Below are positions 1 through 64,000 of a DNA stretch of 64,000 bases, piece by piece (positions within the stretch are counted from its first letter, which is position 1; the number at the start of each line of letters is the position of its first letter). The translations under genes were made by a program, and so were the position numbers. The notes beneath the pieces are model-generated. The model saw only the letters and a list, made by a program, of their open reading frames with translations. It searched no databases and was not told where the DNA came from. Source of the DNA: Sphaerolaimus hirsutus (lineage: Eukaryota; Nematoda; Chromadorea; Monhysterida; Sphaerolaimidae); the NCBI GenBank assembly GCA_964036195.1, contig OZ038460.1:2731504-2795503 (forward strand). The letters run 5' to 3'.

Positions 1-130
1 ATACTCGGATGACATAACGCCGTACATTTATCCGGAGGAAACACTCCACCATGACGTGATCACTTCCGTCGCCATCATCATCTCTCGCCATCACGGCGTC
101 TTCACGACGTCATCACTTCGTCGTCACCAC
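1..130. repeat. end of a TACTCGG-family DNA element
   Basis: ATACTCGG followed by GGAAACACTCCACCATGACG matches the end of the element at 28812-29074 read on the other strand. The rest lies outside the window. The downstream CATCA/GTCATC-rich stretch to 130 may be internal to it. Confidence 0.4.
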
Positions 131-382
131 GTCTTCCATAAGTTCTCGGCTGGCCGTCTGCCAGCCCAAGACATAACTCCTATCTGTTTGTAGAGTATCG
201 TGTCTGCTGAGCATACCCATAAAAAATTTGTCTGAAACTTTTGTGGGAACGTTTTTTTAATGAATTTGCATACATGTTTACAAAAATACATTCTTTTTTT
301 TGCGTCCGTGTGGATATTTTTGTATGTCCGATAAATCTCGCATCCAAGACACCTTAAACCGAAAAACAATAGTGTAAATACA

Positions 383-626
383 TACCGTATTTCCTCGAAT
401 TACCCCCGGGGGGTTTATTTTTTCAAAGTGAAAATTTTGAGAGAAAAACGTGAAAAATGCAACAATAACCACCATTTATAAGTTTTTACAGCCTTATATA
501 AGGATGTAGATGGTATAAAAGATGTTCTAACGTAACACAGTAAGTGTTTTGAACGTTGTTATGCATTTCCCGGACCACAAATTCATAGTGCCCATTTTGA
601 GGGGGGTATTTCGAGGAAATACGGTA
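383..626. mobile_element. CCGTATT MITE, short A type
   Basis: Terminal inverted repeats TACCGTATTTCCTCGAA and TTCGAGGAAATACGGTA, with a C-run inside the left end and a G-run inside the right end. Near-identical copies lie at 20303-20541 and 49706-49963. The outer TA on each side is the target duplication, as the empty site at 38743-38744 shows for the 49706 copy. Confidence 0.85.
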
Positions 627-2254
627 TATAACTTTTCGGGGCACTTTATACCCCACCCCCACTGAGAAAATTGGCTCCATAACACACGTCTTGTTTACAC
701 AGTAATTAATTCATACGTTTTTACAAATATTTAAATACAAAGGTCAAATGCGAAAGTCATTTGTTTTTGCTGGCCAATTAGGAAGGGGCGCGGCACATTA
801 TTTGTATTTCAAACGTTTTTATTTATTGGGAGAAACGTGTACAATAGCGTTGGAAAAGCGCCAAGAAAATTGACCACATTAAAAAAATGGCCGGCTTATA
901 CATACATTGGATACACGCACACTATTCAGTTGACGGTCGAAAGTTCGGGAACTTATAAATCAGCTTTGTACGCGATTCAGTTTACCGGAATGAGGAGCCC
1001 GTCAACTACTCCTGATGGAGACGAAAATCGTTCATTTTGGTGAATCCAATCGTGTTTAAAGCAGATTGGTAAACTTTATGGATTTGGGTTGTCAACTGGT
1101 TCGAAAGGTTTCAATACAGATTTTGGTTGACGAAACGTGTTCAAATGCGCATACCAACATTCATTCCTTTTCGCGGGCGCATGTGCACTTGAAATTTGTG
1201 TTGCGACTTGTCAACTAAACTGTGAATTGACATGGAACCAGTTGACTGACAATGACGCCTTTTTGGCGCCAGGAAAAATGGCGTCATGGCTCCATTCCAC
1301 CACTAAAAATGTGGGCTCCCGAAAAACCATATTCATATTCGTATCTTATTTCAATGTCGGCCAATATAAAGTGCCTTTTTATATGACATTCTATATGGCT
1401 GGGAGGGGAATCATTTGTTTAATTGCGATAGTAAAAAATGTTGGATCTTCAATTTGGGGGTGACCGGTTAAAATGTATTTTTTCACTTTATGGACTGAAT
1501 GAAATGCAAAGTTTTGCACTTTGAAAGGGGTTCCATTGATGTTTGAATGATGCTCGCGCAGGTAAAAAGCAGGTTTTGCATGGTGGTTTATGGATTTTTT
1601 GTAGGATTGACCTAATCTTGTAACTGCCAAGATTGGACTTATTTCATTATTTCAGTAAATTCTGAGAGAGATTTTATGTTCATTACTTTGAACAACGTTC
1701 GCAAATTTGATAACAATCGAGAAAATGAAATTTTAAAGTTCTAAAATTCTAAAATGCCATAATTTTAAAGGTATCTTAAAGCACCACAAATCAATTTATC
1801 ATGAATCACCCTGTAATGCCGTTTTACACGTTTTACCTGTGTTTTTATGTTGTTTTTTCAATGTTACGTACCCTGAAAATTGAAAGGAACGTTTTTTCCC
1901 AGTGAAATGTCTGAGTTTTTGATGCTTCAAATTGATGGTATACTACCCGTTTGTGTTACCGTTATCCATTGATCATGGGTTATGGTAGTGTTTTTAAAGT
2001 GGAGATTTTGTTTGAGATGGGGTTTGAAGTTTTGAGGTTTTTGAGAAGCGCTTACTGTTATAATAGCTGAGTTTTACTGTTTTTAAAATGTGAGTTGCGA
2101 AAGTTTTTTTGTTATGAACATTTTTTGAAAACGTCACACTTCGGATAACGTGAATAACTTTAGAATGCATAAAAATAAAAAAGTACATAATGTTTGAACA
2201 ATTAAACAAACCTTAACTAGATAAGTACCTCCTGATTTATTCAAGAGTATATAC
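627..2254. other. gene-free stretch with CAACTA-type repeats
   Basis: No exon seen. About 910-1260 holds two degenerate repeats with CAGTTGACGG, GTCAACTA and TAAATCAGCTTTG blocks. The second (about 1085-1260) matches 21950-22150. 1260-2254 is AT-rich without recognisable structure. Confidence 0.5.
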
Positions 2255-2935
2255 TAGGGTTGGAAAAAAAACGTTTTTTTTAACTCGATGTTTTTTTAAA
2301 AAAAAACAACGTTTTTTTTAAATAAAAAACTTTTTTTTTAAAAGCTCCCAGATATGACCTTGTGTCAACATATATAGGTATATCAGACTATGGCAATACT
2401 CTGTGATGTTATATATGACCATATAATGGCTGTTGAGCCATGGGATTGCATTATAAGTGGTAATTTGTGTCAAAAATATCCATTTTTTGTCAATACGTTT
2501 GTATATTGTCTTATAGTCAAATGTTCGTGACTTCAGGTAGAGTTTGGCACGGAATAGTGATGAAACAAGGTTATGAAAGGAGGTTGTTACTTTGAGAGTG
2601 AAGTTACACACTGTGGAGGTACATGGAAGCACATTACCTCAATATTATATACTACACCAACATATGACGGCTTATTAGCCCATGGTAGCATATATAAATG
2701 GATACTTTGATACTAAAAATGCCACAAAACCAATGAAAACAACCACCAATGTCAATTTGTGTGTGAAATTGCGCGCTTGCGTGCAAAAATTTTGCAAAAT
2801 ACCTAGTGCTTAGTACTAAAAATTTCGGTCGATGTTTTTTTGAAAAAACAAAAACATTTCGGACGTCATGTTTTTTTAAATAAAAAAACGTTTTTTTAAA
2901 TAAAAAACGTTAAAAAAAAACATCGGCCAACCCTA
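2255..2935. mobile_element. hAT-like element with AAAACGTTTTTT arrays
   Basis: Ends TAGGGTTGG and CCAACCCTA, flanked by a perfect 8-bp duplication GTATATAC (2247-2254 and 2936-2943). Both subterminal regions are arrays of AAAAACGTTTTTT-type palindromes. A GCGCGCTTGCGTGC motif is at 2771-2784. There is no transposase, so it is non-autonomous. Relatives: 35873-36575 and 36984-37676. Confidence 0.9.
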
Positions 2936-4036
2936 GTATATACCTAGTAGTATTTAGACATACGCGTTTTCAAAAATTAAAATACTAAATCAACCCCCCG
3001 GGGTTACTATTCCCCCATTTACTGTAGCGCTATTACCTTTACAATTTCCCCCCAGCTAACACAAATTGTAAACACTGTAGTAAAACAGAAATAAAATGGG
3101 AAGCACTTTTTGATTCAGATTTTTGCGTATATATTCAGGTGTTGTATACTTTTTTTGAGTCGGCAAAAAAAGGAAAGAGCCGCGAACACTCGTAAATGGT
3201 TGTATAGTTTTTGCACAGATATTTTCGTGTAAATAGTGAGGCAGGGGGAATGTTGTTTTTGCATTTTTTCACTTTTTTCTGGAGTTATGTTTTTTTTAGA
3301 GTCCACGCACACTAGTTGACATCGCAAATTCGTGTCAACTGAATATCAACTACATAACGCACAGAAATTTGAAAGCATCACACCGAACAGAAACAAAATT
3401 AAGTTAAGTGTCACGATATAAAATTAACTATGCTCTAAGCTGTAACTATCACGTAGGAAAATTGAAATAACATAAATATTAACCAAAATTTAGTTGAATT
3501 TAGTTGATACGAATTTCGATGTCAAATCGTTTGTGTGGGCCCAATAACGTTGAAATCACAAGTTTAACTTGAATTTTTTCAGCTTGTTAAACATAAATTT
3601 ACACAATGGACAAATTCCTGCGTGTCTGGAACAAATGAGCATATTCGAAATGACAGGGGGTGTAATTTTGAATTTCGAAAGCTTGCTTTCGGCGATGTGC
3701 TGTGGTGGGAAATAAATTTTGAAAATAAATGCGAAGATTAATTTTATAGGTTTTTTTTGAAGCATTAGTATCGTTTTAAAGGTTTTACTTCCAAAAAATT
3801 GAAAATAAAAATTAGCCAATAAATTTCTCTAGTTTGAAAAAACGTTTGAGAAATTTTTATGTAGATACTTTCCACTAGGCAAAACGTAAAATGAATGTTG
3901 GTTTACTTGAAACGTGAAAAAAAAATATAATTTTCTGTAAAGCCAGGAATCTTTTCAATTATATATCCACACAAAGCTTAGTGGGTTTTGCATTTTTGTT
4001 TATGTACATTTTGCTGGACATTTACGTTGATTCATG
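2936..4036. other. gene-free stretch
   Basis: AT-rich. A CCCCCGGGG block lies near 2994 and a CACACTAGTTGAC repeat end near 3307. Nothing else recognised. Confidence 0.4.
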
Positions 4037-4226
4037 TATACTCATGTGACTTTACACCTTGCATGTGTGGTTCCCGCTGGAAGCGCGCCAACGATATTTA
4101 GTGCAAGCAATTTTCATAAAAAGGGAAAAATCATTGCTGTTACATGAAAGTCCCAGTGTTACAAAGCAAACATAAATAATTTTTCTGTACTCAGATACTT
4201 TCTAAGGTATACTCAATCAGAGTATA
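4037..4226. mobile_element. TACTCGG/TATACTC-family element
   Basis: TATACTC and GAGTATA ends. The interior GGTTCCCGCTGGAAGCGCG matches, inverted, the interior of the element at 36619-36864. Probably a TA-inserting MITE. Confidence 0.5.
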
Positions 4227-6439
4227 GGTACCTGGGAGTATCTAAGTAGACATACCTTTCAAGTAAAAGTGAATACTTTTTAACAACTACTGAAATCACT
4301 GCTAGCTACATATTTATTGACTTGTCAGGTATATACTTACATGTGAGCTATAGAAGCATTTACAATTTTGCAATGATTTCTGCATGTACTTTTCGCTGTA
4401 AAATTATACTTTTTTATCCGAAAAGGGATTGGCTTGTGTGAGATTGTTTACAAAATGTTTAGTTGAAACAGTGGTCAAATTTAGTTCAAAATTGTTTAAA
4501 ATTTTTAAGTTTTCAAATTTACTCCAATTTTTATATTTCAATTATCTAAAATGTTTCCACAAATTGTTCCAATTCTGTTCAAAACAATCACCATTCTCTA
4601 AGCTCACTTGATTAGTAGATTGAGTTGACTATTTACTCAGTTGACAGTGGGTCTAAAATTCAACTTAACTGAAATATCCTCTGTATTTACACAAAACATA
4701 AACGTTCAAATTTCACTTCAGAAATAGCAGGTGCTTAAAATTGTAAAATAAAATAAAAAATATAATTTTTCAACCACATTCATAATTGCTTGTGTGCCAA
4801 ACGACAGGAAGCACATTCATCAAAAAATTTGAAAATTGAATATGAGAAAGCACCCGCTAGCCGCAGATTGACATGTGCGATTTTGAAGGTTTTTATTGTC
4901 GTTTTTAAAATTTAATGGCCCGATATAATTTATAAATTGATTCCGTTGTTTTGGTTTTTAAAATTCATGCGTAAAAAAATTGGTTTAAATAAAAATTGTA
5001 AAACGAGGGAAGGTTTTAGAAAATGTACAGACGTGTTTTATTTTGAGTAAGAAAACTTTTACAGAGGAATAGGGTTCCATATATTTATATTAATTTCTAA
5101 ATATATTGATATGAGATTTTTCCGCTGTTGACGACCATTTGGCGGTGGTCCAGCCGTCGACTGAATTTTTAAAAAATGGGTTTTAATTAACGCGGACAAT
5201 ATATTGTCCACGTGGACCATTGACAGCGGCCAAAAACGTCGCATTCCCGTCAACTAAACACGGGCTCGAATCAGATTTTTCAGTTGACTGCAAAGCGACC
5301 GTCAACTAGAATGCGAGGTCGCATTATTCGAATTTTCGACACAAAATCGTTGTAAACCTGAAAGTGTCCATACAAATCTCCATTTACCCCCGGAAGTAAA
5401 ATGGATAATTATTTTTTTACTATTGGTCGTTTTGTGGCTGACGTTTGTGAAAAGCGACATTATTTTGAAAATTGTGAAATTTTCGAAGCTACCTGATTTT
5501 TATTGTGGGCTGGCTGGGGGGTGTTAAATAAATGTGATGTGTTCCCGAATTGTGTTTTGTTTTAACTCCACAAGTGGATAAGTGGAAAAGTGCTAAGTCG
5601 AGTTGAATATAACTTAAAGTTAAAGTAAGTGGTAAATCAAGCACCATATTAACTTAAGTGACAAGTAAATTCATCAATCAATATGTATACCTAGTAGTGC
5701 TTGGTGCTAATAAGTGTACTTGTCGCTTAACTGAATAATTACTCCTTTTTACTTCAAACTGGTCACTTATCTTATCACTTGTCCACTTGTGGAATGAGCC
5801 CGTGATTTCCCTGTCAAACTTGCCAATGCGCATGTGCTCAAGATTTGAATACATTATAAAAGCACAAATGGCACATGAGCACATTATTAAAGCACAAATC
5901 GTCTAGTTACCCACAGATCAGCACTTTTATAAGCACGCTTATCACATACAATAAAATAAACACTTCATAAACGTTCATTTTCCGTTGGGGGGTCCGGTGG
6001 GGGGGGGGTGCCCATTTTTCGCAATGGACAGTTTCAAGAAAACCCATCAATTTCCAGATATTAATGGGCGACCACTTTTTCGGTGCGTTGCCGCGAATGA
6101 AATGCGCTATGCGTTTATATACAGAGGTCTTTGATAGATAGCGCCATTTATCAGTCGGGTATTTTGAGCAGACTTGACTGATGGGGGGCGTATTTTGGCC
6201 TAGTTTGTAAATTGGGGGGGGGGGGGTAGTTGGGTGGGGAAAATCACCGTGTTGTATTGTGCCTAAACAGACTACACACCAGTTTCAACCAAAATTGTGA
6301 GAACTGTGGAAGTTCTTGTTCTGTACCGTTTACCGGTATTTTCAGAATTGACCGTAATGTATCCTTTACCGGTTTTCCCCTGGAATTTTTGATTGTGTGA
6401 AATGATGCTCTGATATTAGCCGTTTTCTGAGTATTCATG
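4227..6439. other. gene-free stretch including an AAGTGAC-array repeat
   Basis: 5563-5800 has ends CTCCACAAGTGG and CCACTTGTGGAATGAG, with AAGTGAC/AAGTGG motifs on both flanks, the same architecture as the motif-array elements. 5990-6240 has several G-runs. A GTTGAC-type repeat lies near 5140-5310. No coding exon recognised. Confidence 0.4.
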
Positions 6440-6936
6440 CAGGGTTGTTCAAAGTACTGAACTTTTTTAAAAGTAAACGTAAACGTAAAGTATTTTTATT
6501 TTACTCACACATGCGTACAGAAGATGTAAAGTATTAAGTAAAGTATTTTATTTTTACTTTTACGCTGCGTAAAACGTGAGTAAAATACTTTTTTCCAGAG
6601 AAAACGTAAAAATGAGTATTTTTTCCAGGGAAAACGTAAAAACAAGTATTTTGCTCACAGACAAACGTAAAAGTGAGTATTTTTCTCATGAAATAACGTA
6701 AAAATTAGTGTTTTTTCTTCAATTTTTACTCTGAAATACGTCAAAGATGTGTTTTTCTCTCCTGATAAGTATTTCCGAGGAAAATGTCCTATGTTTGTCA
6801 CTTTCTGTCTGGCAAAATGACATTTTCTGTACCCTTGAAATACGTTTTCTGTACTCGCGTACTTTCAAAAAGTACGCGAGTATGTGTGTACGTTTAAACG
6901 TAATCGAGTAAATGTAAATACGTTTTAACAACTATG
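6440..6936. mobile_element. hAT-like element with GTAAACGTAAA arrays
   Basis: Ends CAGGGTTGTT and AACAACTATG. The flanks TATTCATG and TATTTCTG match at 6 of 8 positions, a decayed 8-bp duplication. Both ends are dense in AAACGTAAA motifs; the centre has AGTACGCGAGTA blocks. Same family as 14819-15274 and 23206-23661. Confidence 0.75.
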
Positions 6937-7667
6937 TATTTCTGCTTCAATCGACATGTAAAAATACATTTTCGCACACTTGCTATCATTGTTAGCCAAT
7001 GTGTTATTTATTCTTGCCTTCATTAGAATATTTTTTCAGCTAACAATCTGCCTTGGAAAAGGATTTGAAAATGCCTTAAATTTGTCACTTACTGGTATAG
7101 AAATTAGCAAAAAAATCTCTTTCAATACCTTTTTACAATGGAAAAAGCACTGTATATATCAGTTTAAACGAATGAAAGACTAAAAAAGTACCATGAAACA
7201 TAAAATCCACCAGGAAAGTTTGAATAAAATTTAGAGTTAAGATTAGATCCCAGTGCCACTTCTGATGTGCCCATTTTTGTGGCAGCATGTGAGTTACTAC
7301 CTGCAAGCAATTTTTCACAAATATCCCAATAGAGCAAAATAATTGATGATAGTATTTACTATCATCTCTGAATACTCAACTATAAAAATGAACATATTTT
7401 TATTAAAAAAATATTTATAAATGTTCCCGCACTGTATTTAGAAATCTGCAAATCCCATCTTATTTCTGTGATTATGAATTTTCAAACGGTAATTTCTTGA
7501 ATACTTTTCTTAACAAAAATAATAACTAAATCAACATTATCATCCTAAACTTGGCATTCATCCAAAACGTCAAGAAAAACATCTAACTATCCGACCCACC
7601 GTGTACTTTGTTTGCGGGCCGATATGCAGTGCGGCGGCCGGACCGCAGCGCCGCGGCAATACATCAA
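6937..7667. other. gene-free stretch
   Basis: AT-rich DNA without recognisable repeats up to about 7590. Then a GC-rich block with GCAGTGCGGCGGCCGG that probably belongs to the next element. Confidence 0.4.
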
Positions 7668-8220
7668 TGCCACGCGTGCTGCACTGCAGCCGGATACCCG
7701 ACTCAGTCAAAAGTCGGGTTAGCTCAAAAGTATTTGACCCGAGATGCCCGACAAGATGTCGAGTCAATTTTGACAAGTTGGCAGGTGATAAGAACGGTGG
7801 TGTGTGATAGTTGCAACTTAGGGATAAGTAGGACTACAAATTTTATCTATTGTCTGGCCCCGGTCGGGTTCAGGTTTTGACTAGAACTGAAAAGGGTTTT
7901 TTATAAACCCGACCGTATTTTTTTCGGGCAGCCTGATTCATTACGCTTTTGATTGATTTGATTGGCTTATTGTAAAATAGCGTTGACGATAATCAGAATC
8001 ACATTGATTTGCATGGCGGATAATTTCCGATCCAAGAAATAAGCCCGACAAAACACACACATATTTTGCGTATTCAGGAAAACCCAACGGTTTGTTTCAG
8101 CCAAAATACCCGACTTTCTCTCCGAAAATCTTTTCCGACCCGTGACCCGGATTCACTATTTTACGGGGATTCCGGGTCCGGGTCAACTTCGGGTCGCACT
8201 GCACTGCAGCGCGGCGCACC
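7668..8220. mobile_element. motif-array element with CCCGAC/GTCGGG repeats
   Basis: GCACTGCAGCCGG on the left and CACTGCACTGCAGCGCGG on the right, with many CCCGAC, GTCGGG and CGGGTC copies next to each end and plain AT-rich DNA between. Boundaries are approximate and no target duplication was found. Confidence 0.45.
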
Positions 8221-8940
8221 GAAAATATGGCCATTTTGGGATGGGGGTTATAAACTGTTTCATGCCTCTTCAAGGGTCTGTTGAGTAGCTTAAGCACAAT
8301 ATTTTGGCGTTTTATAGAGATTTGGATCGGTGCCAATTTTGTGTTTTTGTGGTGAGTGGCAGGGAAAGTGTTTAGGTAAAGTGACTTTTTATCAGATTTC
8401 TGACTGATTGGTTGTCATTTTGAATTACAAAAATTTCGATGTCTGAATGGTGTCGAGTGCAAAACTGGTAATTTAAGCCAAACGCTTTTTGTTTGTAAGC
8501 ATTTTGTTCGGGTAAAATGATTGAGTAGTAACAATGGTGCCACTATATTTCCAAACTCACTCAGAAATTCGTATTGTTTGTGTGGGGGGAACTCAGAAAT
8601 AGAATTTCAGAAGGTAAATCTCGAAAGACATTCTGGCAAATTCAATGGAGGGGGTATAATTTTGCACATAAAAACGCAGGCAAAAAAATCATTGAAAACT
8701 TTTTATCCACATAAAAATAACACCAAACACATCATTTTGGGGAGGGTGTGGCCTCCAGAAATCGCAGCCAATCAGCGTTTAGCGGCGACATTTTGCCGCG
8801 TGAAATCGGCCGGCAATTTTTATATGACCTCGCCGCCCCGCGCGCAATTTCACAGAATATTTTGCACAATTCATAATTCCTACCCCCATTTTCATTTTGC
8901 ACACCTGCCGCGTGTGCAAAATCGACTGGGGCATGGTTGC

Positions 8941-9048
8941 GAAAAAATATCTGGGTACGAAAAAGTATCTGGGTACGAAAAAGTATCTGGGTACGAAAAA
9001 GTATCTGGGTACGAAAAAGTATCTGGGTACGAAAAAGTATCTGGGTAC
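8941..9048. repeat. six tandem copies of an 18-bp unit
   Basis: The unit is GAAAAAGTATCTGGGTAC, repeated six times with a single variant in the first copy. Because 18 is a multiple of three it lies in a long open frame (8521-9138) that I do not regard as a gene. Confidence 0.9.
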
Positions 9049-9724
9049 GAAAGTATTTTTACCCTGATTCACTATTTTTCAGTGGGAAATATGAATTTCT
9101 TTAATTACTTTATTATGCAAAAGCACCTCCATGAGTAATTCATTGATCGTGAAGATTTTAAATACGTTCTTTTTTACAAATTTCCGAGTCAAAAGTAAAT
9201 ACTCTTCGTTTACGTATTCCCCAATAAAAATGTCTACTTTACATTTTGGTTATTTCTGGCAGTGAGTAAACTCTAAATACTCAACGTCTACATATAAAAT
9301 ACTTTGAAAACGGTGGGTACTTTGTAACAACTCTGGGGGCGGTTGGGTGATTATATTTTGTCGCGTATATTTATGTATTGTCGGCGCGCAGCGACCGATT
9401 ATGAAACGCTCATTTTATTATGGTATTTGGCGGCGATTTTTCCGGACATTGGCGGTGAATTTTTTGGACAAAATTGGTCGTTTTATTTTGGGAAATTGGA
9501 CAGTTGGATGGGGGGTTATTCGAGGGAAATTCGATGGAACGTTGACAAATGAAAGGCGGGGAATGAGAAACAAAAAAAAATGAAACAATTCAATGTAAAC
9601 ATACACACACTAATGCCCTGAATTTGACACAAAAAAAAATTTAAAAATAAAATTGCACAAAATTGGAACTAATGTGGTATATTTACAAGAAAATTATTTA
9701 GGACTGCCGACTATCGCCAACATG
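9049..9724. other. gene-free stretch
   Basis: A fragment of the GTAAACGTAAA hAT family ends at about 9333 (GTAACAACTCTG). After this, 9340-9600 is unassigned DNA with CGGCGCGCAGCGACCG. Confidence 0.4.
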
Positions 9725-10490
9725 TAGGGTGGCAGACGGTACGGCCTTGCGGTAAACCGTACTGTACGGTAAATTTTCCATTTTGCGGTAAACGGTACGG
9801 TACGGTAAATCTTCAATTTTGCGGTAAACGATACGGTACGGTAAATCTGAAAAGTGCGGTACGCGGTACGGTACGGTAAATTTCCGATTGTCAAAAATGT
9901 ATCAATGCCGGACTACATACAACTATTACTTCATAAATTGACACCAAATTCAATGCCACAATTTGATAAATGGACTTAAGAACACAATAACAGTATGATG
10001 ACATAAAATTCCATTACACACGATGTAGGGGCTCAATATATAGGTTTATTCAAGGTGTAGAAGGAAGAAAAGGAAAAAATATTGCTAAAAGTGGTGAAAA
10101 ATTGCTCAAAGTATGTGAAATTTACACTTTAAGAGTGTGTTGAAGCACATGGCTTGATTTTTTAAACACATTATACCGATGTAAATCATGACTTATATCA
10201 ATGAAATGAAACAGTGTTGTGAAATTTTCGCGCTTGCGCGCCAAAAAATTCAAAACACCACATTAATTGTCATCAATAAATTCAAGCATATTTAAGGTCA
10301 ATCTGAGTCAAATTTACCGCATTTTCTGCGGTAAATGAGTGCGGTACGCGGTACGGTATGGTAAATTTTGGAAAATGCGGTACGCGGTACGGTATGGTAA
10401 ATTTCTAAAAGTGCGGTAAACGGTACGGTACAGTACGGTAAATTTCCCAAAAATGCAGTACGGTACGGTACGGTAAATTCTGCCACCCTA
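9725..10490. mobile_element. hAT-like element with CGGTACGGTAAA arrays
   Basis: Ends TAGGGTGGCAGA and TCTGCCACCCTA, flanked by a perfect 8-bp duplication CCAACATG (9717-9724 and 10491-10498). Five or so copies of CGGTACGGTAAATTT-type motif sit at each end in inverted orientation. The middle is unrelated AT-rich DNA holding CGCGCTTGCGCGCC at 10229-10242. Non-autonomous. Confidence 0.92.
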
Positions 10491-12198
10491 CCAACATGAA
10501 TGTTTAAACAGAATAATATACAGATTTTGAATCTATACTGTGGTGGATGATGTCTCTGTTACAAGAAAAGTTAGTTCTTTTGGAAAAAAATATTCATCCA
10601 AATTTTCACTCAAATCACTGAAAAATCCGAATAACTCCCCCGAATTCCCAAATTCTCCTAGTGACACATTTCTATAAATAGCTTAGTTACCATAATACTC
10701 AAAGTAACCTTTGAAAACATTTGTCGGAGTTCAAAATTGCCGAAATTGCCAAAGATTTGCGCCTTTTGAAATTGCTTCCTGCCAAATCGAATGCAAAGCC
10801 AATCGGAAGTTTTTTTATGAAAGGGATTGAAATGTTTCGTCAAAATGTGATGCATATTTATTTGACACTTTTATTGGGCTTGCAACGATAAATCGACTTT
10901 TAAGATCGAATATTGACATCGAGATAATTCGAACGAATGAAACCATCTTAGGTAACTATTTAGTTGACTGCCGATTGTAGTCAACTGAAAAAATGAACGT
11001 GTTTTGGTTGGCTGAAATGCATCATTTTTCATCCATAAACTAAATTTGATGCAGCACAAAAAGTATGTTTCCAGGTTGATTGAAAGCTTACAACAGATTT
11101 TCAGTTGACTGCTGAACTCAACTCGTGTGTAGCGCATTATCGAAACGGTATCAGAAGTTTTGAAGAAAATAATATCAAAAAGATCGTGTAGCCCCAGAAA
11201 ACAGTTGACATTCAATTGGCGATTATGTGTTGACGGCACGACATTGTCAACTCAATTTTCATTCGCGGTGGTTATTTGCATATGCAAATATGTGAATTGT
11301 TATCGGGTGCTGCGGTTTTATCAGGGGCAATATCCTTTTTATCAAGGTGTGATGAGTGCAGGTAATTTGCGACATATTTATCTTACAGGGTGACTCAGTT
11401 CAAATGCGTATTTTAGTTGGTTAGAAATTGGTGTGTAGATTTGGTGTTGGTTGGTATGTAGATTTGAGTGGGGTTACTCGCAGTCCCTGTACCCTGTGAA
11501 ATGTAAAATGTTATGAAAAGTGTCAAAATTCACGTAAAGTGCCCTGTGCAAATGCAATAGACACTAAAAAGTTTAAGAATATTTCAACTTCAATGCAGAA
11601 AACCAACATAAGAAAAACGATAAAATCAAAAACCAATTTTATTTTTATTGAATTAATTTATCCAACAAAATCTACACTCCCTGACCCACCGTGTAAATCC
11701 TCCATTCTAAACCGCACAAATTATGCCCGCTAGCCAAGTAGTCGCACTTCCGGAAGGGGGGGGGTGCACCAATTATGACAATTCCTATTCCAAAATCACA
11801 ATTCATTTTGTCGCCGCGCCGCCGCGCGACGACAAATTATGAATTCCATTTCTGCGACATTTTGCCGCATTGTGTAGGCTCAATTGATTTGTATTTATGT
11901 AGGTATGTAGCATGGGTATACGAAAATCGGGGGGGGGGGGGTGGAAATTTGATTCGTGAGTCAAGGTAATTTGCGCGAAATTTCTTTGAATTTTGAATGT
12001 CCCACCTGTCCCGAGGAAATGGTATTATTATGGTATATTTGTTATGTTTATAAATATTAAAAGTTATTTATATTTTATTTGAATCGCGCGATTTTTGGCC
12101 GTTTTCTCTGATGTGTTGAATTTTATCAAATTTAATTGACTCGAATTTGGATCATGGCCAAATGAGGGGACGCAAGAAAATGGTAGGTAATTAGATGG
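10491..12198. other. gene-free stretch
   Basis: A degenerate GTTGACT-type repeat spans about 10955-11260. A CAGTCCCTGTACCCTGTGAAATG end of the GTAAAATG MITE family lies near 11483. G-runs occur at 11755 and 11930. No exon for the TCF N-terminus recognised. Confidence 0.4.
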
Positions 12199-12412
12199 CG
12201 CTGCACGCACTAGTTTACTGACAGTAAACTAAATATCTACTAAACTCATAAATCAGCTTTGAATGGTATTTGAGCTTACTCGAAATTGGTGTTCGTTAAC
12301 TGCAGTTGACGGAGAGTAAAAATAACTTATTTCGGTAAACTCAAATGTATTCAAGGCTGATTTAGGAGTTGACTAAATTTTTAAAATTTTGTTAGTGAAC
12401 TTGTGTGCAGCG
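12199..12412. mobile_element. CAACTA MITE with GCACACTAG-type ends
   Basis: Ends CGCTGCACGCACTAG and GAACTTGTGTGCAGCG are inverted repeats. The interior has AAATCAGCTTTGAA, CTGCAGTTGACGG and TAAACTCAAATG. The same blocks recur at 19703-19902, 21945-22390, 23030-23165, 34313-34790, 38995-39115, 40525-40705 and 51690-51870. Confidence 0.65.
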
Positions 12413-12763
12413 ATAGTAAATAAGTCGATTCAAGAAAAGATTCAGGGCTTCAGTTGTGAATTGGTGTGCCGTTTATGTAAATAAATTAGGTTGTTTAAGC
12501 TAACCAATGCCGCACCCTGTAAAGTGCGCCGTTGAGTGACAAAATGGACAAATTGGTCTAATTTTGTCGGAGACTCGTCGGAAAATTAGTGTACGTAGGG
12601 CCATAAAGTTGCATAGAAAAGGCACAACCAAAGTCATTGTGAATAGTGACTTCCAAATCCTACCCCAAGAGTACCCCCTCAGTCACCCCCTCAAAAGCCA
12701 CCCCCACAAATACCCCCCCCCCCTTAAAAACACCCCCTCACCCCCCCCCCCCCTTTGGCGCAG

Positions 12764-13026
12764 GGCCAAAACTACTCGCTGCCGGGCGTGAACGCCCAAC
12801 AAGCTGCCGCGGCCGTTCTGATGCAGCACCAACAGCAACAGCAGCAACAAACTGCGGCTGCACTTGCCGCCGCGGCAGTTTCGGCTAGAACGACGCCTAA
12901 TTTTGCCGCCAATGCGGCAATGAGTTTTGAGGCTTTGAAGGCGGCTGTTCAAGGGAGCCCTAATTATTTGATCAGTCCGTTTTATGGCATGGTTGCAGCG
13001 GGGATGAGCCCTACTTTTGATTATAA
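12764..13026 (+). CDS. pop-1: TCF exon a: poly-Q/Ala-rich segment
   Basis: The acceptor is TTTGGCGCAG, preceded by long C-runs (C13 and others). The donor is AA/GTGAGT. The exon is 263 nt, enters in phase 0 and leaves two bases (AA) of the next codon. It encodes GQNYSLPG, then a run of seven Gln after MQH, an Ala-rich stretch, and [10 protein letters not shown]. The region is low complexity. Membership of the TCF gene rests on phase continuity with the next exon, not on a recognisable domain. Confidence 0.82.
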
Positions 13027-16000
13027 GTGAGTTATTTTGGGGGGTAGGGTTTTTGGAGATTAAATTTGCCAGAAATATGATCGGGTGCTATCTGATCTGA
13101 ACATGGAATAGTAGCCAAAAATTTGCGTCGGGATAGATAGCTGAGTGGTTTTGGGGGGTGGACAGCCCCCCCAGCACCCCCATTGCATTGTACAGGGTTT
13201 GGGACTGGCATCTGGTCAGTGGTAATTATTTCAATGTAAACCACCGACCCCCCCAATTTGTGCAGTCAAGCTTTGCTGGCGTCATATGCAGCCTCGCGGA
13301 TGGCCCTTGGCGCCCCTTCGCTAGTGCTGCCTACCGCTACTAGTGCGAATGGTATGTTTTTGAGGCGGTTTTTTTATCTGGATTTTAGGTTTTTGGGGCA
13401 AATTTGACTCGAGCCGACTCGGTTTGAAAACAAAATCAAAATCAGATTGCGACTACCTACATTTGCGCGATTCCAATAATTGTGCGAATTCCAATATTAG
13501 AGTCGACTCAACCCGACGAGACAAAAGTTTTTTTGACCGCTTTATAATCCGCCAATATAAATTCCCGCAGCCACTACAGCGTCAACATCAAACGGACTTG
13601 GCACGCAGCCAGGTGGGGACACAAGTGGCCAAAGGAGAGAGGAGGCTCCATCACCAGCTGGATCTAGACCCCCTTCGAGGGCCGATTTGTCACCTATTGC
13701 AAGGTATTTTGGGGGTTCCATCTGTGAAACTCTGGAAAAGATCACTTTTATACTTTTTTCACATTTTTGAATGCATTTTCAACCGAAAAACACTTCAATA
13801 CACTTTCCCTCCCATCTCGCAGCCCTGAAACCGGCCGGCCCATCGGTCCCACGTCGCAAATCCTTGGCGCACCCCCCGCTGCACAGGGGGGTCCGCCCGC
13901 GTCTGGGGCACCCCCCACCGCCTCGTCGATGTACCACGCGTTTGCGCAGCAGCAACTAGCCGCCGCCGTGGCGGCTAATATGCGCCCTTCAGGTGGGCGG
14001 GGCTTGGGTTTTTGGATTTTTTTGGTTTTTAAAAAATGAGATTTTTTTAAAAGATGGATGCGGGTGAAATGGATTTTTTGCAGAAATTACCGCTGGTTAA
14101 TTACAAGTTGTAATGCTATTTATCTCATGGCTCAACAGATTTAATTTTCACAGTAGTCATGAAATAAGTTTTGTGCCGACTTGGTTATAGTCCAGTTTTT
14201 GGCCATTTTGGAGAAAGATCTTAATTTAATTTGATCAATTTACAAAATGGATTTTTTGCTAATGGAGCAGCTAACAACAAACGGTTTGATCTGATTTGAC
14301 CCATTCTCTCTTTATAAATGCCCCACTTTTTTAATATTTTCAAGAAGGACGACTGCTTTCTATTTTTAAATTCATTTATTTTTAATTTTCTTCAAAAAAT
14401 CACCCCCACCCCCAGGCGGGAACTCGTTCAACCCCCTAGCCTCGATGGCCCAGTTGCGTCTACCCCCCGCCGCCTCAGTGGCCCAGGTGGCCAGCGCCAT
14501 CGGGGGGCGACCCACAGCCAATGACCACCACGGGGGTGACCACAGGAGGGGCGGCCAGGGGGGTGCCCACGCGCATTTGCAGCAGGGGGTGGGCAGACCC
14601 AGGGGCGGGCGCCCTTTGAGTCAGCAACACGAGTCTAGGTGCGTTTTGGGGGGTCTTTACATTTGAGGATATTTTTTTCTGGTACGGTTTTCGGGAATTA
14701 TCGTTACCGCGGGAATTTACGTTAAAGTGCACAATTTTTTACGCCACTTTATCAGATTTCCGTCACGTTTTCTATATAGCATTCATGCCGTCAATATAAT
14801 TATGTGTGCTGTAGGTATCAGAGTTGTAAAAAGTAGTGAACTTTTTTCAAAGTAAACGTAAAGTATTTTATTTTTACTCAACCCTGAGTACAGAAAACGT
14901 AAAGTATTTTTTAAATACTTTTACACTGCGTAACACGTGAGTAAAATACTTTTTGTCAGAGAAAACGTAAAACTGAGTATTTTTTATCACAGAAAACGTA
15001 AAAATCAGAAATTTTGTCAATTTTTACTCTATAATACATCAATTTCATCCCCCGATAACTATTTCTTAGGAAAATGTCCTACTTTTGTTACATTCTGTCT
15101 GTCACAATGTTACCTATGTCCCGCTTAAATACGTTTTCGGTACTCGCGTACTTTCAAAAAGTACGCGAGTAAGTGCGTGCCGGTATTTTTTTCGGGAGGA
15201 AACGTATACGTATTTACGCAGTACTCGCGTATCCGTATTTATCGAGTAAACGTAAATACGTTTAAACAACTATGGTAGGTATGTGTGTATCTGTTAGTTG
15301 AATTCAAATTGTTTTGTTTTTCAATTGGTATCAAAATTTTCACCCTGATGATACATAAAAGGAAAAAATATGTTTTTGCGCAGTTGTAGTTTTGCACAGC
15401 TAGTTTTGCTAATTGAAATTTACATACACATAAACACGATTTACAAATAACTTTATACAATAAGGAAATAAAAAGCACTTATATTTTTAGCACTTATAAC
15501 TTTTATACACTTCCCCCCAAAAATCTCGCAGACGCGACCAACACCAGCGGAGATCCCATAAAAAGCCCAGTACGCACATTAAAAAACCGCTGAATGCGTT
15601 CATGATTTACATGAAAGAAAATCGAGCGAAATTGATGCAGGAGAGGGGTTATAAAGAGAGACAAAGCGCCGAGTTGAATAAGGAATTGGGAAGATTGGTT
15701 AGTTTTTCGGGTGTGAATTTACCGTACCGTACCGGTAAATGTCAAAATTTACCGGTAATGTGTATTGTAAATGATCGGTACGGTACAGTAAATCTTGGCA
15801 CTCCACTGCCTATTCTTCACATATCATTAAAAATTGCCGAGAGAGTTATATTTAAAAATATTTAATTTTCTCCTTGAGATTTTCTGAGATTTTTTAAAAT
15901 ATTATAAAAATATCGCATATTTAATTATGTCAGGGGTTTTTCGATAGCAATTTAAGTTATTTAACCATATTTTCTTTTTGAGGAATTTTCCGGGATAAAA

Positions 16001-18235
16001 TTCAATTATATTTTCTCAAAATCACAAAAAAGTTCACTGCTAAACCACACCAAAGCATCTGCACAGTAACAATCATGCAAACCGCTCCATTTTCTCCGCA
16101 GTGGCACACGTTGACCCAGGAAGAACAACAGTCGTATTACGCAAAAGCCCGCTTAGAAAGGCAGAAACACATGGAACTGCACCCTGGCTGGTCGGCCAGA
16201 GACAATTACGCCATTCACAAGAAGAAAAAGAGAAAACGGGATAGAAGCGATGAGAATAATGAGGCGAAAAAGTGCAGGGCTAGGTGAGTTGTTTGACGGT
16301 TGCCTCTTTTTGACCGTTGAAACTTTGGGCGGTTGACAATTTTTCTAGAAAAATGAAAGCTTTTTACATGTGAATTGACCTGATCTGAATTGAGGGAACC
16401 GAAAAACTCCCCCACATTTTAACGTGCTCAGTCAAGTGGCAATTCAAGTGCCAAGTGGCAAACGTGTAAAATCTATTTTAAAAAACGTTTTCAAAACTTC
16501 TAAAAACCCTCAACCCCCCCCCCGCAGATTCGGCCTGGAACGTCAGGATAAATGGTGCAAGCACTGCAAACGTAAGAAACGTTGTCTCTGGTTCAAGGAG
16601 GACTTCCCTCCTGGCAGCGTGGGGGGTGCCGGAGGGGGGACTAGTAGCAGCGCCACGGGGGGTGGCATGTTTAGCTCGGCCAGCGAGCATAGTCCGCCGC
16701 AGGTGGGTGGCCGGATTTTTTGGGGGGTTTTAATTGGGGCGGTATTCAATATATTTATGCACATTGTGCCGTGCATTCAAGATTAAACTCACAGGGAAGT
16801 TTTTCGAGGGCTGATTTTTATTCGTTCGAATTTGCCGCAGAATTCGTGATCAATTTGCTGTATCAATGCGGTTCCATTAATTTCCGCTTGATTCAATGAG
16901 CTCAATCCCCCCCCCCCCCCTAAAAGGTCTCCTCAACAACTGGCGCCCACGGAAACTCGTCCCCGGACCCCTACGCGGCCATGTTGCACCATTCCGGCGC
17001 CAACGGCGCCATGTCCGCCTACTACGCCAACGCCAATCGAATGGCGCCGCATTTCATGGCGTCCATGCCTGGCGCCAATCTAAACGGCCAGTCCCCAGCC
17101 AGCGTGCAGCATTTGCCGCCGAGTATGAATAATGGCGCCAGGAGGCAATTTCAAATGAATTGTGGAAGCGGGGAAGTGGGGAGTAGCACGGGGAGTAATA
17201 GCGGACATTTGATTGGCTCCCCCGCTAGTACGAAGCATTCTGTTAAGAGTGACGCTTCTAGGTGGGTGGGGGATTTTTTTGTGGGGGGTATTTCTTGTTA
17301 GATAATGAGTTTAAGTGCCTTTTGTATGGTTGACGACAACGACTGCGCATGGAAAGTTCTATATGTTGGTGAAAAGTTCGTGTGAAGATGTGGTGAAGTA
17401 AATATATACTCAGTTGCATAAACACATACCAAATAGCACACAATAATTTCTAAGTACTTGTCAGAACAAATCAAAATCCCCCCCCCCCAACTTAAGCTCG
17501 ACCCACCCGGCGGACAGCAGTCACCCCCTCAAATCGGGGGCGCGCCAAAACTCGGCCACCCCCCGAGGGCACCCCGATTACGACGCCGACCAGGAAGACT
17601 ACGACATCGATGACGACAACATCGATGACAATGACAATGACAATTTGTCCTGCATGTCCTCCGAGGACGACTTCGGCGAGCACTTGGACACCACCGTCGA
17701 TAATGACGTCACCGTGACTAATGCGGACGGGTTGGGGGATGTCAGCGCCGCGAGTATGTGCAGCGCCCCCGCAGCCGTGCAACCGGTGAGGGGGTTTGGG
17801 GGCTCTGGGGTTAATCACAGACCCTGTTTGTTGGGCGATTGGGGGGGGGTTGCCCCCCCCCCATTCCAGACCCTTGCGCTCAAAGGCCAACATTTTCAGG
17901 TTCATCATGACAACTTTCCCAACTCCTCAATTTTTGCAAAATTTCTAAATCTTCCAAAAAATCCTCAAAATTTCCAAAAAAAATCCCAGGTACCCTTCTC
18001 ACCGCTGAACCCGACCCGCTCGAAAGCGCACCACATGTCGACGAATCCGTTGAACAGACACAAGCTGCACCAGCGTCCGGTGACTCCAGACTCCAATTTG
18101 GGAGACAGCCAAGTCTCCGCGTTGGCGCTGACCGTGGGCAAGGCGGAGCCTACTTTGGGCCGATCTCCGCGCGGATTGGTTGGATTCGGAGTGGGCGGAG
18201 TCGGATTGCCGCAGTGCGCCAGCACGCCTAGGTGA
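12764..18235 (+). CDS. pop-1: TCF/LEF transcription factor, POP-1/Pangolin family (5' end missing)
   Basis: Spliced gene of eleven exons whose phases all agree, giving 755 codons in the window. TCF/LEF proteins bind Wnt-response DNA in the nucleus and switch from repressor to activator when beta-catenin binds. Seen: a poly-Q/Ala-rich region (about residues 11-45), a Pro/Gly/Ala-rich middle, an HMG box (about 308-383, with HIKKPLNAF and WSARDNY), a basic tail KKKKRKRDR, a C-clamp with cysteines 405, 418, 421 and 427 (C-x12-C-x2-C-x5-C), a Ser/Gly-rich tail and an Asp-rich tract (about 605-630). The first exon starts in phase 0 behind an acceptor, so the N-terminal beta-catenin-binding exon lies upstream or was not found. 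The spacing in the HMG box and the [10 protein letters not shown] segment resemble nematode POP-1. Introns are short (119-893 bp) and many have G-runs at the donor and C-runs at the acceptor. Identity is sure; the 5' end and the last exon are less so. Confidence 0.93.
13266..13351 (+). CDS. pop-1: TCF exon b
   Basis: 86 nt between acceptor TTTGTGCAG and donor AATG/GTATGT. It completes the Asn codon left by exon a and encodes [18 protein letters not shown] and so on, rich in Ala and Ser. It exits with one base. The preceding 239-bp intron has a G6 run near its donor and a C7 run near its acceptor. Confidence 0.8.
13571..13703 (+). CDS. pop-1: TCF exon c
   Basis: 133 nt between acceptor TTCCCGCAG and donor AG/GTATTT. 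Encodes a Ser/Thr/Pro/Gly-rich linker ([13 protein letters not shown] up to ADLSPIA). The LSP motif followed by [10 protein letters not shown] in the next exon is similar to the proline-rich linker upstream of the HMG box in other TCFs; this is a weak resemblance only. Confidence 0.82.
13823..13992 (+). CDS. pop-1: TCF exon d: Pro/Gly/Ala-rich linker
   Basis: 170 nt between acceptor CCATCTCGCAG and donor TCAG/GTGGGC. Encodes [19 protein letters not shown], then Pro/Gly repeats, [18 protein letters not shown]. Exits with one base. The 119-bp intron before it is the shortest of the gene; the 423-bp intron after it has G4 near the donor and two C5 runs at the acceptor. Confidence 0.85.
14416..14638 (+). 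CDS. pop-1: TCF exon e: Gly/Ala/His-rich linker
   Basis: 223 nt between acceptor CACCCCCACCCCCAG and donor TCTAG/GTGCGT. Encodes [19 protein letters not shown], followed by a Gly/Arg/His-rich stretch ending SQQHES. Strongly GC-rich against the AT-rich introns. The following 893-bp intron hosts a complete hAT-like element at 14819-15274. Confidence 0.85.
14819..15274. mobile_element. hAT-like GTAAACGTAAA element inside a TCF intron
   Basis: Ends CAGAGTTGTAAA and AAACAACTATG, flanked by a perfect 8-bp duplication GTAGGTAT (14811-14818 and 15275-15282) that fits the nTnnnnAn preference known for hAT transposases. Inserted in the 893-bp intron between exons e and f, so it explains more than half of that intron. 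Confidence 0.92.
15532..15697 (+). CDS. pop-1: TCF exon f: first half of the HMG box
   Basis: 166 nt between acceptor AAATCTCGCAG and donor TTG/GTTAGT. Encodes the basic lead-in and HMG helices 1-2: [19 protein letters not shown], then [12 protein letters not shown]. The [14 protein letters not shown] signature is diagnostic of TCF/LEF. Compared with insect and vertebrate TCFs (about ECTLKESAAINQILGRRW) there are two extra residues before the SA of helix 2, and Leu replaces the second Arg of GRRWH. The exon leaves in phase 0 directly before the Trp codon of the next exon. Confidence 0.95.
15706..15808. repeat. fragment of the CGGTACGG element family in a TCF intron
   Basis: TTTACCGTACCGTACCGG on the left and CGGTACGGTACAGTAAATC on the right form an inverted array like the ends of 9725-10490 with almost no interior. 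It lies in the intron that splits the HMG box. Confidence 0.6.
16102..16283 (+). CDS. pop-1: TCF exon g: second half of the HMG box and basic tail
   Basis: 182 nt between acceptor TTTCTCCGCAG and donor GCTAG/GTGAGT. Starts with [17 protein letters not shown], continues to PGWSARDNY and the basic tail KKKKRKRDR, which bends DNA and acts as nuclear localisation signal in TCF/LEF proteins. It ends with KKCRA, so the first C-clamp cysteine (405) is here and the other three are in the next exon. Confidence 0.95.
16528..16702 (+). CDS. pop-1: TCF exon h: C-clamp
   Basis: 175 nt between acceptor C10-GCAG and donor CCGCAG/GTGGGT. Encodes [20 protein letters not shown], completing the C-clamp, a zinc-coordinating second DNA-binding module that reads the helper site (GCCGCCR) in invertebrate TCFs and vertebrate E-isoforms. 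All four cysteines are present with canonical C-x12-C-x2-C-x5-C spacing. A Gly/Ser-rich tail follows. The WCK-CKRKK form is close to nematode POP-1. Confidence 0.95.
16927..17261 (+). CDS. pop-1: TCF exon i: Ala/Asn/Ser-rich C-terminal region
   Basis: 335 nt. The acceptor is C13-TAAAAG, an unusual acceptor in which the polypyrimidine tract is almost pure C. The donor is CTTCTAG/GTGGGT. Encodes [38 protein letters not shown] and a Ser/Gly-rich end. No domain recognised. Phase joins the C-clamp exon exactly. Confidence 0.87.
17497..17785 (+). CDS. pop-1: TCF exon j: acidic tract
   Basis: 289 nt between acceptor C11-AACTTAAG and donor CAACCG/GTGAGG. Encodes [18 protein letters not shown], then an Asp-rich stretch ([16 protein letters not shown]) and [14 protein letters not shown]-1 also has an acidic C-terminal segment. 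Exits in phase 0. Confidence 0.86.
17990..18235 (+). CDS. pop-1: TCF exon k: likely last coding exon
   Basis: The acceptor is AAAAAATCCCAG. Encodes [16 protein letters not shown] through LPQCASTPR and a TGA at 18233-18235 (81 codons). The last codons read CCTAGGTGACT, so the stop overlaps a plausible donor (AG/GTGACT at 18232). The exon may therefore be spliced on to 19160 in some transcripts. No convincing AATAAA follows closely. Confidence 0.8.
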   Translation, partial: VPFSPLNPTRSKAHHMSTNPLNRHKLHQRPVTPDSNLGDSQVSALALTVGKAEPTLGRSPRGLVGFGVGGVGLPQCASTPR

Positions 18236-19159
18236 CTGATTTTGAGTGGTTTGGATGTGACGTTTTCTTGTGGAATTGGTTGAATCGAGTGACTTATTGG
18301 TGTGTATTTTGGGGTAGTTAAAAAAAGATAGTTATGTATTAATTTCGAATTTCATCGGCCGGATTCCATTTGTTTCAGATTTCTTAGTCATGGCCTGTGC
18401 GCTTTCCGCAGAAATGTAAAACAATAAGTCACTCGAGTAGTTTTATCTCGATTTTGATACTGCCAAAATGATTTCGTGATTTTGTATGATAAATTTTGTG
18501 AAGCTGTGAATTAGGTAGTCAATACTTTTGCAAAATCTGTTGTGTAAAATGGCACGGATGTCATTTACCAAAATCTGCAAAAATGCATGACCATAACTAC
18601 CGGTGCCAATTCCTCTAGTATTGAATCGAATTGAATATACCGGGTAATCGGTTTGGGCTGACTCAATTCCCATTCAATCGTATTGATTTTGCAAATCCCA
18701 TTTCGCACATCCCATTTTCCACATCCCATTTTCCACATGCAAATGTAAAACTATTTCACACTTCAATATGTAGATTTGTTATTTATTACTTAAACGTAGC
18801 GACGATATGTATGTATTTATGTTTTACTCGGATGGTTTTTGCTGATTTCATTCATCACTAACTTCACTTTGACACTGGAAAATTGTTTTTGGAATTCCTT
18901 AAAAAACAACTTTTTTTCATGGTGGCCAGTGTTTCAATTGTCAGTTGCCTTTTGGAATAATTTTTTTTTAAATAAGTATTTTTGTTTGTGAAAAATGTTT
19001 TCTTCTCCAACATGACAAAGCCGCATTGACACTAATAATTTTGTAGTTTTTATTAAAATACTCTCATTATCTTTTAAAAAAACGAGAATATTATTTGTAT
19101 AGCCCCCTTTACAATATATTTATTCATTTACAAGGTTTCTTTTCTGTGACTGATTACAG
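18236..19159. other. 3' flank or last intron of the TCF gene
   Basis: AT-rich. Three short CATCCCATTTTCCACAT-type repeats lie near 18700-18740. No gene recognised. Confidence 0.4.
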
Positions 19160-19211
19160 ACGCCAATTTCGCAAGTCGACAAGTGAAAATAAAAAGGCTA
19201 AGGTAAAGTGA
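19160..19211 (+). CDS. pop-1: candidate alternative last TCF exon
   Basis: A good acceptor (TTTCTTTTCTGTGACTGATTACAG) is followed, in the phase that a donor at 18232 would leave, by RRQFRKSTSENKKAK, then VK and a TGA at 19209-19211. GCTAAG/GTAAAG inside it could also be a donor. The basic Lys-rich peptide would suit a nuclear protein. Supported only by splice signals and phase. Confidence 0.35.
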
Positions 19212-19300
19212 CCAGTCGTCATGGCAATCTTTTTGTGGCATGCAAATTCGAGAGTTATTGTCACGTAAAACTTTACTAGTTTTTTGGCGCACACTATACC

Positions 19301-19700
19301 TACCGTATTTCCTCGAAATACCCCCGGGGGGTTTATTGTTTCAGAGTGAGAATTTTGAGGGGGGTTTAAACGAGGGGGGGGGGGGTTATAATTTCGCCAG
19401 AAATTTTTTGAAAACCAAGTACTAAATTGTCGTCTGAAACGTACGCAGACGTCGAAAATGCAACAAAAATCGCCATTTATAAGACTCTAAAGACTTGTAT
19501 AAGTGTGTAGACGTATAATCACTGTTCTCACATAACAGAGTCCTCGTTTTTAACGTGTGTTTTGCATTACCCAGATGACAAACCGCAGCCTTTGTCATTT
19601 ACGTTCTCTATACACTAAATTTGGGGGGGGGTATTTCGAGGGGGTGTTTGTAAGTTCATAGTGTCCATTTTGAGGGGAGGTATTTCGAGGAAATACGGTA
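19301..19700. mobile_element. CCGTATT MITE, long A type
   Basis: Ends TACCGTATTTCCTCGAAAT and GAGGAAATACGGTA. The left third is C-run, then G-run blocks; the interior has GTACGCAGACGTCG. Close copies at 32507-32942, 39372-39811 and, inverted, 59203-59637. Confidence 0.82.
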
Positions 19701-19702
19701 GT

Positions 19703-19902
19703 TTACTAACAGAAGTTTTATTCAAATTCGGTGCTCATAAATCAGCTTTGAACGTAAATATTTGAGTTGACCGAAATGAGTCATCCTAAATCTTCGTGAA
19801 CTGTAGTTAAGAGACCCCTCATTCTGGTGAACTCAAATGCGTTCAAAGGCGATTTTTTACTTTACCAAAATCAGGGTTTACTCGCAAACAACTAAATAGT
19901 GT
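19703..19902. mobile_element. CAACTA-family MITE
   Basis: TAGTTTACTAACAG at the left and GTTTACTCGCAAACAACTA at the right, with TAAATCAGCTTTGAACG inside, the family hallmark. It abuts the MITE at 19301-19700. Confidence 0.55.
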
Positions 19903-20302
19903 GTGCAAATAAATTACATGCCATTTACACTTTTATTGTCACTTATCGACATTTGGAATCGGTCTGTGGTTATGTAAAAAATTGGCAAGTGTCCAAAACC
20001 TTCATTTTTTCCTTTGCACTTGCATAGACTGTTTCTTTGCCCAAATCGGGTTGGGCTCGTACGCCTATCACAATTTTTTCCCTGATTTTGTTACGATTTT
20101 TTTACTGATTTTCCAACTACACATCACAACAATTGCTCTATTTTTGGCGTCAACATTTTTTTGTTTATAAATATGATATTTGCTGAAAACTTTTTGCCAG
20201 TTGCCTTCATGATGTTTATGTGTAAATATTTTCTGTGGAAAGTGTGGAAATGCAGTTGGTTTCTAACATTCATGCCTTGGGCAATAGCGCAAAATAAAAA
20301 CA

Positions 20303-20541
20303 TACCGTATTTCCTCGAATTACCCCCCGGGGGTTTATTTTTTCAGAGTAAAAATTTTGAGAGAAAAACGTGAAAAATGCAATAATAACCACCATTTATA
20401 AGTTTTTACAGCCTTATATAAGGATGTAGATGGTATAAACGATGTTCTAACGTAACACAGTAAGTGTTTTGAACGTCGCATTTCCCGGATTACAATATCA
20501 TAGTGCCCATTTTGAGGGGGGTATTTCGAGGAAATACGGTA
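20303..20541. mobile_element. CCGTATT MITE, short A type
   Basis: Nearly identical to 383-626 over its full length, with the same CCGTATTTCCTCGAA ends and central GTAGATGGTATAAACGATG block. Flanked by unrelated DNA. Confidence 0.85.
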
Positions 20542-21481
20542 ACTCTAGGGTTTATCCTCAATATTTAGTTGGTATACAAACTGCGTGTGTAAATCGGTTT
20601 GCACATGCAAATGGGAGATGTTGGAAACAACCATTGGCTATTAGCATTGAAACAAGTGGGTGGCTCTGAAAAAATATAATCTCAGAAAATCCCTCAAGAA
20701 GAGAAATAATTACATCTACCTGGAAAAAAATTTTTTATAAATATTTTACTTTTGATTTTTGATCAATCTCCCGGCGATTTTTTTTCAATTCTATTGACTA
20801 TTCATTTAAACTGTATGCTGATTGGTCAATGGAATGAATATGTGTTATTGAGTCTGAAACCAACCACAATTCATGAATCAAACTGTATATATAAATCCAT
20901 GCGTAACTTATCACACATTTAGGTAGATTACATGCAATATTTCTTTCATTGTACTCTAGATTATTTTTTTAAATAAAAATCGTTTTGATCAATCACCGAC
21001 TGAGAATTAGTGTGAATATATTTTCGTTTTTACCTTCATAAAACATGAACTCTTGATTCGTTGAGATATAAGCTGTTTTGGCTTCATTTTGCACAGGGTA
21101 TATTGCATACGTTTTGTGTGTTTTTGCTGTCTCACGTTATTTAAACGTTTTTATCAACGTTTCTAGTGATTTTAACGTATTTTACCCTCTACCATAGCGT
21201 TTCGTTTTGTCTGAATAAAACGTATCTCGAATACAATATTGAATTTGAATTTTTATACCTTGAAGTCGTGATCAAATGAAATAAATGAATGAATCAAATG
21301 AATATCGCGTAAAAACTGGAAAAGCTTCGAAATTATGATAAATATTAAAAAAGTTATGATAGTTGTTTGGCCTCTCAAACGAATGGTTGGTCATATATTG
21401 ATAAAACATCTGAAGGTGCTTACGCACTTCAAATAAGTGTCAATAGTGGACGGACTTAATTTATACAACTGTTTTAGAACA
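20542..21481. other. gene-free stretch
   Basis: AT-rich DNA. No repeat or exon recognised. Confidence 0.4.
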
Positions 21482-21908
21482 TACCGTATTACCTCGAATT
21501 ATCCCCCCCTTCAATTACCCCCCCCCTCGAATTAAACCCCCCTCAAAATGGGCTGGGGAAATAATAAACCCCCCTTCGGAATGATGTACGTCATGTACAT
21601 AATAAATACGTCATGTACGCAATGTAAATACATGATGTATATTACTGTTAATTTGCATTGCAGCTACACATAAGAGTAGTTTGTGTAGCTATCTACGTTT
21701 TTATGTCCAAATATATCCTGTTTGGATACATTTATTACCTATTTTGGGTACGCAAATGCCTACTATTTACTACGATCCTTACGAAAATTTCTGACGATAT
21801 AATAAAAAAAACCTCGAATAACCCCCCCCCCTCGAATTAACCCCCCCCCCTCAAATTTTGCTGGCGAAATAATAAACCCCCATGGGGGTATTTCGAGGTA
21901 ATACGGTA
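21482..21908. mobile_element. CCGTATT MITE, B type
   Basis: Ends TACCGTATTACCTCGAAT and CGAGGTAATACGGTA. Interior has ATGATGTACGTCATGTACAT and GCATTGCAGCTACACAT. Same type as 25171-25602 and, inverted, 40862-41248. Confidence 0.85.
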
Positions 21909-21944
21909 TTTGAGTTCACCGGGATAGCCCCATGCGTGCTAGTT

Positions 21945-22390
21945 GACAACATCACTGGGTGTCAACCGGGTCGACTTGTTTCCATTCTGATTTAGTTGAC
22001 GGGTCATTCATCTAACACATGTTCGAGTGCACATGCCAATATAAATTCCTTTTTCACATTAAAAATTGACATGTGGACTTGAAAATTGTCGTACGGGCGT
22101 CAACTAAGATCCGAATTGACAGTAAAACTAGTTGACAACCAGTGAGTGTAGGGCCAATGAATGATGTTTATTTCCGTCAACAGCAGTTGACACACTGGCT
22201 GTATACACACTAGTTTTCAACCGAAATTTTTAAAACCTCCAAAACGCCTTTGAACGCCATTTTATGAGGTGTCCGTCAACTGAAGGTGATGGTGATCAAA
22301 CATAACTCATTTCGGGAAGCTAATATGTGTTCAGAACTGATCTTGCAGTTTCCAAAGTTGACTATCGTCAACTATTGAGGATGTCGTACT
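21945..22390. repeat. two adjacent CAACTA-family repeats
   Basis: 21945-22160 runs from GCGTGCTAGTTGACAAC to AACTAGTTGACAACCAG, a near-perfect inverted pair, and its interior matches 1085-1260. 22200-22390 is a second, more degenerate copy starting with ACACACTAGTTTTCAACCG. Confidence 0.55.
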
Positions 22391-22565
22391 TGGGAACCAT
22401 TTGTTCTCTCAAACCCTATTTACCTGGGTTTACTTCTGCATGTTTTGAAATTGTTACATTACTTTGAACAAACTTTGGTGTAACTCGAGAACTGAACTTT
22501 TATTTACCTTGGCTCTCAAACTATTCTGAGCAAAAAATACTAAATATAATAGGAATATAATAATA

Positions 22566-22899
22566 TACCGTATTTGCTTGAAAAATCCCCCTGGTTGATT
22601 ATAATTTCGTCAGACATTTTTGAGGGGGGAACTATTCGAGGTGGGAATTTTTCAAGGGGGGGGGGGAATTATTATTTCGTCAAAATTTTCAAGCATGTTT
22701 CTATCAACTCATTTCACGAAATATGCTTCATAAACATAATAACGTGTCATTTTTGTTAAAATTAGGAACAACCATTTATCAAATCTTTAAAGGGGGGATT
22801 ATTCAAGGGGGGAATTATGATTTCCTCACTCGTCTTACAGGGGGGATTATTCGAGGGGGTGAATTATTCAAGGGGGGAACTATTCAAGCAAATACGGTA
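22566..22899. mobile_element. CCGTATT MITE, C type
   Basis: Ends TACCGTATTTGCTTGAAAA and TTCAAGCAAATACGGTA. Interior GGGGG blocks and TTTCAAGCATGTTTCTATC, shared with 60446-60757. Confidence 0.8.
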
Positions 22900-23205
22900 A
22901 ACCTCATTTCTCATTCTGGCTAAATTCTTTAAAAAACACTATTTTCGCATTTACATTTACTAATCCACCCATGAATATATTAACTGATAATCTCCTGAGC
23001 CGTAGAAAGTATGTTACCGTATTTCTATGAACAATTTATTCTCCGTCAACTGTAGTTGACGAACACCTAATGCTAGTAAACTCAAATGTACTTCGAAGTT
23101 GATTTTTGAGTTCACCAAATGTTTACCTAGTTTACTGGCAGTATGTAGCACCAAAGCTTATGGGGAGTGGACATACCTAAAATAATACATTACCGAACTT
23201 TAGCA

Positions 23206-23661
23206 CATAGTTGTGAAAACGTATCTACTTTTTAGTAGAAAAATACCGTTACTGAAGTACTGTGTAAATACGTTTACGTTTCCTCAGAAAAAAGTGTCAG
23301 TACTCGCTTTTACTTTTTTGAATACTCGGGTACAGAAAATATTTCAGATAGCCTTTTAAGTGAATATGCCAAAAATATAGAAAAATCGTCAAAAATGGGT
23401 ATATGAGCACATAAATAGCCAAAAATTGCCGAAGATACTCAAAAAGTTATGAAAATTAAAGCTTTTGAGCGACAATTTGGGTGCAATTTCTCAAAACTAC
23501 TCACGTTACGTTTTCAAGATGAAAAAGCATGTTTGCTCGTTTGTAAGAGTACAAAATACTTAACGTTTTCTGTACACAGGGGTGAGCAAAAAATAAATAC
23601 TTTACGTTTACGTCTGGTACTTTTAACTTAAATAAAAGGTTTGGATCTTTTAACAACTCTG
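23206..23661. mobile_element. hAT-like GTAAACGTAAA element (opposite orientation)
   Basis: Ends CATAGTTGTGAAAACG and TTAACAACTCTG. Flanks CTTTAGCA and CTTTAGTA match at 7 of 8 positions. Interior as in 14819-15274. Confidence 0.82.
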
Positions 23662-23909
23662 CTTTAGTATTGCATGAAAAGCATGTGATTTCTTATTCGA
23701 TTTTCTTACCCGCTGCCGAGAAAATGTCGCCAGAGGTAAAACGTAAATTGCGCAGGAAACTCAGTGACAACTTTTTCATGTTTTAGGTCTGTGACGTTGT
23801 ATTTTAGTCTCCAGAAAAGCATATTATGAATGTTTACTTATTTTGGGACAGTTTTTAAATTTCTTGCGCATACGTAGACTTACCTATATATTTCACTTTC
23901 CACCTGGTA

Positions 23910-24276
23910 TACCGTATATCCTGGAATAAGTCCCCCCTCTCGAATAACTCCTCCCTCTCGATTAAGTCCCCCCTCTTGTGAGTATGTTTACAAAAAACGT
24001 TCTATGTATTCAATATGTAAATATATTTAATATCTTGCAGCTAGAGTTCACTAACATTGTTTGCACTGCTTGACTTGTTAATTTTGTAGTCTACTAGCAT
24101 TTATGTTACCAAATTTACCCCATTTGTGCAGTACATTTATCATACATTTCACTGGAAATACTGACGAAAAAATAACTCCCCCCCTCGAATAACTACCCCC
24201 TCTCGAATAACTCCCCCCTCAGAAACTTCTGACGAAAAAATGACTCCCCGGGGGATTTATTCGAGGATATACGGTA
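23910..24276. mobile_element. CCGTATT MITE, D type
   Basis: Ends TACCGTATATCCTGGAATAA and TTATTCGAGGATATACGGTA, with CCCCCCTCTCGAATAACTCC repeats. Same type as 43255-43684 and 45464-45902. Confidence 0.82.
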
Positions 24277-25170
24277 GTTTTATCTACCGTAAGACAACTC
24301 GCTAATCCCCCCTGGGCGCTTCTGCACAGTGAAATGTCTCTAAACTGGCACAGTTTTCATAGCATATTCAATTCGCGTGTGGATTCGTTAAGCAGTGCGC
24401 TATACCCGATAATTTTTGATCGTTCCACTGGGCACTCCTAGGTCATGTAAAAAGGAAAATTTCAAGGAATGCATAAAAGTTATGCAAAGTGTCATGTCAT
24501 GTAAAATGCCACGTAATAGGATTCAAACTCCCATTTATTCTTTTTACTAGACATTTATGATTGTTGTGACATTTTACATGGAGAACAAACCATTCATGAA
24601 ATTAGCAGAAAAATTTGTCTAAACAACATCAATATTGAGTCGTGTCAAGTTTTACTTATGTTTAACAACACAAATACTTATTTCTTTCTTTCTTGGAAAC
24701 AGGCCAAAATTTTACCTAATACACATTGTCTGGCAGCTAGGGTCTATTTTTCTTGATGTGTCTGCCTGAAATTTGTAAACAAGCCTGTATGGTTATAGCT
24801 GATAAGTGTATATCTTATACCTTACCTACATTTTACTTTTCACATTTTACAGGTCAATTGATACCTCCCCAAGTGCTGCACAAGTACTGATACCCCTGCG
24901 CCCTGTAAAGTGTAAAGTTAAGCTTTCAGTGAAATGTCATACAAATTTGTCCAATGTCATGCAAAATGTCAAAAATTTAGTGATAAAATCCTTTTTTATT
25001 ATAATTGACATTTTTATGACATGGCACACTGCCCGACAAGTCAGCTAGACAGATTAAGCAGCCACCGATGCGTTTTCCATGGGTTTAACCCTGAAATCCT
25101 GAATCCTGAAATAATGTCTCACCACTAAAAACAACATTGAAGTGTTTTCACAGTCTATCGTAAATCCAAA
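24277..25170. other. gene-free stretch with GTAAAATG-MITE remains
   Basis: GGGCACTCCTAGGTCATG at about 24430 and CCCCTGCGCCCTGTAAAGTG at about 24893 resemble ends of the GTAAAATG MITE family. Many GTCATGTAAAATG motifs lie between. No exon seen. Confidence 0.4.
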
Positions 25171-25602
25171 TACCGTATTACCTCAAATTATTCCCCCCTT
25201 GAATTAACCCCCCCCCCCCTCGCACCACCCCCCCCCCTCAAAATGGGCTGGGGAAATAATAAACCCCCCTCGAAATACCCCCCGGAATGATGTACATCAT
25301 GTATGCAATGTACATGATGTATTTATTACTGCTAATTTTCATTGCAGCTACACATAGACTAGTTTGTATAGCTCTCTAAGTTCTTATGTCCACATATATC
25401 CTGTTTGGACACATTGATTACCTGTTTTGGGAACGCAAATGCCTACTACTATTTACTACAACCTTACGAAAAGTTCTAACGAAATGATCAAAAACCCTCA
25501 AATAAACCCCCTCGAATCACCCCCCCCCCCTCGAATTAACCCCCCTCATATTTTGTAGGCGAAATAATAAACCCCATGGGGGTATTTCGAGGTAATACGG
25601 TA
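25171..25602. mobile_element. CCGTATT MITE, B type
   Basis: Ends TACCGTATTACCTCAAAT and GAGGTAATACGGTA. Interior aligns along its length with 21482-21908. Confidence 0.83.
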
Positions 25603-26181
25603 TAACTGCCAAACCCGAAAAATCGGGCAAAATAGCTGGCCACTTAAAAAAACCTGGGCTCTATTACGGCAGGTTACGGTTGGAATGCGAAAATGGCACG
25701 CTACATTTCATTTCGCGTTTGATGTCTGACAATTCACGGAGCACATTCGTATATTTTTCATGTACACGTACTTGTGTTGATTGGATTTAGGCAAGCTGTA
25801 GGAAACAATTTTCAAAAACGATTTTTGGGTTTACCTAAGCTCCGGGGTTCTTTGCTCTTTGTTGGAGGAAGTTGTTTTGATATTTTTTTGTGTTGAGAAA
25901 ATTGAGACAAATATATTTACTGATTAGACTGCACGCTGAACAATGATTGATACCGTACTTTTTCGAATAACGTGACGTGACTAAATTTTGCATCAATTTC
26001 ACCCATAAATTAGTGGGAGCAGTGTAACATGACGAGAGAAAAATCTTTATTTTTGTGTCATTAATGTGGTATTTATATAGGTAGGTTCTTTAAACTCATT
26101 TCATTAAATATGGATGATTAACAAAATAACATCCCTTTTTTTTGTTCAAATTGGACACAACAAACTTATTGTATTTTTTGT

Positions 26182-26562
26182 TACCGTATTTCTTCTGATA
26201 GAATGGCGGGTCTCAATAGAAGGGCGTCTCCAATAGAAAGTACACTTTTCAACCTAATTTGAGCCACGAAATAAATAAAAAGGCGGTCTCCAATAGAAGG
26301 TGCATAAAGTGCTGGAATTGTGCCAAATGCATTAAAAGAAAATAAAATATCAGCGGCGACGCTGTGATTTAGTGGCTTTGGTCCATTGATTTTGTGCTAT
26401 TTTAACATCAAATGTTGAGTGAACTCTATGTATCGTCATTCTATGAACTGTCTGTGGTCTGTGACGTAACGCTTTGAAAAACCTTGGCAAAACTTGAAAA
26501 AGGTTGGCTGAAAAGTTGACGAAAAAATAGAAGGGCGCCCTTCTATCAGAATAAATACGGTA
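26182..26562. mobile_element. CCGTATT MITE, F type (GAAGGGCG)
   Basis: Ends TACCGTATTTCTTCTGATAG and CTATCAGAATAAATACGGTA, with GAAGGGCG/CAATAGAAGG repeats near both ends. Relatives at 32979-33186 and inside 34376-34622. The stretch 25951-26181 before it begins TACCGTACTTTTTCGAATAA and looks like an incomplete E-type copy. Confidence 0.75.
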
Positions 26563-26673
26563 GGAGATTAATGCTAAAGATAACTAAAGCTAAAACCTTA
26601 AAAAATTTAGAAATTTTGCTACAGTGAGGTTATGATGACTAGGTAATATAACTATCATTTTATATATTTATCT

Positions 26674-26853
26674 GGGGCACTCCCAGACCCAGTAAAATGT
26701 CAAATGTCATGCAAAGTGTCAAAAGTCACATTGAATGCACTGTAAAATGTAAAATGTCATGCAAGTTGTCAACGGGTATTTTGCTGGGCATTTTACATGA
26801 CTTCAGACACTTTACACGACGTTGGACATTTTACGGGTCTGGGACTGGCACCT
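26674..26853. mobile_element. GTAAAATGTC MITE
   Basis: Imperfect inverted ends GGGGCACTCCCAGACCC and GGGTCTGGGACTGGCACC. Interior consists of AAAATGTCAAATGTCATG motifs. Same family as 29252-29386, 31236-31434, 39996-40185 and 47469-47659. Confidence 0.7.
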
Positions 26854-27057
26854 GCATAAAATATATAATAGAAGTCGAAAAGCAGGTGCTGTCAATAATT
26901 ACGTATTTGCCCACAACAGCTATTGTTATGACTCTCAATTTGCTTGTCTCATGCATTTACATTGACCATTTCTCATGCATTGGCACAATTTTCCAGCTTA
27001 CAACTTATCATACATACACAAACTTGTCTAGGTATGTGTTATAGGTATTTACATACA

Positions 27058-27874
27058 TACCGTACTTCCTTGAAATACCCCCGTCTGGAATGATGTATTT
27101 ATTGCTGCTAATTTCCATCGCAGCTACACTGTGTGTGTAAATTGTGTAAATAGCTATCCCCGGCGTACCGCAAAGTATTTATGTGCAGAATCCGACCATA
27201 ATTTGATCTGTAAAATATTGCGATAAATTTCGTGATCAAGTATTCCATAGTAAAAACAAAATGTTATGTAAAACTGTATAATTTTTGGTTCATAGTTTAT
27301 CTGGATTATGGTAGGTTTCCATACAAAGTGTGATGTGCGCCGAGTATATCTACGTCCAAATATGTTGATATTTTACTGATTAAGCAATGTGATACATGCA
27401 GCAAATGTCAATGCAAAAGTTGACTTTGTGTCCAGCTGGTGAATTTCCATTGATCTTGTCCTTTTTACAAAAGTATGATGAAACTGTAGAATAACATGAG
27501 TACTGATCAAAGGTTGTAGATCAAAGACTAGTTTGTACATTTGCCATATTTTCTACATTCAATGCATTTTTTGTACATGACCCTATTTTATGCTTTCTCA
27601 AAAGCATAAAACAGGGCCATCTGAAAGAAAAAAATACACTTTCTGTACCCGGGTATTTTGCCCAGGAAAGTGTAAAAAAAGTGTATGGGTATTTTATGAA
27701 AGTGTAAGTGTAAGTGTAAATATAAATACCCATTTACCCGGGTATTTCGGGTAAGTGTAAATACACTTTCGCAACTCTGCCGGCAACCCGGTGCCTGTGC
27801 GGTGCGGTGCCATTTTTCCGGGTGCCTTTTCCATCACTATAAACACCCTGGGGGTATTTTGAGGGAATATGGTA
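27058..27874. mobile_element. CCGTATT-type element with nested fragments
   Basis: TACCGTACTTCCTTGAAATA at the left and TTTTGAGGGAATATGGTA at the right bracket foreign material: a GTAAGTGTAAGTG array ending near 27776 (CGCAACTCTG), and a GGTGCGGTGCGGTGCC stretch ending CCATCACTATA at about 27843, which is the 3' tip of the GGCACC hAT-like family. Confidence 0.5.
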
Positions 27875-27955
27875 TTAAATATACCTACATAAAAATATTT
27901 ATGTACCTTATTCACCCGACTGCATGCTTACATTGCTTGGGGATATACCGTATCT

Positions 27956-28239
27956 CATTTGATTTATGAACCAAAAAGTGTGTACAGTTTTCGTCACAAT
28001 TTATTGCTTATTATATGGGTTTAGTGTAGAATAGTCGTGTCACTTTTTCAATTGTGGTAATGTTTGGTGCAAAAAATAGTCTGCCCAGTAATTGTTTACA
28101 CACTTTACAATTAAATCTACCATGTCCCATCCGAATAAAAAAACGAAAATTTTATTTCTCTCGTCACATAACATTGCTCTGACGGTGGATGAATTTGGTG
28201 CATAATTTGTCACGTGACTTTATTCAACAAAATACAGTA
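27956..28239. mobile_element. CCGTATT MITE, E type
   Basis: TACCGTATCTCATTTGATTT to CAACAAAATACAGTA. Interior CTACCATGTCCCATCCGAA and GGTGAATTTGGTGCAT blocks recur near 56100-56222 and 60280-60397. Confidence 0.6.
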
Positions 28240-28811
28240 ACATTCTTTTTATAGTTAAATCAGACCAGTTATATTTACAAAATACAAGTGTGTACATTAT
28301 TATATTGCCTTAAGCATTTTTGCTCAAGCATCTTTTCAATTTTGAACCGTTTATGCTTATTTTTCCCAATACTTTTCTGCATGCGCGCATATTTTTATGT
28401 GTTTGATGCATTCCGAAACTATTTGGAGTGTCTTAGGTACGCAATCGTATTTTTTGTTGGTTTAGTTTGTTTTGAATTGTGATTGACATGAAATTTGCTA
28501 GTTTTCTTTGTGAGTAAACTCTAGCCGCTACATAATTTTAGCTTCACAAACTTTCAATTCATCATATCAAACAATCTGAAACACAAAACACTAGCCCTTT
28601 CCTAGTTCCAAGTCAAACAATAAGTAGTGGATTTTCACTCTTTTTGTTTGCACCAGTGATTTCGTCCATTGTGTGCCCCATTTCATGGCTAGCAACTAGA
28701 CATGTGAAAGCGCCATGGCATTTTTTGCTCATGGCGCCATTTAGATTTCCATGCCGATTTAACTCGAAGGACGTTTTGTTACACAATTTTGGACCAATTT
28801 TTAGATATGAT

Positions 28812-29074
28812 TATACTCGGCGGACCGCAAAGTATGCGCCCAAAATTATTTATGTCTTGGTCGATAACGCGCGAGCTGGATACTTATGTATGCACTTTCA
28901 CAAAAAGAAAAATATTTTGAAAAGAAAAAGGCGGAGTCGCGTACAAACGAGTAATGGTTTTTCCCGTCATGTTTTTTCTTTTTTTTGCTGGAATTATTTT
29001 TATTTTTTTAATGATGACGTCATGATGGAGTGTTTCCTTCAGAAAAATGCATAGCACGCGGTCCGCCGAGTATA
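28812..29074. mobile_element. TACTCGG element (TA-inserting MITE)
   Basis: Inverted ends TATACTCGGCGGACCGC and GCGGTCCGCCGAGTATA. No conserved coding capacity. The outer TA is probably the target duplication, as shown directly for the related element at 36619. The same GCGGACCGCACGC end occurs at the centre of the big palindrome (43686 and 45463). Confidence 0.8.
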
Positions 29075-29251
29075 CTTTGTTTTATTAACCTATTTAAAAT
29101 TATAGTTTCGTTGGACAAATTTGACTCTTTTCATAGTTTTTTCATTCTGATTGTTTTAGCAAAATAAAACTAGGTAGGAAGCTATTTTACCTTTATTAGT
29201 ATCAGTGCCCACTTTACATTGGGCACTTGATTTGACTTAAGCACTATGAAT

Positions 29252-29386
29252 GGGCAGTTCCGCACCATGTAAAAAAGTCTTAAGTCAAGTGTCAAATGTC
29301 ATGTAAAATGTCAATTAAACTTTTGACACTTTGACGTTGACATTTTACATGACAGTTGACACTTTACAGAGTGCGGGACTGGCACC
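29252..29386. mobile_element. GTAAAATGTC MITE
   Basis: Ends GGGCAGTTCCGCACCATG and GAGTGCGGGACTGGCACCC with AAATGTCATGTAAAATGTC inside. Confidence 0.65.
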
Positions 29387-29551
29387 CGTGCGCTTTATTA
29401 AACCGTTTCAGTCCGGATAAACATCAATAATTCACTTTAATTTATAAGATACAAAAAAGCGTGATAGTGTTTTTGGCGCATTTTACGTCACTACACTGGA
29501 TTACCGGATGCCACATAACTGGCATGCTTGCTTGTGTATGCGCGTTTACTG

Positions 29552-30680
29552 TAGAGTTGTTAAAAGTTCTTTTAGGGTCAAAAGTTTTAAAAGTATATGT
29601 AAACATAATGTTTTTCAAATTGAGTCTCTTTGAAGCCATACAGTCACAGTGTTAAATGTGTCAGGTCCATTGAAAAATGCTAAATGCTTCAGAGATTAAC
29701 TGTTATTAAAATATTATGACACTTTATTTATTGCTTTGAGTAAGCAGTGTACTTACAATTAGAATTCAATGCACAATTTATTCACAACATGAATTATCAG
29801 GAATATAAGTAAATACAATTAACGTTACACAAAAAGCAAGCATGCCAGTGTGTTAGGCTAGTGCTTTATGTGCGGAGTGATAAAAGGGACAGACAATTTA
29901 TTGGCCCCACACATGCTAATTTACCATTATGAAATGTTCAACCATTTTGGCAAACTGTTTGCATGAAACAATATAAAGCACTGTGCAGAGTTGTACAGTG
30001 TTTCATACTATTTTGTGAAACATTGCATTAATGGTCAAGAATTTCATAATTCTAAAATAGTGTGTGTAAGCACTTTTCAAAGTAAACCCATATTTACTCA
30101 CTGCTGAAGTACAGGTTTTTTTAGGTGAAAAAGGTTTCAACAGACTAAATGTAAAAATGTTAACATAATAAAGACTAATGTGAAAGTACATTTCACATGT
30201 GATTATGTAAAAGGTAGTGTTTTTGCAATTTCTTTACTCAAGAAAATGTCAAAGAAATGTAAAAGAGCTTTCACAGGAAAAAAATGAAAGCTGATTCTTT
30301 GAGATAACTTCTATTCCCAGTATTCTGGGTGCTGTGACAGTTGAATTTAAGTTGAGGGTAGTGTTGCAAAAAAATAAAACAATTTTTTGTAAATTACAAT
30401 GAAATAATAAAGACAATGAATTTATTTACTTAACAACCTAGCAACATCACTTTAAAGCAGCAACAATGTATTAGTCCAGAAAATGAAGACTAACAGAAAT
30501 AACATCAAAATAAAAAAGTCGTTTTTGGAATATCTTTTATCTGATATCTAAAATACTCCAAAAATGTAAATGTGAGTTCACATACCTTGGAAGTCCACAT
30601 TTACTCAGTCATAAGCTGAGTATACATATTTACCTAAATATTTACTTTTCAAAAGTGCCTAAAAGGGTTTAACAACTCTG
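29552..30680. mobile_element. degenerate AGTTGTT hAT-like element
   Basis: TAGAGTTGTTAAAAGTTC to GGGTTTAACAACTCTG, 1.1 kb. No good target duplication, so it may be two diverged elements or a nested set. The interior is AT-rich without coding potential. Confidence 0.45.
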
Positions 30681-30849
30681 GTTCCTGGGTTCGATTTATG
30701 TGTGTTTGTAGGACACATTACTTTAGTTTTTAAGCATGGATGAAGTTTAAGTTGACAAATGTCTACCCAAAGTGTATGCAATGTGTTGTTGAAATGACGT
30801 TTAATGATAATGAGTTACTAAAATAATTTTTACCGCAAGTTTAGGGTGT

Positions 30850-31735
30850 GTCCGTATTTTGTGAGTCTGCATCAAAATCCAAACAGCATAATTCAAACAA
30901 CAAGTACAGCAAAATCCAAACAAAAGTGCAGCATAATCCAAACAGAATTCATTTTCCAAAGTTAAGCATAATCCAAACCAAAATAGGGCAAAATCCAAAT
31001 GATGTGCACATCATTCAAGCAATTTTCCTCAATGAAATGAGCACCACTCTATTTTCTGTTCTTAAATCCATTTTCTTTTGATGTAATGTATCCCTTATGT
31101 GATGCAATTTGAATTAGATAACCTGCAAGTGGATCTGTGTGTGTCCCATATTGCATTGCAGGTGGATAGAGGAGAATGATAATGGGAAACAACTTAATGG
31201 GAAAATGACTTGGGTTGTATTTAGCGACTGCGCAACCTGGGGGCAGTCCCAAGCCCTGTAAAGTGTAAAGTAAAGTGTCAAATGTAAAGTCAAATGCAAA
31301 GTAAAGTGTCAATTAAAACAAAAAAGAAAAGATTTTATTAATTACTTTTCATGACAATTGACACTTTACTTTGCATTTGACTCTACAGTTGACACTTTAC
31401 TTTACACTTTACAGGGCTTGGGATTGGCTCCTGGTGAGTTTTTGCCATTGTTGCAACTCCCTTCAGTGGTTGTCAAAATGAGATCTTTTGGCAATGTAAA
31501 TGATGAGAATCTTTTTTAAATAATATTACACACATAAATATTTACACTATACATCAATTGCAGCACCATACATACACAAATGCACAAGAATAGGCTACAT
31601 CGGTGTTTGGATTATCCCTCAGTTCTGTTTGGATTATGCTGCAGTTTCAGGCACAAAAAGTGTTTGGATTATGCCTCACTTTTGCTTGGATTATGCCTAC
31701 TTGGATTATGAGCATTTGGATTTTGAGCTTTCCCC
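30850..31735. mobile_element. motif-array element with GCATAATCCAAAC repeats
   Basis: About eight GCATAATCCAAAC or GCAAAATCCAAAC copies lie at 30870-31000, and about seven inverted GTTTGGATTATGC copies at 31605-31730. A GTAAAATG MITE (31236-31434) sits between the arrays. Ends and target duplication not resolved. Confidence 0.7.
31236..31434. mobile_element. GTAAAATGTC MITE nested in the GCATAATCC element
   Basis: CCTGGGGGCAGTCCCAAGCC and GGCTTGGGATTGGCTCCTGG are inverted ends. AAAGTGTAAAGTAAAGTGTC repeats on both arms allow the whole unit to fold back. Confidence 0.75.
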
Positions 31736-31789
31736 GTGTTTGCATTCAGTTCTGCATTCATATGACAACTTGTCCGCCACAGATAAATG

Positions 31790-32354
31790 TTCAAATTGTC
31801 TATTTTTCCAAAGTTTACTCGAAAAATACGCGTACGCGAGTACGCGGTAGATACATTTACATATACTTTTGAAAAAAATACCGTACACACTTCTACGCGT
31901 ACATTTTCAAAGCATACGCGTACGGAAAATGTATTTCAGAAAATTCAATTTGGGACATATTTAGGTGTATTTGGGGCATCTTTAAAAAAATCGCTACCAA
32001 ATCGAAATTGTTGTGGAGACCATAGAAGTCAAAACTAGTCGGGAGAGCAACGATTTTTATCTCCCAGAATAAAGAGACCTTGAAAACTATTTTATCTGTC
32101 ATTTGCTTATAGAAAAACATACGTTGTGCTGTACACGTATGAAAAAGTGTCCACTTTTACGTATCCTATGAAGATAATTAGTCGTTTCTACACTCACAAG
32201 AAAAGTTCCCACATTTACGCGTACGTTTTACGTACCTTTTACGTTTTTTACGTTTTTTATACTTTCAGGTGAGTAAAAAAACCTTATGTTTACATACTTT
32301 TAAAATAAGAGTAAATTAAGATACTTTTAAAAAAGTTCAGTAATTCTAACAACT
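31790..32354. mobile_element. AGTTGTT-type element with CGCGTACGCG repeats
   Basis: From a TTTACTCGAAAAATACGCG left region to TTCTAACAACTCTG at 32354. The right half has TTTTACGTTTTTTACG arrays. The left end is not clear. Confidence 0.5.
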
Positions 32355-32506
32355 CTGATTTTTTCACCAAATTAGACATACCTAAATGTTTTTTGTATTT
32401 TTACATCACTTCACAATAACAGCACATTACAAAATGCATACAGTTATAGTTTTTTGTCTTGTGTCTCCTAAGCCGGTCTATGCAAATGTCTAATGCTTGT
32501 CGCTTG

Positions 32507-32942
32507 TACCGTATTTCCTCGAAATACCCCCCGGGGGGTGATTGTTTCATAGTGGTCCCGAGAGGGGGGGGGGGGTTAAACGAGGGGGGGTTATTATTTC
32601 ACAAGAAAATTTTTGAAAACCAAGTACGAAATTGTCGTCTGAAACGTACGCAGACGTCGAAAAATGCAACAAAAACCGCCATTTATAAGGTTCTGTAGAC
32701 TAATATTAGTATGTAGATGGTATGTACACTGTTCTAACGTGACACCGACATTGTTTTAACGTGTGTTCTGCAGTACACTGAACACAAACTACAGTTATTG
32801 TCATGTACGTTCCCTTTACACTCAATTTGGGGGGGGGTATTTCGAGGGGGGGGGTGATTGTTTCATAGTGGTCTCGAGAGGGGGGGGTCAAACGAGGGGG
32901 GGGGTATTTCAAGGGGGGGGGGTATTTCGAGGAAATACGGTA
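32507..32942. mobile_element. CCGTATT MITE, long A type
   Basis: TACCGTATTTCCTCGAAAT to GAGGAAATACGGTA. Interior GTACGCAGACGTCGAAAAAT-type block as in 19301-19700. Multiple G-runs of 7-11. Confidence 0.83.
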
Positions 32943-32978
32943 TTCAAAAAAAGTCTGGCGAAAGGACAGATGGAAAGC

Positions 32979-33186
32979 TACCGTATCTCATCTGAATAAT
33001 GTGTAAATAATTAGTACTGTAGTTCTTCGTATAAAACGGCATACTTCCAATAGAACGGCAGGTTTTTCACTTCTCACCCGTGAAAAATAGAACGGCGAGT
33101 AAAAAAGTTGACGAAAAAATAGAACGGCTTGTGAAAAAGTTGACTAAAAAATTTAATGCCGCTTTTCCATTAGAATAAGTACGGTA
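32979..33186. mobile_element. CCGTATT MITE, F type
   Basis: TACCGTATCTCATCTGAATA to CATTAGAATAAGTACGGTA with AATAGAACGGCA repeats. It ends about 100 bp upstream of the ATG of the second gene. Confidence 0.72.
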
Positions 33187-33293
33187 TTTACTTTTCCTGA
33201 TACTATACTTCCCCTGAAATAATTTTCCTATTTGATAATTTCGAACGAACGAACTAATCGGGCAACGTACCACCGCAGAAATCTTGCCAAAAA

Positions 33294-33560
33294 ATGGATT
33301 CAACCAATCCGAAATTCAAAAACCGTTTAAAAACATCTCCCATCAAAATCACACTCCTACTGTCGATTATCCTGCAAAAAATCGCCCTACAAAATTGCAC
33401 CCGTTATGTACAACACGATGAAGAGAAAAACCCTACAAACCCTACGAATCTTCCTTTAATGGCTTGGACAACTGGAGAAACTGGTTTCGGAGTTACGACA
33501 AAATCCGACACGCGCACCGATGACCGGTTCGGCATGCTCGGCAATCAGCTGACCGATGGG
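33294..33560 (+). CDS. gene 2, exon 1
   Basis: 89 codons from ATG to donor GATGGG/GTGCGT. An ACCACCGCAG at 33274-33283 could be an acceptor, so an upstream 5'-UTR exon is possible. Encodes MDSTNPKFKNRLKTSPIK, the hydrophobic segment, then NCTRYVQHDEEKNP and a polar stretch ending LGNQLTDG. Confidence 0.55.
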
Positions 33561-35359
33561 GTGCGTTGTTGTTTTATTTGGGGTGCATACGGGTTTCCGA
33601 TCCCGAGTGCCGTTTATTTTTGGGATTCATCTACCCCGATTACGATCAAAATATTGGAAATGCCAATCCCGATCCTGAAAATTTTCAAATCCCGATAAAA
33701 AATTTCAATCGCGATCCCAGGGAAAAAGTTTCAAAATTTTCCATCACTTTTTGGCATTGGGAAGTATTAGCGGAAACTTTTTATGCCACTTCTCTGGAGC
33801 CCAAGTGTATTTTTACTTGTTTTTTTTGTGTGAAAAAATTGGCAAGAACTCTGAATAACAGAACTTCGTCGAAAATCGCGATTCCGAGAACCCAAGCTCT
33901 ATCCCGAAATTCAAAAAACCGGTCCCGAACCCAAAAAGTTTATCCCGTTTGAAGCTGTTTTGTTGTAAATAGTAAACGCGACTAGATATCACTACCTAGT
34001 ATTTATAACGATGGTAAACCCTCTCGAAAAAGTATTTAAATGTTTAGGTAAGTGTTTTTTCCAAAACGACGTTTCCAATTTCGATTTTTTTCCAAAAATA
34101 CCTAGTTATCGAATTTTCGAATCTTTTAATGCGATCGTTACACGCCCCTTATTAAACAAACGTTTCTCTTTGCAGACTGTGCCGGAATTCAACGAAAGCG
34201 ATTTGCTGGACATCGAAAATGGAACCTACACATTATCTTTTAATGCCTCCAGATTTATGACAAGTTGCGAACGACAATTGGTCGCCGATTTGTTGGTACG
34301 TTAATATTTTTTGTCGCTGCACAGTGCACACGCTGGTTTAGTGACGAAATTTATAAAATTTGGCAAACTCATAAATGCCGCTCCACACACAGCGATTTTT
34401 AAAACAAATTCGAACGTTTTTTGGCAAAGTATGAATCCTGTATTTCTTCTATAAGAATACGGTAGCGCCGTACTATTTTTTTCGCCAACCTCCAATAGAA
34501 CGGCAGGTAAACAAGTTGACGAACAAAATAGAACGGCGCTCTTCTTTTAGAAGAAATACGGTATTCATACTTTGCCAAAACACGTTCGAACTTATTTTTA
34601 AAATCGCTGTGTGGAACGCCAAACCAGTCTTGAACGCATTTGCGTTTAACTGGAAGGATTTATTTTTACTTCCCGTCAACTGTAGTTGAGACACCTAATT
34701 ACAGAAAACTCAAATGCCATTATAAGTTGATTTCTGAGTTACCTAATTGAATTTTTAGTTTACTGGCAATAAACTAGTCTCTCTAGCGCTTTTGGGGCGG
34801 GGATAAAATAGCTGGAATTTTGAGTACGTGGGAATATTCACCGGGAATCACCGGTAAATTTGAAAAGTTACTTATCTGTATGGTTAATTACCGGTGACAA
34901 AAACATAATTTACCGAACTGTTTACCGCCAGTTTTCTTATTAAAACCAGACTATTTTCAAATTGTTAGTAATGTGAAAAATTGGCCCTTTTTCCCAATGA
35001 AATCGAAGTTTTGTATTGTATTTTTCCATTTTAAATTTTCCGCTAAATATACCAAAAAATCCGATTATTTTTTTTTGTGTTTTCTGGCAGTGGGAGAAAA
35101 TTTTAACATTTTTTCGAATATTTGCTTGTTATCCTCAATCTTTGATTGGCAACAGCAACCTGTTGGCAACAGCAACCAGCAAATTGGCATTTCGACTCAA
35201 ATAAGCCCCCCTGGGTTCTTATTCAAGCTGATACTGTACCCAAAACACACGTTTCCTCGCAGGTGGGCTACGTGCGCACTGAGCCGCCAGATTCGGCGAT
35301 GGACGGCGATTTGAACGACGACAAATTGGTGGTCGAGTGCGAGTTGCATATTTCCGTTG
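33294..35359 (+). CDS. 5' part of an unidentified secreted or membrane protein gene
   Basis: Three exons in matching phase 0 give about 160 residues, then the gene enters the palindrome and is lost. The ATG at 33294 has context AAAAATGG. Residues about 18-31 (ITLLLSIILQKIAL) form a short hydrophobic segment fitting a signal peptide or anchor; three N-x-S/T sites follow. I do not recognise the protein for certain. The order SCERQLVADLLVGYVRTEPP, then VVECELHIS, is reminiscent of the first helix and first strand of Cys-loop ligand-gated channel extracellular domains, but no diagnostic Cys-loop is in the window. The 3' exons must lie beyond 35360, possibly beyond the palindrome or this window. 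Confidence 0.5.
33590..33952. mobile_element. TCCCGA motif-array repeat in intron 1 of gene 2
   Basis: CCGATCCCGAG, AATCCCGATCC and similar copies on the left; CGGTCCCGAACCC and TATCCCG on the right. It resembles the motif-array element class, but ends and duplication are not resolved. Confidence 0.4.
34176..34295 (+). CDS. gene 2, exon 2
   Basis: Exactly 40 codons between acceptor GTTTCTCTTTGCAG and donor TTG/GTACGT, phase 0 on both sides. Encodes TVPEFNESDLLDIENGTYT, then SFNASRFMTSCERQLVADLL, with NES, NGT and NAS glycosylation sites, consistent with an extracellular segment. Confidence 0.6.
34376..34622. mobile_element. snapback element in intron 2 of gene 2
   Basis: CCACACACAGCGATTTTTAA at the left and AAAATCGCTGTGTGG at the right begin inverted arms that also share TTCGAACG and GGCAAAGTATGAAT. 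The centre (about 34437-34563) is an F-type CCGTATT unit with AATAGAACGGC. It sits inside a CAACTA-family repeat (about 34313-34790). Confidence 0.7.
35263..35359 (+). CDS. gene 2, exon 3
   Basis: Acceptor GTTTCCTCGCAG. Encodes VGYVRTEPPDSAMDGD, then KLVVECELHIS. The donor is either TCC/GTTGGT (35356) or GTTG/GTGGGG (35360), the latter followed by G-runs, so the end is uncertain. The next 18 kb is palindrome. Confidence 0.5.
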
Positions 35360-35872
35360 GTGGGGCAAATCGGGTTTGGGGGGTTACCGTATATGCTTGA
35401 GTAAGCCCCCCCCCCCTTCAGTAAAAGCTCCCGCCTCTACCCCCATTTTTTGGAGGGGGGTGTTCGCGGGGGTTCAATATAGGCTTTTCCAATGTGTAGA
35501 AGGAAGAACAGGGGAACAAATCGCAAAAAAAATAAGTGAAAATAGGTAAAAATAAGTAAATGAGTACATATAGGTAGTACAAAAAAGCCGAAAATGGGCA
35601 ATAAGGAACATTTAAAGGATTTTCAAGGTGAAAATCTGTAAAAAGGTATGAAATTTCTGAAAAAATCGCTCCAGATAGGTAGATACAATAGCTGGACGAT
35701 TGGGAGGGGGGTGGTTCAGGGGATAATATCCGATAAAAGCCTTCCGGGATAGATAGATAGCTAGCGGACTTGGCAGGGCTGTGGTAACCTCTCCCCCCCC
35801 CCCCCCCACTAAACCCCTGCGCACTATATTGACAAATTACTGTCGGGGTCCTCATTCAAGAATATACCGTAA

Positions 35873-36575
35873 TAGGGTTGGCCGATGTTTTTTTTTAAAC
35901 GTTTTTTATTAAAAAAAAACGTTTTTTTTAAAAAAAAAACACGACGTCCGAAATGTTTTTTTTTAAAAAAAACATCGACCGAAATTTTTAGTACTAAGCA
36001 CTAGGTATTTTGCAAAATTTTTGCGCTCAAGCGCGCAATTTCAGACACAAATTGACATTGGTGGTTGTTTTAATTGGTTTTGTGGCATTTTTAGTATCAA
36101 AGTATCCATTTCTATGTGCTACCATGGGTTAATAAGCCGTCATATGTTGCTGTAGTATATAATATTGAGGTAATGTGCTTCCATGTACCTCCACAGTGTG
36201 TAACTTCACTCCCAAAGTAACAACCTCCTTTTATAACCTTGTTTGATCACCATTCGGTGCCAAACTTTACCTGAAGTCACGAACATTCGACTATAAGGCG
36301 ATATACGAACGATATGTCGACGAAAAATGGATATTTTTGACACAAATCACCACTTATAATGCTATCCCATGGCTCCACAGACATTATATGGTCATATATA
36401 ACATCACAGAGTATTGCCACTGTCTGATATACCTATATATGTTGACACAAGGTCATATCTGGGAGCTTTTAAAAAAAAACGTTTTTTATTAAAAAAAACG
36501 TTTTTTTTAAAAAAAAAACGTTTTTTTAAAAAAAAAAACATCGAGTTAAAAAAAAACGTTTTTTTTCCAACCCTA
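35873..36575. mobile_element. hAT-like AAAACGTTTTTT element, left arm only
   Basis: TAGGGTTGGCCGATG to CCAACCCTA, with a perfect 8-bp duplication TACCGTAA (35865-35872 and 36576-36583). The right arm has the empty site (a single TACCGTAA, inverted, near 51990). Interior matches 2255-2935 inverted. Confidence 0.93.
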
Positions 36576-36618
36576 TACCGTAATATAAGTTTTATTTGTG
36601 GAAGTGTGACATTCAGTA

Positions 36619-36864
36619 TACTCGGAGTACGTGATACTCTGCCCTCGCACTGATTTATGTCTCCTGTTGGAAGCGTGCCAATGATTATAAAATCATGCGA
36701 TTTCCGTAAAAATATGAAAAAAATTCATCGATGTGAATATGTTAATGAATAACATTATAACAACAATCAATTTTGTCATCTTTTTATGAAACTCGGACGC
36801 GTTAACCATCGTTGGCATACTTCCAGCGGGAAACACGCGTGCAGGGTGTAAAGTAACCGGAGTA
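36619..36864. mobile_element. TACTCGG element, left arm only
   Basis: TACTCGGAGTACG to TAACCGGAGTA bracketed by TA. The other arm has the empty site (CAGTACTAG in the same orientation, near 51961), which proves a TA duplication as in Tc1/mariner-type insertion. No transposase. Confidence 0.85.
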
Positions 36865-36983
36865 TACTAGTTTTGAAATAACGCGACAGCGCCATAAGGA
36901 TTTTTGGCGCCATTTTTTAAATAAACCAACGCGCACACTGGAACGATGTGAACGCGCACACTTTATTTATAACACGCTGGAGG

Positions 36984-37676
36984 TAGGGATGGCCAAAAAA
37001 CGACCCTGTTTTTTTAACGAACCTGTTTTTTTATATAAAAACGTTGTTTAAAAAAACGTGTTTTTTTAAATTTTGGGAGGTTTTTTTTAAAAAGCTCCCA
37101 GATATGGTTATGGGTCGACATATACAGGTATATCAAACAATTGCTAGTACTTTGTGATGTTATATATATAGCCACAGAATGGCTGTGGAGCCATGGGATA
37201 GCATTATAAGTGGTGATTTCTGTCAAAAATATTAATTTTTTTGTCAACTTGTTACGTATACTGCCTTTTGTCGAATGTTTGAGACTTCAAGTCAAGTTTT
37301 GCATGGAATAGCACTTATACAAGGTGATAATATCAGGCTAATCCATTGACAGTGATGTATCACACTGTACAGCTATATGGGGGCACATTGGCTGGATATT
37401 ATATACGACACTAACATATCACGGCTTATTTTGACACAATAGCATGAACAAATGGAAGGTTTCACACTAAAAATGCCTCAAAACCAATGAAAACAACCAC
37501 CAATGGTAATCGGCATGTGAAATTGCGCGCTTGCACGCAAAAAAATTGCAAAATACCTAGTGCTTAGTACAAAAAATTTTGGCTGCCGTTAAAACTAAAA
37601 TAAAAAAACGTTTTCGATGCCTCTGTTTAAAAAAAAACGTTTTTTTTAATGGTTAAAAAAACACCGGCCATCCCTA
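36984..37676. mobile_element. hAT-like AAAACGTTTTTT element without target duplication
   Basis: TAGGGATGGCC to GGCCATCCCTA; interior aligns with 2255-2935. Flanks GCTGGAGG and ATTGCAAG do not match, suggesting deletion or recombination at one end. It sits where the two palindrome arms stop matching. Confidence 0.75.
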
Positions 37677-38198
37677 ATTGCAAGTAAAGTGACAGTTGTG
37701 ACAGGTGAAAAGTATACTTGACCGCTTTTCCCCATGAATGTGGAACTTTTTACTTGACTTATTAAATCTTCAAGTGTTCGGAATGTGCAAAAATCCTGTG
37801 AATGCTGTTTAACTGTATTTATAAGGTTAATTTTGAATTTTGAATTTGTTACGCGCCAGTTTTCGAATTTTCAAGTATACTGTTGAATCTTTCGAATTTT
37901 ATCTGTGCTTTGATTTTTGGTAATATTTCTGGTCAAACAAATTTTCAAAAAATTGTCGATGTTGTGCCGGCAGTAGGACACGTTGCTTCAGACGCATTTG
38001 CCCATTTTTGTTTTCCACCATGAATAGATCTGTTGAATTGAAGTTTAATAACTGGGTGTTGTAATTTTTGTATTTTACATGCATTTTCAACTGAAAATGT
38101 CAAAATATTTTGGACATACTTTTCTAATTTCCGAATTTTCGAATTGATCTACAAAGGATCAATTTTCAAGTATTTTTAGCCAGTATTTTTAAGTGGCG

Positions 38199-38383
38199 TC
38201 ACTGTAGTGAAATTCACGGTGCCAAAATCTTGGTTTAGTTTGGCGCTTGGTGCTGTTTTCTGTGGAAAACCTAATTCCAGTATTCTAATTATTCTAATTT
38301 TTCCTAATAAAAGCCAGTATTCTAATTTTGTGAATGGCGCTTGGCGATATTTTTCTTGGCGCTTTTCCATCACAAGTCATGGC
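38199..38383. mobile_element. TGGCGC element related to the GGCACC family
   Basis: Ends resemble CTGTAGTGAAATTCACGG and GGCGCTTTTCCATCACAAG, with TTTGGCGCTTGG motifs on both sides. Compare 44332-44498 (TAGTGATGGAATGGCGCC to CTTTCCCATCACA). Confidence 0.5.
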
Positions 38384-38533
38384 GGTTGTGTTTATGTTTC
38401 AACGTTTGATGATATTTGTATGTGCAATTGAACACGAAAGTCTCTAAAGTACCTTTTGAATTCGTGTCGCTTCTGTAACTCCCATATGAAACCCCCACTG
38501 GGTATTCATTTAGACCTATTAAATATCGTCACG

Positions 38534-38674
38534 GGTCCATTCCGTAACTGGAGAAGTAAAAAAAGACAATTTTGAAGTAGTAAAAATCTTAAAGAAAAGC
38601 AAATTTGTAAGTGAACGTGTTAAAAGTTTACTTTTCGTTCAATTTTTACTCCATTTTACTTGCGGAATTGGCAC
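38534..38674. repeat. AAGTAAAA motif-array repeat (right-arm partner 50040-50182)
   Basis: GGTCCATTCCGTAACTGG and GCGGAATTGGCAC are the ends; AGTAAAAA-type motifs lie on both sides. The partner in the right arm keeps the same ends. Confidence 0.5.
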
Positions 38675-39371
38675 TTCAATCATTTTTTCGGTGCGGACAC
38701 TCCGAAATTTTGCTCAAATCTGCACTTACTTGTTGTAGTATGTAGTTGATTGAACTTACTATAAGAAGTTCAGTCAAACACTATACTTCATCACTAAACC
38801 CTTCATCAGTTCTGTTTATTTTCACTGTTTAAATCCCACATTTGCAATATACATTTGCACGTTGATTTGTTTGCTTCAATTGGGCATAATTGGGGTCACA
38901 ATGATGACTTTCTTAATCACTTTGCTTGTCACTTGACAAGAAGTGGAATTGTTCCCAGGAGATTTCTCTGTCACTTCGCATTTGAGTTTACTTGAATGTT
39001 TTTTTTGTAGTTGAACTGTAGTTGACAAACACCTAAATCTAGTAAACTCAAATTCTATTTATGAGTTAATCATATTTTTAGTGTATAATACTGGTGTGTG
39101 TGCAGCGCCTTTAGATTGTTTTTAGATTTACAACTTACGTAGACACGTTTCTCATATCAGATCGAATTTTTCACTAAAACATCGTAAAAATGATAAAAAT
39201 GAAACACAAAGCACATTTTATTTTTTCCTTTATCCAAGAAAATGCTAAGTATGCACTCAGCATGATTATAAAAGTCTCAGATAAAGTAGCCACAAAAGTT
39301 TTTGTGCGCTTTGGACTGGAGATTTATTTGAAGTGCATACCTCAGTTCAAGTAGAAGAAAATACAAATACT

Positions 39372-39811
39372 TACCGTATTTCCTCCAAATACCACCCGGG
39401 GGTGATTGTTTCATAGTGTTCCCGAGAGGGGGGGGGGGGTTAAACGAGGGGGGGGGTATTTCGAGGGGGGAGGGTTAAACGAGGGGGGGGTATTATTTCG
39501 TCAAATCCTAGTAAAAAGTCGTCGTTTGTGATGTACACTGGGGTAGAAAAATGCATCAATAACTGACATGTATAGACTCCTGTAGACTAATAGTAGTACG
39601 TAGATGGTATAAACACTGTTCTAACGTGATTCCGACATTGTTTTAACGTGTGTTCTGCACTACGCAGAACACAAACTGCAGTATTTGTCATGTACGTTCT
39701 CTTTACACTCAATCTGGGGGGGTATTTCGAGGGGGGGGGGGGTGATTGTTTCATAGTGGTCTCGAGAGGGAGGTGGTCAAACGAGGGGGGGTATTTCGAG
39801 GAAATACGGTA
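39372..39811. mobile_element. CCGTATT MITE, long A type (left arm)
   Basis: TACCGTATTTCCTCCAAATA to GAGGAAATACGGTA with G-runs up to 13. Its right-arm counterpart is the composite at 47840-48625. Confidence 0.8.
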
Positions 39812-39995
39812 CATACAATTTACATTATTTTGCATGTATTTTTGTGAACTAGAGGTGAGAAAAGCGACACGATTTTGTGTCGTGCATATGAAAAGTAAAA
39901 CTAAATATAAGTGGGGCGTGAAGTGACACATAAAGTGACATGACATTTTATACATGATTGCATGTTACTTGTCACTTGACTGACTTCACTCAGCA

Positions 39996-40185
39996 GGTGA
40001 CAGTCCCGCACCCTGTTAAGTTTTAACTGTCATGTAAAATGCAATACAAATTTGTCAAACGTCTTGCAGAATGTCAAAAGTTCAGTAACAAAGTAACCAA
40101 ATATTTTCTTATTAAAATGATGATAATTACATTTTACATGACATTTGACACGGCTTTTCACTTTACAGAGTGCGGGACTGACACC
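39996..40185. mobile_element. GTAAAATGTC MITE (left arm)
   Basis: GGTGACAGTCCCGCACCC to GTGCGGGACTGACACC. Partner at 47469-47659 in the right arm, so this insertion predates the palindrome. Confidence 0.75.
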
Positions 40186-40861
40186 AGTTGTCACTTTTTC
40201 TTATCACTTGTTCAGTTTCAAAGTGCGTATCAGCGACGAATTCCCCAGGTTATCAAGTGACGAAAAATTGACAAGTGGTAGGTAAAAGTTTAAGTAAAGA
40301 AACTGATAGTGACTCTTATCATTTGACAATTTTTGGTAAAGTGCACCAAAGTGCTTTTTGGTGCTTCAGTGCCTTATTCGCACCACTATTTCGAATGTAC
40401 GCGTCACTCGAGTGAAATTTGCATATTATGATTTTGTTTGCCTGCAAAATCGACTTCTTAAGCTCTAAAAATCTCAATCCATGTCTGTGCATTTTACTGT
40501 TTGACGGTTTACTTTTTGGTCCCACGCACACTATTATTTAGTTGACAGCTGTAAATTGGGAAACTGAGAAATCGACTTTGGACGCATTTGAGTTTACCGG
40601 AATGGGGTGTCCGTCAATTACTGTTGACAGGGATCGAAAATGGTTCTTTCTGGTAAACTGAATTGCGTTTAAAACAAATTTATCTGTTTCCTAATTTTGA
40701 CTATCAACCATAGTTGTTAAAATGTGTTTACTTTTACTCGATAAATACTCTAGTACAGAGTAAATACGTTTACGTTTCCTCCGAAAGACGTTCCTGTACT
40801 CACATTTAGGTATACTTTTCGAAATTACTCAAGTGCAGAAAACGTATATCAGATAGTCTTT

Positions 40862-41248
40862 TACCGTATTACCTCGAAATACCCCCATGGGGGTATATTT
40901 TTACGCCAGCAAAATTTGAGGGGGGGTTAATTCGAGGGTGGGGATTTATTCGAGGGTTTTTTTATTATTTCGTCAGAAATTTTCGTAAGGATCGTAGTAA
41001 ATAGTAGGCATTTGCATACCCAAAACAGGTAATAAATGTGTCCAAACAGGATATATTTGGACATAAAAACGTAGATGGCTACACAAACTAGTCAATGTGT
41101 AGCTGCAATGCAAATTAACAGTAATATACATCATGTACATTGCATACATGACGTATTTTTATGTACATGACGTACATCCTTCCGAAGGGGAGGGGGGTAT
41201 TCCGAGGGGGGTGTATTCAAGGGGGGGATAACTCGAGGTAATACGGTA
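40862..41248. mobile_element. CCGTATT MITE, B type, left arm only
   Basis: TACCGTATTACCTCGAAAT to TCGAGGTAATACGGTA. The right arm shows the empty site AATCTATATAAAAGAC near 46780, which defines a TA target duplication for this family. Confidence 0.9.
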
Positions 41249-41477
41249 TATAGATTTTTTGAAGGCATAGAGGGGAATAGGGATAGAATATGCTAAAAAT
41301 AATGAAAATAGTCGAAAATTGGTATAAGCACATGTAATGTAGATAAACATTGCTTAAAATAGGCAAAAAGTAACCAAAATTTGTGATTTTGAACGAAAAT
41401 TGGGGTGACATTTCTTAAAAATATTCATGTTTACGTTTTCCCCGAGAAATAGTACGTTTCTCATGTTTAGTCATGAG

Positions 41478-42938
41478 CAGGGTTGGTTTTAGTAAAATTC
41501 TTTTTACTAAAATTCTTTTTACTAAAATTGTATTGTATGTTTTTTATTCTTCAATGTTCCATTTTATTTTTATTTTTTTCTTTAATTTTTCATTTTACTG
41601 TTATTTTATTTTTACTTTTTATTTTAGTTCGTCACCAGGATTGGTCTTAGTAAAATTCTTTTTACTAAAATTGTAAACACCTTCCCGGTCACGTCCGGCA
41701 CCCATTTTTTGATTTTACTTCTCACATCCTATCCCCAGTTCTAGGGCACCCCAGAGGCTGAAACTTGGGGGAGATATTGGCGCAACCCCCCTCTACTTCG
41801 CATGAATTGGGGGGATCGCTGCGACCCCTCTCAGGGTGGGTCGCCCTAAGTGCAAAATTTTTTTTGGCTTTTTTGGTGTCCCACAGCAGGTCCGGCACCC
41901 GCTGATTTCTGAGCTGTGGGAGGAGTATAAATCTAAAATTTTGGGGATGTGTTACCAACACCACTCCCCTACTGTACACTATTCAAAAATGTGAGATCTA
42001 TGCAAAAAAATTTCTCAAAAATTCGCTTATTCTCTAAAAAAAACACCACTCCCCAATAGATGGATGACAAAAAATTAACTTTTTGGAACTTTTTTTTAGA
42101 CACTTGAAGAGATGGTTTACAATACTTTAAAGGGAAGGGTTTGATGTTTAAAGTTACGTAAAGAACCATACCTCTAAAATGCCTGCATTGCAAAATTTAA
42201 TTGGGGGGAATTTCAAAGTGTAAATTTTGTAAATTTTTGTTCCTGCAATGATGTCATTATGATGTCATAAAATTCGCCCTAAGTAAATTTTGTAATGCAG
42301 GCATTTTAGAGGTATGGTTCTTTACAAAACTTTAAACATCAAACCGTTCCCTTTAAAGTATCGTAAACCATCTCTTCAAGTGTCTAATAAAAAAGTTCCA
42401 AAAAGTGATTTTTTTGTCATCCATCCATTGGGGATTGGTGTTTTTTAAGAGAATAAGCGAATTTTTGAGGAAATTTTTCACATTTATTTCACATTATTGA
42501 ATATTGTATAGTAGGGGAGTGGTGTAGGTAACACATCTCCAAAATTTTAGATTTATACCCCTCCCACAGCTCAGAAATCAGCGGGTGCCGGACCTGCTGT
42601 GGGACACCAAAAAAGCCGAAAAAATGTTTGCACCTAGGGCGACCCATGCTGAGAGGGGTTGCCGCGACCCCCCAAATTCGTGCGAAGTAGAGGGGGGTTG
42701 CGCCAATATCTCCCCCAAGTTTCAGCCTCTGGGGTGCCCTAGAACTGGGGATAGGATATGAGAAGTAAAATCAAAAAATGGGTGCCGGACGTGACCGGGA
42801 AGGTGTTTATTTTCTTATATAAAAATTGTATTTTATTTTTTTTACTGTTTAATTTTCTATTTTATTTTAATTTTATTCTTCAATTATCCATTTTATTTGG
42901 TTTTATTTTTATTTTTTTCTGAGATTTTGCCAACCCTG
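41478..42938. mobile_element. hAT-like CAGGGTTGG element with AAAATTCTTTTTACT arrays
   Basis: CAGGGTTGGTTTTAG to TTTTGCCAACCCTG with flanks GTCATGAG and GTCATGGG (7 of 8). Ends are arrays of ACTAAAATTCTTTTT and ATTTTATTTTTATT. Right-arm partner 46216-46549, flanks CCCATGAC and CTCATGAC. Confidence 0.85.
41676..42807. mobile_element. 1.1-kb foldback element, left arm only
   Basis: Almost the whole element is an inverted repeat: AACACCTTCCCGGTCACG to CGTGACCGGGAAGGTGTT, arms about 500 bp or more, centre near 42240. TA on both sides (41674-41675 and 42808-42809). The right arm is empty (near 46340). No long open frame. Confidence 0.9.
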
Positions 42939-43254
42939 GTCATGGGTAAAAGAAAAAAAATTACTTTACGTTTTTTTTACTCAGGGCGAGAGTAAAAAAT
43001 AAATACATTACGTATTTTTTGAAAAAAAGTTTGGTAGTTTTAACAACTCTGCCGCCAACTAATAGTGTTTTTAGCCACATTATGTTTTCAGCTAAACATA
43101 ATGGGTGCAGTGGTGAAAATGCAGCGGAAATGAGTGAATTGGATAAATTGGACACAATAAAACAGTGTGATTGAGAAAATTGGTCCATGGCTGGTGTTTT
43201 TCTAGCGTTTGAAATATCTCGGGAAATTTTTTACAACTGTCTTTCGTTATTATA

Positions 43255-43684
43255 TACCGTATATCCTCGAATAAGTCCCCCTCTCGAATAACTCCCCCCT
43301 CTCGAATAAGTCCCCCCTCTTGTGAGCGCGAGGAAAAAATAACTCTCCCCCTCGAATAACTCCCCCCACTTTGATGGGTAGAAAACATTTCACAACATAT
43401 CACATGTACTAAAAACTTTTTATGTATTTAATATGTAAATATATTTATTACTTTGCAGCTGAGTTCACTAATATTGATTTGACTGCTTGATTTGTGATTT
43501 ATGTATTTCTACAAATGTTACCAATATTACCCCATTTGTGCAGTAAATTAATCATTCATTTTACTGAAAATTCTGACGAAAAAAACCGCTCCCCCTCGAA
43601 TAACTCCTCCTCTCAAATAACTCCCCCTCAAATACTTCCGATGAAAAATTACTCCCCGGGGGACTTATTCAGGGATATACGGTA
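43255..43684. mobile_element. CCGTATT MITE, D type (left arm)
   Basis: TACCGTATATCCTCGAATAA to ATTCAGGGATATACGGTA. Right-arm partner 45464-45902 in inverted order, so it was present before the duplication. Confidence 0.85.
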
Positions 43685-43807
43685 CATACTCGGCGGACCG
43701 CACGCTATGCATTTTACTGTATGAAACAATACATCGTGCCATAAATAATATTTGAAAATTGTTCATAAAAATGACAAATTATTTTGGGGACAAACATCAC
43801 ACACATG

Positions 43808-44007
43808 NNNNNNNNNNNNNNNNNNNNNNNNNNNNNNNNNNNNNNNNNNNNNNNNNNNNNNNNNNNNNNNNNNNNNNNNNNNNNNNNNNNNNNNNNNNNN
43901 NNNNNNNNNNNNNNNNNNNNNNNNNNNNNNNNNNNNNNNNNNNNNNNNNNNNNNNNNNNNNNNNNNNNNNNNNNNNNNNNNNNNNNNNNNNNNNNNNNNN
44001 NNNNNNN
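43808..44007. other. assembly gap, 200 N
   Basis: Exactly 200 N, a placeholder. It lies at the centre of the palindrome. The bases on its left (CAAACATCACACACATG) are the reverse complement of 45334-45350. Confidence 0.99.
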
Positions 44008-44331
44008 AAATGGCGGGAAGTCATAATTTGATCGGGATGTAATTTTAAAACATATTGAGCCACATATATCACGACAAATACATGTATTTATGTAACACAT
44101 ATTCCCATAATTTGTGCAAACACTTAAAACACTGGAGAAATTATAAGCAAATAAATCAGAATCTGCAGCAATTTGTGCAAACTTCCCACAATTATCAGCT
44201 TACATATGTAATTAGTTGAATACATTTTGAGACACTTCTCTTATGCAAATCAAGGAAAAAATCTCACGGTTCACACATACACATGCTCATATATAAAATA
44301 TAAAACACCTAAAAAGAGTGGTTTGTATCGT

Positions 44332-44498
44332 TAGTGATGGAATGGCGCCATGGCGCCACTGGCACGGCACTTGCGCACTTTTTCTGACATTCGACAATTT
44401 ACAAGGTCTGGGAGTGGCCTCTGGATGTCGCTGTGGCACCATTGGCGCATGGCGCCATTTTTTGATTGGCGTAATTTTTCTGGCGCTTTCCCATCACA
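44332..44498. mobile_element. TGGCGCCA element in the palindrome spacer
   Basis: TAGTGATGGAATGGCGCC to TGGCGCTTTCCCATCACA. The TAGTGATG/CATCACA ends link it with the GGCACC family (62786-63729). ATGGCGCCATGGCGCCA palindromes lie at both ends. Confidence 0.6.
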
Positions 44499-45067
44499 CG
44501 ATCTTTCACAGAAAACGCCGTTTCAAAAGTACACTAGCACATTGCCTCATTCCACCCACGCAAATCCGTCCGAACTTCAATCGAACACTCTTTAGAACAT
44601 GACAAACACGAGCATGAAAAGTGTGCTAGGCAGTATGAAACTGTCACTTGATAGACGCCAGTCAAAATGGAGACAAGTTAATTTGTGTATGCATTTGAGA
44701 GCGGGATTTTGATAACTGGAGGTTGTTCCCCAGGTGCCACTCCCTAACCCTGCATATTGCAATGTAAAATGTAAAATGCAATGCAAAGTGATAAAAGTCA
44801 TGTAAAATGCCCTGTAAAATTACCAGCTTTGTTTGACACTTGTTTACTTCGCAACTGAACCAAGAGTAGGGGTGAATGAAAAATGAATTGAAAGTAAATT
44901 GAACATTGAAAATCTGTCTGAAGTTTACCGTGATGTCCTATATACGCAACGTGAACTATACCAGAGGGACAAAGCTATACAATGAATGCGACCATATTTA
45001 AAGTAATAAAGTCACGTGAAAAATGCCGATTCCGATTCAACGTTATGCCGATTCAACATGGTCAACA

Positions 45068-45246
45068 TGGTTCCGCAAAATGAGAAGTTAGAAGTGAAAT
45101 GGTAAAGGCCAAGTAAAAGCGCAAAGGCGAAGTGAAACGACAAGTGAATTGGCAAAAGCGAATAGAGAATATTTTTATTTTTATTTTTATTTTTTTACTT
45201 CGCCTTTGTCATTTCACTTCTCACTACTCATTTTGCGAAACTGGCC
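45068..45246. repeat. GAAGTGA motif-array repeat in the palindrome spacer
   Basis: GGTTCCGCAAAATGAGAAG to CTCATTTTGCGAAACTGGCC, with AAGTGAAA and AAGGCGAAGTG motifs at the left and inverted copies at the right. Resembles 38534-38674. Confidence 0.5.
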
Positions 45247-45463
45247 CCAGAATACATATATAATGATGGAGATAGAGACAGGAAAAATATTGTCATTTAA
45301 CTTCACGTTTTTTATTCAAAAATCACGCTAAAACATGTGTGTGATGTTTGTAAACCAAAATAATTTGTCATTTTTATTAACAATTTTCAAATATTTTTTA
45401 TGGCAATGTCATGATGTATTGTTTCATACAGTAAAATGCATAGCGTGCGGTCCGCCCAGTATG

Positions 45464-45902
45464 TATCGTATATCCCCGAATAAGTCCCCAGTGGAGTAAG
45501 TTTTCATTGGAAGTATTTGAGGGGGAGTTATTCGAGGGGGAGTGGTTATTTTTTCGTCAGAATTTTCAGTAAAATGTATGATTAATTTACTGCACAAATG
45601 GGGTAATATTGGTAACATAAATCATTTGTAGAAATACATAAATCACAAATCAAGCAGTCAAATCAATATTAGTGAACTCTAGCTGCAAAGTAATACATAT
45701 ATTTACATATTTAATACATAAAAGTTTTGAGTACATGTGATATGTTGTGAAATGTTTTCTACCCATCAAAGTGGGGGGAGTTATTCGAGGGGGAGTGTTA
45801 TTTTTTCCTCGCCCTCACAAGAAGGGACTTATTCGAGAGGGGGGACTTAATCGAGAGGGGGGAGTTATTCGAGAGGGGGGACTTATTCGAGGATATACGT
45901 TA
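45464..45902. mobile_element. CCGTATT MITE, D type (right arm)
   Basis: TATCGTATATCCCCGAATAA to TTATTCGAGGATATACGTTA, the mutated partner of 43255-43684. Confidence 0.8.
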
Positions 45903-46104
45903 TATAATTACGAAAGACAGTTTTAAAAAATTTCCCAAGATATTTCAAACGCTAGAAAAACACCAGCCATGGACCAATTTTCTCAATCACACTGTTTTAT
46001 TGTGTCCAATTTATCCAATTCACTCATTTCCGCTGCATTTCACCACTGCACCCATTATGTTTAGCTGAAAACATAATGTGGCTAAAAACACTATTAGTTG
46101 GCGG

Positions 46105-46936
46105 CAGAGTTGTTAAAACTACCAAACTTTTTTTCAAAGTATACGTAATGTATTTATTTTTTACTCTCCCCCTGAGTAAAAAAACGTAAAGTAATTTTTT
46201 TCTTTTACCCATGACCGGGGTTGGCAAAATCACAGTAAAAATTTAAAATAAAATTAAAATAAAATGGATAATTGAAGAATAAAATTAAAATAAAATAGAA
46301 AATTGAACAATAAGAAAAATAAAATACAATTTTAATAAAAATAAAATACAATTTGAGTAAAACGAATTTTACTAAGACCAATCCTGGTTACGAACTAAAA
46401 TAAAAAATAACAATAAAATAACAATAAAATGAAAAATCAAAGAAAAATAAATAAAATGGAACATTGAAGAATAATAAAATATACAATACAATTTTAATAA
46501 AAATAAAATACAATTTTAGTAAAAAGAATTTTACTAAAACCAACCCTGCTCATGACTAAACAGGAGAAACGTACTATTTCTTGGGGAAAACGTAAACATG
46601 AGTATTTTTAAGAAATGTCACCCCAATTTTTGTTCAAAATCACAAATTTTGGTTACTTTTTGCCTATTTTAAGCAATGTTTTTCTACATTATTTACATAT
46701 GCTTATACACATTTTCGACTATTTTCATTATTTTTAGCATATTCTCTACCTTTTCCCCTCTATGCCTTCAAAAAATCTATATAAAAGACTATCTTATATA
46801 CGTTTTCTGTACTTGAGTACTTTCGAAAAGTATACCTAAATGTGAGTACAGGAACACATTTCGGAGGAAACGTAAACGTATTTACTCTGTACTAGAGTAT
46901 TTATCGAGTAAAAGTAAACACATTTGAACAACTATG
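46105..46936. mobile_element. AGTTGTT hAT-like element (right arm) with one nested element
   Basis: CAGAGTTGTTAAAAC to TTGAACAACTATG; flanks GTTGGCGG and GTTGATAG (6 of 8). It holds the CAGGGTTGG element 46216-46549 but not the MITE or foldback seen in the left arm. Confidence 0.82.
46216..46549. mobile_element. CAGGGTTGG element with AAAATAAAATAC arrays (right arm)
   Basis: CGGGGTTGGCAAAATC to AAACCAACCCTG. Most of its 334 bp is a run of AAAATAAAATAC-like motifs. Flanks match at 7 of 8. Partner of 41478-42938. Confidence 0.82.
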
Positions 46937-47468
46937 GTTGATAGTCCAAATTAGGAAACAGATAAATTTGTTTTAAACGCATTTCAGTTTACCAGAAAGA
47001 ACCATTTTCGATCCCTGTCAACGGTAATTGACGGACACCCCATTCCGGTAAACTCAAATGCGTCCAAAGTTGATTTATCAGTTTTCAAATTTCCAGCTGT
47101 CAACTAAATAATAGTGTGCGTGGGACCAAAAAGTAAACCGTCAAACAGTAAAATGCACAGACATGGATTGAGATTTTTAGAGCTTAAGAACTCGATTTTG
47201 CACGCAAACAAAATCATAATATGCAAATTTCACTCGAGTGACGCGTACATTCGAAATAGTGGTGCGAAGTTCGAAACAGTGGTTCACTGAAGCACCAAAA
47301 AGCACTTTGTGCACTTTACCGAAAAGTGTCAAGTGATAAGAGTCACTATCAGTTTCTTTACTTAAACTTTTACCTACCACTTGTCAATTTTTTGTCACTT
47401 GATAACCTGAGGAATTCGTCGCTGATGCGAACTTTGAAACTGAACAAGTGATAAGAAAAGTGACAACT

Positions 47469-47659
47469 GGTGTCAGTCCCGCACTCTGTAAAGTGTGAAT
47501 GTGTCAAATGTCATGTAAAATGTAATTTATATCATTTTAATAAGAAAATTTTTGGTTACTTTGTTACTGAACTTTTGACATTCTGCCAAATTCTGTTTGA
47601 CAAATTTGTATTACATTTTACATGACAGTTAAAACTTTACAGGGAGCGGGACTGTCACC
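47469..47659. mobile_element. GTAAAATGTC MITE (right arm)
   Basis: GGTGTCAGTCCCGCACTC to GAGCGGGACTGTCACC. Partner of 39996-40185. Confidence 0.75.
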
Positions 47660-47839
47660 TGCTGAGTGAAGTTAGTCAAGTGACAAGTAACATGCAATCA
47701 TGTATAAAATGTCATGTCACTTTATGCGTCACTTCACGCCCCACTTATAGTTTTACTTTTCATATGCACGACACAAAACCGTGTCACTTTTCTCACCTCT
47801 ACTTCACAAAAATACATGCAAAATAATGTAAATTGTATG

Positions 47840-48625
47840 TACCGTATTTCCTCGAAATGCCCCCCCCCCTCTCGAGACCACTATGAAACAATCACCCCCC
47901 CTCGAAATACCCCCCCCCCAGATTGAGTGTAAAGAGAACGTACATGACAAATACTGCAGTTTGTGTTCTGCGTAGTGCAGAACACACGTTAAAACAATGT
48001 CGGAATCACGTTAGAACAGTGTTTATACCATCTACGTACTAATATTAGTCTACAGGAGTCTATACATGTCAGTTATTGATGCATTTTTCTACCCCAGTGT
48101 ACATCACAAACGACGATTTTGTACTAGGATTTGTAAAAATTTTGTGGTCGTTTAACCCCCCCTCTCGGGAAAACTATGAAACGATCACCCCCAGGGGGTT
48201 TATTATTTCGCCAGCAAAATGTGAGGAGGGATAATTCGAGGGGTTTTTTTTTCGAGGGGGGGTCTATTATTTCGCCAGAAATTTTCGGAGATTACCCATA
48301 CTCAGACGTAGAAAAATCAAACAATTACATAGATGAATGTGTGTTTAACTAACTGATAATTAACTGTATACATAGATAATTAACTGTATATATAAATACA
48401 CATAAACCCTGCCCCTCACGTCACTCAATCATCAGTTTGAACGTGTGTTCTGCATTGTACAGATCACAAACTGCGGTATTTGTCATGTACGTTCTCTTTA
48501 CACTACATTTTAGAGTTACACATATTTCGAGAGGGGGGGGGTTATTATTTCCTCAGCCGAATTTTAGGGGCGTTATTTCGAGGGGAAGGTTAATTCAAGG
48601 GGGGGTTAATTCGAGGTAATACAGT
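47840..48625. mobile_element. composite of A-type and B-type CCGTATT MITEs
   Basis: Starts as an A-type copy (TACCGTATTTCCTCGAAAT) and, from about 48190, changes to B-type sequence ending GAGGTAATACAGTA. It occupies the position of the simple A-type copy 39372-39811 in the other arm, so a second MITE or a conversion replaced one end. Confidence 0.65.
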
Positions 48626-49093
48626 ATTTGTATTTTCTTCTACTTGAACTGAGGTATGCACTTCAAATAAATCTCCAGTCCAAAGCGCACAAAAACTTTT
48701 GTGGCTACTTTATCTGAGAGTTTTATAATCATGCTGAGTGCATACTTAGCATTTTCTTGGATAAAGGAAAAAATAAAATGTGTTTGTGTTTCATTTTTAT
48801 CATTTTTACGATGTTTTTAGTGAAAAATTCCATCTGATATGAGAAACGTGTCTACGTAAGTTGTAAATCTAAAAACTTAATCTAAAGGCGCTGCACACAC
48901 ACCATTACACTAAAATTATGATTAACTCATAAATAGAATTTGAGTTTACTAGATTTAGGTGTTTGTCAACTACAGTTCAACTACAAAAAAACATTCAAGT
49001 AAACTCAAATGCGAAGTGACAGAGAAATCTCCTGGGAACAATTCCACTTCTTGTCAAGTGACAAGCAAAGTGATTAAGAAAGTCATCATTGTG

Positions 49094-49529
49094 GGGGATG
49101 GTCCGGCCGTAAAGTAAACCCGGCCGTAAAGTAGACGGTGCTACTTTAGGCCGGGCATCATTACGGCAGAGTTGTTTAAAGTACTGAACGTTTTTCAAAG
49201 TAAACGTAAACGTAAAGTATTTTATTTTTAGTCACACCTGAGTACAGAAAACGTAAAGTAAAAATTTTCTACATTTACGCTGTGTAAAAGGTGAGTAAAC
49301 GTAAATATCTTTAAATACTCGTTTTCTGTACTCGCATACTTTCGAAAAGTACGCGAGTAAGTGAGTACCAGTATTTTTTCGGGAGAAAACGTAAACGTAT
49401 TTACGCAGCACTCGACTATACGTATTTATCGAGTAAACGTAAATACCTACGTTTGTACAACTATGCATTATTGTACAACTATGCATGATTTACTTTACGG
49501 CCGGGTTTACTTTATGGCCGAGATCTCGC
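49094..49529. mobile_element. Mutator-like MITE with a 10-bp duplication, right arm only
   Basis: Ends GGGGATGGTCCGGCCG and CGGCCGAGATCTCGC-like inverted repeats continue through GTAAAGTAAACCCGGCCG. Flanked by CATCATTGTG on both sides (49084-49093 and 49530-49539); the left arm has it once, near 38900. A duplication of 9-11 bp is typical of MULE elements. Its interior holds the hAT-like element 49167-49465. Confidence 0.8.
49167..49465. mobile_element. AGTTGTT hAT-like element nested in the MULE-like MITE
   Basis: CAGAGTTGTTTAAAG to TGTACAACTATG, GTAAACGTAAA arrays at both ends, flanks CATTACGG and CATTATTG (6 of 8). Confidence 0.72.
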
Positions 49530-49705
49530 CATCATTGTGACGCCAATTATGTCCAATTGAAGCAAACAAATCAACGTGCAAATGTATATTGCAAATGCAA
49601 ACGTGCAAATGTGGGATTTAAGGAGTGAAAATAGACAGAACTGATGAAGGGTTTAGTGATGAAGTATAGTGGTTGACTGAACTTCTTCTAGTAAGTTCAA
49701 TCAAC

Positions 49706-49963
49706 TACCGTATTTCCTCGAAATACCCCCAGGGGGTTTATTTTTTCAGAGTGAGAATTTTGAGAGAAAAACGTGAAAAATGCAACAATAATCATTTATA
49801 AGTTTTTACAGCCTTATATAAGGATGTAGATGGTATAAACGATGTTCTAACGTAACACAGTAAGTGTTTTGAACGTCTGTTATGCATTTCCCGGACCACA
49901 AATTCATAGTGCCCATTTTGAGGGGGGTATCTCGAGGGGGGTGTATTTCCAGGAAATACGGTA
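49706..49963. mobile_element. CCGTATT MITE, short A type, right arm only
   Basis: TACCGTATTTCCTCGAAAT to CAGGAAATACGGTA. The left arm has the intact target, a single TA at 38743-38744. Confidence 0.88.
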
Positions 49964-50296
49964 CATACTACAACATACTGCAGATTTGAGCAAAAATTCA
50001 GAGTGTCCGCACCGAAAAAATGATACGGTATTGGATGTCTGGTGCCAATTCCGCAAGTAAAAAGGAGTAAAAATCGAACGAAAAGTAAACTTTTAACACG
50101 TTCACTTACAAATTTACTTTTCTTCAAGATTTTTACTACTTCAAAATTGTCTTTTTTTACTTCTTCAGTTACGGAATGGACCCGTGACGATATTCAATAG
50201 GTCTAAATGAATACCCAGTGGGGTTTCATGGGGGAGTTACAGAAGCGACACGAATTCAATAGTTTAGAGACTTTAGTGTTCAATTGAACATTCAAA

Positions 50297-50656
50297 TACC
50301 GTATTTCCTCGAAATACCCCCCGCCCCTCGAAAGACCCCCCCACGTTTGACCCCCCCCCCCTCTCGAGACCACTATGAAGAACACACGTTAAAACAATGT
50401 CGGAATCACGTTAGAACAGTGTTTATACCATCTACGTACTAATATTAGTCTACATAACTTTATAAATGGTGGTTTTTGTTGCATTTTTCGACGTCTGCGT
50501 ACGTTTCAGACGACAATTTCGTACTGGGATTTAAAAAAATTTCTTGTGAAATAACAACCCCCCCCTCGAAATACCCCTCCCTCGTTCTACCCCCCCCCCC
50601 CCTCGAGACCACTATGAAACAATCATCCCCCGGGGGTATTGCGAGGAAATACGGTA
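50297..50656. mobile_element. CCGTATT MITE, A type, right arm only
   Basis: TACCGTATTTCCTCGAAAT to GAGGAAATACGGTA. Aligning GATGATATTTGTATG at 38408-38422 shows the unoccupied TA at 38413-38414. Confidence 0.82.
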
Positions 50657-50663
50657 TCATCAA

Positions 50664-51683
50664 TAGTGATGTAAAGGCACCGGGGCACCGGTGCCCCGGT
50701 GCTGGGCACCGAAGGGCACCAGCACCGGTGCTGGTGCGGTGCCATTGCAATCTTCAGGGGTGCCATGCCGGTGCCGGTGCCATTTTTTTCAGAATAGCAC
50801 CGGTGCCGGTGCGGTGCGGTGCCATTTTTTTGCCGGTGCCAAAGGTGCTAGCACCAGGGCCAAAGTAAACGCACCGGGAAAGGCACCGGCCAAAGGCTTC
50901 ATTTCATGTGCTGTGCAATTTTGTCCATAGTATGTGCTTATTCATATTTCAAAAAACAGCGATATATTTACCCAACCGTTTTTGCCTATTTTGTAAACCT
51001 TCCATCAAAAAAATATACCTACTGTGAAATCCATTATACCCGATACGTGATCTGATGAGCGAATCTAAAATTTTGTTGAATTTCAAAAAAATATACCTAC
51101 TGTGAAATCCATTATACCCGATACGTGATCTGATGAGCGAATCTAAAATTTTGTTGAATTTTTAATCATTTTTATATTTTATATTTATCTTACTTGTTTG
51201 TTCAAAATTTGTTGTCAGTTTATGACAGAGATAGTTCCATTCTCTGTACAGCAACGACTCCGATCAGTAGACAAAAGTGGCTATGGACATTGCAGTGAAT
51301 TAAATATTTTATCTTTCATTTGTAATCATTGTAATTGCTTCATAAAAGTGATTGCCACATCATTCTGATCATTTTAAGTGCTCAACCATCAAAATCGGTT
51401 GAAAATTCATGGAAATATGCACTTCCAACGGTGAGACCACTGAGAAACTGCCCGATATTTACTTCAGAAATTCCAGCCCGGTGCGGTGCCTTTCGGTGCT
51501 AGCACCGGCAACCCGCCGGTGCCCTTCGGTGCCGGTGCCATTTTTTCCAAAAGGCACCGGTGCCGGTGCGGTGCGGTGCCATTTTCTGGCCGGTGCCCCA
51601 GGGTGCCAGGTGCCCTTTTCATGCGTTGGCAAAGGTGCCGGTGCGGTGCGGTGCCATTTTTCCCGGTGCCTTTAACATCACTA
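50664..51683. mobile_element. hAT-like GGCACCGGTGCC element, copy 1
   Basis: TAGTGATGTAAAGGCACCGG to GGTGCCTTTAACATCACTA. Both ends are arrays of GGTGCCGGTGCC and GGTGCGGTGCGGTGCC; the interior is AT-rich. Nearly identical to 62786-63729 but with no matching target duplication (ATCATCAA and GTCAGAAG) and an internal 78-bp duplication. Confidence 0.88.
51006..51161. repeat. 78-bp tandem duplication inside copy 1
   Basis: The unit starting CAAAAAAATATACCTACTG occurs twice, at 51006 and 51084, without visible change. Copy 2 of the element has one unit. Confidence 0.9.
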
Positions 51684-52321
51684 GTCAGAAGTTGACTAGT
51701 TGACGCGACCGAAATTTCCAAAGCTGAAAAATCAGTTTTAAACGAATTTGACTTAACCAGAATTACGAGTCGGTCAATTACTATTGATGACACATTTTGG
51801 CAAATGAAATGTGTTCAAAAAGGACGAAAAATACTAGTTTTGGAAATTTCGGTTGTCAAATTAGTGTGCGCGTTCACATCGGTCCAGTGTGCGCGTTGGT
51901 CTATTTAAAAAATGGCGCCAAAAATCCTTATGGCGCTGTCGCGTTATTTCAAAGCTAGTACTGTATGTCACATTTCCACCAATAAAAACTATATTACGGT
52001 ATATTCTTGAATAAGGACCCCAACAGTAATTTGTCAATATAGTGCGCAGGGGTTTAGTGGGGGCGAGAGGTTACTACCGCCCTGCCAAGTCCGCTAGCTA
52101 TCTATCTATCCCGGAAGGATTTTTTGGCTATTATCCCCTGTACCACCCCCTCCCAATCGTCCAGCTATATTTTTTCTACCTATCTGGAGCGAAATTTTAG
52201 CCCAATTTTCGCTCAAAATCGCTAATTTTCATACCTTTTTACAAATTTTCACCTTCAAAATCCTTATGTATGTAACTTATTGCCATTTTCGGCTATTTTT
52301 TGTATTATATGTACTCATTTA

Positions 52322-53237
52322 CATGGTCGGGCTGAAAAGTCCCCGGGCAGTGCTCGCCATTCGCGCTAGGGGTAAGCTACAGTTATAAAATTTTAACACG
52401 TTAATATATCAGGTGTTTTGAGTTTTCACCCAAAATTTCACCCCTCTAGCTCCACCCACTGCGGAACTGTGGGGGTTACAATTTCGGTCATTTTGTACTG
52501 ATGTACAAATGGTGCTCTAGCTCAACGCTGCTTTAAATTGTGATCATGAAACTTTGGCTAGTGTAAGCCACCAGTGTTGGCAATGTGCCAGCACTAAACA
52601 ACATTAGCTATGATATCATAAGCCTAGTCCATATTGCCATTACTGTCACTACTCTCACTACCAAATTCATCATTCTGCCTCTACGGTTGGTCAATACAGG
52701 TTAATACAGGAGGCGTTTTTCATGCACACTGCTGTTGAAAACAGGTAATGTGTCCACTACAGATTAGTAATGAAACACAAATAAAATTTAATTGACATAA
52801 TAATTTACTGCACATTTCAAAACAACATTAAAATCACTGCAATACAACATGATCTCAGATGATCACCAAAAACATCCATCACAGTTCCCACGTTTCTTGC
52901 ACATCACCCTGATCTGCATATTAATTTTACCTTAATAGCAATGATGTTGATGAAGTGTTGAATACTATCAGCACATTTCCAACACTGGTGGCTTACAGTA
53001 GCCAAAGTTTCATGATCACAACTTAAAGCAGCATTGAGCTAGAGCACCATTTGTACATCAGTGTAAAATGACCGAAATTGTAACCCCCACAGTTCCGCAG
53101 TGGGTGGAGCTAGAGGGGTGAAATTTTGGGTGAAAACTCAAAACACCTGACATATTAACGTGTTAAAATTTTATAACCGTAGCTTACCCCTAGCGCAAAT
53201 GGCGAGCACTGCCCGGGGACTTTTCAGCCCGACCATG
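52322..53237. mobile_element. long-TIR foldback element, right arm only
   Basis: CATGGTCGGGCTGAAAAG to CTTTTCAGCCCGACCATG; arms of about 270 bp or more are highly similar. TA on both sides (52320-52321 and 53238-53239), empty TA at 35557-35558 in the left arm. No transposase; interior about 350 bp unique. Confidence 0.93.
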
Positions 53238-53370
53238 TACTTATTTTTAGCTATTTTCACCAAATTTTTTTGGCGATTTGTTCCCCTGTTCTTCTTTCTA
53301 CACATTGGAAAAGCCTATATATTGACCCCAGCGAACACCCCCTCCAAAAAATGGGGGTAGAGGCGGGAGC

Positions 53371-53715
53371 ATAGGGGATTTTCTGGGTAGCATTTTGGGG
53401 GGGGGTCCGCCAAAGTTCGCATGGCTATAACTTTGCAACCACTTGGCGAAATTTGGCGAAAATTTAACATAATGATGTTTCAGGTTGGGGCGGTATTGAA
53501 AATCGAATTCGACTTTCTACGACCCCCCTGACCCGAGATAGGGTGGGCCTGAAAAAAGGCACATTTTTCGATTTTTTCGGGTGTCGCCTTGAACACGCAA
53601 ACTTTGAATGTCAATAACTCCGTTAGTTCACGGCCAATTTGGTTCATTTAACTCCTAAAATAAAGAATAATCTTTGGAGATTCCATTTTTGAGGTCATTT
53701 TCGTGATGTACAATT
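53371..53715. other. unassigned DNA next to the palindrome
   Basis: G9 run at about 53397 followed by GGTCCGCCAAAGTTCGCATGG. No open exon recognised. May be part of a larger repeat ending at 54393. Confidence 0.4.
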
Positions 53716-54393
53716 GCGGTCATATCGATTTGACCCAATTTCTGAATGCCAAATTTTGAGCAAATTGTTTTATTTGAACATGCTATCATATACTTTAGAC
53801 AACGAGAACTCATATAAAACAAAAATGAGTTCAATATCTCTTTCCAATCAAAAGTTATAGCGCATCAAACTTTCCCTCCCATCCACATAAATAACTGCAT
53901 GAAGAACAAAGCATGCAGCTTCAAACTACATATCTCGACCATTTCTCAGCCGATTTTCACCAATGAACACTTAAAATGATTTTTAATTGATATCATTTTT
54001 ATTCCCAAGATTATCTGTGTATTGTATAAGTTCTCCCGTACAAGAAAACAATGATAACTCTTGAATGAAATTATCATAATGAAAATTTATACAAATAAAC
54101 TGATAATAAAAACGATATCCCCATGTTATTCTGATCATTTTAAGTGTTTGTTGGTGAAAATCGGCTGAGAAATGGTCGAGATATGTAGTTTTGAAGCTGC
54201 ATGCTTTGTTCTTCATGCAGATGTGGATGGGAGGGAAAGTTTGATGCGCTATAACTTTTGATTGGAAAGAGATATTGAACTCATTTTTGTTTTATATGAG
54301 TTCTCGTTGTCTAAAGTATATGATGGCATGTTCAAATAAAAAAATTTGCTCAAAATTTGGCATTCAGAAATTGGGTCAAATCGATATGACCGC
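53716..54393. mobile_element. palindromic foldback element
   Basis: GCGGTCATATCGATTTGACC on the left and GGTCAAATCGATATGACCGC on the right. Arms of about 270-300 bp stay close to identical to the centre near 54055 (for example TTATAGCGCATCAAAC). No target duplication resolved. Confidence 0.85.
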
Positions 54394-54805
54394 CAGGGCC
54401 GTATCCAGAGGTGGGGGGGGGGGGGGGCGGGGGGGGCTGCAGCCCCCCCCTCCCGGGGTGAGACCTAAAAAGTCACGAAAAATGCAATTTTTTCTATACA
54501 TTTTTTTATGTTTCTTAAAAATTTTGCGCGCAAGCGCGCAATTTCTTCCCCATACATTGTATTTTTAGTGGATCGGTCCCTGTAAACAAATATCCTTGAA
54601 AATGAACACATTTTTGCGACTTTCGCTGCATATGTATGCATATTTACATCTATATAAAGCGGTTCCTGGCGCTGGCGCCAGCGCCAATAGCGCCATGGCG
54701 TGGCACCTTGGTATGGCGCTAGCGCCAAAACGTCTTTCCGTCCCTATATAGGGAAAAAATTTAGGGGGGGGGCTGAGCCCCCCCCGCTCGCCGGCTCCCG
54801 TAAAC
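54394..54805. mobile_element. end of a CAGGGCCGTATCC element with G/C runs, cut by the gap
   Basis: CAGGGCCGTATCCAGAGG followed by a G14 run, a GGGGGGCTGCAGCCCCCCC hairpin, GCGCGCAAGCGCGC at 54526-54539, a GGCGCTGGCGCCAGCGCC cluster at 54668 and GGGGGCTGAGCCCCCCC just before the N-run. The start abuts the foldback element exactly. Confidence 0.55.
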
Positions 54806-55005
54806 NNNNNNNNNNNNNNNNNNNNNNNNNNNNNNNNNNNNNNNNNNNNNNNNNNNNNNNNNNNNNNNNNNNNNNNNNNNNNNNNNNNNNNNNNNNNNNN
54901 NNNNNNNNNNNNNNNNNNNNNNNNNNNNNNNNNNNNNNNNNNNNNNNNNNNNNNNNNNNNNNNNNNNNNNNNNNNNNNNNNNNNNNNNNNNNNNNNNNNN
55001 NNNNN
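54806..55005. other. assembly gap, 200 N
   Basis: Exactly 200 N. It is flanked by a G/C-run hairpin on the left and by an inverted repeat on the right. Confidence 0.99.
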
Positions 55006-55222
55006 GAATGTTCATGCTTCAAAATGAGTGCTTACATGCATAAATATGTTCACACAAATATTATATGAGAGTGGTTATCTCAAACATCATTTTCTCACAA
55101 AAATTGCAAATTCAGTAGTAAATAGGCAAGATAATGGTAGTAACAATTTCACTGTAGCACATCTCACATTTGTGTGAACAGATTTATGCATGTAAGCACT
55201 CATTTTAAAGCTTGAACATTCC
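55006..55222. repeat. inverted repeat at the gap edge
   Basis: GAATGTTCATGCTTCAAAAT at 55006 pairs with ATTTTAAAGCTTGAACATTC ending at about 55222; arms about 65 bp with a spacer of about 85 bp. The left arm starts at the first base after the gap, so it may extend into it. Confidence 0.8.
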
Positions 55223-57357
55223 TCTTACATTCAGAGATGTTGTTTTTAGTGCTTGAACATGAGGGCCTAATGTCTGGAGAAACAGCCATTGATGAAATCA
55301 ACATCAGTACCTGGCCATCTCCAGTACATTTACAAAACATATGCAGCCATGACAAATTCATACCACAGGATGTGGATGACATATTCATCAGCCAAGGCAT
55401 TTTTCAGCAACTGAAAAGCAATGGAAATGGCCAAAATAGCTATTTTTAACATCTGCAGCCATGTTCCAGAAAATAGAATGAAAACAGTCATAAAAATGCA
55501 TTTCAAACTGGGCCTTGAAACTCAGAGCTGGCTGGTTGCCAAACTTTGTCAAATCTGGCATTTGCTGCAGAATGCAGCCATGGAAATCCGGATTTAGGAC
55601 CAAGAAACACTAGGGTGCCAACCATGGAGTTCAGCTTTCAATGAATAAAAGAATTTGTCTGGCCCATGGATGCCCTAGAGAAGAGATAATCAGTTGTGCC
55701 CTATATGCACTTGTAGGGCTTGAACTGCCCTACAAGGGGATACCCCACTTGGCCAAATACAATTCTGTATAGCAGAGTTATGAATTGTTTTCTGAAAATG
55801 TCTCAATGGTGCCAACCATGGTAAACAGGGGTGTATTTTCCGAAATAGCTCTGAAGATTAAAATATTGTATTTTACGTTACCTGCCACCATGTCAGGCGT
55901 GCAGAAGAAAATATCCATTTTCTATCAGACTAAATAAATATTTACTTACACATGTGTTTATATCAATTAGAAGTACTACCATAATGATGGGAAGGAACCA
56001 AAATCATTTTAAACATTTTCAAATGGAGCCGCGTATAGACGAGAAACATGGAAAAACGTTATTGAAAATCGACCGACTATTGCTGAACGAACACTTAACG
56101 ATGAAATCTACCATATCCCATGCGAAAAAACCCAAGAATAACATTAATTTTCATCGTCACACTACATTATTCTGACTGCGAGTGGATTTAGTGCATAACG
56201 ACTTTATGCACCAAAATACGGTAGCATTCTATGTACACTGTTCATTTTGATCAATATGCCAAATACATTTGTACTTAGAGCACACAGATGATATTTACAT
56301 ACCCAGATATTTATGTATAATTGAAGCTTCAAGCAAAGCCAAGATATTTACAATGTGCTTTATGTGTATAAATATGCATTTTTTACACGGCGGCCCGATT
56401 TGTGGTGATTTTTTGTGTTTAATAATTGACCAAAAAATCTCAATAAATCTACGCAATCACCGCTTATATTATAGAAATATTTTTAAGTTTGAATACCCAT
56501 GAAAATTTCAATAATATCTTAGATAAGAAACTTGAATACAGACTTAGAAAAGTAAAATATTTTATGACAGAAAATTAAGAACTGTTTCAGTGAGTTACCC
56601 TACACAGTATTCAGTGTATTTCAGAAATACCGAGCCAGCGCTATTTACCGATTGGAACAAATGACTGATACTCACTTAAATTGAAGTTTCTACTACTAAA
56701 AGAAGATAACTCCAAAAAAATCGGTTTTGAGAAAATGTCATTTTAAATTATATTTCTCTATTCACTGCCCAGTGATGCATGTCCAATTGGTCCAACTCAG
56801 TGACTATTGTGAAGTTCCAAAAGTTGATTAGAAAGTGTCAAATTTTTTGCCTCTCCTCTCAGCATATATGCACTTGGACAGGAACAAAAAAGCATCCAGG
56901 TTCAGATTCAAACAAGTTCACTTTTTGACTTCATGCGCATGACAAAATTTAGTTGTCAAATCCAATAAATTTGCCTTATGGACAATTTATGCACTTATTG
57001 ACTTTTAGCATGAATGCATTTATTACCGCTTTTTCCACACAAATGGATTTGTCATCTTTTTACTGGATACAGCATGAAGTTATTGACTTCTTTTTAGCTG
57101 TAAAAATATTACTATTAAATTATCCCAATAGCACAACATGTGACACTTAAAACTAAGGAAAAAGGTGAAAAAAATGTGTCGGGCCATTTCAAGATTTCCA
57201 CTTAAATTTAAAGTTCAAATTTTATGATTCCAATCAAATTTTACAATTTTGGAGTTATTGACATTTAGAAGTGGATGTCTCAACTACATTTTCTCAAAAT
57301 TGATATCTTCAGAAACAATGGATGCATGTCAACTGGTCTGTGTCAACTCAGATGTTA
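55223..57357. other. gene-free stretch, mostly unassigned
   Basis: Less repetitive than the rest. An E-type CCGTATT end lies at about 56100-56222 (CTACCATATCCCATGCG to CAAAATACGGTA). Open frames at 55237-55449 and 55954-56175 are short and show no recognisable domain. Confidence 0.4.
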
Positions 57358-57644
57358 AGCGGGAATTAGAGCTCAGCGTCGATTCGACGTGAAATGACGA
57401 CGTGAAATGATGTCGTGAAATTAATTACACGAGTGTGAATCATGCTACGGGTCTACAATTTTCTAAGGATAATATATGAATCAATACCTTAATTGTGTTT
57501 AATACTGAGTGTTATCAGCCACAACTAGAGCGAATTGAAAAATTCAATTTTTTTCATTCCACGTCATCATTTTACGTCAGGGAACAATTTGACATTTCAC
57601 GTCAGACTATTTTGTACAATCCATGTCAAGCTCTAATTCCCGCT
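57358..57644. mobile_element. small MITE with AGCGGGAATTAGAGCT ends
   Basis: AGCGGGAATTAGAGCT and AGCTCTAATTCCCGCT are perfect inverted ends bracketed by TTA. Subterminal CGTGAAATGACGACG and CATTTCACGTCAG motifs repeat in inverted order. A 3-bp TTA duplication fits PIF/Harbinger-type elements. Confidence 0.75.
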
Positions 57645-59202
57645 TTAACCTCACATATCACAGACTGATCTCCAAATGCACATGTGATGATGATAAACGA
57701 TAAATATTACAGCCTTTTTGAAGACCACTCTGCAAAACATGAAGCTGAAATCTGAGTTGACACAAACCAGTTGACACACATGCGTCAACTATTGTGTAGA
57801 CATTTTTATGACACTTCATTTTGCGTCAATCGACAAGCTGCAATCGACCTTGTCCAACAAAATGTGCCGTCCCACTATTTCTGAAACACCCTCAGTACGT
57901 CACATTTTCACGCGCAAATGTAGAAACAACCTGGAGTGGAGACAAATAAGCATATAACAAAAATGGGTAGATAAAACCGAGAGTTTGTCATGCGTGATGT
58001 GCGCCTGCGCTGGTAGGAATTAAGTACCCAAGCAAACGCAGCGTGTGCGTGCGCAAAAAAAGTTGCAAAATGGTAAGCATATTTTTGGTAACTGTTCAGA
58101 GCAATTCATTTTTGCACAAACTGGAAGGTTCCGAAATGGTGAACCAGGCCAACTACAAGTTGACACAAAATTGTCTGGGTGTCCTTCGGCACTATTTTCA
58201 TCATTGTCCGCCAACCGCTATGTTTGTCAGTGTTCTTACGATTTTACGCGTTTTGGCACGCAGCCAGCTGTGCCCTTTATTGGGGGTACGCCTTTTATTT
58301 TATTCAAAAAGTGTACCTTCAATTAGTGGATAACTTTTATTGGAGGTATGCCTACAAATAGATGTAACACGATATGATTTTGCACAGGTGCTTTTGCACA
58401 CACAAATAAAATGGCACCCACCTATTTGCAAATAGAGAAAATGTGCCACATGTCTCAGCGAATGTGAATGCAAAAAAAGATTTGTTAACAGGTGGCTAGC
58501 AATGTTTCATGGAACAGTGCCTTTATACCTACCTATCTACATATATATTTATGTATATTAAAATATACGCATATTTATGTAAAAAGATTTTTTGTATTAT
58601 GGTAGTGTCTGGCTATTTTAGATTCAAGTTTTTAGGTTTAAGAAAATTAAGACAAAAATAATTTCACTATTTCAATAATGTCTAATTGATATTTATTTGA
58701 CTTACGCCATTTTCTAAAATAGTCAAGTACCTGATGATCAAGTGATAAGTGAGTGGTAAAAGTAAAGCTGCAATTTGTAATCGAAATGGAACATGACTTT
58801 CAGGTGAAAAGTAAATATTTCTATCTGCAAATTTACTTGTCACTTTGAAAAGTCTACTTGTCACGACCTATCACATACAGCTTTACTTGTCACTTTTCTG
58901 TCACTTGACAGCCCATGACAGTGTATCCAGAATGCGGAATTTTCTTGGATGTGCATTAAATATAACGTTATTATGCAAATATCCCATACCATATTATATG
59001 CGGTGGATGTGAAATGTGAATGTCGCATTATGAAGGATGTTAATTGTTTTGTCAAATCCTCGGGAAAGTGCTGGAAAAGCTTCACAATTTGAATGTTTCC
59101 GTGGGATTTGTAACTTTACAGGGCACTTTCAAAAATGTGAACCCAAAACAAATTATTATTAGTGAAACATGAAAAGCAAAAAGCACCTCAAAAAGTTAAA
59201 TC
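57645..59202. other. gene-free stretch with an AAGTGAC-array repeat
   Basis: 58690-58920 has CAAGTGATAAGTGAG on the left and TTACTTGTCACTT copies on the right, an inverted array. An open frame at 58043-58333 (96 codons) has no recognisable domain. The rest is unassigned. Confidence 0.4.
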
Positions 59203-59637
59203 TACCATATTTCCTCGAAATACCCCCCCCCCCCCCACTCGAAATACCCCCCTCAAAATGGACACTATGAAATAATTAGCCACCCCCTCGAAATACCCCC
59301 CCCTAATTGTATGTAAAGGGAACATACATGACTAAAGCTGCGGTTTGTGATCCGGGCAATGCAGAACAGACGTTAAAAAGAACCACTGTGTTACGTTAGA
59401 ACCTTTTTATAATTACCATCTACATACTTATGTAAGTGTATAGACTCTATTAAATTGTGTTTATTGGTGTATTTTTCGACGTCTGCGTACGTAACAAAAG
59501 ACAAATTTGTACTCGGATTTCAAAGAATTTCTGGCGAAATAATAACCCCCCTCGAGATACCCCCCTCGTTTAACCCCCCCTCAAAATTCTCACCCTGAAA
59601 CAATCACCCCCGGGGGGTATTTCGAGGAAATGCGGTA
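59203..59637. mobile_element. CCGTATT MITE, long A type (inverted orientation)
   Basis: TACCATATTTCCTCGAAATA to GAGGAAATGCGGTA; C-runs through the left half and CGACGTCTGCGTACG inside, as in 32507-32942 inverted. Confidence 0.8.
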
Positions 59638-59825
59638 GTCTGAATTTAAACCACCTATAAATAAATATTTCATCCATGACTCAGCTCAGCAGTCGGCATG
59701 ATATAATGTAAAATATTATAGCAAATCCATGCAAATGACCACGCAAATGCAAATGCAAATGCGCATTTCCCCATTTTCTGTACAATTGCACCAAAAATTA
59801 GACATCACGTTTCAATGTGAAATGG

Positions 59826-60099
59826 TTACCGTTTTTGCGTAATAATTTCGCCTTTGAATAATCCCCCTTTTAAACATATGATCGATTTGTAGTGTCTAAT
59901 TCGAACTTAACACGAATTTATTTAATTAATAAAACATAGTTCGTGAAATGAATCGATAAAAACAAACCTTATTTCTTTTTAAAAAAACCATTGAATAATA
60001 CCCCCTCCCTTGAATAATTCCCCCTCCCTTGAGTAGTTCCCCCCTAAAAAAATATGACGAAAAATACTTTGCCATGGGGACTTTTTCAGCAAATGTGGA
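59826..60099. mobile_element. degenerate CCGTATT MITE, C type
   Basis: TACCGTTTTTGCGTAATAAT to TCAGCAAATGTGGA, with CCCCCTCCCTTGAATAATTC repeats near the right end. Boundaries approximate. Confidence 0.5.
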
Positions 60100-61275
60100 A
60101 CGCCATTTCTCCGTCTTAAATGTTCGGTAACATGATCATGAATAAATAGACAAACGAAATAGAACTGGATATGTAAGTAGGTATACTCTAAATATAGTGT
60201 TCTTTTGAACCTTATTATTGAATACAAAAGTATTTTATATTGTTCTAAATATGCTCACCGACCGCACACTTTACAGTGAAATCTATACTGTCCCATCTGA
60301 AAAAAATTTTTTTTATCTTATCGCATTAGATTACTCCCACTATGGGTGAATTTGATGCACATATTTCTATGTAATTTTATTCGTCAAAATACGGTAGCAT
60401 TTTATCGGTATTTTATCATTCAGTCCTACCGGTAAAAAGTAAACATACCGCTGTTGCTCTAATAATTCCCCAGGGGGATTTTTTTTTTCGTCAGACGTTT
60501 TTGAGGGGAACAGTATTCAAGTGGGGGGGGGTATTATTTCGTCAAAATTTTCAAGCATGTTTCTATCAACTCATTCCACAAAATTAACTCTAAACAACAT
60601 TTAATAAAATCAAAATTGTTATGGTTTATTTACACAATAACATGCCATTTTCATTCAAATACAACATAAAATTGATCATGTCTGATGGGGGATTATTCGA
60701 GCGATGAATTATTCAAGGGGGAATTATACGAGGGGGATTATTCAAGCAAATACAATATTTATTTTTACAAATGAAATACCTATTTCTGAACAGTTAACAA
60801 TTTGAAGCTTTGGCATACGTTTATGTGAATATGCTAACTGTCAGTTGCCACATGGCGAACATGTTTTCTTTTAAAGACATCTTACAGTTCACATTTAAAA
60901 CTGGAAATTAAAACTTTTCTGTAAACTAGAATTTTTATTGTGTATTTTGGTGAATTAAGATCAGTGAGAAAATTGTGCACCAAAACCACCCATCGTGATA
61001 AATAGAAAAACAATCAGATTATTATTCAGATGGTAAATGGTAAATTTCATTCTAAAGTGAACGTATTACCTAATATTCAAACGTTTCCAAACAATGTTAC
61101 GTTTAATGTCCATATCATAACTAATTTACCCGTCAAGACTATACTGAGTTTACAGGTTGTACTTTTATACTTCATGAAAACTCGTCAATAATTGTGAATG
61201 CACATGACGTATAGAAAAAAAACATCGCCGCGGGGAGTGAAATGCATGTAAATATGTGATATTTGCACTTTGCAC
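60100..61275. other. gene-free stretch with MITE remains
   Basis: 60446-60757 is a C-type CCGTATT copy (TACCGCTGTTGCTC to CAAGCAAATACAATA) sharing TTTTCAAGCATGTTTC with 22566-22899. 60280-60397 is an E-type end. 60760-61275 shows nothing recognisable. Confidence 0.5.
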
Positions 61276-61426
61276 CAGAGTTGTTAAAGTACCGAACTTT
61301 TTCAATATATACGTCAACGTATTCGTCTTTAACTAACCGCTGAGTACAGAAAATGTGAGTAAATATTTTCAATGAGTAAACGAGTAAAACACTTTTTTCA
61401 CGGAAAACGTAAAAGTGAGTATTTTT

Positions 61427-62509
61427 CAGTGTTGCAAAAATGTAATTTCATTTACCCAAAATACCCAGGTATTTCAGTCCTTACGTATCCTTACGTTTAC
61501 GTTTACATTTTCCAAAAATACCATTATGTTTTGTTACGTTTTCCTGATGGAAATACCCAGGTACCAGAGAATATGTAGAAACATTCCCAATAATGTGCGA
61601 TATGATGGGTGTAATTTTATTGTAGTGAAATTTGTCATTTTCATGGAATCCAGGTGATTATTTTGCCTTAAATACACAACTTTTCACAACTTTGAATGTC
61701 ATAGTGCTGGGACACTTAGAAGTAGCAAATGGCATGATAAAGCATTAGATTATTTGTGGTTAGAATCAGATGTGCACTGGGATGTCCACACGCTTTCCAT
61801 GGGAGCAGTATATAGGAGCCTTTTTACCTATGGCGGGACTAGGTAAGGTCCACTTCGTTCCCGGTAGTAAAAAAGGGTGATTATGGTAGGTAAAATTTCC
61901 GGAAAGTGTCCTTTCCGGAAATTTTACCTACCATAATCACCCTTTTTTACTATAATACCGGGAACGAAGTGGACCTTACCTAGTCCCGCCATAGGTTAAA
62001 AGGCTCCTATATACTGCTCATGGGTTTTGCACAGAAGTCTACTGTGTTCCATCTGACTAATGAACATAAAATCTACCTAATATTTTTCAATGGTTTTGCA
62101 ATGAACATATTTAAATCAAGTATTTATACATTTGAAAAGGAGTTATTAATCAGATTCAATTACAATAAGGTGTAATTTTTGCTTGATTTTTATGCTTATC
62201 TCATCATGGTTTGTGTGCAACATTATCATTTTGTTAAAATCGTCCCACTCGATGCTGTTGGTGATGAAGTAAATGAAGTGCTAAAAACTTGAAAATATTG
62301 CATAGAAATCAGGGATTGACCAATCTAAACGTGAAAAGATGAAATTCTCCAAAGCTTTATGGCAAATACCACACATAAAATTTTACGTTTATGTTTTTTA
62401 CACTTTCATTGGTATTTTAAAAATACCTTACATTTTAATATTTATTCTTTAAATTTGAAACGGTATTACATTGACATTTTCCAAAAATACCGTTATATGG
62501 ACAACACTG
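61427..62509. mobile_element. nested CAGTGTTGC element with AAAATACC/TTACGTTTAC arrays
   Basis: CAGTGTTGCAAAAATG to ATGGACAACACTG. TTTACCCAAAATACCCAGG-type motifs on the left, TTTTCCAAAAATACCG on the right. The flanking 8 bp do not match cleanly. The centre holds a near-perfect hairpin (61803-62020). Confidence 0.6.
61803..62020. repeat. near-perfect hairpin of about 218 bp
   Basis: GAGCAGTATATAGGAGCC at the left end is exactly complementary to GGCTCCTATATACTGCTC at the right end. Pairing continues through GGACTAGGTAAGGTCC and AAATTTCCGGAAAG, with one small indel near AATACCGG and a loop of a few bases near 61908. No coding content. Confidence 0.92.
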
Positions 62510-62785
62510 ATTTTTGAGATATTTCACACCAGTTATCACCCAAACTCACAAAATTTCATAACTTTTTGCCCATTTTTACCTCAAAATTCACCAGTTTGTG
62601 TGCCTTTTGCTTTTTCTAAGCTAGTTTATCTATTTTTCCCTAATTTTTTTTATTTTTCTCCCTTTTCTCCCTTCTGTCTTGAAGTAGCCTATCTCAAATA
62701 CGCCTTCTCAAGTACTCAAGCCTGTACTCAAGTACTTTCAACAGTAAATGTAAAAGCATGTAACGTAAATGCATTTACTCAGTAC

Positions 62786-63729
62786 TAGTGATGTAAAGGC
62801 ACCGGGGCACCGGTGCCCCGGTGCTGGGCACCGAAGGGCACCAGCACCGGTGCTGGTGCGGTGCCATTGCAATATTCAGGGGTGCCATGCTGGTGCCGGT
62901 GCCATTTTTTTCAGAATAGCACCGGTGCCGGTGCGGTGCGGTGCCATTTTTTTGCCGGTGTCAAAGGTGCTAGCACCAGGGCCAAAGTAAAAGGCACCGG
63001 GAAAGGCACCGGCCAAAGCTTCATGTGCTGTGCAATTTTGTCTGTAGTATGTGCTTATACATATTTCAAAAAACAGCAATTTATTTACCCGACTGTTTTT
63101 GCCTATTTTGTAAACCTCACATCAAATAAATATACCTACTGTGAAATCCATTACGAGCGATGATGATGATACTGATGGATGAGCGAATCTAAAATTTTGT
63201 TGAATTTTAAATCATTTTTATATTTTGTATTTATCTTACTTTTTTGTTCAAAATTTGTTGTCAGTTTATGACAGAGATAGTTCCATTCTCTGTACAGCAA
63301 CGACTCCGATCAGTAGACAATAGTGGCTATGGACATTGCAGTGAATTAAATATTTTATCTTTCATTTGTAATCATTGTAATTGCTTCATAAAAGTGATTG
63401 CCACATCATTCTGATCATTTTAAGTGCTCAACCATCAAAATCGGTTGAAAATTCATGGAAATATGCACTTCCAACGGTGAGACCACTGAGAAACTGCCCG
63501 ATATTTACTTCAGAAATTCCAGCCCGGTGCGGTGCCTTTCGGTGCTAGCACCGGCAACCCGCCGGTGCCCTTCGGTGCCGGTGCCATTTTTTCCAAAAGG
63601 CACCGGTGCCGGTGCGGTGCGGTGCCATTTTCTGGCCGGTGCCCCAGGGTGCCAGGTGCCCTTTTCATGCGTTGGCAAAGGTGCCGGTGCGGTGCGGTGC
63701 CATTTTTCCCGGTGCCTTTAACATCACTA
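62786..63729. mobile_element. hAT-like GGCACCGGTGCC element, copy 2
   Basis: TAGTGATGTAAAGGCACCGG to GGTGCCTTTAACATCACTA, with a perfect 8-bp duplication CTCAGTAC (62778-62785 and 63730-63737). Almost the same sequence as 50664-51683, so transposition was recent. Non-autonomous. Confidence 0.95.
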
Positions 63730-64000
63730 CTCAGTACTCAAGTATACGTACCTTTTGAGTAAACGTAAATACGTTTTAACAACTATGCTTTGCGCTTGCT
63801 AAAGCATGGAAACCTTTCTTTAAAAACAAGTGCATAATGATCTTACCATTTTTCGTTGTATAAAAATGAAAATTGAAAGTAAACTTTTTAGGATTTTTAT
63901 GTCATTTTTTTACATGCGGTTCTTTCGCAATGTTAAATCTTTATAAAAATATATTTCACCAAAATATTGAGACATGTTTTTTATTCGAAGCCGGTCAAAT

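Follow-up and report, generated by a model that had tools for sequence, protein, structure and literature searches.

Private subterminal motif arrays in hAT-like element families of a nematode genome, and an in-register switch of the array word in one family

Our results point, with a probability of roughly 0.7, to a set of mostly non-autonomous hAT families that carry private docking arrays, the arrays having been rewritten with shifts in transposase specificity. The elements were studied in a 64,000-nucleotide stretch of Sphaerolaimus hirsutus DNA (the window) and at loci of the same genome. Several families of the hAT superfamily, mostly with non-autonomous members, would thus have diversified inside a single animal genome, each with short hAT-like ends, 8-bp TSDs and an array of one private word in roughly the outer 200 bp at either side. 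The arrays would most likely be subterminal docking sites for the DNA-binding part of the family's own transposase, and labour would be divided, the tip serving as the cleavage site and the array providing specificity. A one-base shift of specificity in a transposase lineage would be followed in place by roughly 13 sites at both ends, and the outcome would be sub-classes with the old backbone and ends and a new word nearly everywhere.

The strongest evidence for this came from the CAGAGTTG family, whose sub-classes AACGTA, AGCGTA and AGTGTA had a common backbone and, counting the two ends together, differed from each other at about 13 sites of the motif. An AGTGTA element (L046) and an AACGTA element (L040) were different at 24/25 variable motif columns and the same at 51/52 other motif columns, with a backbone identity of 82.9%. 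A register-anchored pattern matched 3,843 copies in the genome, while its reversed control matched 0. Among the first 100 of the 3,843 matches listed, 86 had one class at all three sites, compared with 12/100 expected if the sites were independent and a maximum of 29 in 20,000 shuffles; the other 14 triads combined classes, in 4 cases at the first letter. The class was identical at both ends in 14/14 resolved elements (27 rows scored; the census takes in A[AG][CT]GTA words only), where the left ends do not count as a free test and the right ends do, because the loci had been chosen by the AACGTA word (L001-L008) or by the left-end triad (L051-L067). In a second family CGATAT, CGGGAT and CGGGAC may form a chain, the CGATAT class being one of the TAGGGTTCAAAC family; the pattern used there (3,603 matches) was specific to CGGGAT and cannot serve as a test of concert. 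The proposal of the first-pass annotation that arrays changed in concert thereby received strong support from the CAGAGTTG family, and two further families are suggestive of it. Independent switch events were few because copies of a class share descent: the CAGAGTTG family accounts for two steps, and other families for two or three that were less cleanly aligned. In the literature searched we found no account of sub-families whose subterminal motifs differ by a switch in register, which does not prove that none is in print.

The same comparisons bear on other explanations of the arrays. They might be ordinary tandem-repeat growth, by slippage or unequal exchange, in hAT-like MITEs, with accidental words that have no role in transposition. 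In fact, the arrays of families A, B, E and H scored as tandem repeats (those of B as 36-bp units at both ends), and 10 of 58 high-confidence matches lacked any 6-mer present three times at both ends. However, most high-confidence elements had the array word at both ends and rarely in the centre, and in the CAGAGTTG family the sites stand in a fixed backbone where the same base differed at nearly all of the approximately 13 sites in both ends. We consider this explanation unlikely, and microsatellite growth alone was rejected as the main cause.

Mutational bias acting on all motif copies, such as CpG decay or strand-biased deamination, is less probable still as the origin of the sub-classes. 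AGCGTA and AGTGTA did differ as CG versus TG at 13/13 motif sites, and only 3/8 non-motif CpGs in the same ends were kept. But CpG decay predicts TG and CA alike, whereas the motif sites were TG throughout and the 5 changed non-motif CpGs were mostly CA (3 CA, 1 TG, 1 gapped). Furthermore, the A/G difference between AACGTA and AGCGTA lies outside CpG, and other families differ in other ways; CpG decay was rejected as the main cause. The least probable explanation, which we regard as very improbable, is that one end was recopied onto the other by gene conversion or end duplication, so that the concert is mere copying. The left and right arrays have their word in common and in places a short flank. 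When the varying letters were masked, however, likeness between the two ends of one element was 31-36% for a single strand and 38-49% when they were compared as inverted copies, against 80-95% for the same end across classes. Each end therefore kept its own backbone through the switch, and recopying was rejected as the main cause.

Returning to arrays that follow transposase specificity, we propose tentatively, and with some doubt, that the word of the transposase shifted by single bases in a chain (AACGTA, AGCGTA, AGTGTA), that about 13 sites were rewritten in place at both ends and that each step gave a new, amplified class without transposase sharing. Selection probably caused the word change, and escape from competing non-autonomous copies, an arms race, may possibly have driven it.

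The elements and regions of the window were as follows.

2255..2935, + strand: family A hAT-like MITE; ends TAGGGTTGG, palindromic motif AAAACGTTTT at both ends, TSD GTATATAC 8/8
35873..36575, - strand: family A, second copy; TSD TACCGTAA 8/8
36984..37676, + strand: family A, diverged copy; ends TAGGGATGGCC, 75% identity to the first copy
9725..10490, + strand: family B; ends TAGGGTGGCAGA, TSD CCAACATG 8/8
62786..63729, + strand: family C; ends TAGTGATG, GGCACCGG/GGTGCC arrays, TSD CTCAGTAC 8/8
50664..51682, + strand: family C, second copy; 78-bp internal tandem duplication, 92-97% identity to the 62786 copy
14819..15274, + strand: family D; ends CAGAGTTG/CATAGTTG, motif GTAAACGTAAA, TSD GTAGGTAT 8/8
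23206..23661, - strand: family D copy; TSD 7/8
6440..6936, + strand: family D copy; ends CAGGGTTG/CATAGTTG, TSD 6/8, weak taken alone
49167..49465, + strand: family D copy, absent from the first-pass list; TSD 6/8, weak taken alone
61276..63787, + strand: family D copy; TSD CTTTGCAC/CTTTGCGC 7/8
41478..42938, + strand: family E; ends CAGGGTTGG, AAAATAAAAT arrays, TSD GTCATGAG/GTCATGGG 7/8
46217..46548, - strand: family E; same insertion as the 41478 copy, within an inverted duplication, foldback absent
44332..44498, + strand: family F, motif TGGCGCCA; assigned to the TAGTGATG/GGCGCC sub-family as a partial or diverged copy
30863..31735, + strand: family H; AATCCAA arrays inverted, ends GAGTCTGCATC/GGGGAAAGCTC, a MITE nested at 31235-31435
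7668..8215, strand.: region G, scattered GTCGGG/CCCGAC motifs, no TIR/TSD found
5563..5800, strand.: region I, inverted AAGTG motif (listed as AAGTGAC), end candidates at chance level
58690..58930, strand.: region I, second inverted AAGTG, end candidates at chance level

The array words had been listed earlier as AAAACGTTTTTT for family A, GGCACCGGTGCC for C, AAAATAAAATAC for E and GCATAATCCAAAC for H. The 35873..36575 copy of family A was 91% identical to 2255-2938 in opposite orientation, and ACGTTTT reached 15/kb in the ends of the 2255..2935 copy against 1.25/kb in the whole window. The arrays of family B consisted of CGGTACGGTAAA in 36-bp units with one orientation at both ends, ACGGTA being counted 8 times forward and 0 times reverse at either end. 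Two insertions were nested in the family D element at 61276..63787, namely a foldback (61803-62019) and the family C element 62786-63729. Judged by ends and motif, the GTAAACGTAAA elements of the window belong to the CAGAGTTG/AACGTA family; the GTAAACGTAAA site listed at 40709 was an end fragment. Family F had the same ends as family C, with exact end matches of 25-26 bp to L045:9338-9362 and L047:1831-1856, and no TSD was found at 44332..44498. The family E element at 41478..42938 contained a foldback insertion at about 41675-42820. Position 46216 had been taken for a further site of family E, and it did hold the same element (left boundary set by eye). However, it matched the 41478 copy at about 91% in inverted orientation, flanks included, and was not independent of it because both are the same insertion within an inverted duplication.

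In the window copy of family H, AATCCAA occurred 5 times forward at the left and 6 times reverse at the right, and no intact TSD was found (4/8). With the nested MITE included, the H query returned mostly MITE copies, and the left array was therefore searched alone. Four of the seven copies fetched from the genome were resolved, every one with a TSD of 8/8, and inverted arrays were present in 6/7, the remaining copy (L077) having the left array only. The ends of family H were not hAT-like, though the TSD was 8/8 in the resolved copies. Region G gave only short matches to the ACCCGA arrays of the outer family at L040. A search for ends with an 8-bp TSD at G (7668) and I (5563 and 58690) returned only chance-level candidates. 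Not all of the listed families can be placed in one superfamily, the exceptions being H, G and I. The first-pass annotation, which described at least eight types of motif-array element, was confirmed for families A-E with their hAT-like ends, arrays and TSDs, for H by its genome copies (8/8) and in part for F; G and I were not confirmed as elements. Its 8-bp duplications were exact at 2255, 35873, 9725, 62786 and 14819, but none was seen at 36984..37676 or 50664..51682.

hAT ends have short terminal inverted repeats of the [TC]A..G type. Such repeats were found in families A-E, TAGGGTGTCAA, TAACGATGG and TAGGGTTCAAAC, each of which had a TSD of 8/8 in at least one copy; for family E these copies were L035 and L042, the window copy being 7/8. 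Exact 8-bp duplications with at most one end mismatch in 10 formed 7 pairs in the window, against a mean of 0.5 in 12 shuffles. Four of the pairs were named elements (2255, 9725, 35873 and 62786), and the remaining three (42133, 50774 and 56506) were not elements named here. Scanning the window together with 35 genome loci for TIRs and TSDs yielded 89 matches versus 16 and 39 with displaced TSDs, inner matches of arrays being counted in matches and controls alike. A 6-mer was shared at least three times at both ends in 48/58 high-confidence matches from the window and loci (one of them an inner match, window 2307-2912), against 11.7% of control pairs with the same spacing. L003 and L004 are the same element, and L024 and L025, near neighbours on one small contig, were both counted in the TIR/TSD, shared-6-mer and orientation tallies. 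tRNA and Rfam scans of the window gave no match.

The hAT dimerisation domain (PF05699) had 28 matches in the genome, and 22 of them lay inside elements with hAT-like ends and arrays: 10 in the CGGAAA family, 7 in TTCGAA, 3 in ATATCG and 2 in AACGTA. Five of the 22 rest on a TSD of 7/8, and L017 and L018 lie in one element. Low-scoring TIR/TSD candidates (about 18.5-20), present in most regions, were treated as chance, but the weakest of the 22 (nested element of L050, score 19.5) was kept for its ends and motif. The pieces read were remnants, C-terminal only; one ORF piece of the CGGAAA family matched the Hermes transposase in PDB (E 2.5e-8). In a tree built from 20 of these short pieces (of the 28, L018, L020, L023, L025, L027, L030, L032 and L033 left out), the four families formed separate groups with local support of 0.86-0.99, the labels of L011 and L016 being taken from nearby ends or arrays, not from a closed element. 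Families A, B, C and E were assigned none of the 28, and the matches at L023 and L030 within C-type elements belong to nested elements. Genome searches returned no full-length transposase, BED-hAT gene or intact autonomous element. A BED-finger search of the genome gave 8 matches, 6 of them within one 22.6-kb stretch of C1, and none of the 8 was placed in a hAT element; in the four that were cut out as loci, a reading of single words gave isolated end-like words only. The suggestion that these are related hAT families with private arrays is supported by the transposase pieces in four families; H, G and I were not placed.

The arrays had been described as inverted at the two ends. However, the non-palindromic arrays of 41/49 elements were direct, with one direction shared by the two ends, with orientation words picked after the arrays had been seen; 1 was inverted (a TAACGATGG element) and 7 were unclear. 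The same direction was the majority in each of ten families, and family H is an inverted case. For several motifs orientation is meaningless because they are palindromes.

It is an open problem how transposases and their binding sites evolve jointly, since a change in the protein has to be matched at all sites. In this genome, close classes that differ by single letters at nearly every site occur in thousands of copies, which makes the steps, intermediates and order of change countable; short oligonucleotides would suffice to test the predicted binding. If the arrays work as in Ac, Herves and Hermes, they would be bound by transposase. The Ac transposase binds family-specific subterminal motifs, and Ac/Ds of maize (AAACGG) is similar to our families in its 8-bp TSDs, short ends, hexamer repeats in the outer 200 bp and non-autonomous partners, some of which share only the ends and a few hexamers (PMC3260210). 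Furthermore, the TAGGGTGTCAA family carries AAACGGAA, which includes the hexamer of Ac. It is different from Ac/Ds that here many families and words occur in one genome, with sub-classes recoded at nearly all sites.

In Hermes, to which the CGGAAA-family transposase piece is similar, BED domains bind short subterminal repeats, AAG(T/C), that are placed unlike at the two ends (PMC10368747). On our reading, these repeats have opposite senses when read inwards and would be direct on one strand (PMC10368747), and the mostly uniform array direction seen here may relate to this end asymmetry. In contrast to Hermes, the arrays here are dense and of one word, and no BED domain was found with these elements; moreover, the inner sites of Hermes are largely dispensable, since mutation of the inner putative BED sites did not strongly lower transposition in the experiments cited (PMC10368747). 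This observation, together with maize Ds-like elements that have the hexamers and, in the cited work, were not moved by Ac (PMC3260210) and with subterminal sites that can inhibit, for example in piggyBat (PMC11707139), weighs slightly against our main explanation. The Herves transposase of Anopheles binds one short subterminal motif, CG/AATTCAT, at both ends, which is the plan seen here, although Herves is a single family and here there are many (PMC3143072). Related hAT DNA-binding domains, those of hAT-derived CGG-binding proteins, differ in the 8-mers that they prefer, and for four hAT proteins the motif has matches in the subterminal regions of the corresponding element (PMC8097297). That work addressed the protein side, whereas our results concern the side of the sites, within one genome.

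The ends and target duplications of the listed elements were read directly, and the window (G000:C16:2731504-2795503, in an assembly of 348 Mb and 762 contigs) was also scanned. Seven pairs combined an exact duplication with ends that mismatched at no more than one position in 10, against a mean of 0.5 in 12 shuffles, and elements listed in the first-pass annotation made up four of the seven. In families A to E, which carry hAT-like ends and private motif arrays, the duplications were:

Family A, copies at 2255 and 35873: 8/8
Family B, 9725: 8/8
Family C, copy at 62786: 8/8
Family D, copy at 14819: 8/8
Family D, copies at 23206 and 61276 (to 63787): 7/8
Family E, copy at 41478: 7/8
Family D, copies at 6440 and 49167: 6/8

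Readable duplications had been described in that annotation as 8 bp. At the 6/8 level of 6440 and 49167, the relaxed window scan also reported non-element pairs, and at 36984, 50664 and 44332 neither direct reading nor scan gave a duplication. For the GTCGGG region at 7668 and the AAGTGAC regions at 5563 and 58690, no paired ends with a duplication were found. The 46216 element was the 41478 insertion again, present through an inverted duplication, and the 62786 element was nested inside the 61276 element. A large inverted segmental duplication (38413-41675 / 46347-50298, about 88-96% identical in pieces) flanked a 4.7-kb centre. In most families of the window, the motif was concentrated in the outer 200 bp of the element.

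Several other features were observed in the window, which was repeat-dense outside two ORFs (15500-15865 and 15982-16287) that each held half of an HMG box. We take these ORFs to resemble nematode POP-1/TCF, presumably followed by a C-clamp-like stretch at about 16.3-16.6 kb; two other ORFs checked for protein family gave no match. The remaining features were:

41659-42824, 52320-53239, 53716-54393 and 61803-62019: foldback-like elements whose long inverted arms are 91-99% complementary, the first missing from the inverted-duplication partner
19296-19700, 32507-32942, 39367-39811, 47851-48198, 59238-59638 and others: abundant family with TACCGTATTTCCTCGAAATACCCCC ends and GGGGGG/CCCCCC runs
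31235-31435: palindromic MITE with AAAGTGTCAAATG arms, inserted in family H; of 1,972 candidates in the genome 40 were scored, and 39 of these were additional matches roughly 200 bp long
8940-9052: tandem repeat, 18-bp unit, 6.3 copies, 98% matches

When the window and 35 loci (268 kb in total) were scanned for ends plus duplications, 89 matches were obtained; displacing the second duplication by 9 or 17 bases left 16 and 39, respectively. A 6-mer was common to both ends, at least three times each, in 48 of 58 high-confidence matches versus 11.7% of control pairs. The arrays had been described as inverted; when ten families (49 of the 58 matches) were tested with words picked after the arrays were seen, left and right arrays shared one direction in 41, were opposed in one and were unclear in seven. 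The nine matches outside these families were four from family A, where the word is a palindrome, four from the CAGGGACGTA type, which lacks a clear array, and a single inner match. The inverted arrangement did hold for family H (AATCCAA arrays), with opposed arrays in six of seven fetched genome copies; its duplications were 8/8 in all four resolved copies, and its ends were unlike hAT ends.

Genome-wide, one strand had 1,462 occurrences of GTAAACGTAAACGTAAA and the other 1,411, compared with 12 and 9 for the reversed pattern. At least 28 PF05699 matches were present, and elements were read around them in 14 larger regions and 17 of the 3-kb loci, jointly covering all 28. Ends and duplications delimited elements with private arrays:

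End type TAGGGTGTCAA: array word AAACGGAA
End type TAACGATGGCAA: array word TTTTCGAA
End type TAGGGTTCAAAC: array word ATATCGA
End type CAGAGTTG: array word AAACGTAA

Such elements contained 22 of the 28 matches, and six (L011, L016, L020, L027, L031 and L035) lay outside any of them, the L011 match sitting inward of one lone CAGAGTTG end of the window type. The transposase content of the elements read consisted of C-terminal remnants, one matching Hermes in a PDB search; no intact transposase was found in the analysis. In a tree of 20 short transposase pieces, the families formed separate groups. TAGGGTGTCAA-type elements were nested in C-type (TAGTGATG) elements at two separate loci (L030 980-2108 and, a weaker case, L050 4696-5755), with differing target duplications. 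BED matches were few (n=8), and six fell within 22.6 kb (G000:C1:7466186-7488779, L068-L070), perhaps a repeated multi-BED host gene.

The CAGAGTTG-ended elements could be aligned in register. Locus L042 had AGCGTA at 13/13 sites, L046 had AGTGTA at 12 of 13 with one AATGTA, and six others had AACGTA at 11 or 12 sites, the fourth site being shorter by one base. Between L046 and L040, 24/25 variable motif columns differed and 51/52 other motif columns agreed, with backbone identity of 82.9% (90.0% for L042 vs L046). Pattern TTTTTGGAAANNGTAANNGTAANNGTAAATA, which leaves free the varying letters of three left-end sites, had 3,843 genome matches (reversed control 0); triads reading GC or GT throughout their three sites numbered 2,048. 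Among the first 100 (all on contig C1), homogeneous triads numbered 39 AC, 25 GC and 22 GT, with 14 mixed; 12 homogeneous triads were expected under independence, and no shuffle out of 20,000 exceeded 29. For a two-end comparison, 27 rows were drawn from seventeen small regions plus the previously read loci; in 14 of them the two ends were present together with a duplication, 8/8 in every case. The commonest class was identical at both ends in 14/14 (5 AC, 5 GC and 4 GT, one GT element having a mixed left triad), with site agreement of 90/93 on the left and 77/79 on the right. With varying letters masked, the same end was 80-95% alike across classes, while the two ends of one element were 31-36% alike on one strand and 38-49% as inverted copies, indicating that the motif sites changed in place. 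Because copies share descent, this evidence amounts to two concerted steps. The TAGGGTTCAAAC (CGATAT, CGGGAT, CGGGAC) and TAGTGATG (GGCACC, GGCGCC) families, which align more loosely, suggest further steps.

CpG decay was a poor fit to the coherent change: each of the 13 motif CpGs of L042 is TG in L046, with no CA among them. The cause we infer is selection on the motif sites to track a transposase that had shifted. We hypothesise that a motif shift may free an element from its non-autonomous competitors.

Published studies describe binding of Ac to AAACGG repeats (PMC3260210), of Herves to CG/AATTCAT (PMC3143072) and of Hermes BED domains to AAG(T/C) repeats arranged unlike at its two ends (PMC10368747). 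As counterpoints to a binding role, published work also reports that inner Hermes sites were largely dispensable (PMC10368747), that Ds-like elements carrying hexamers were immobile (PMC3260210) and that piggyBat subterminal sites were inhibitory (PMC11707139). Among hAT-derived DNA-binding domains, the 8-mers differed, as one study describes (PMC8097297). By analogy, the arrays here would be transposase-bound sites, with a role as in Ac, Herves and Hermes.
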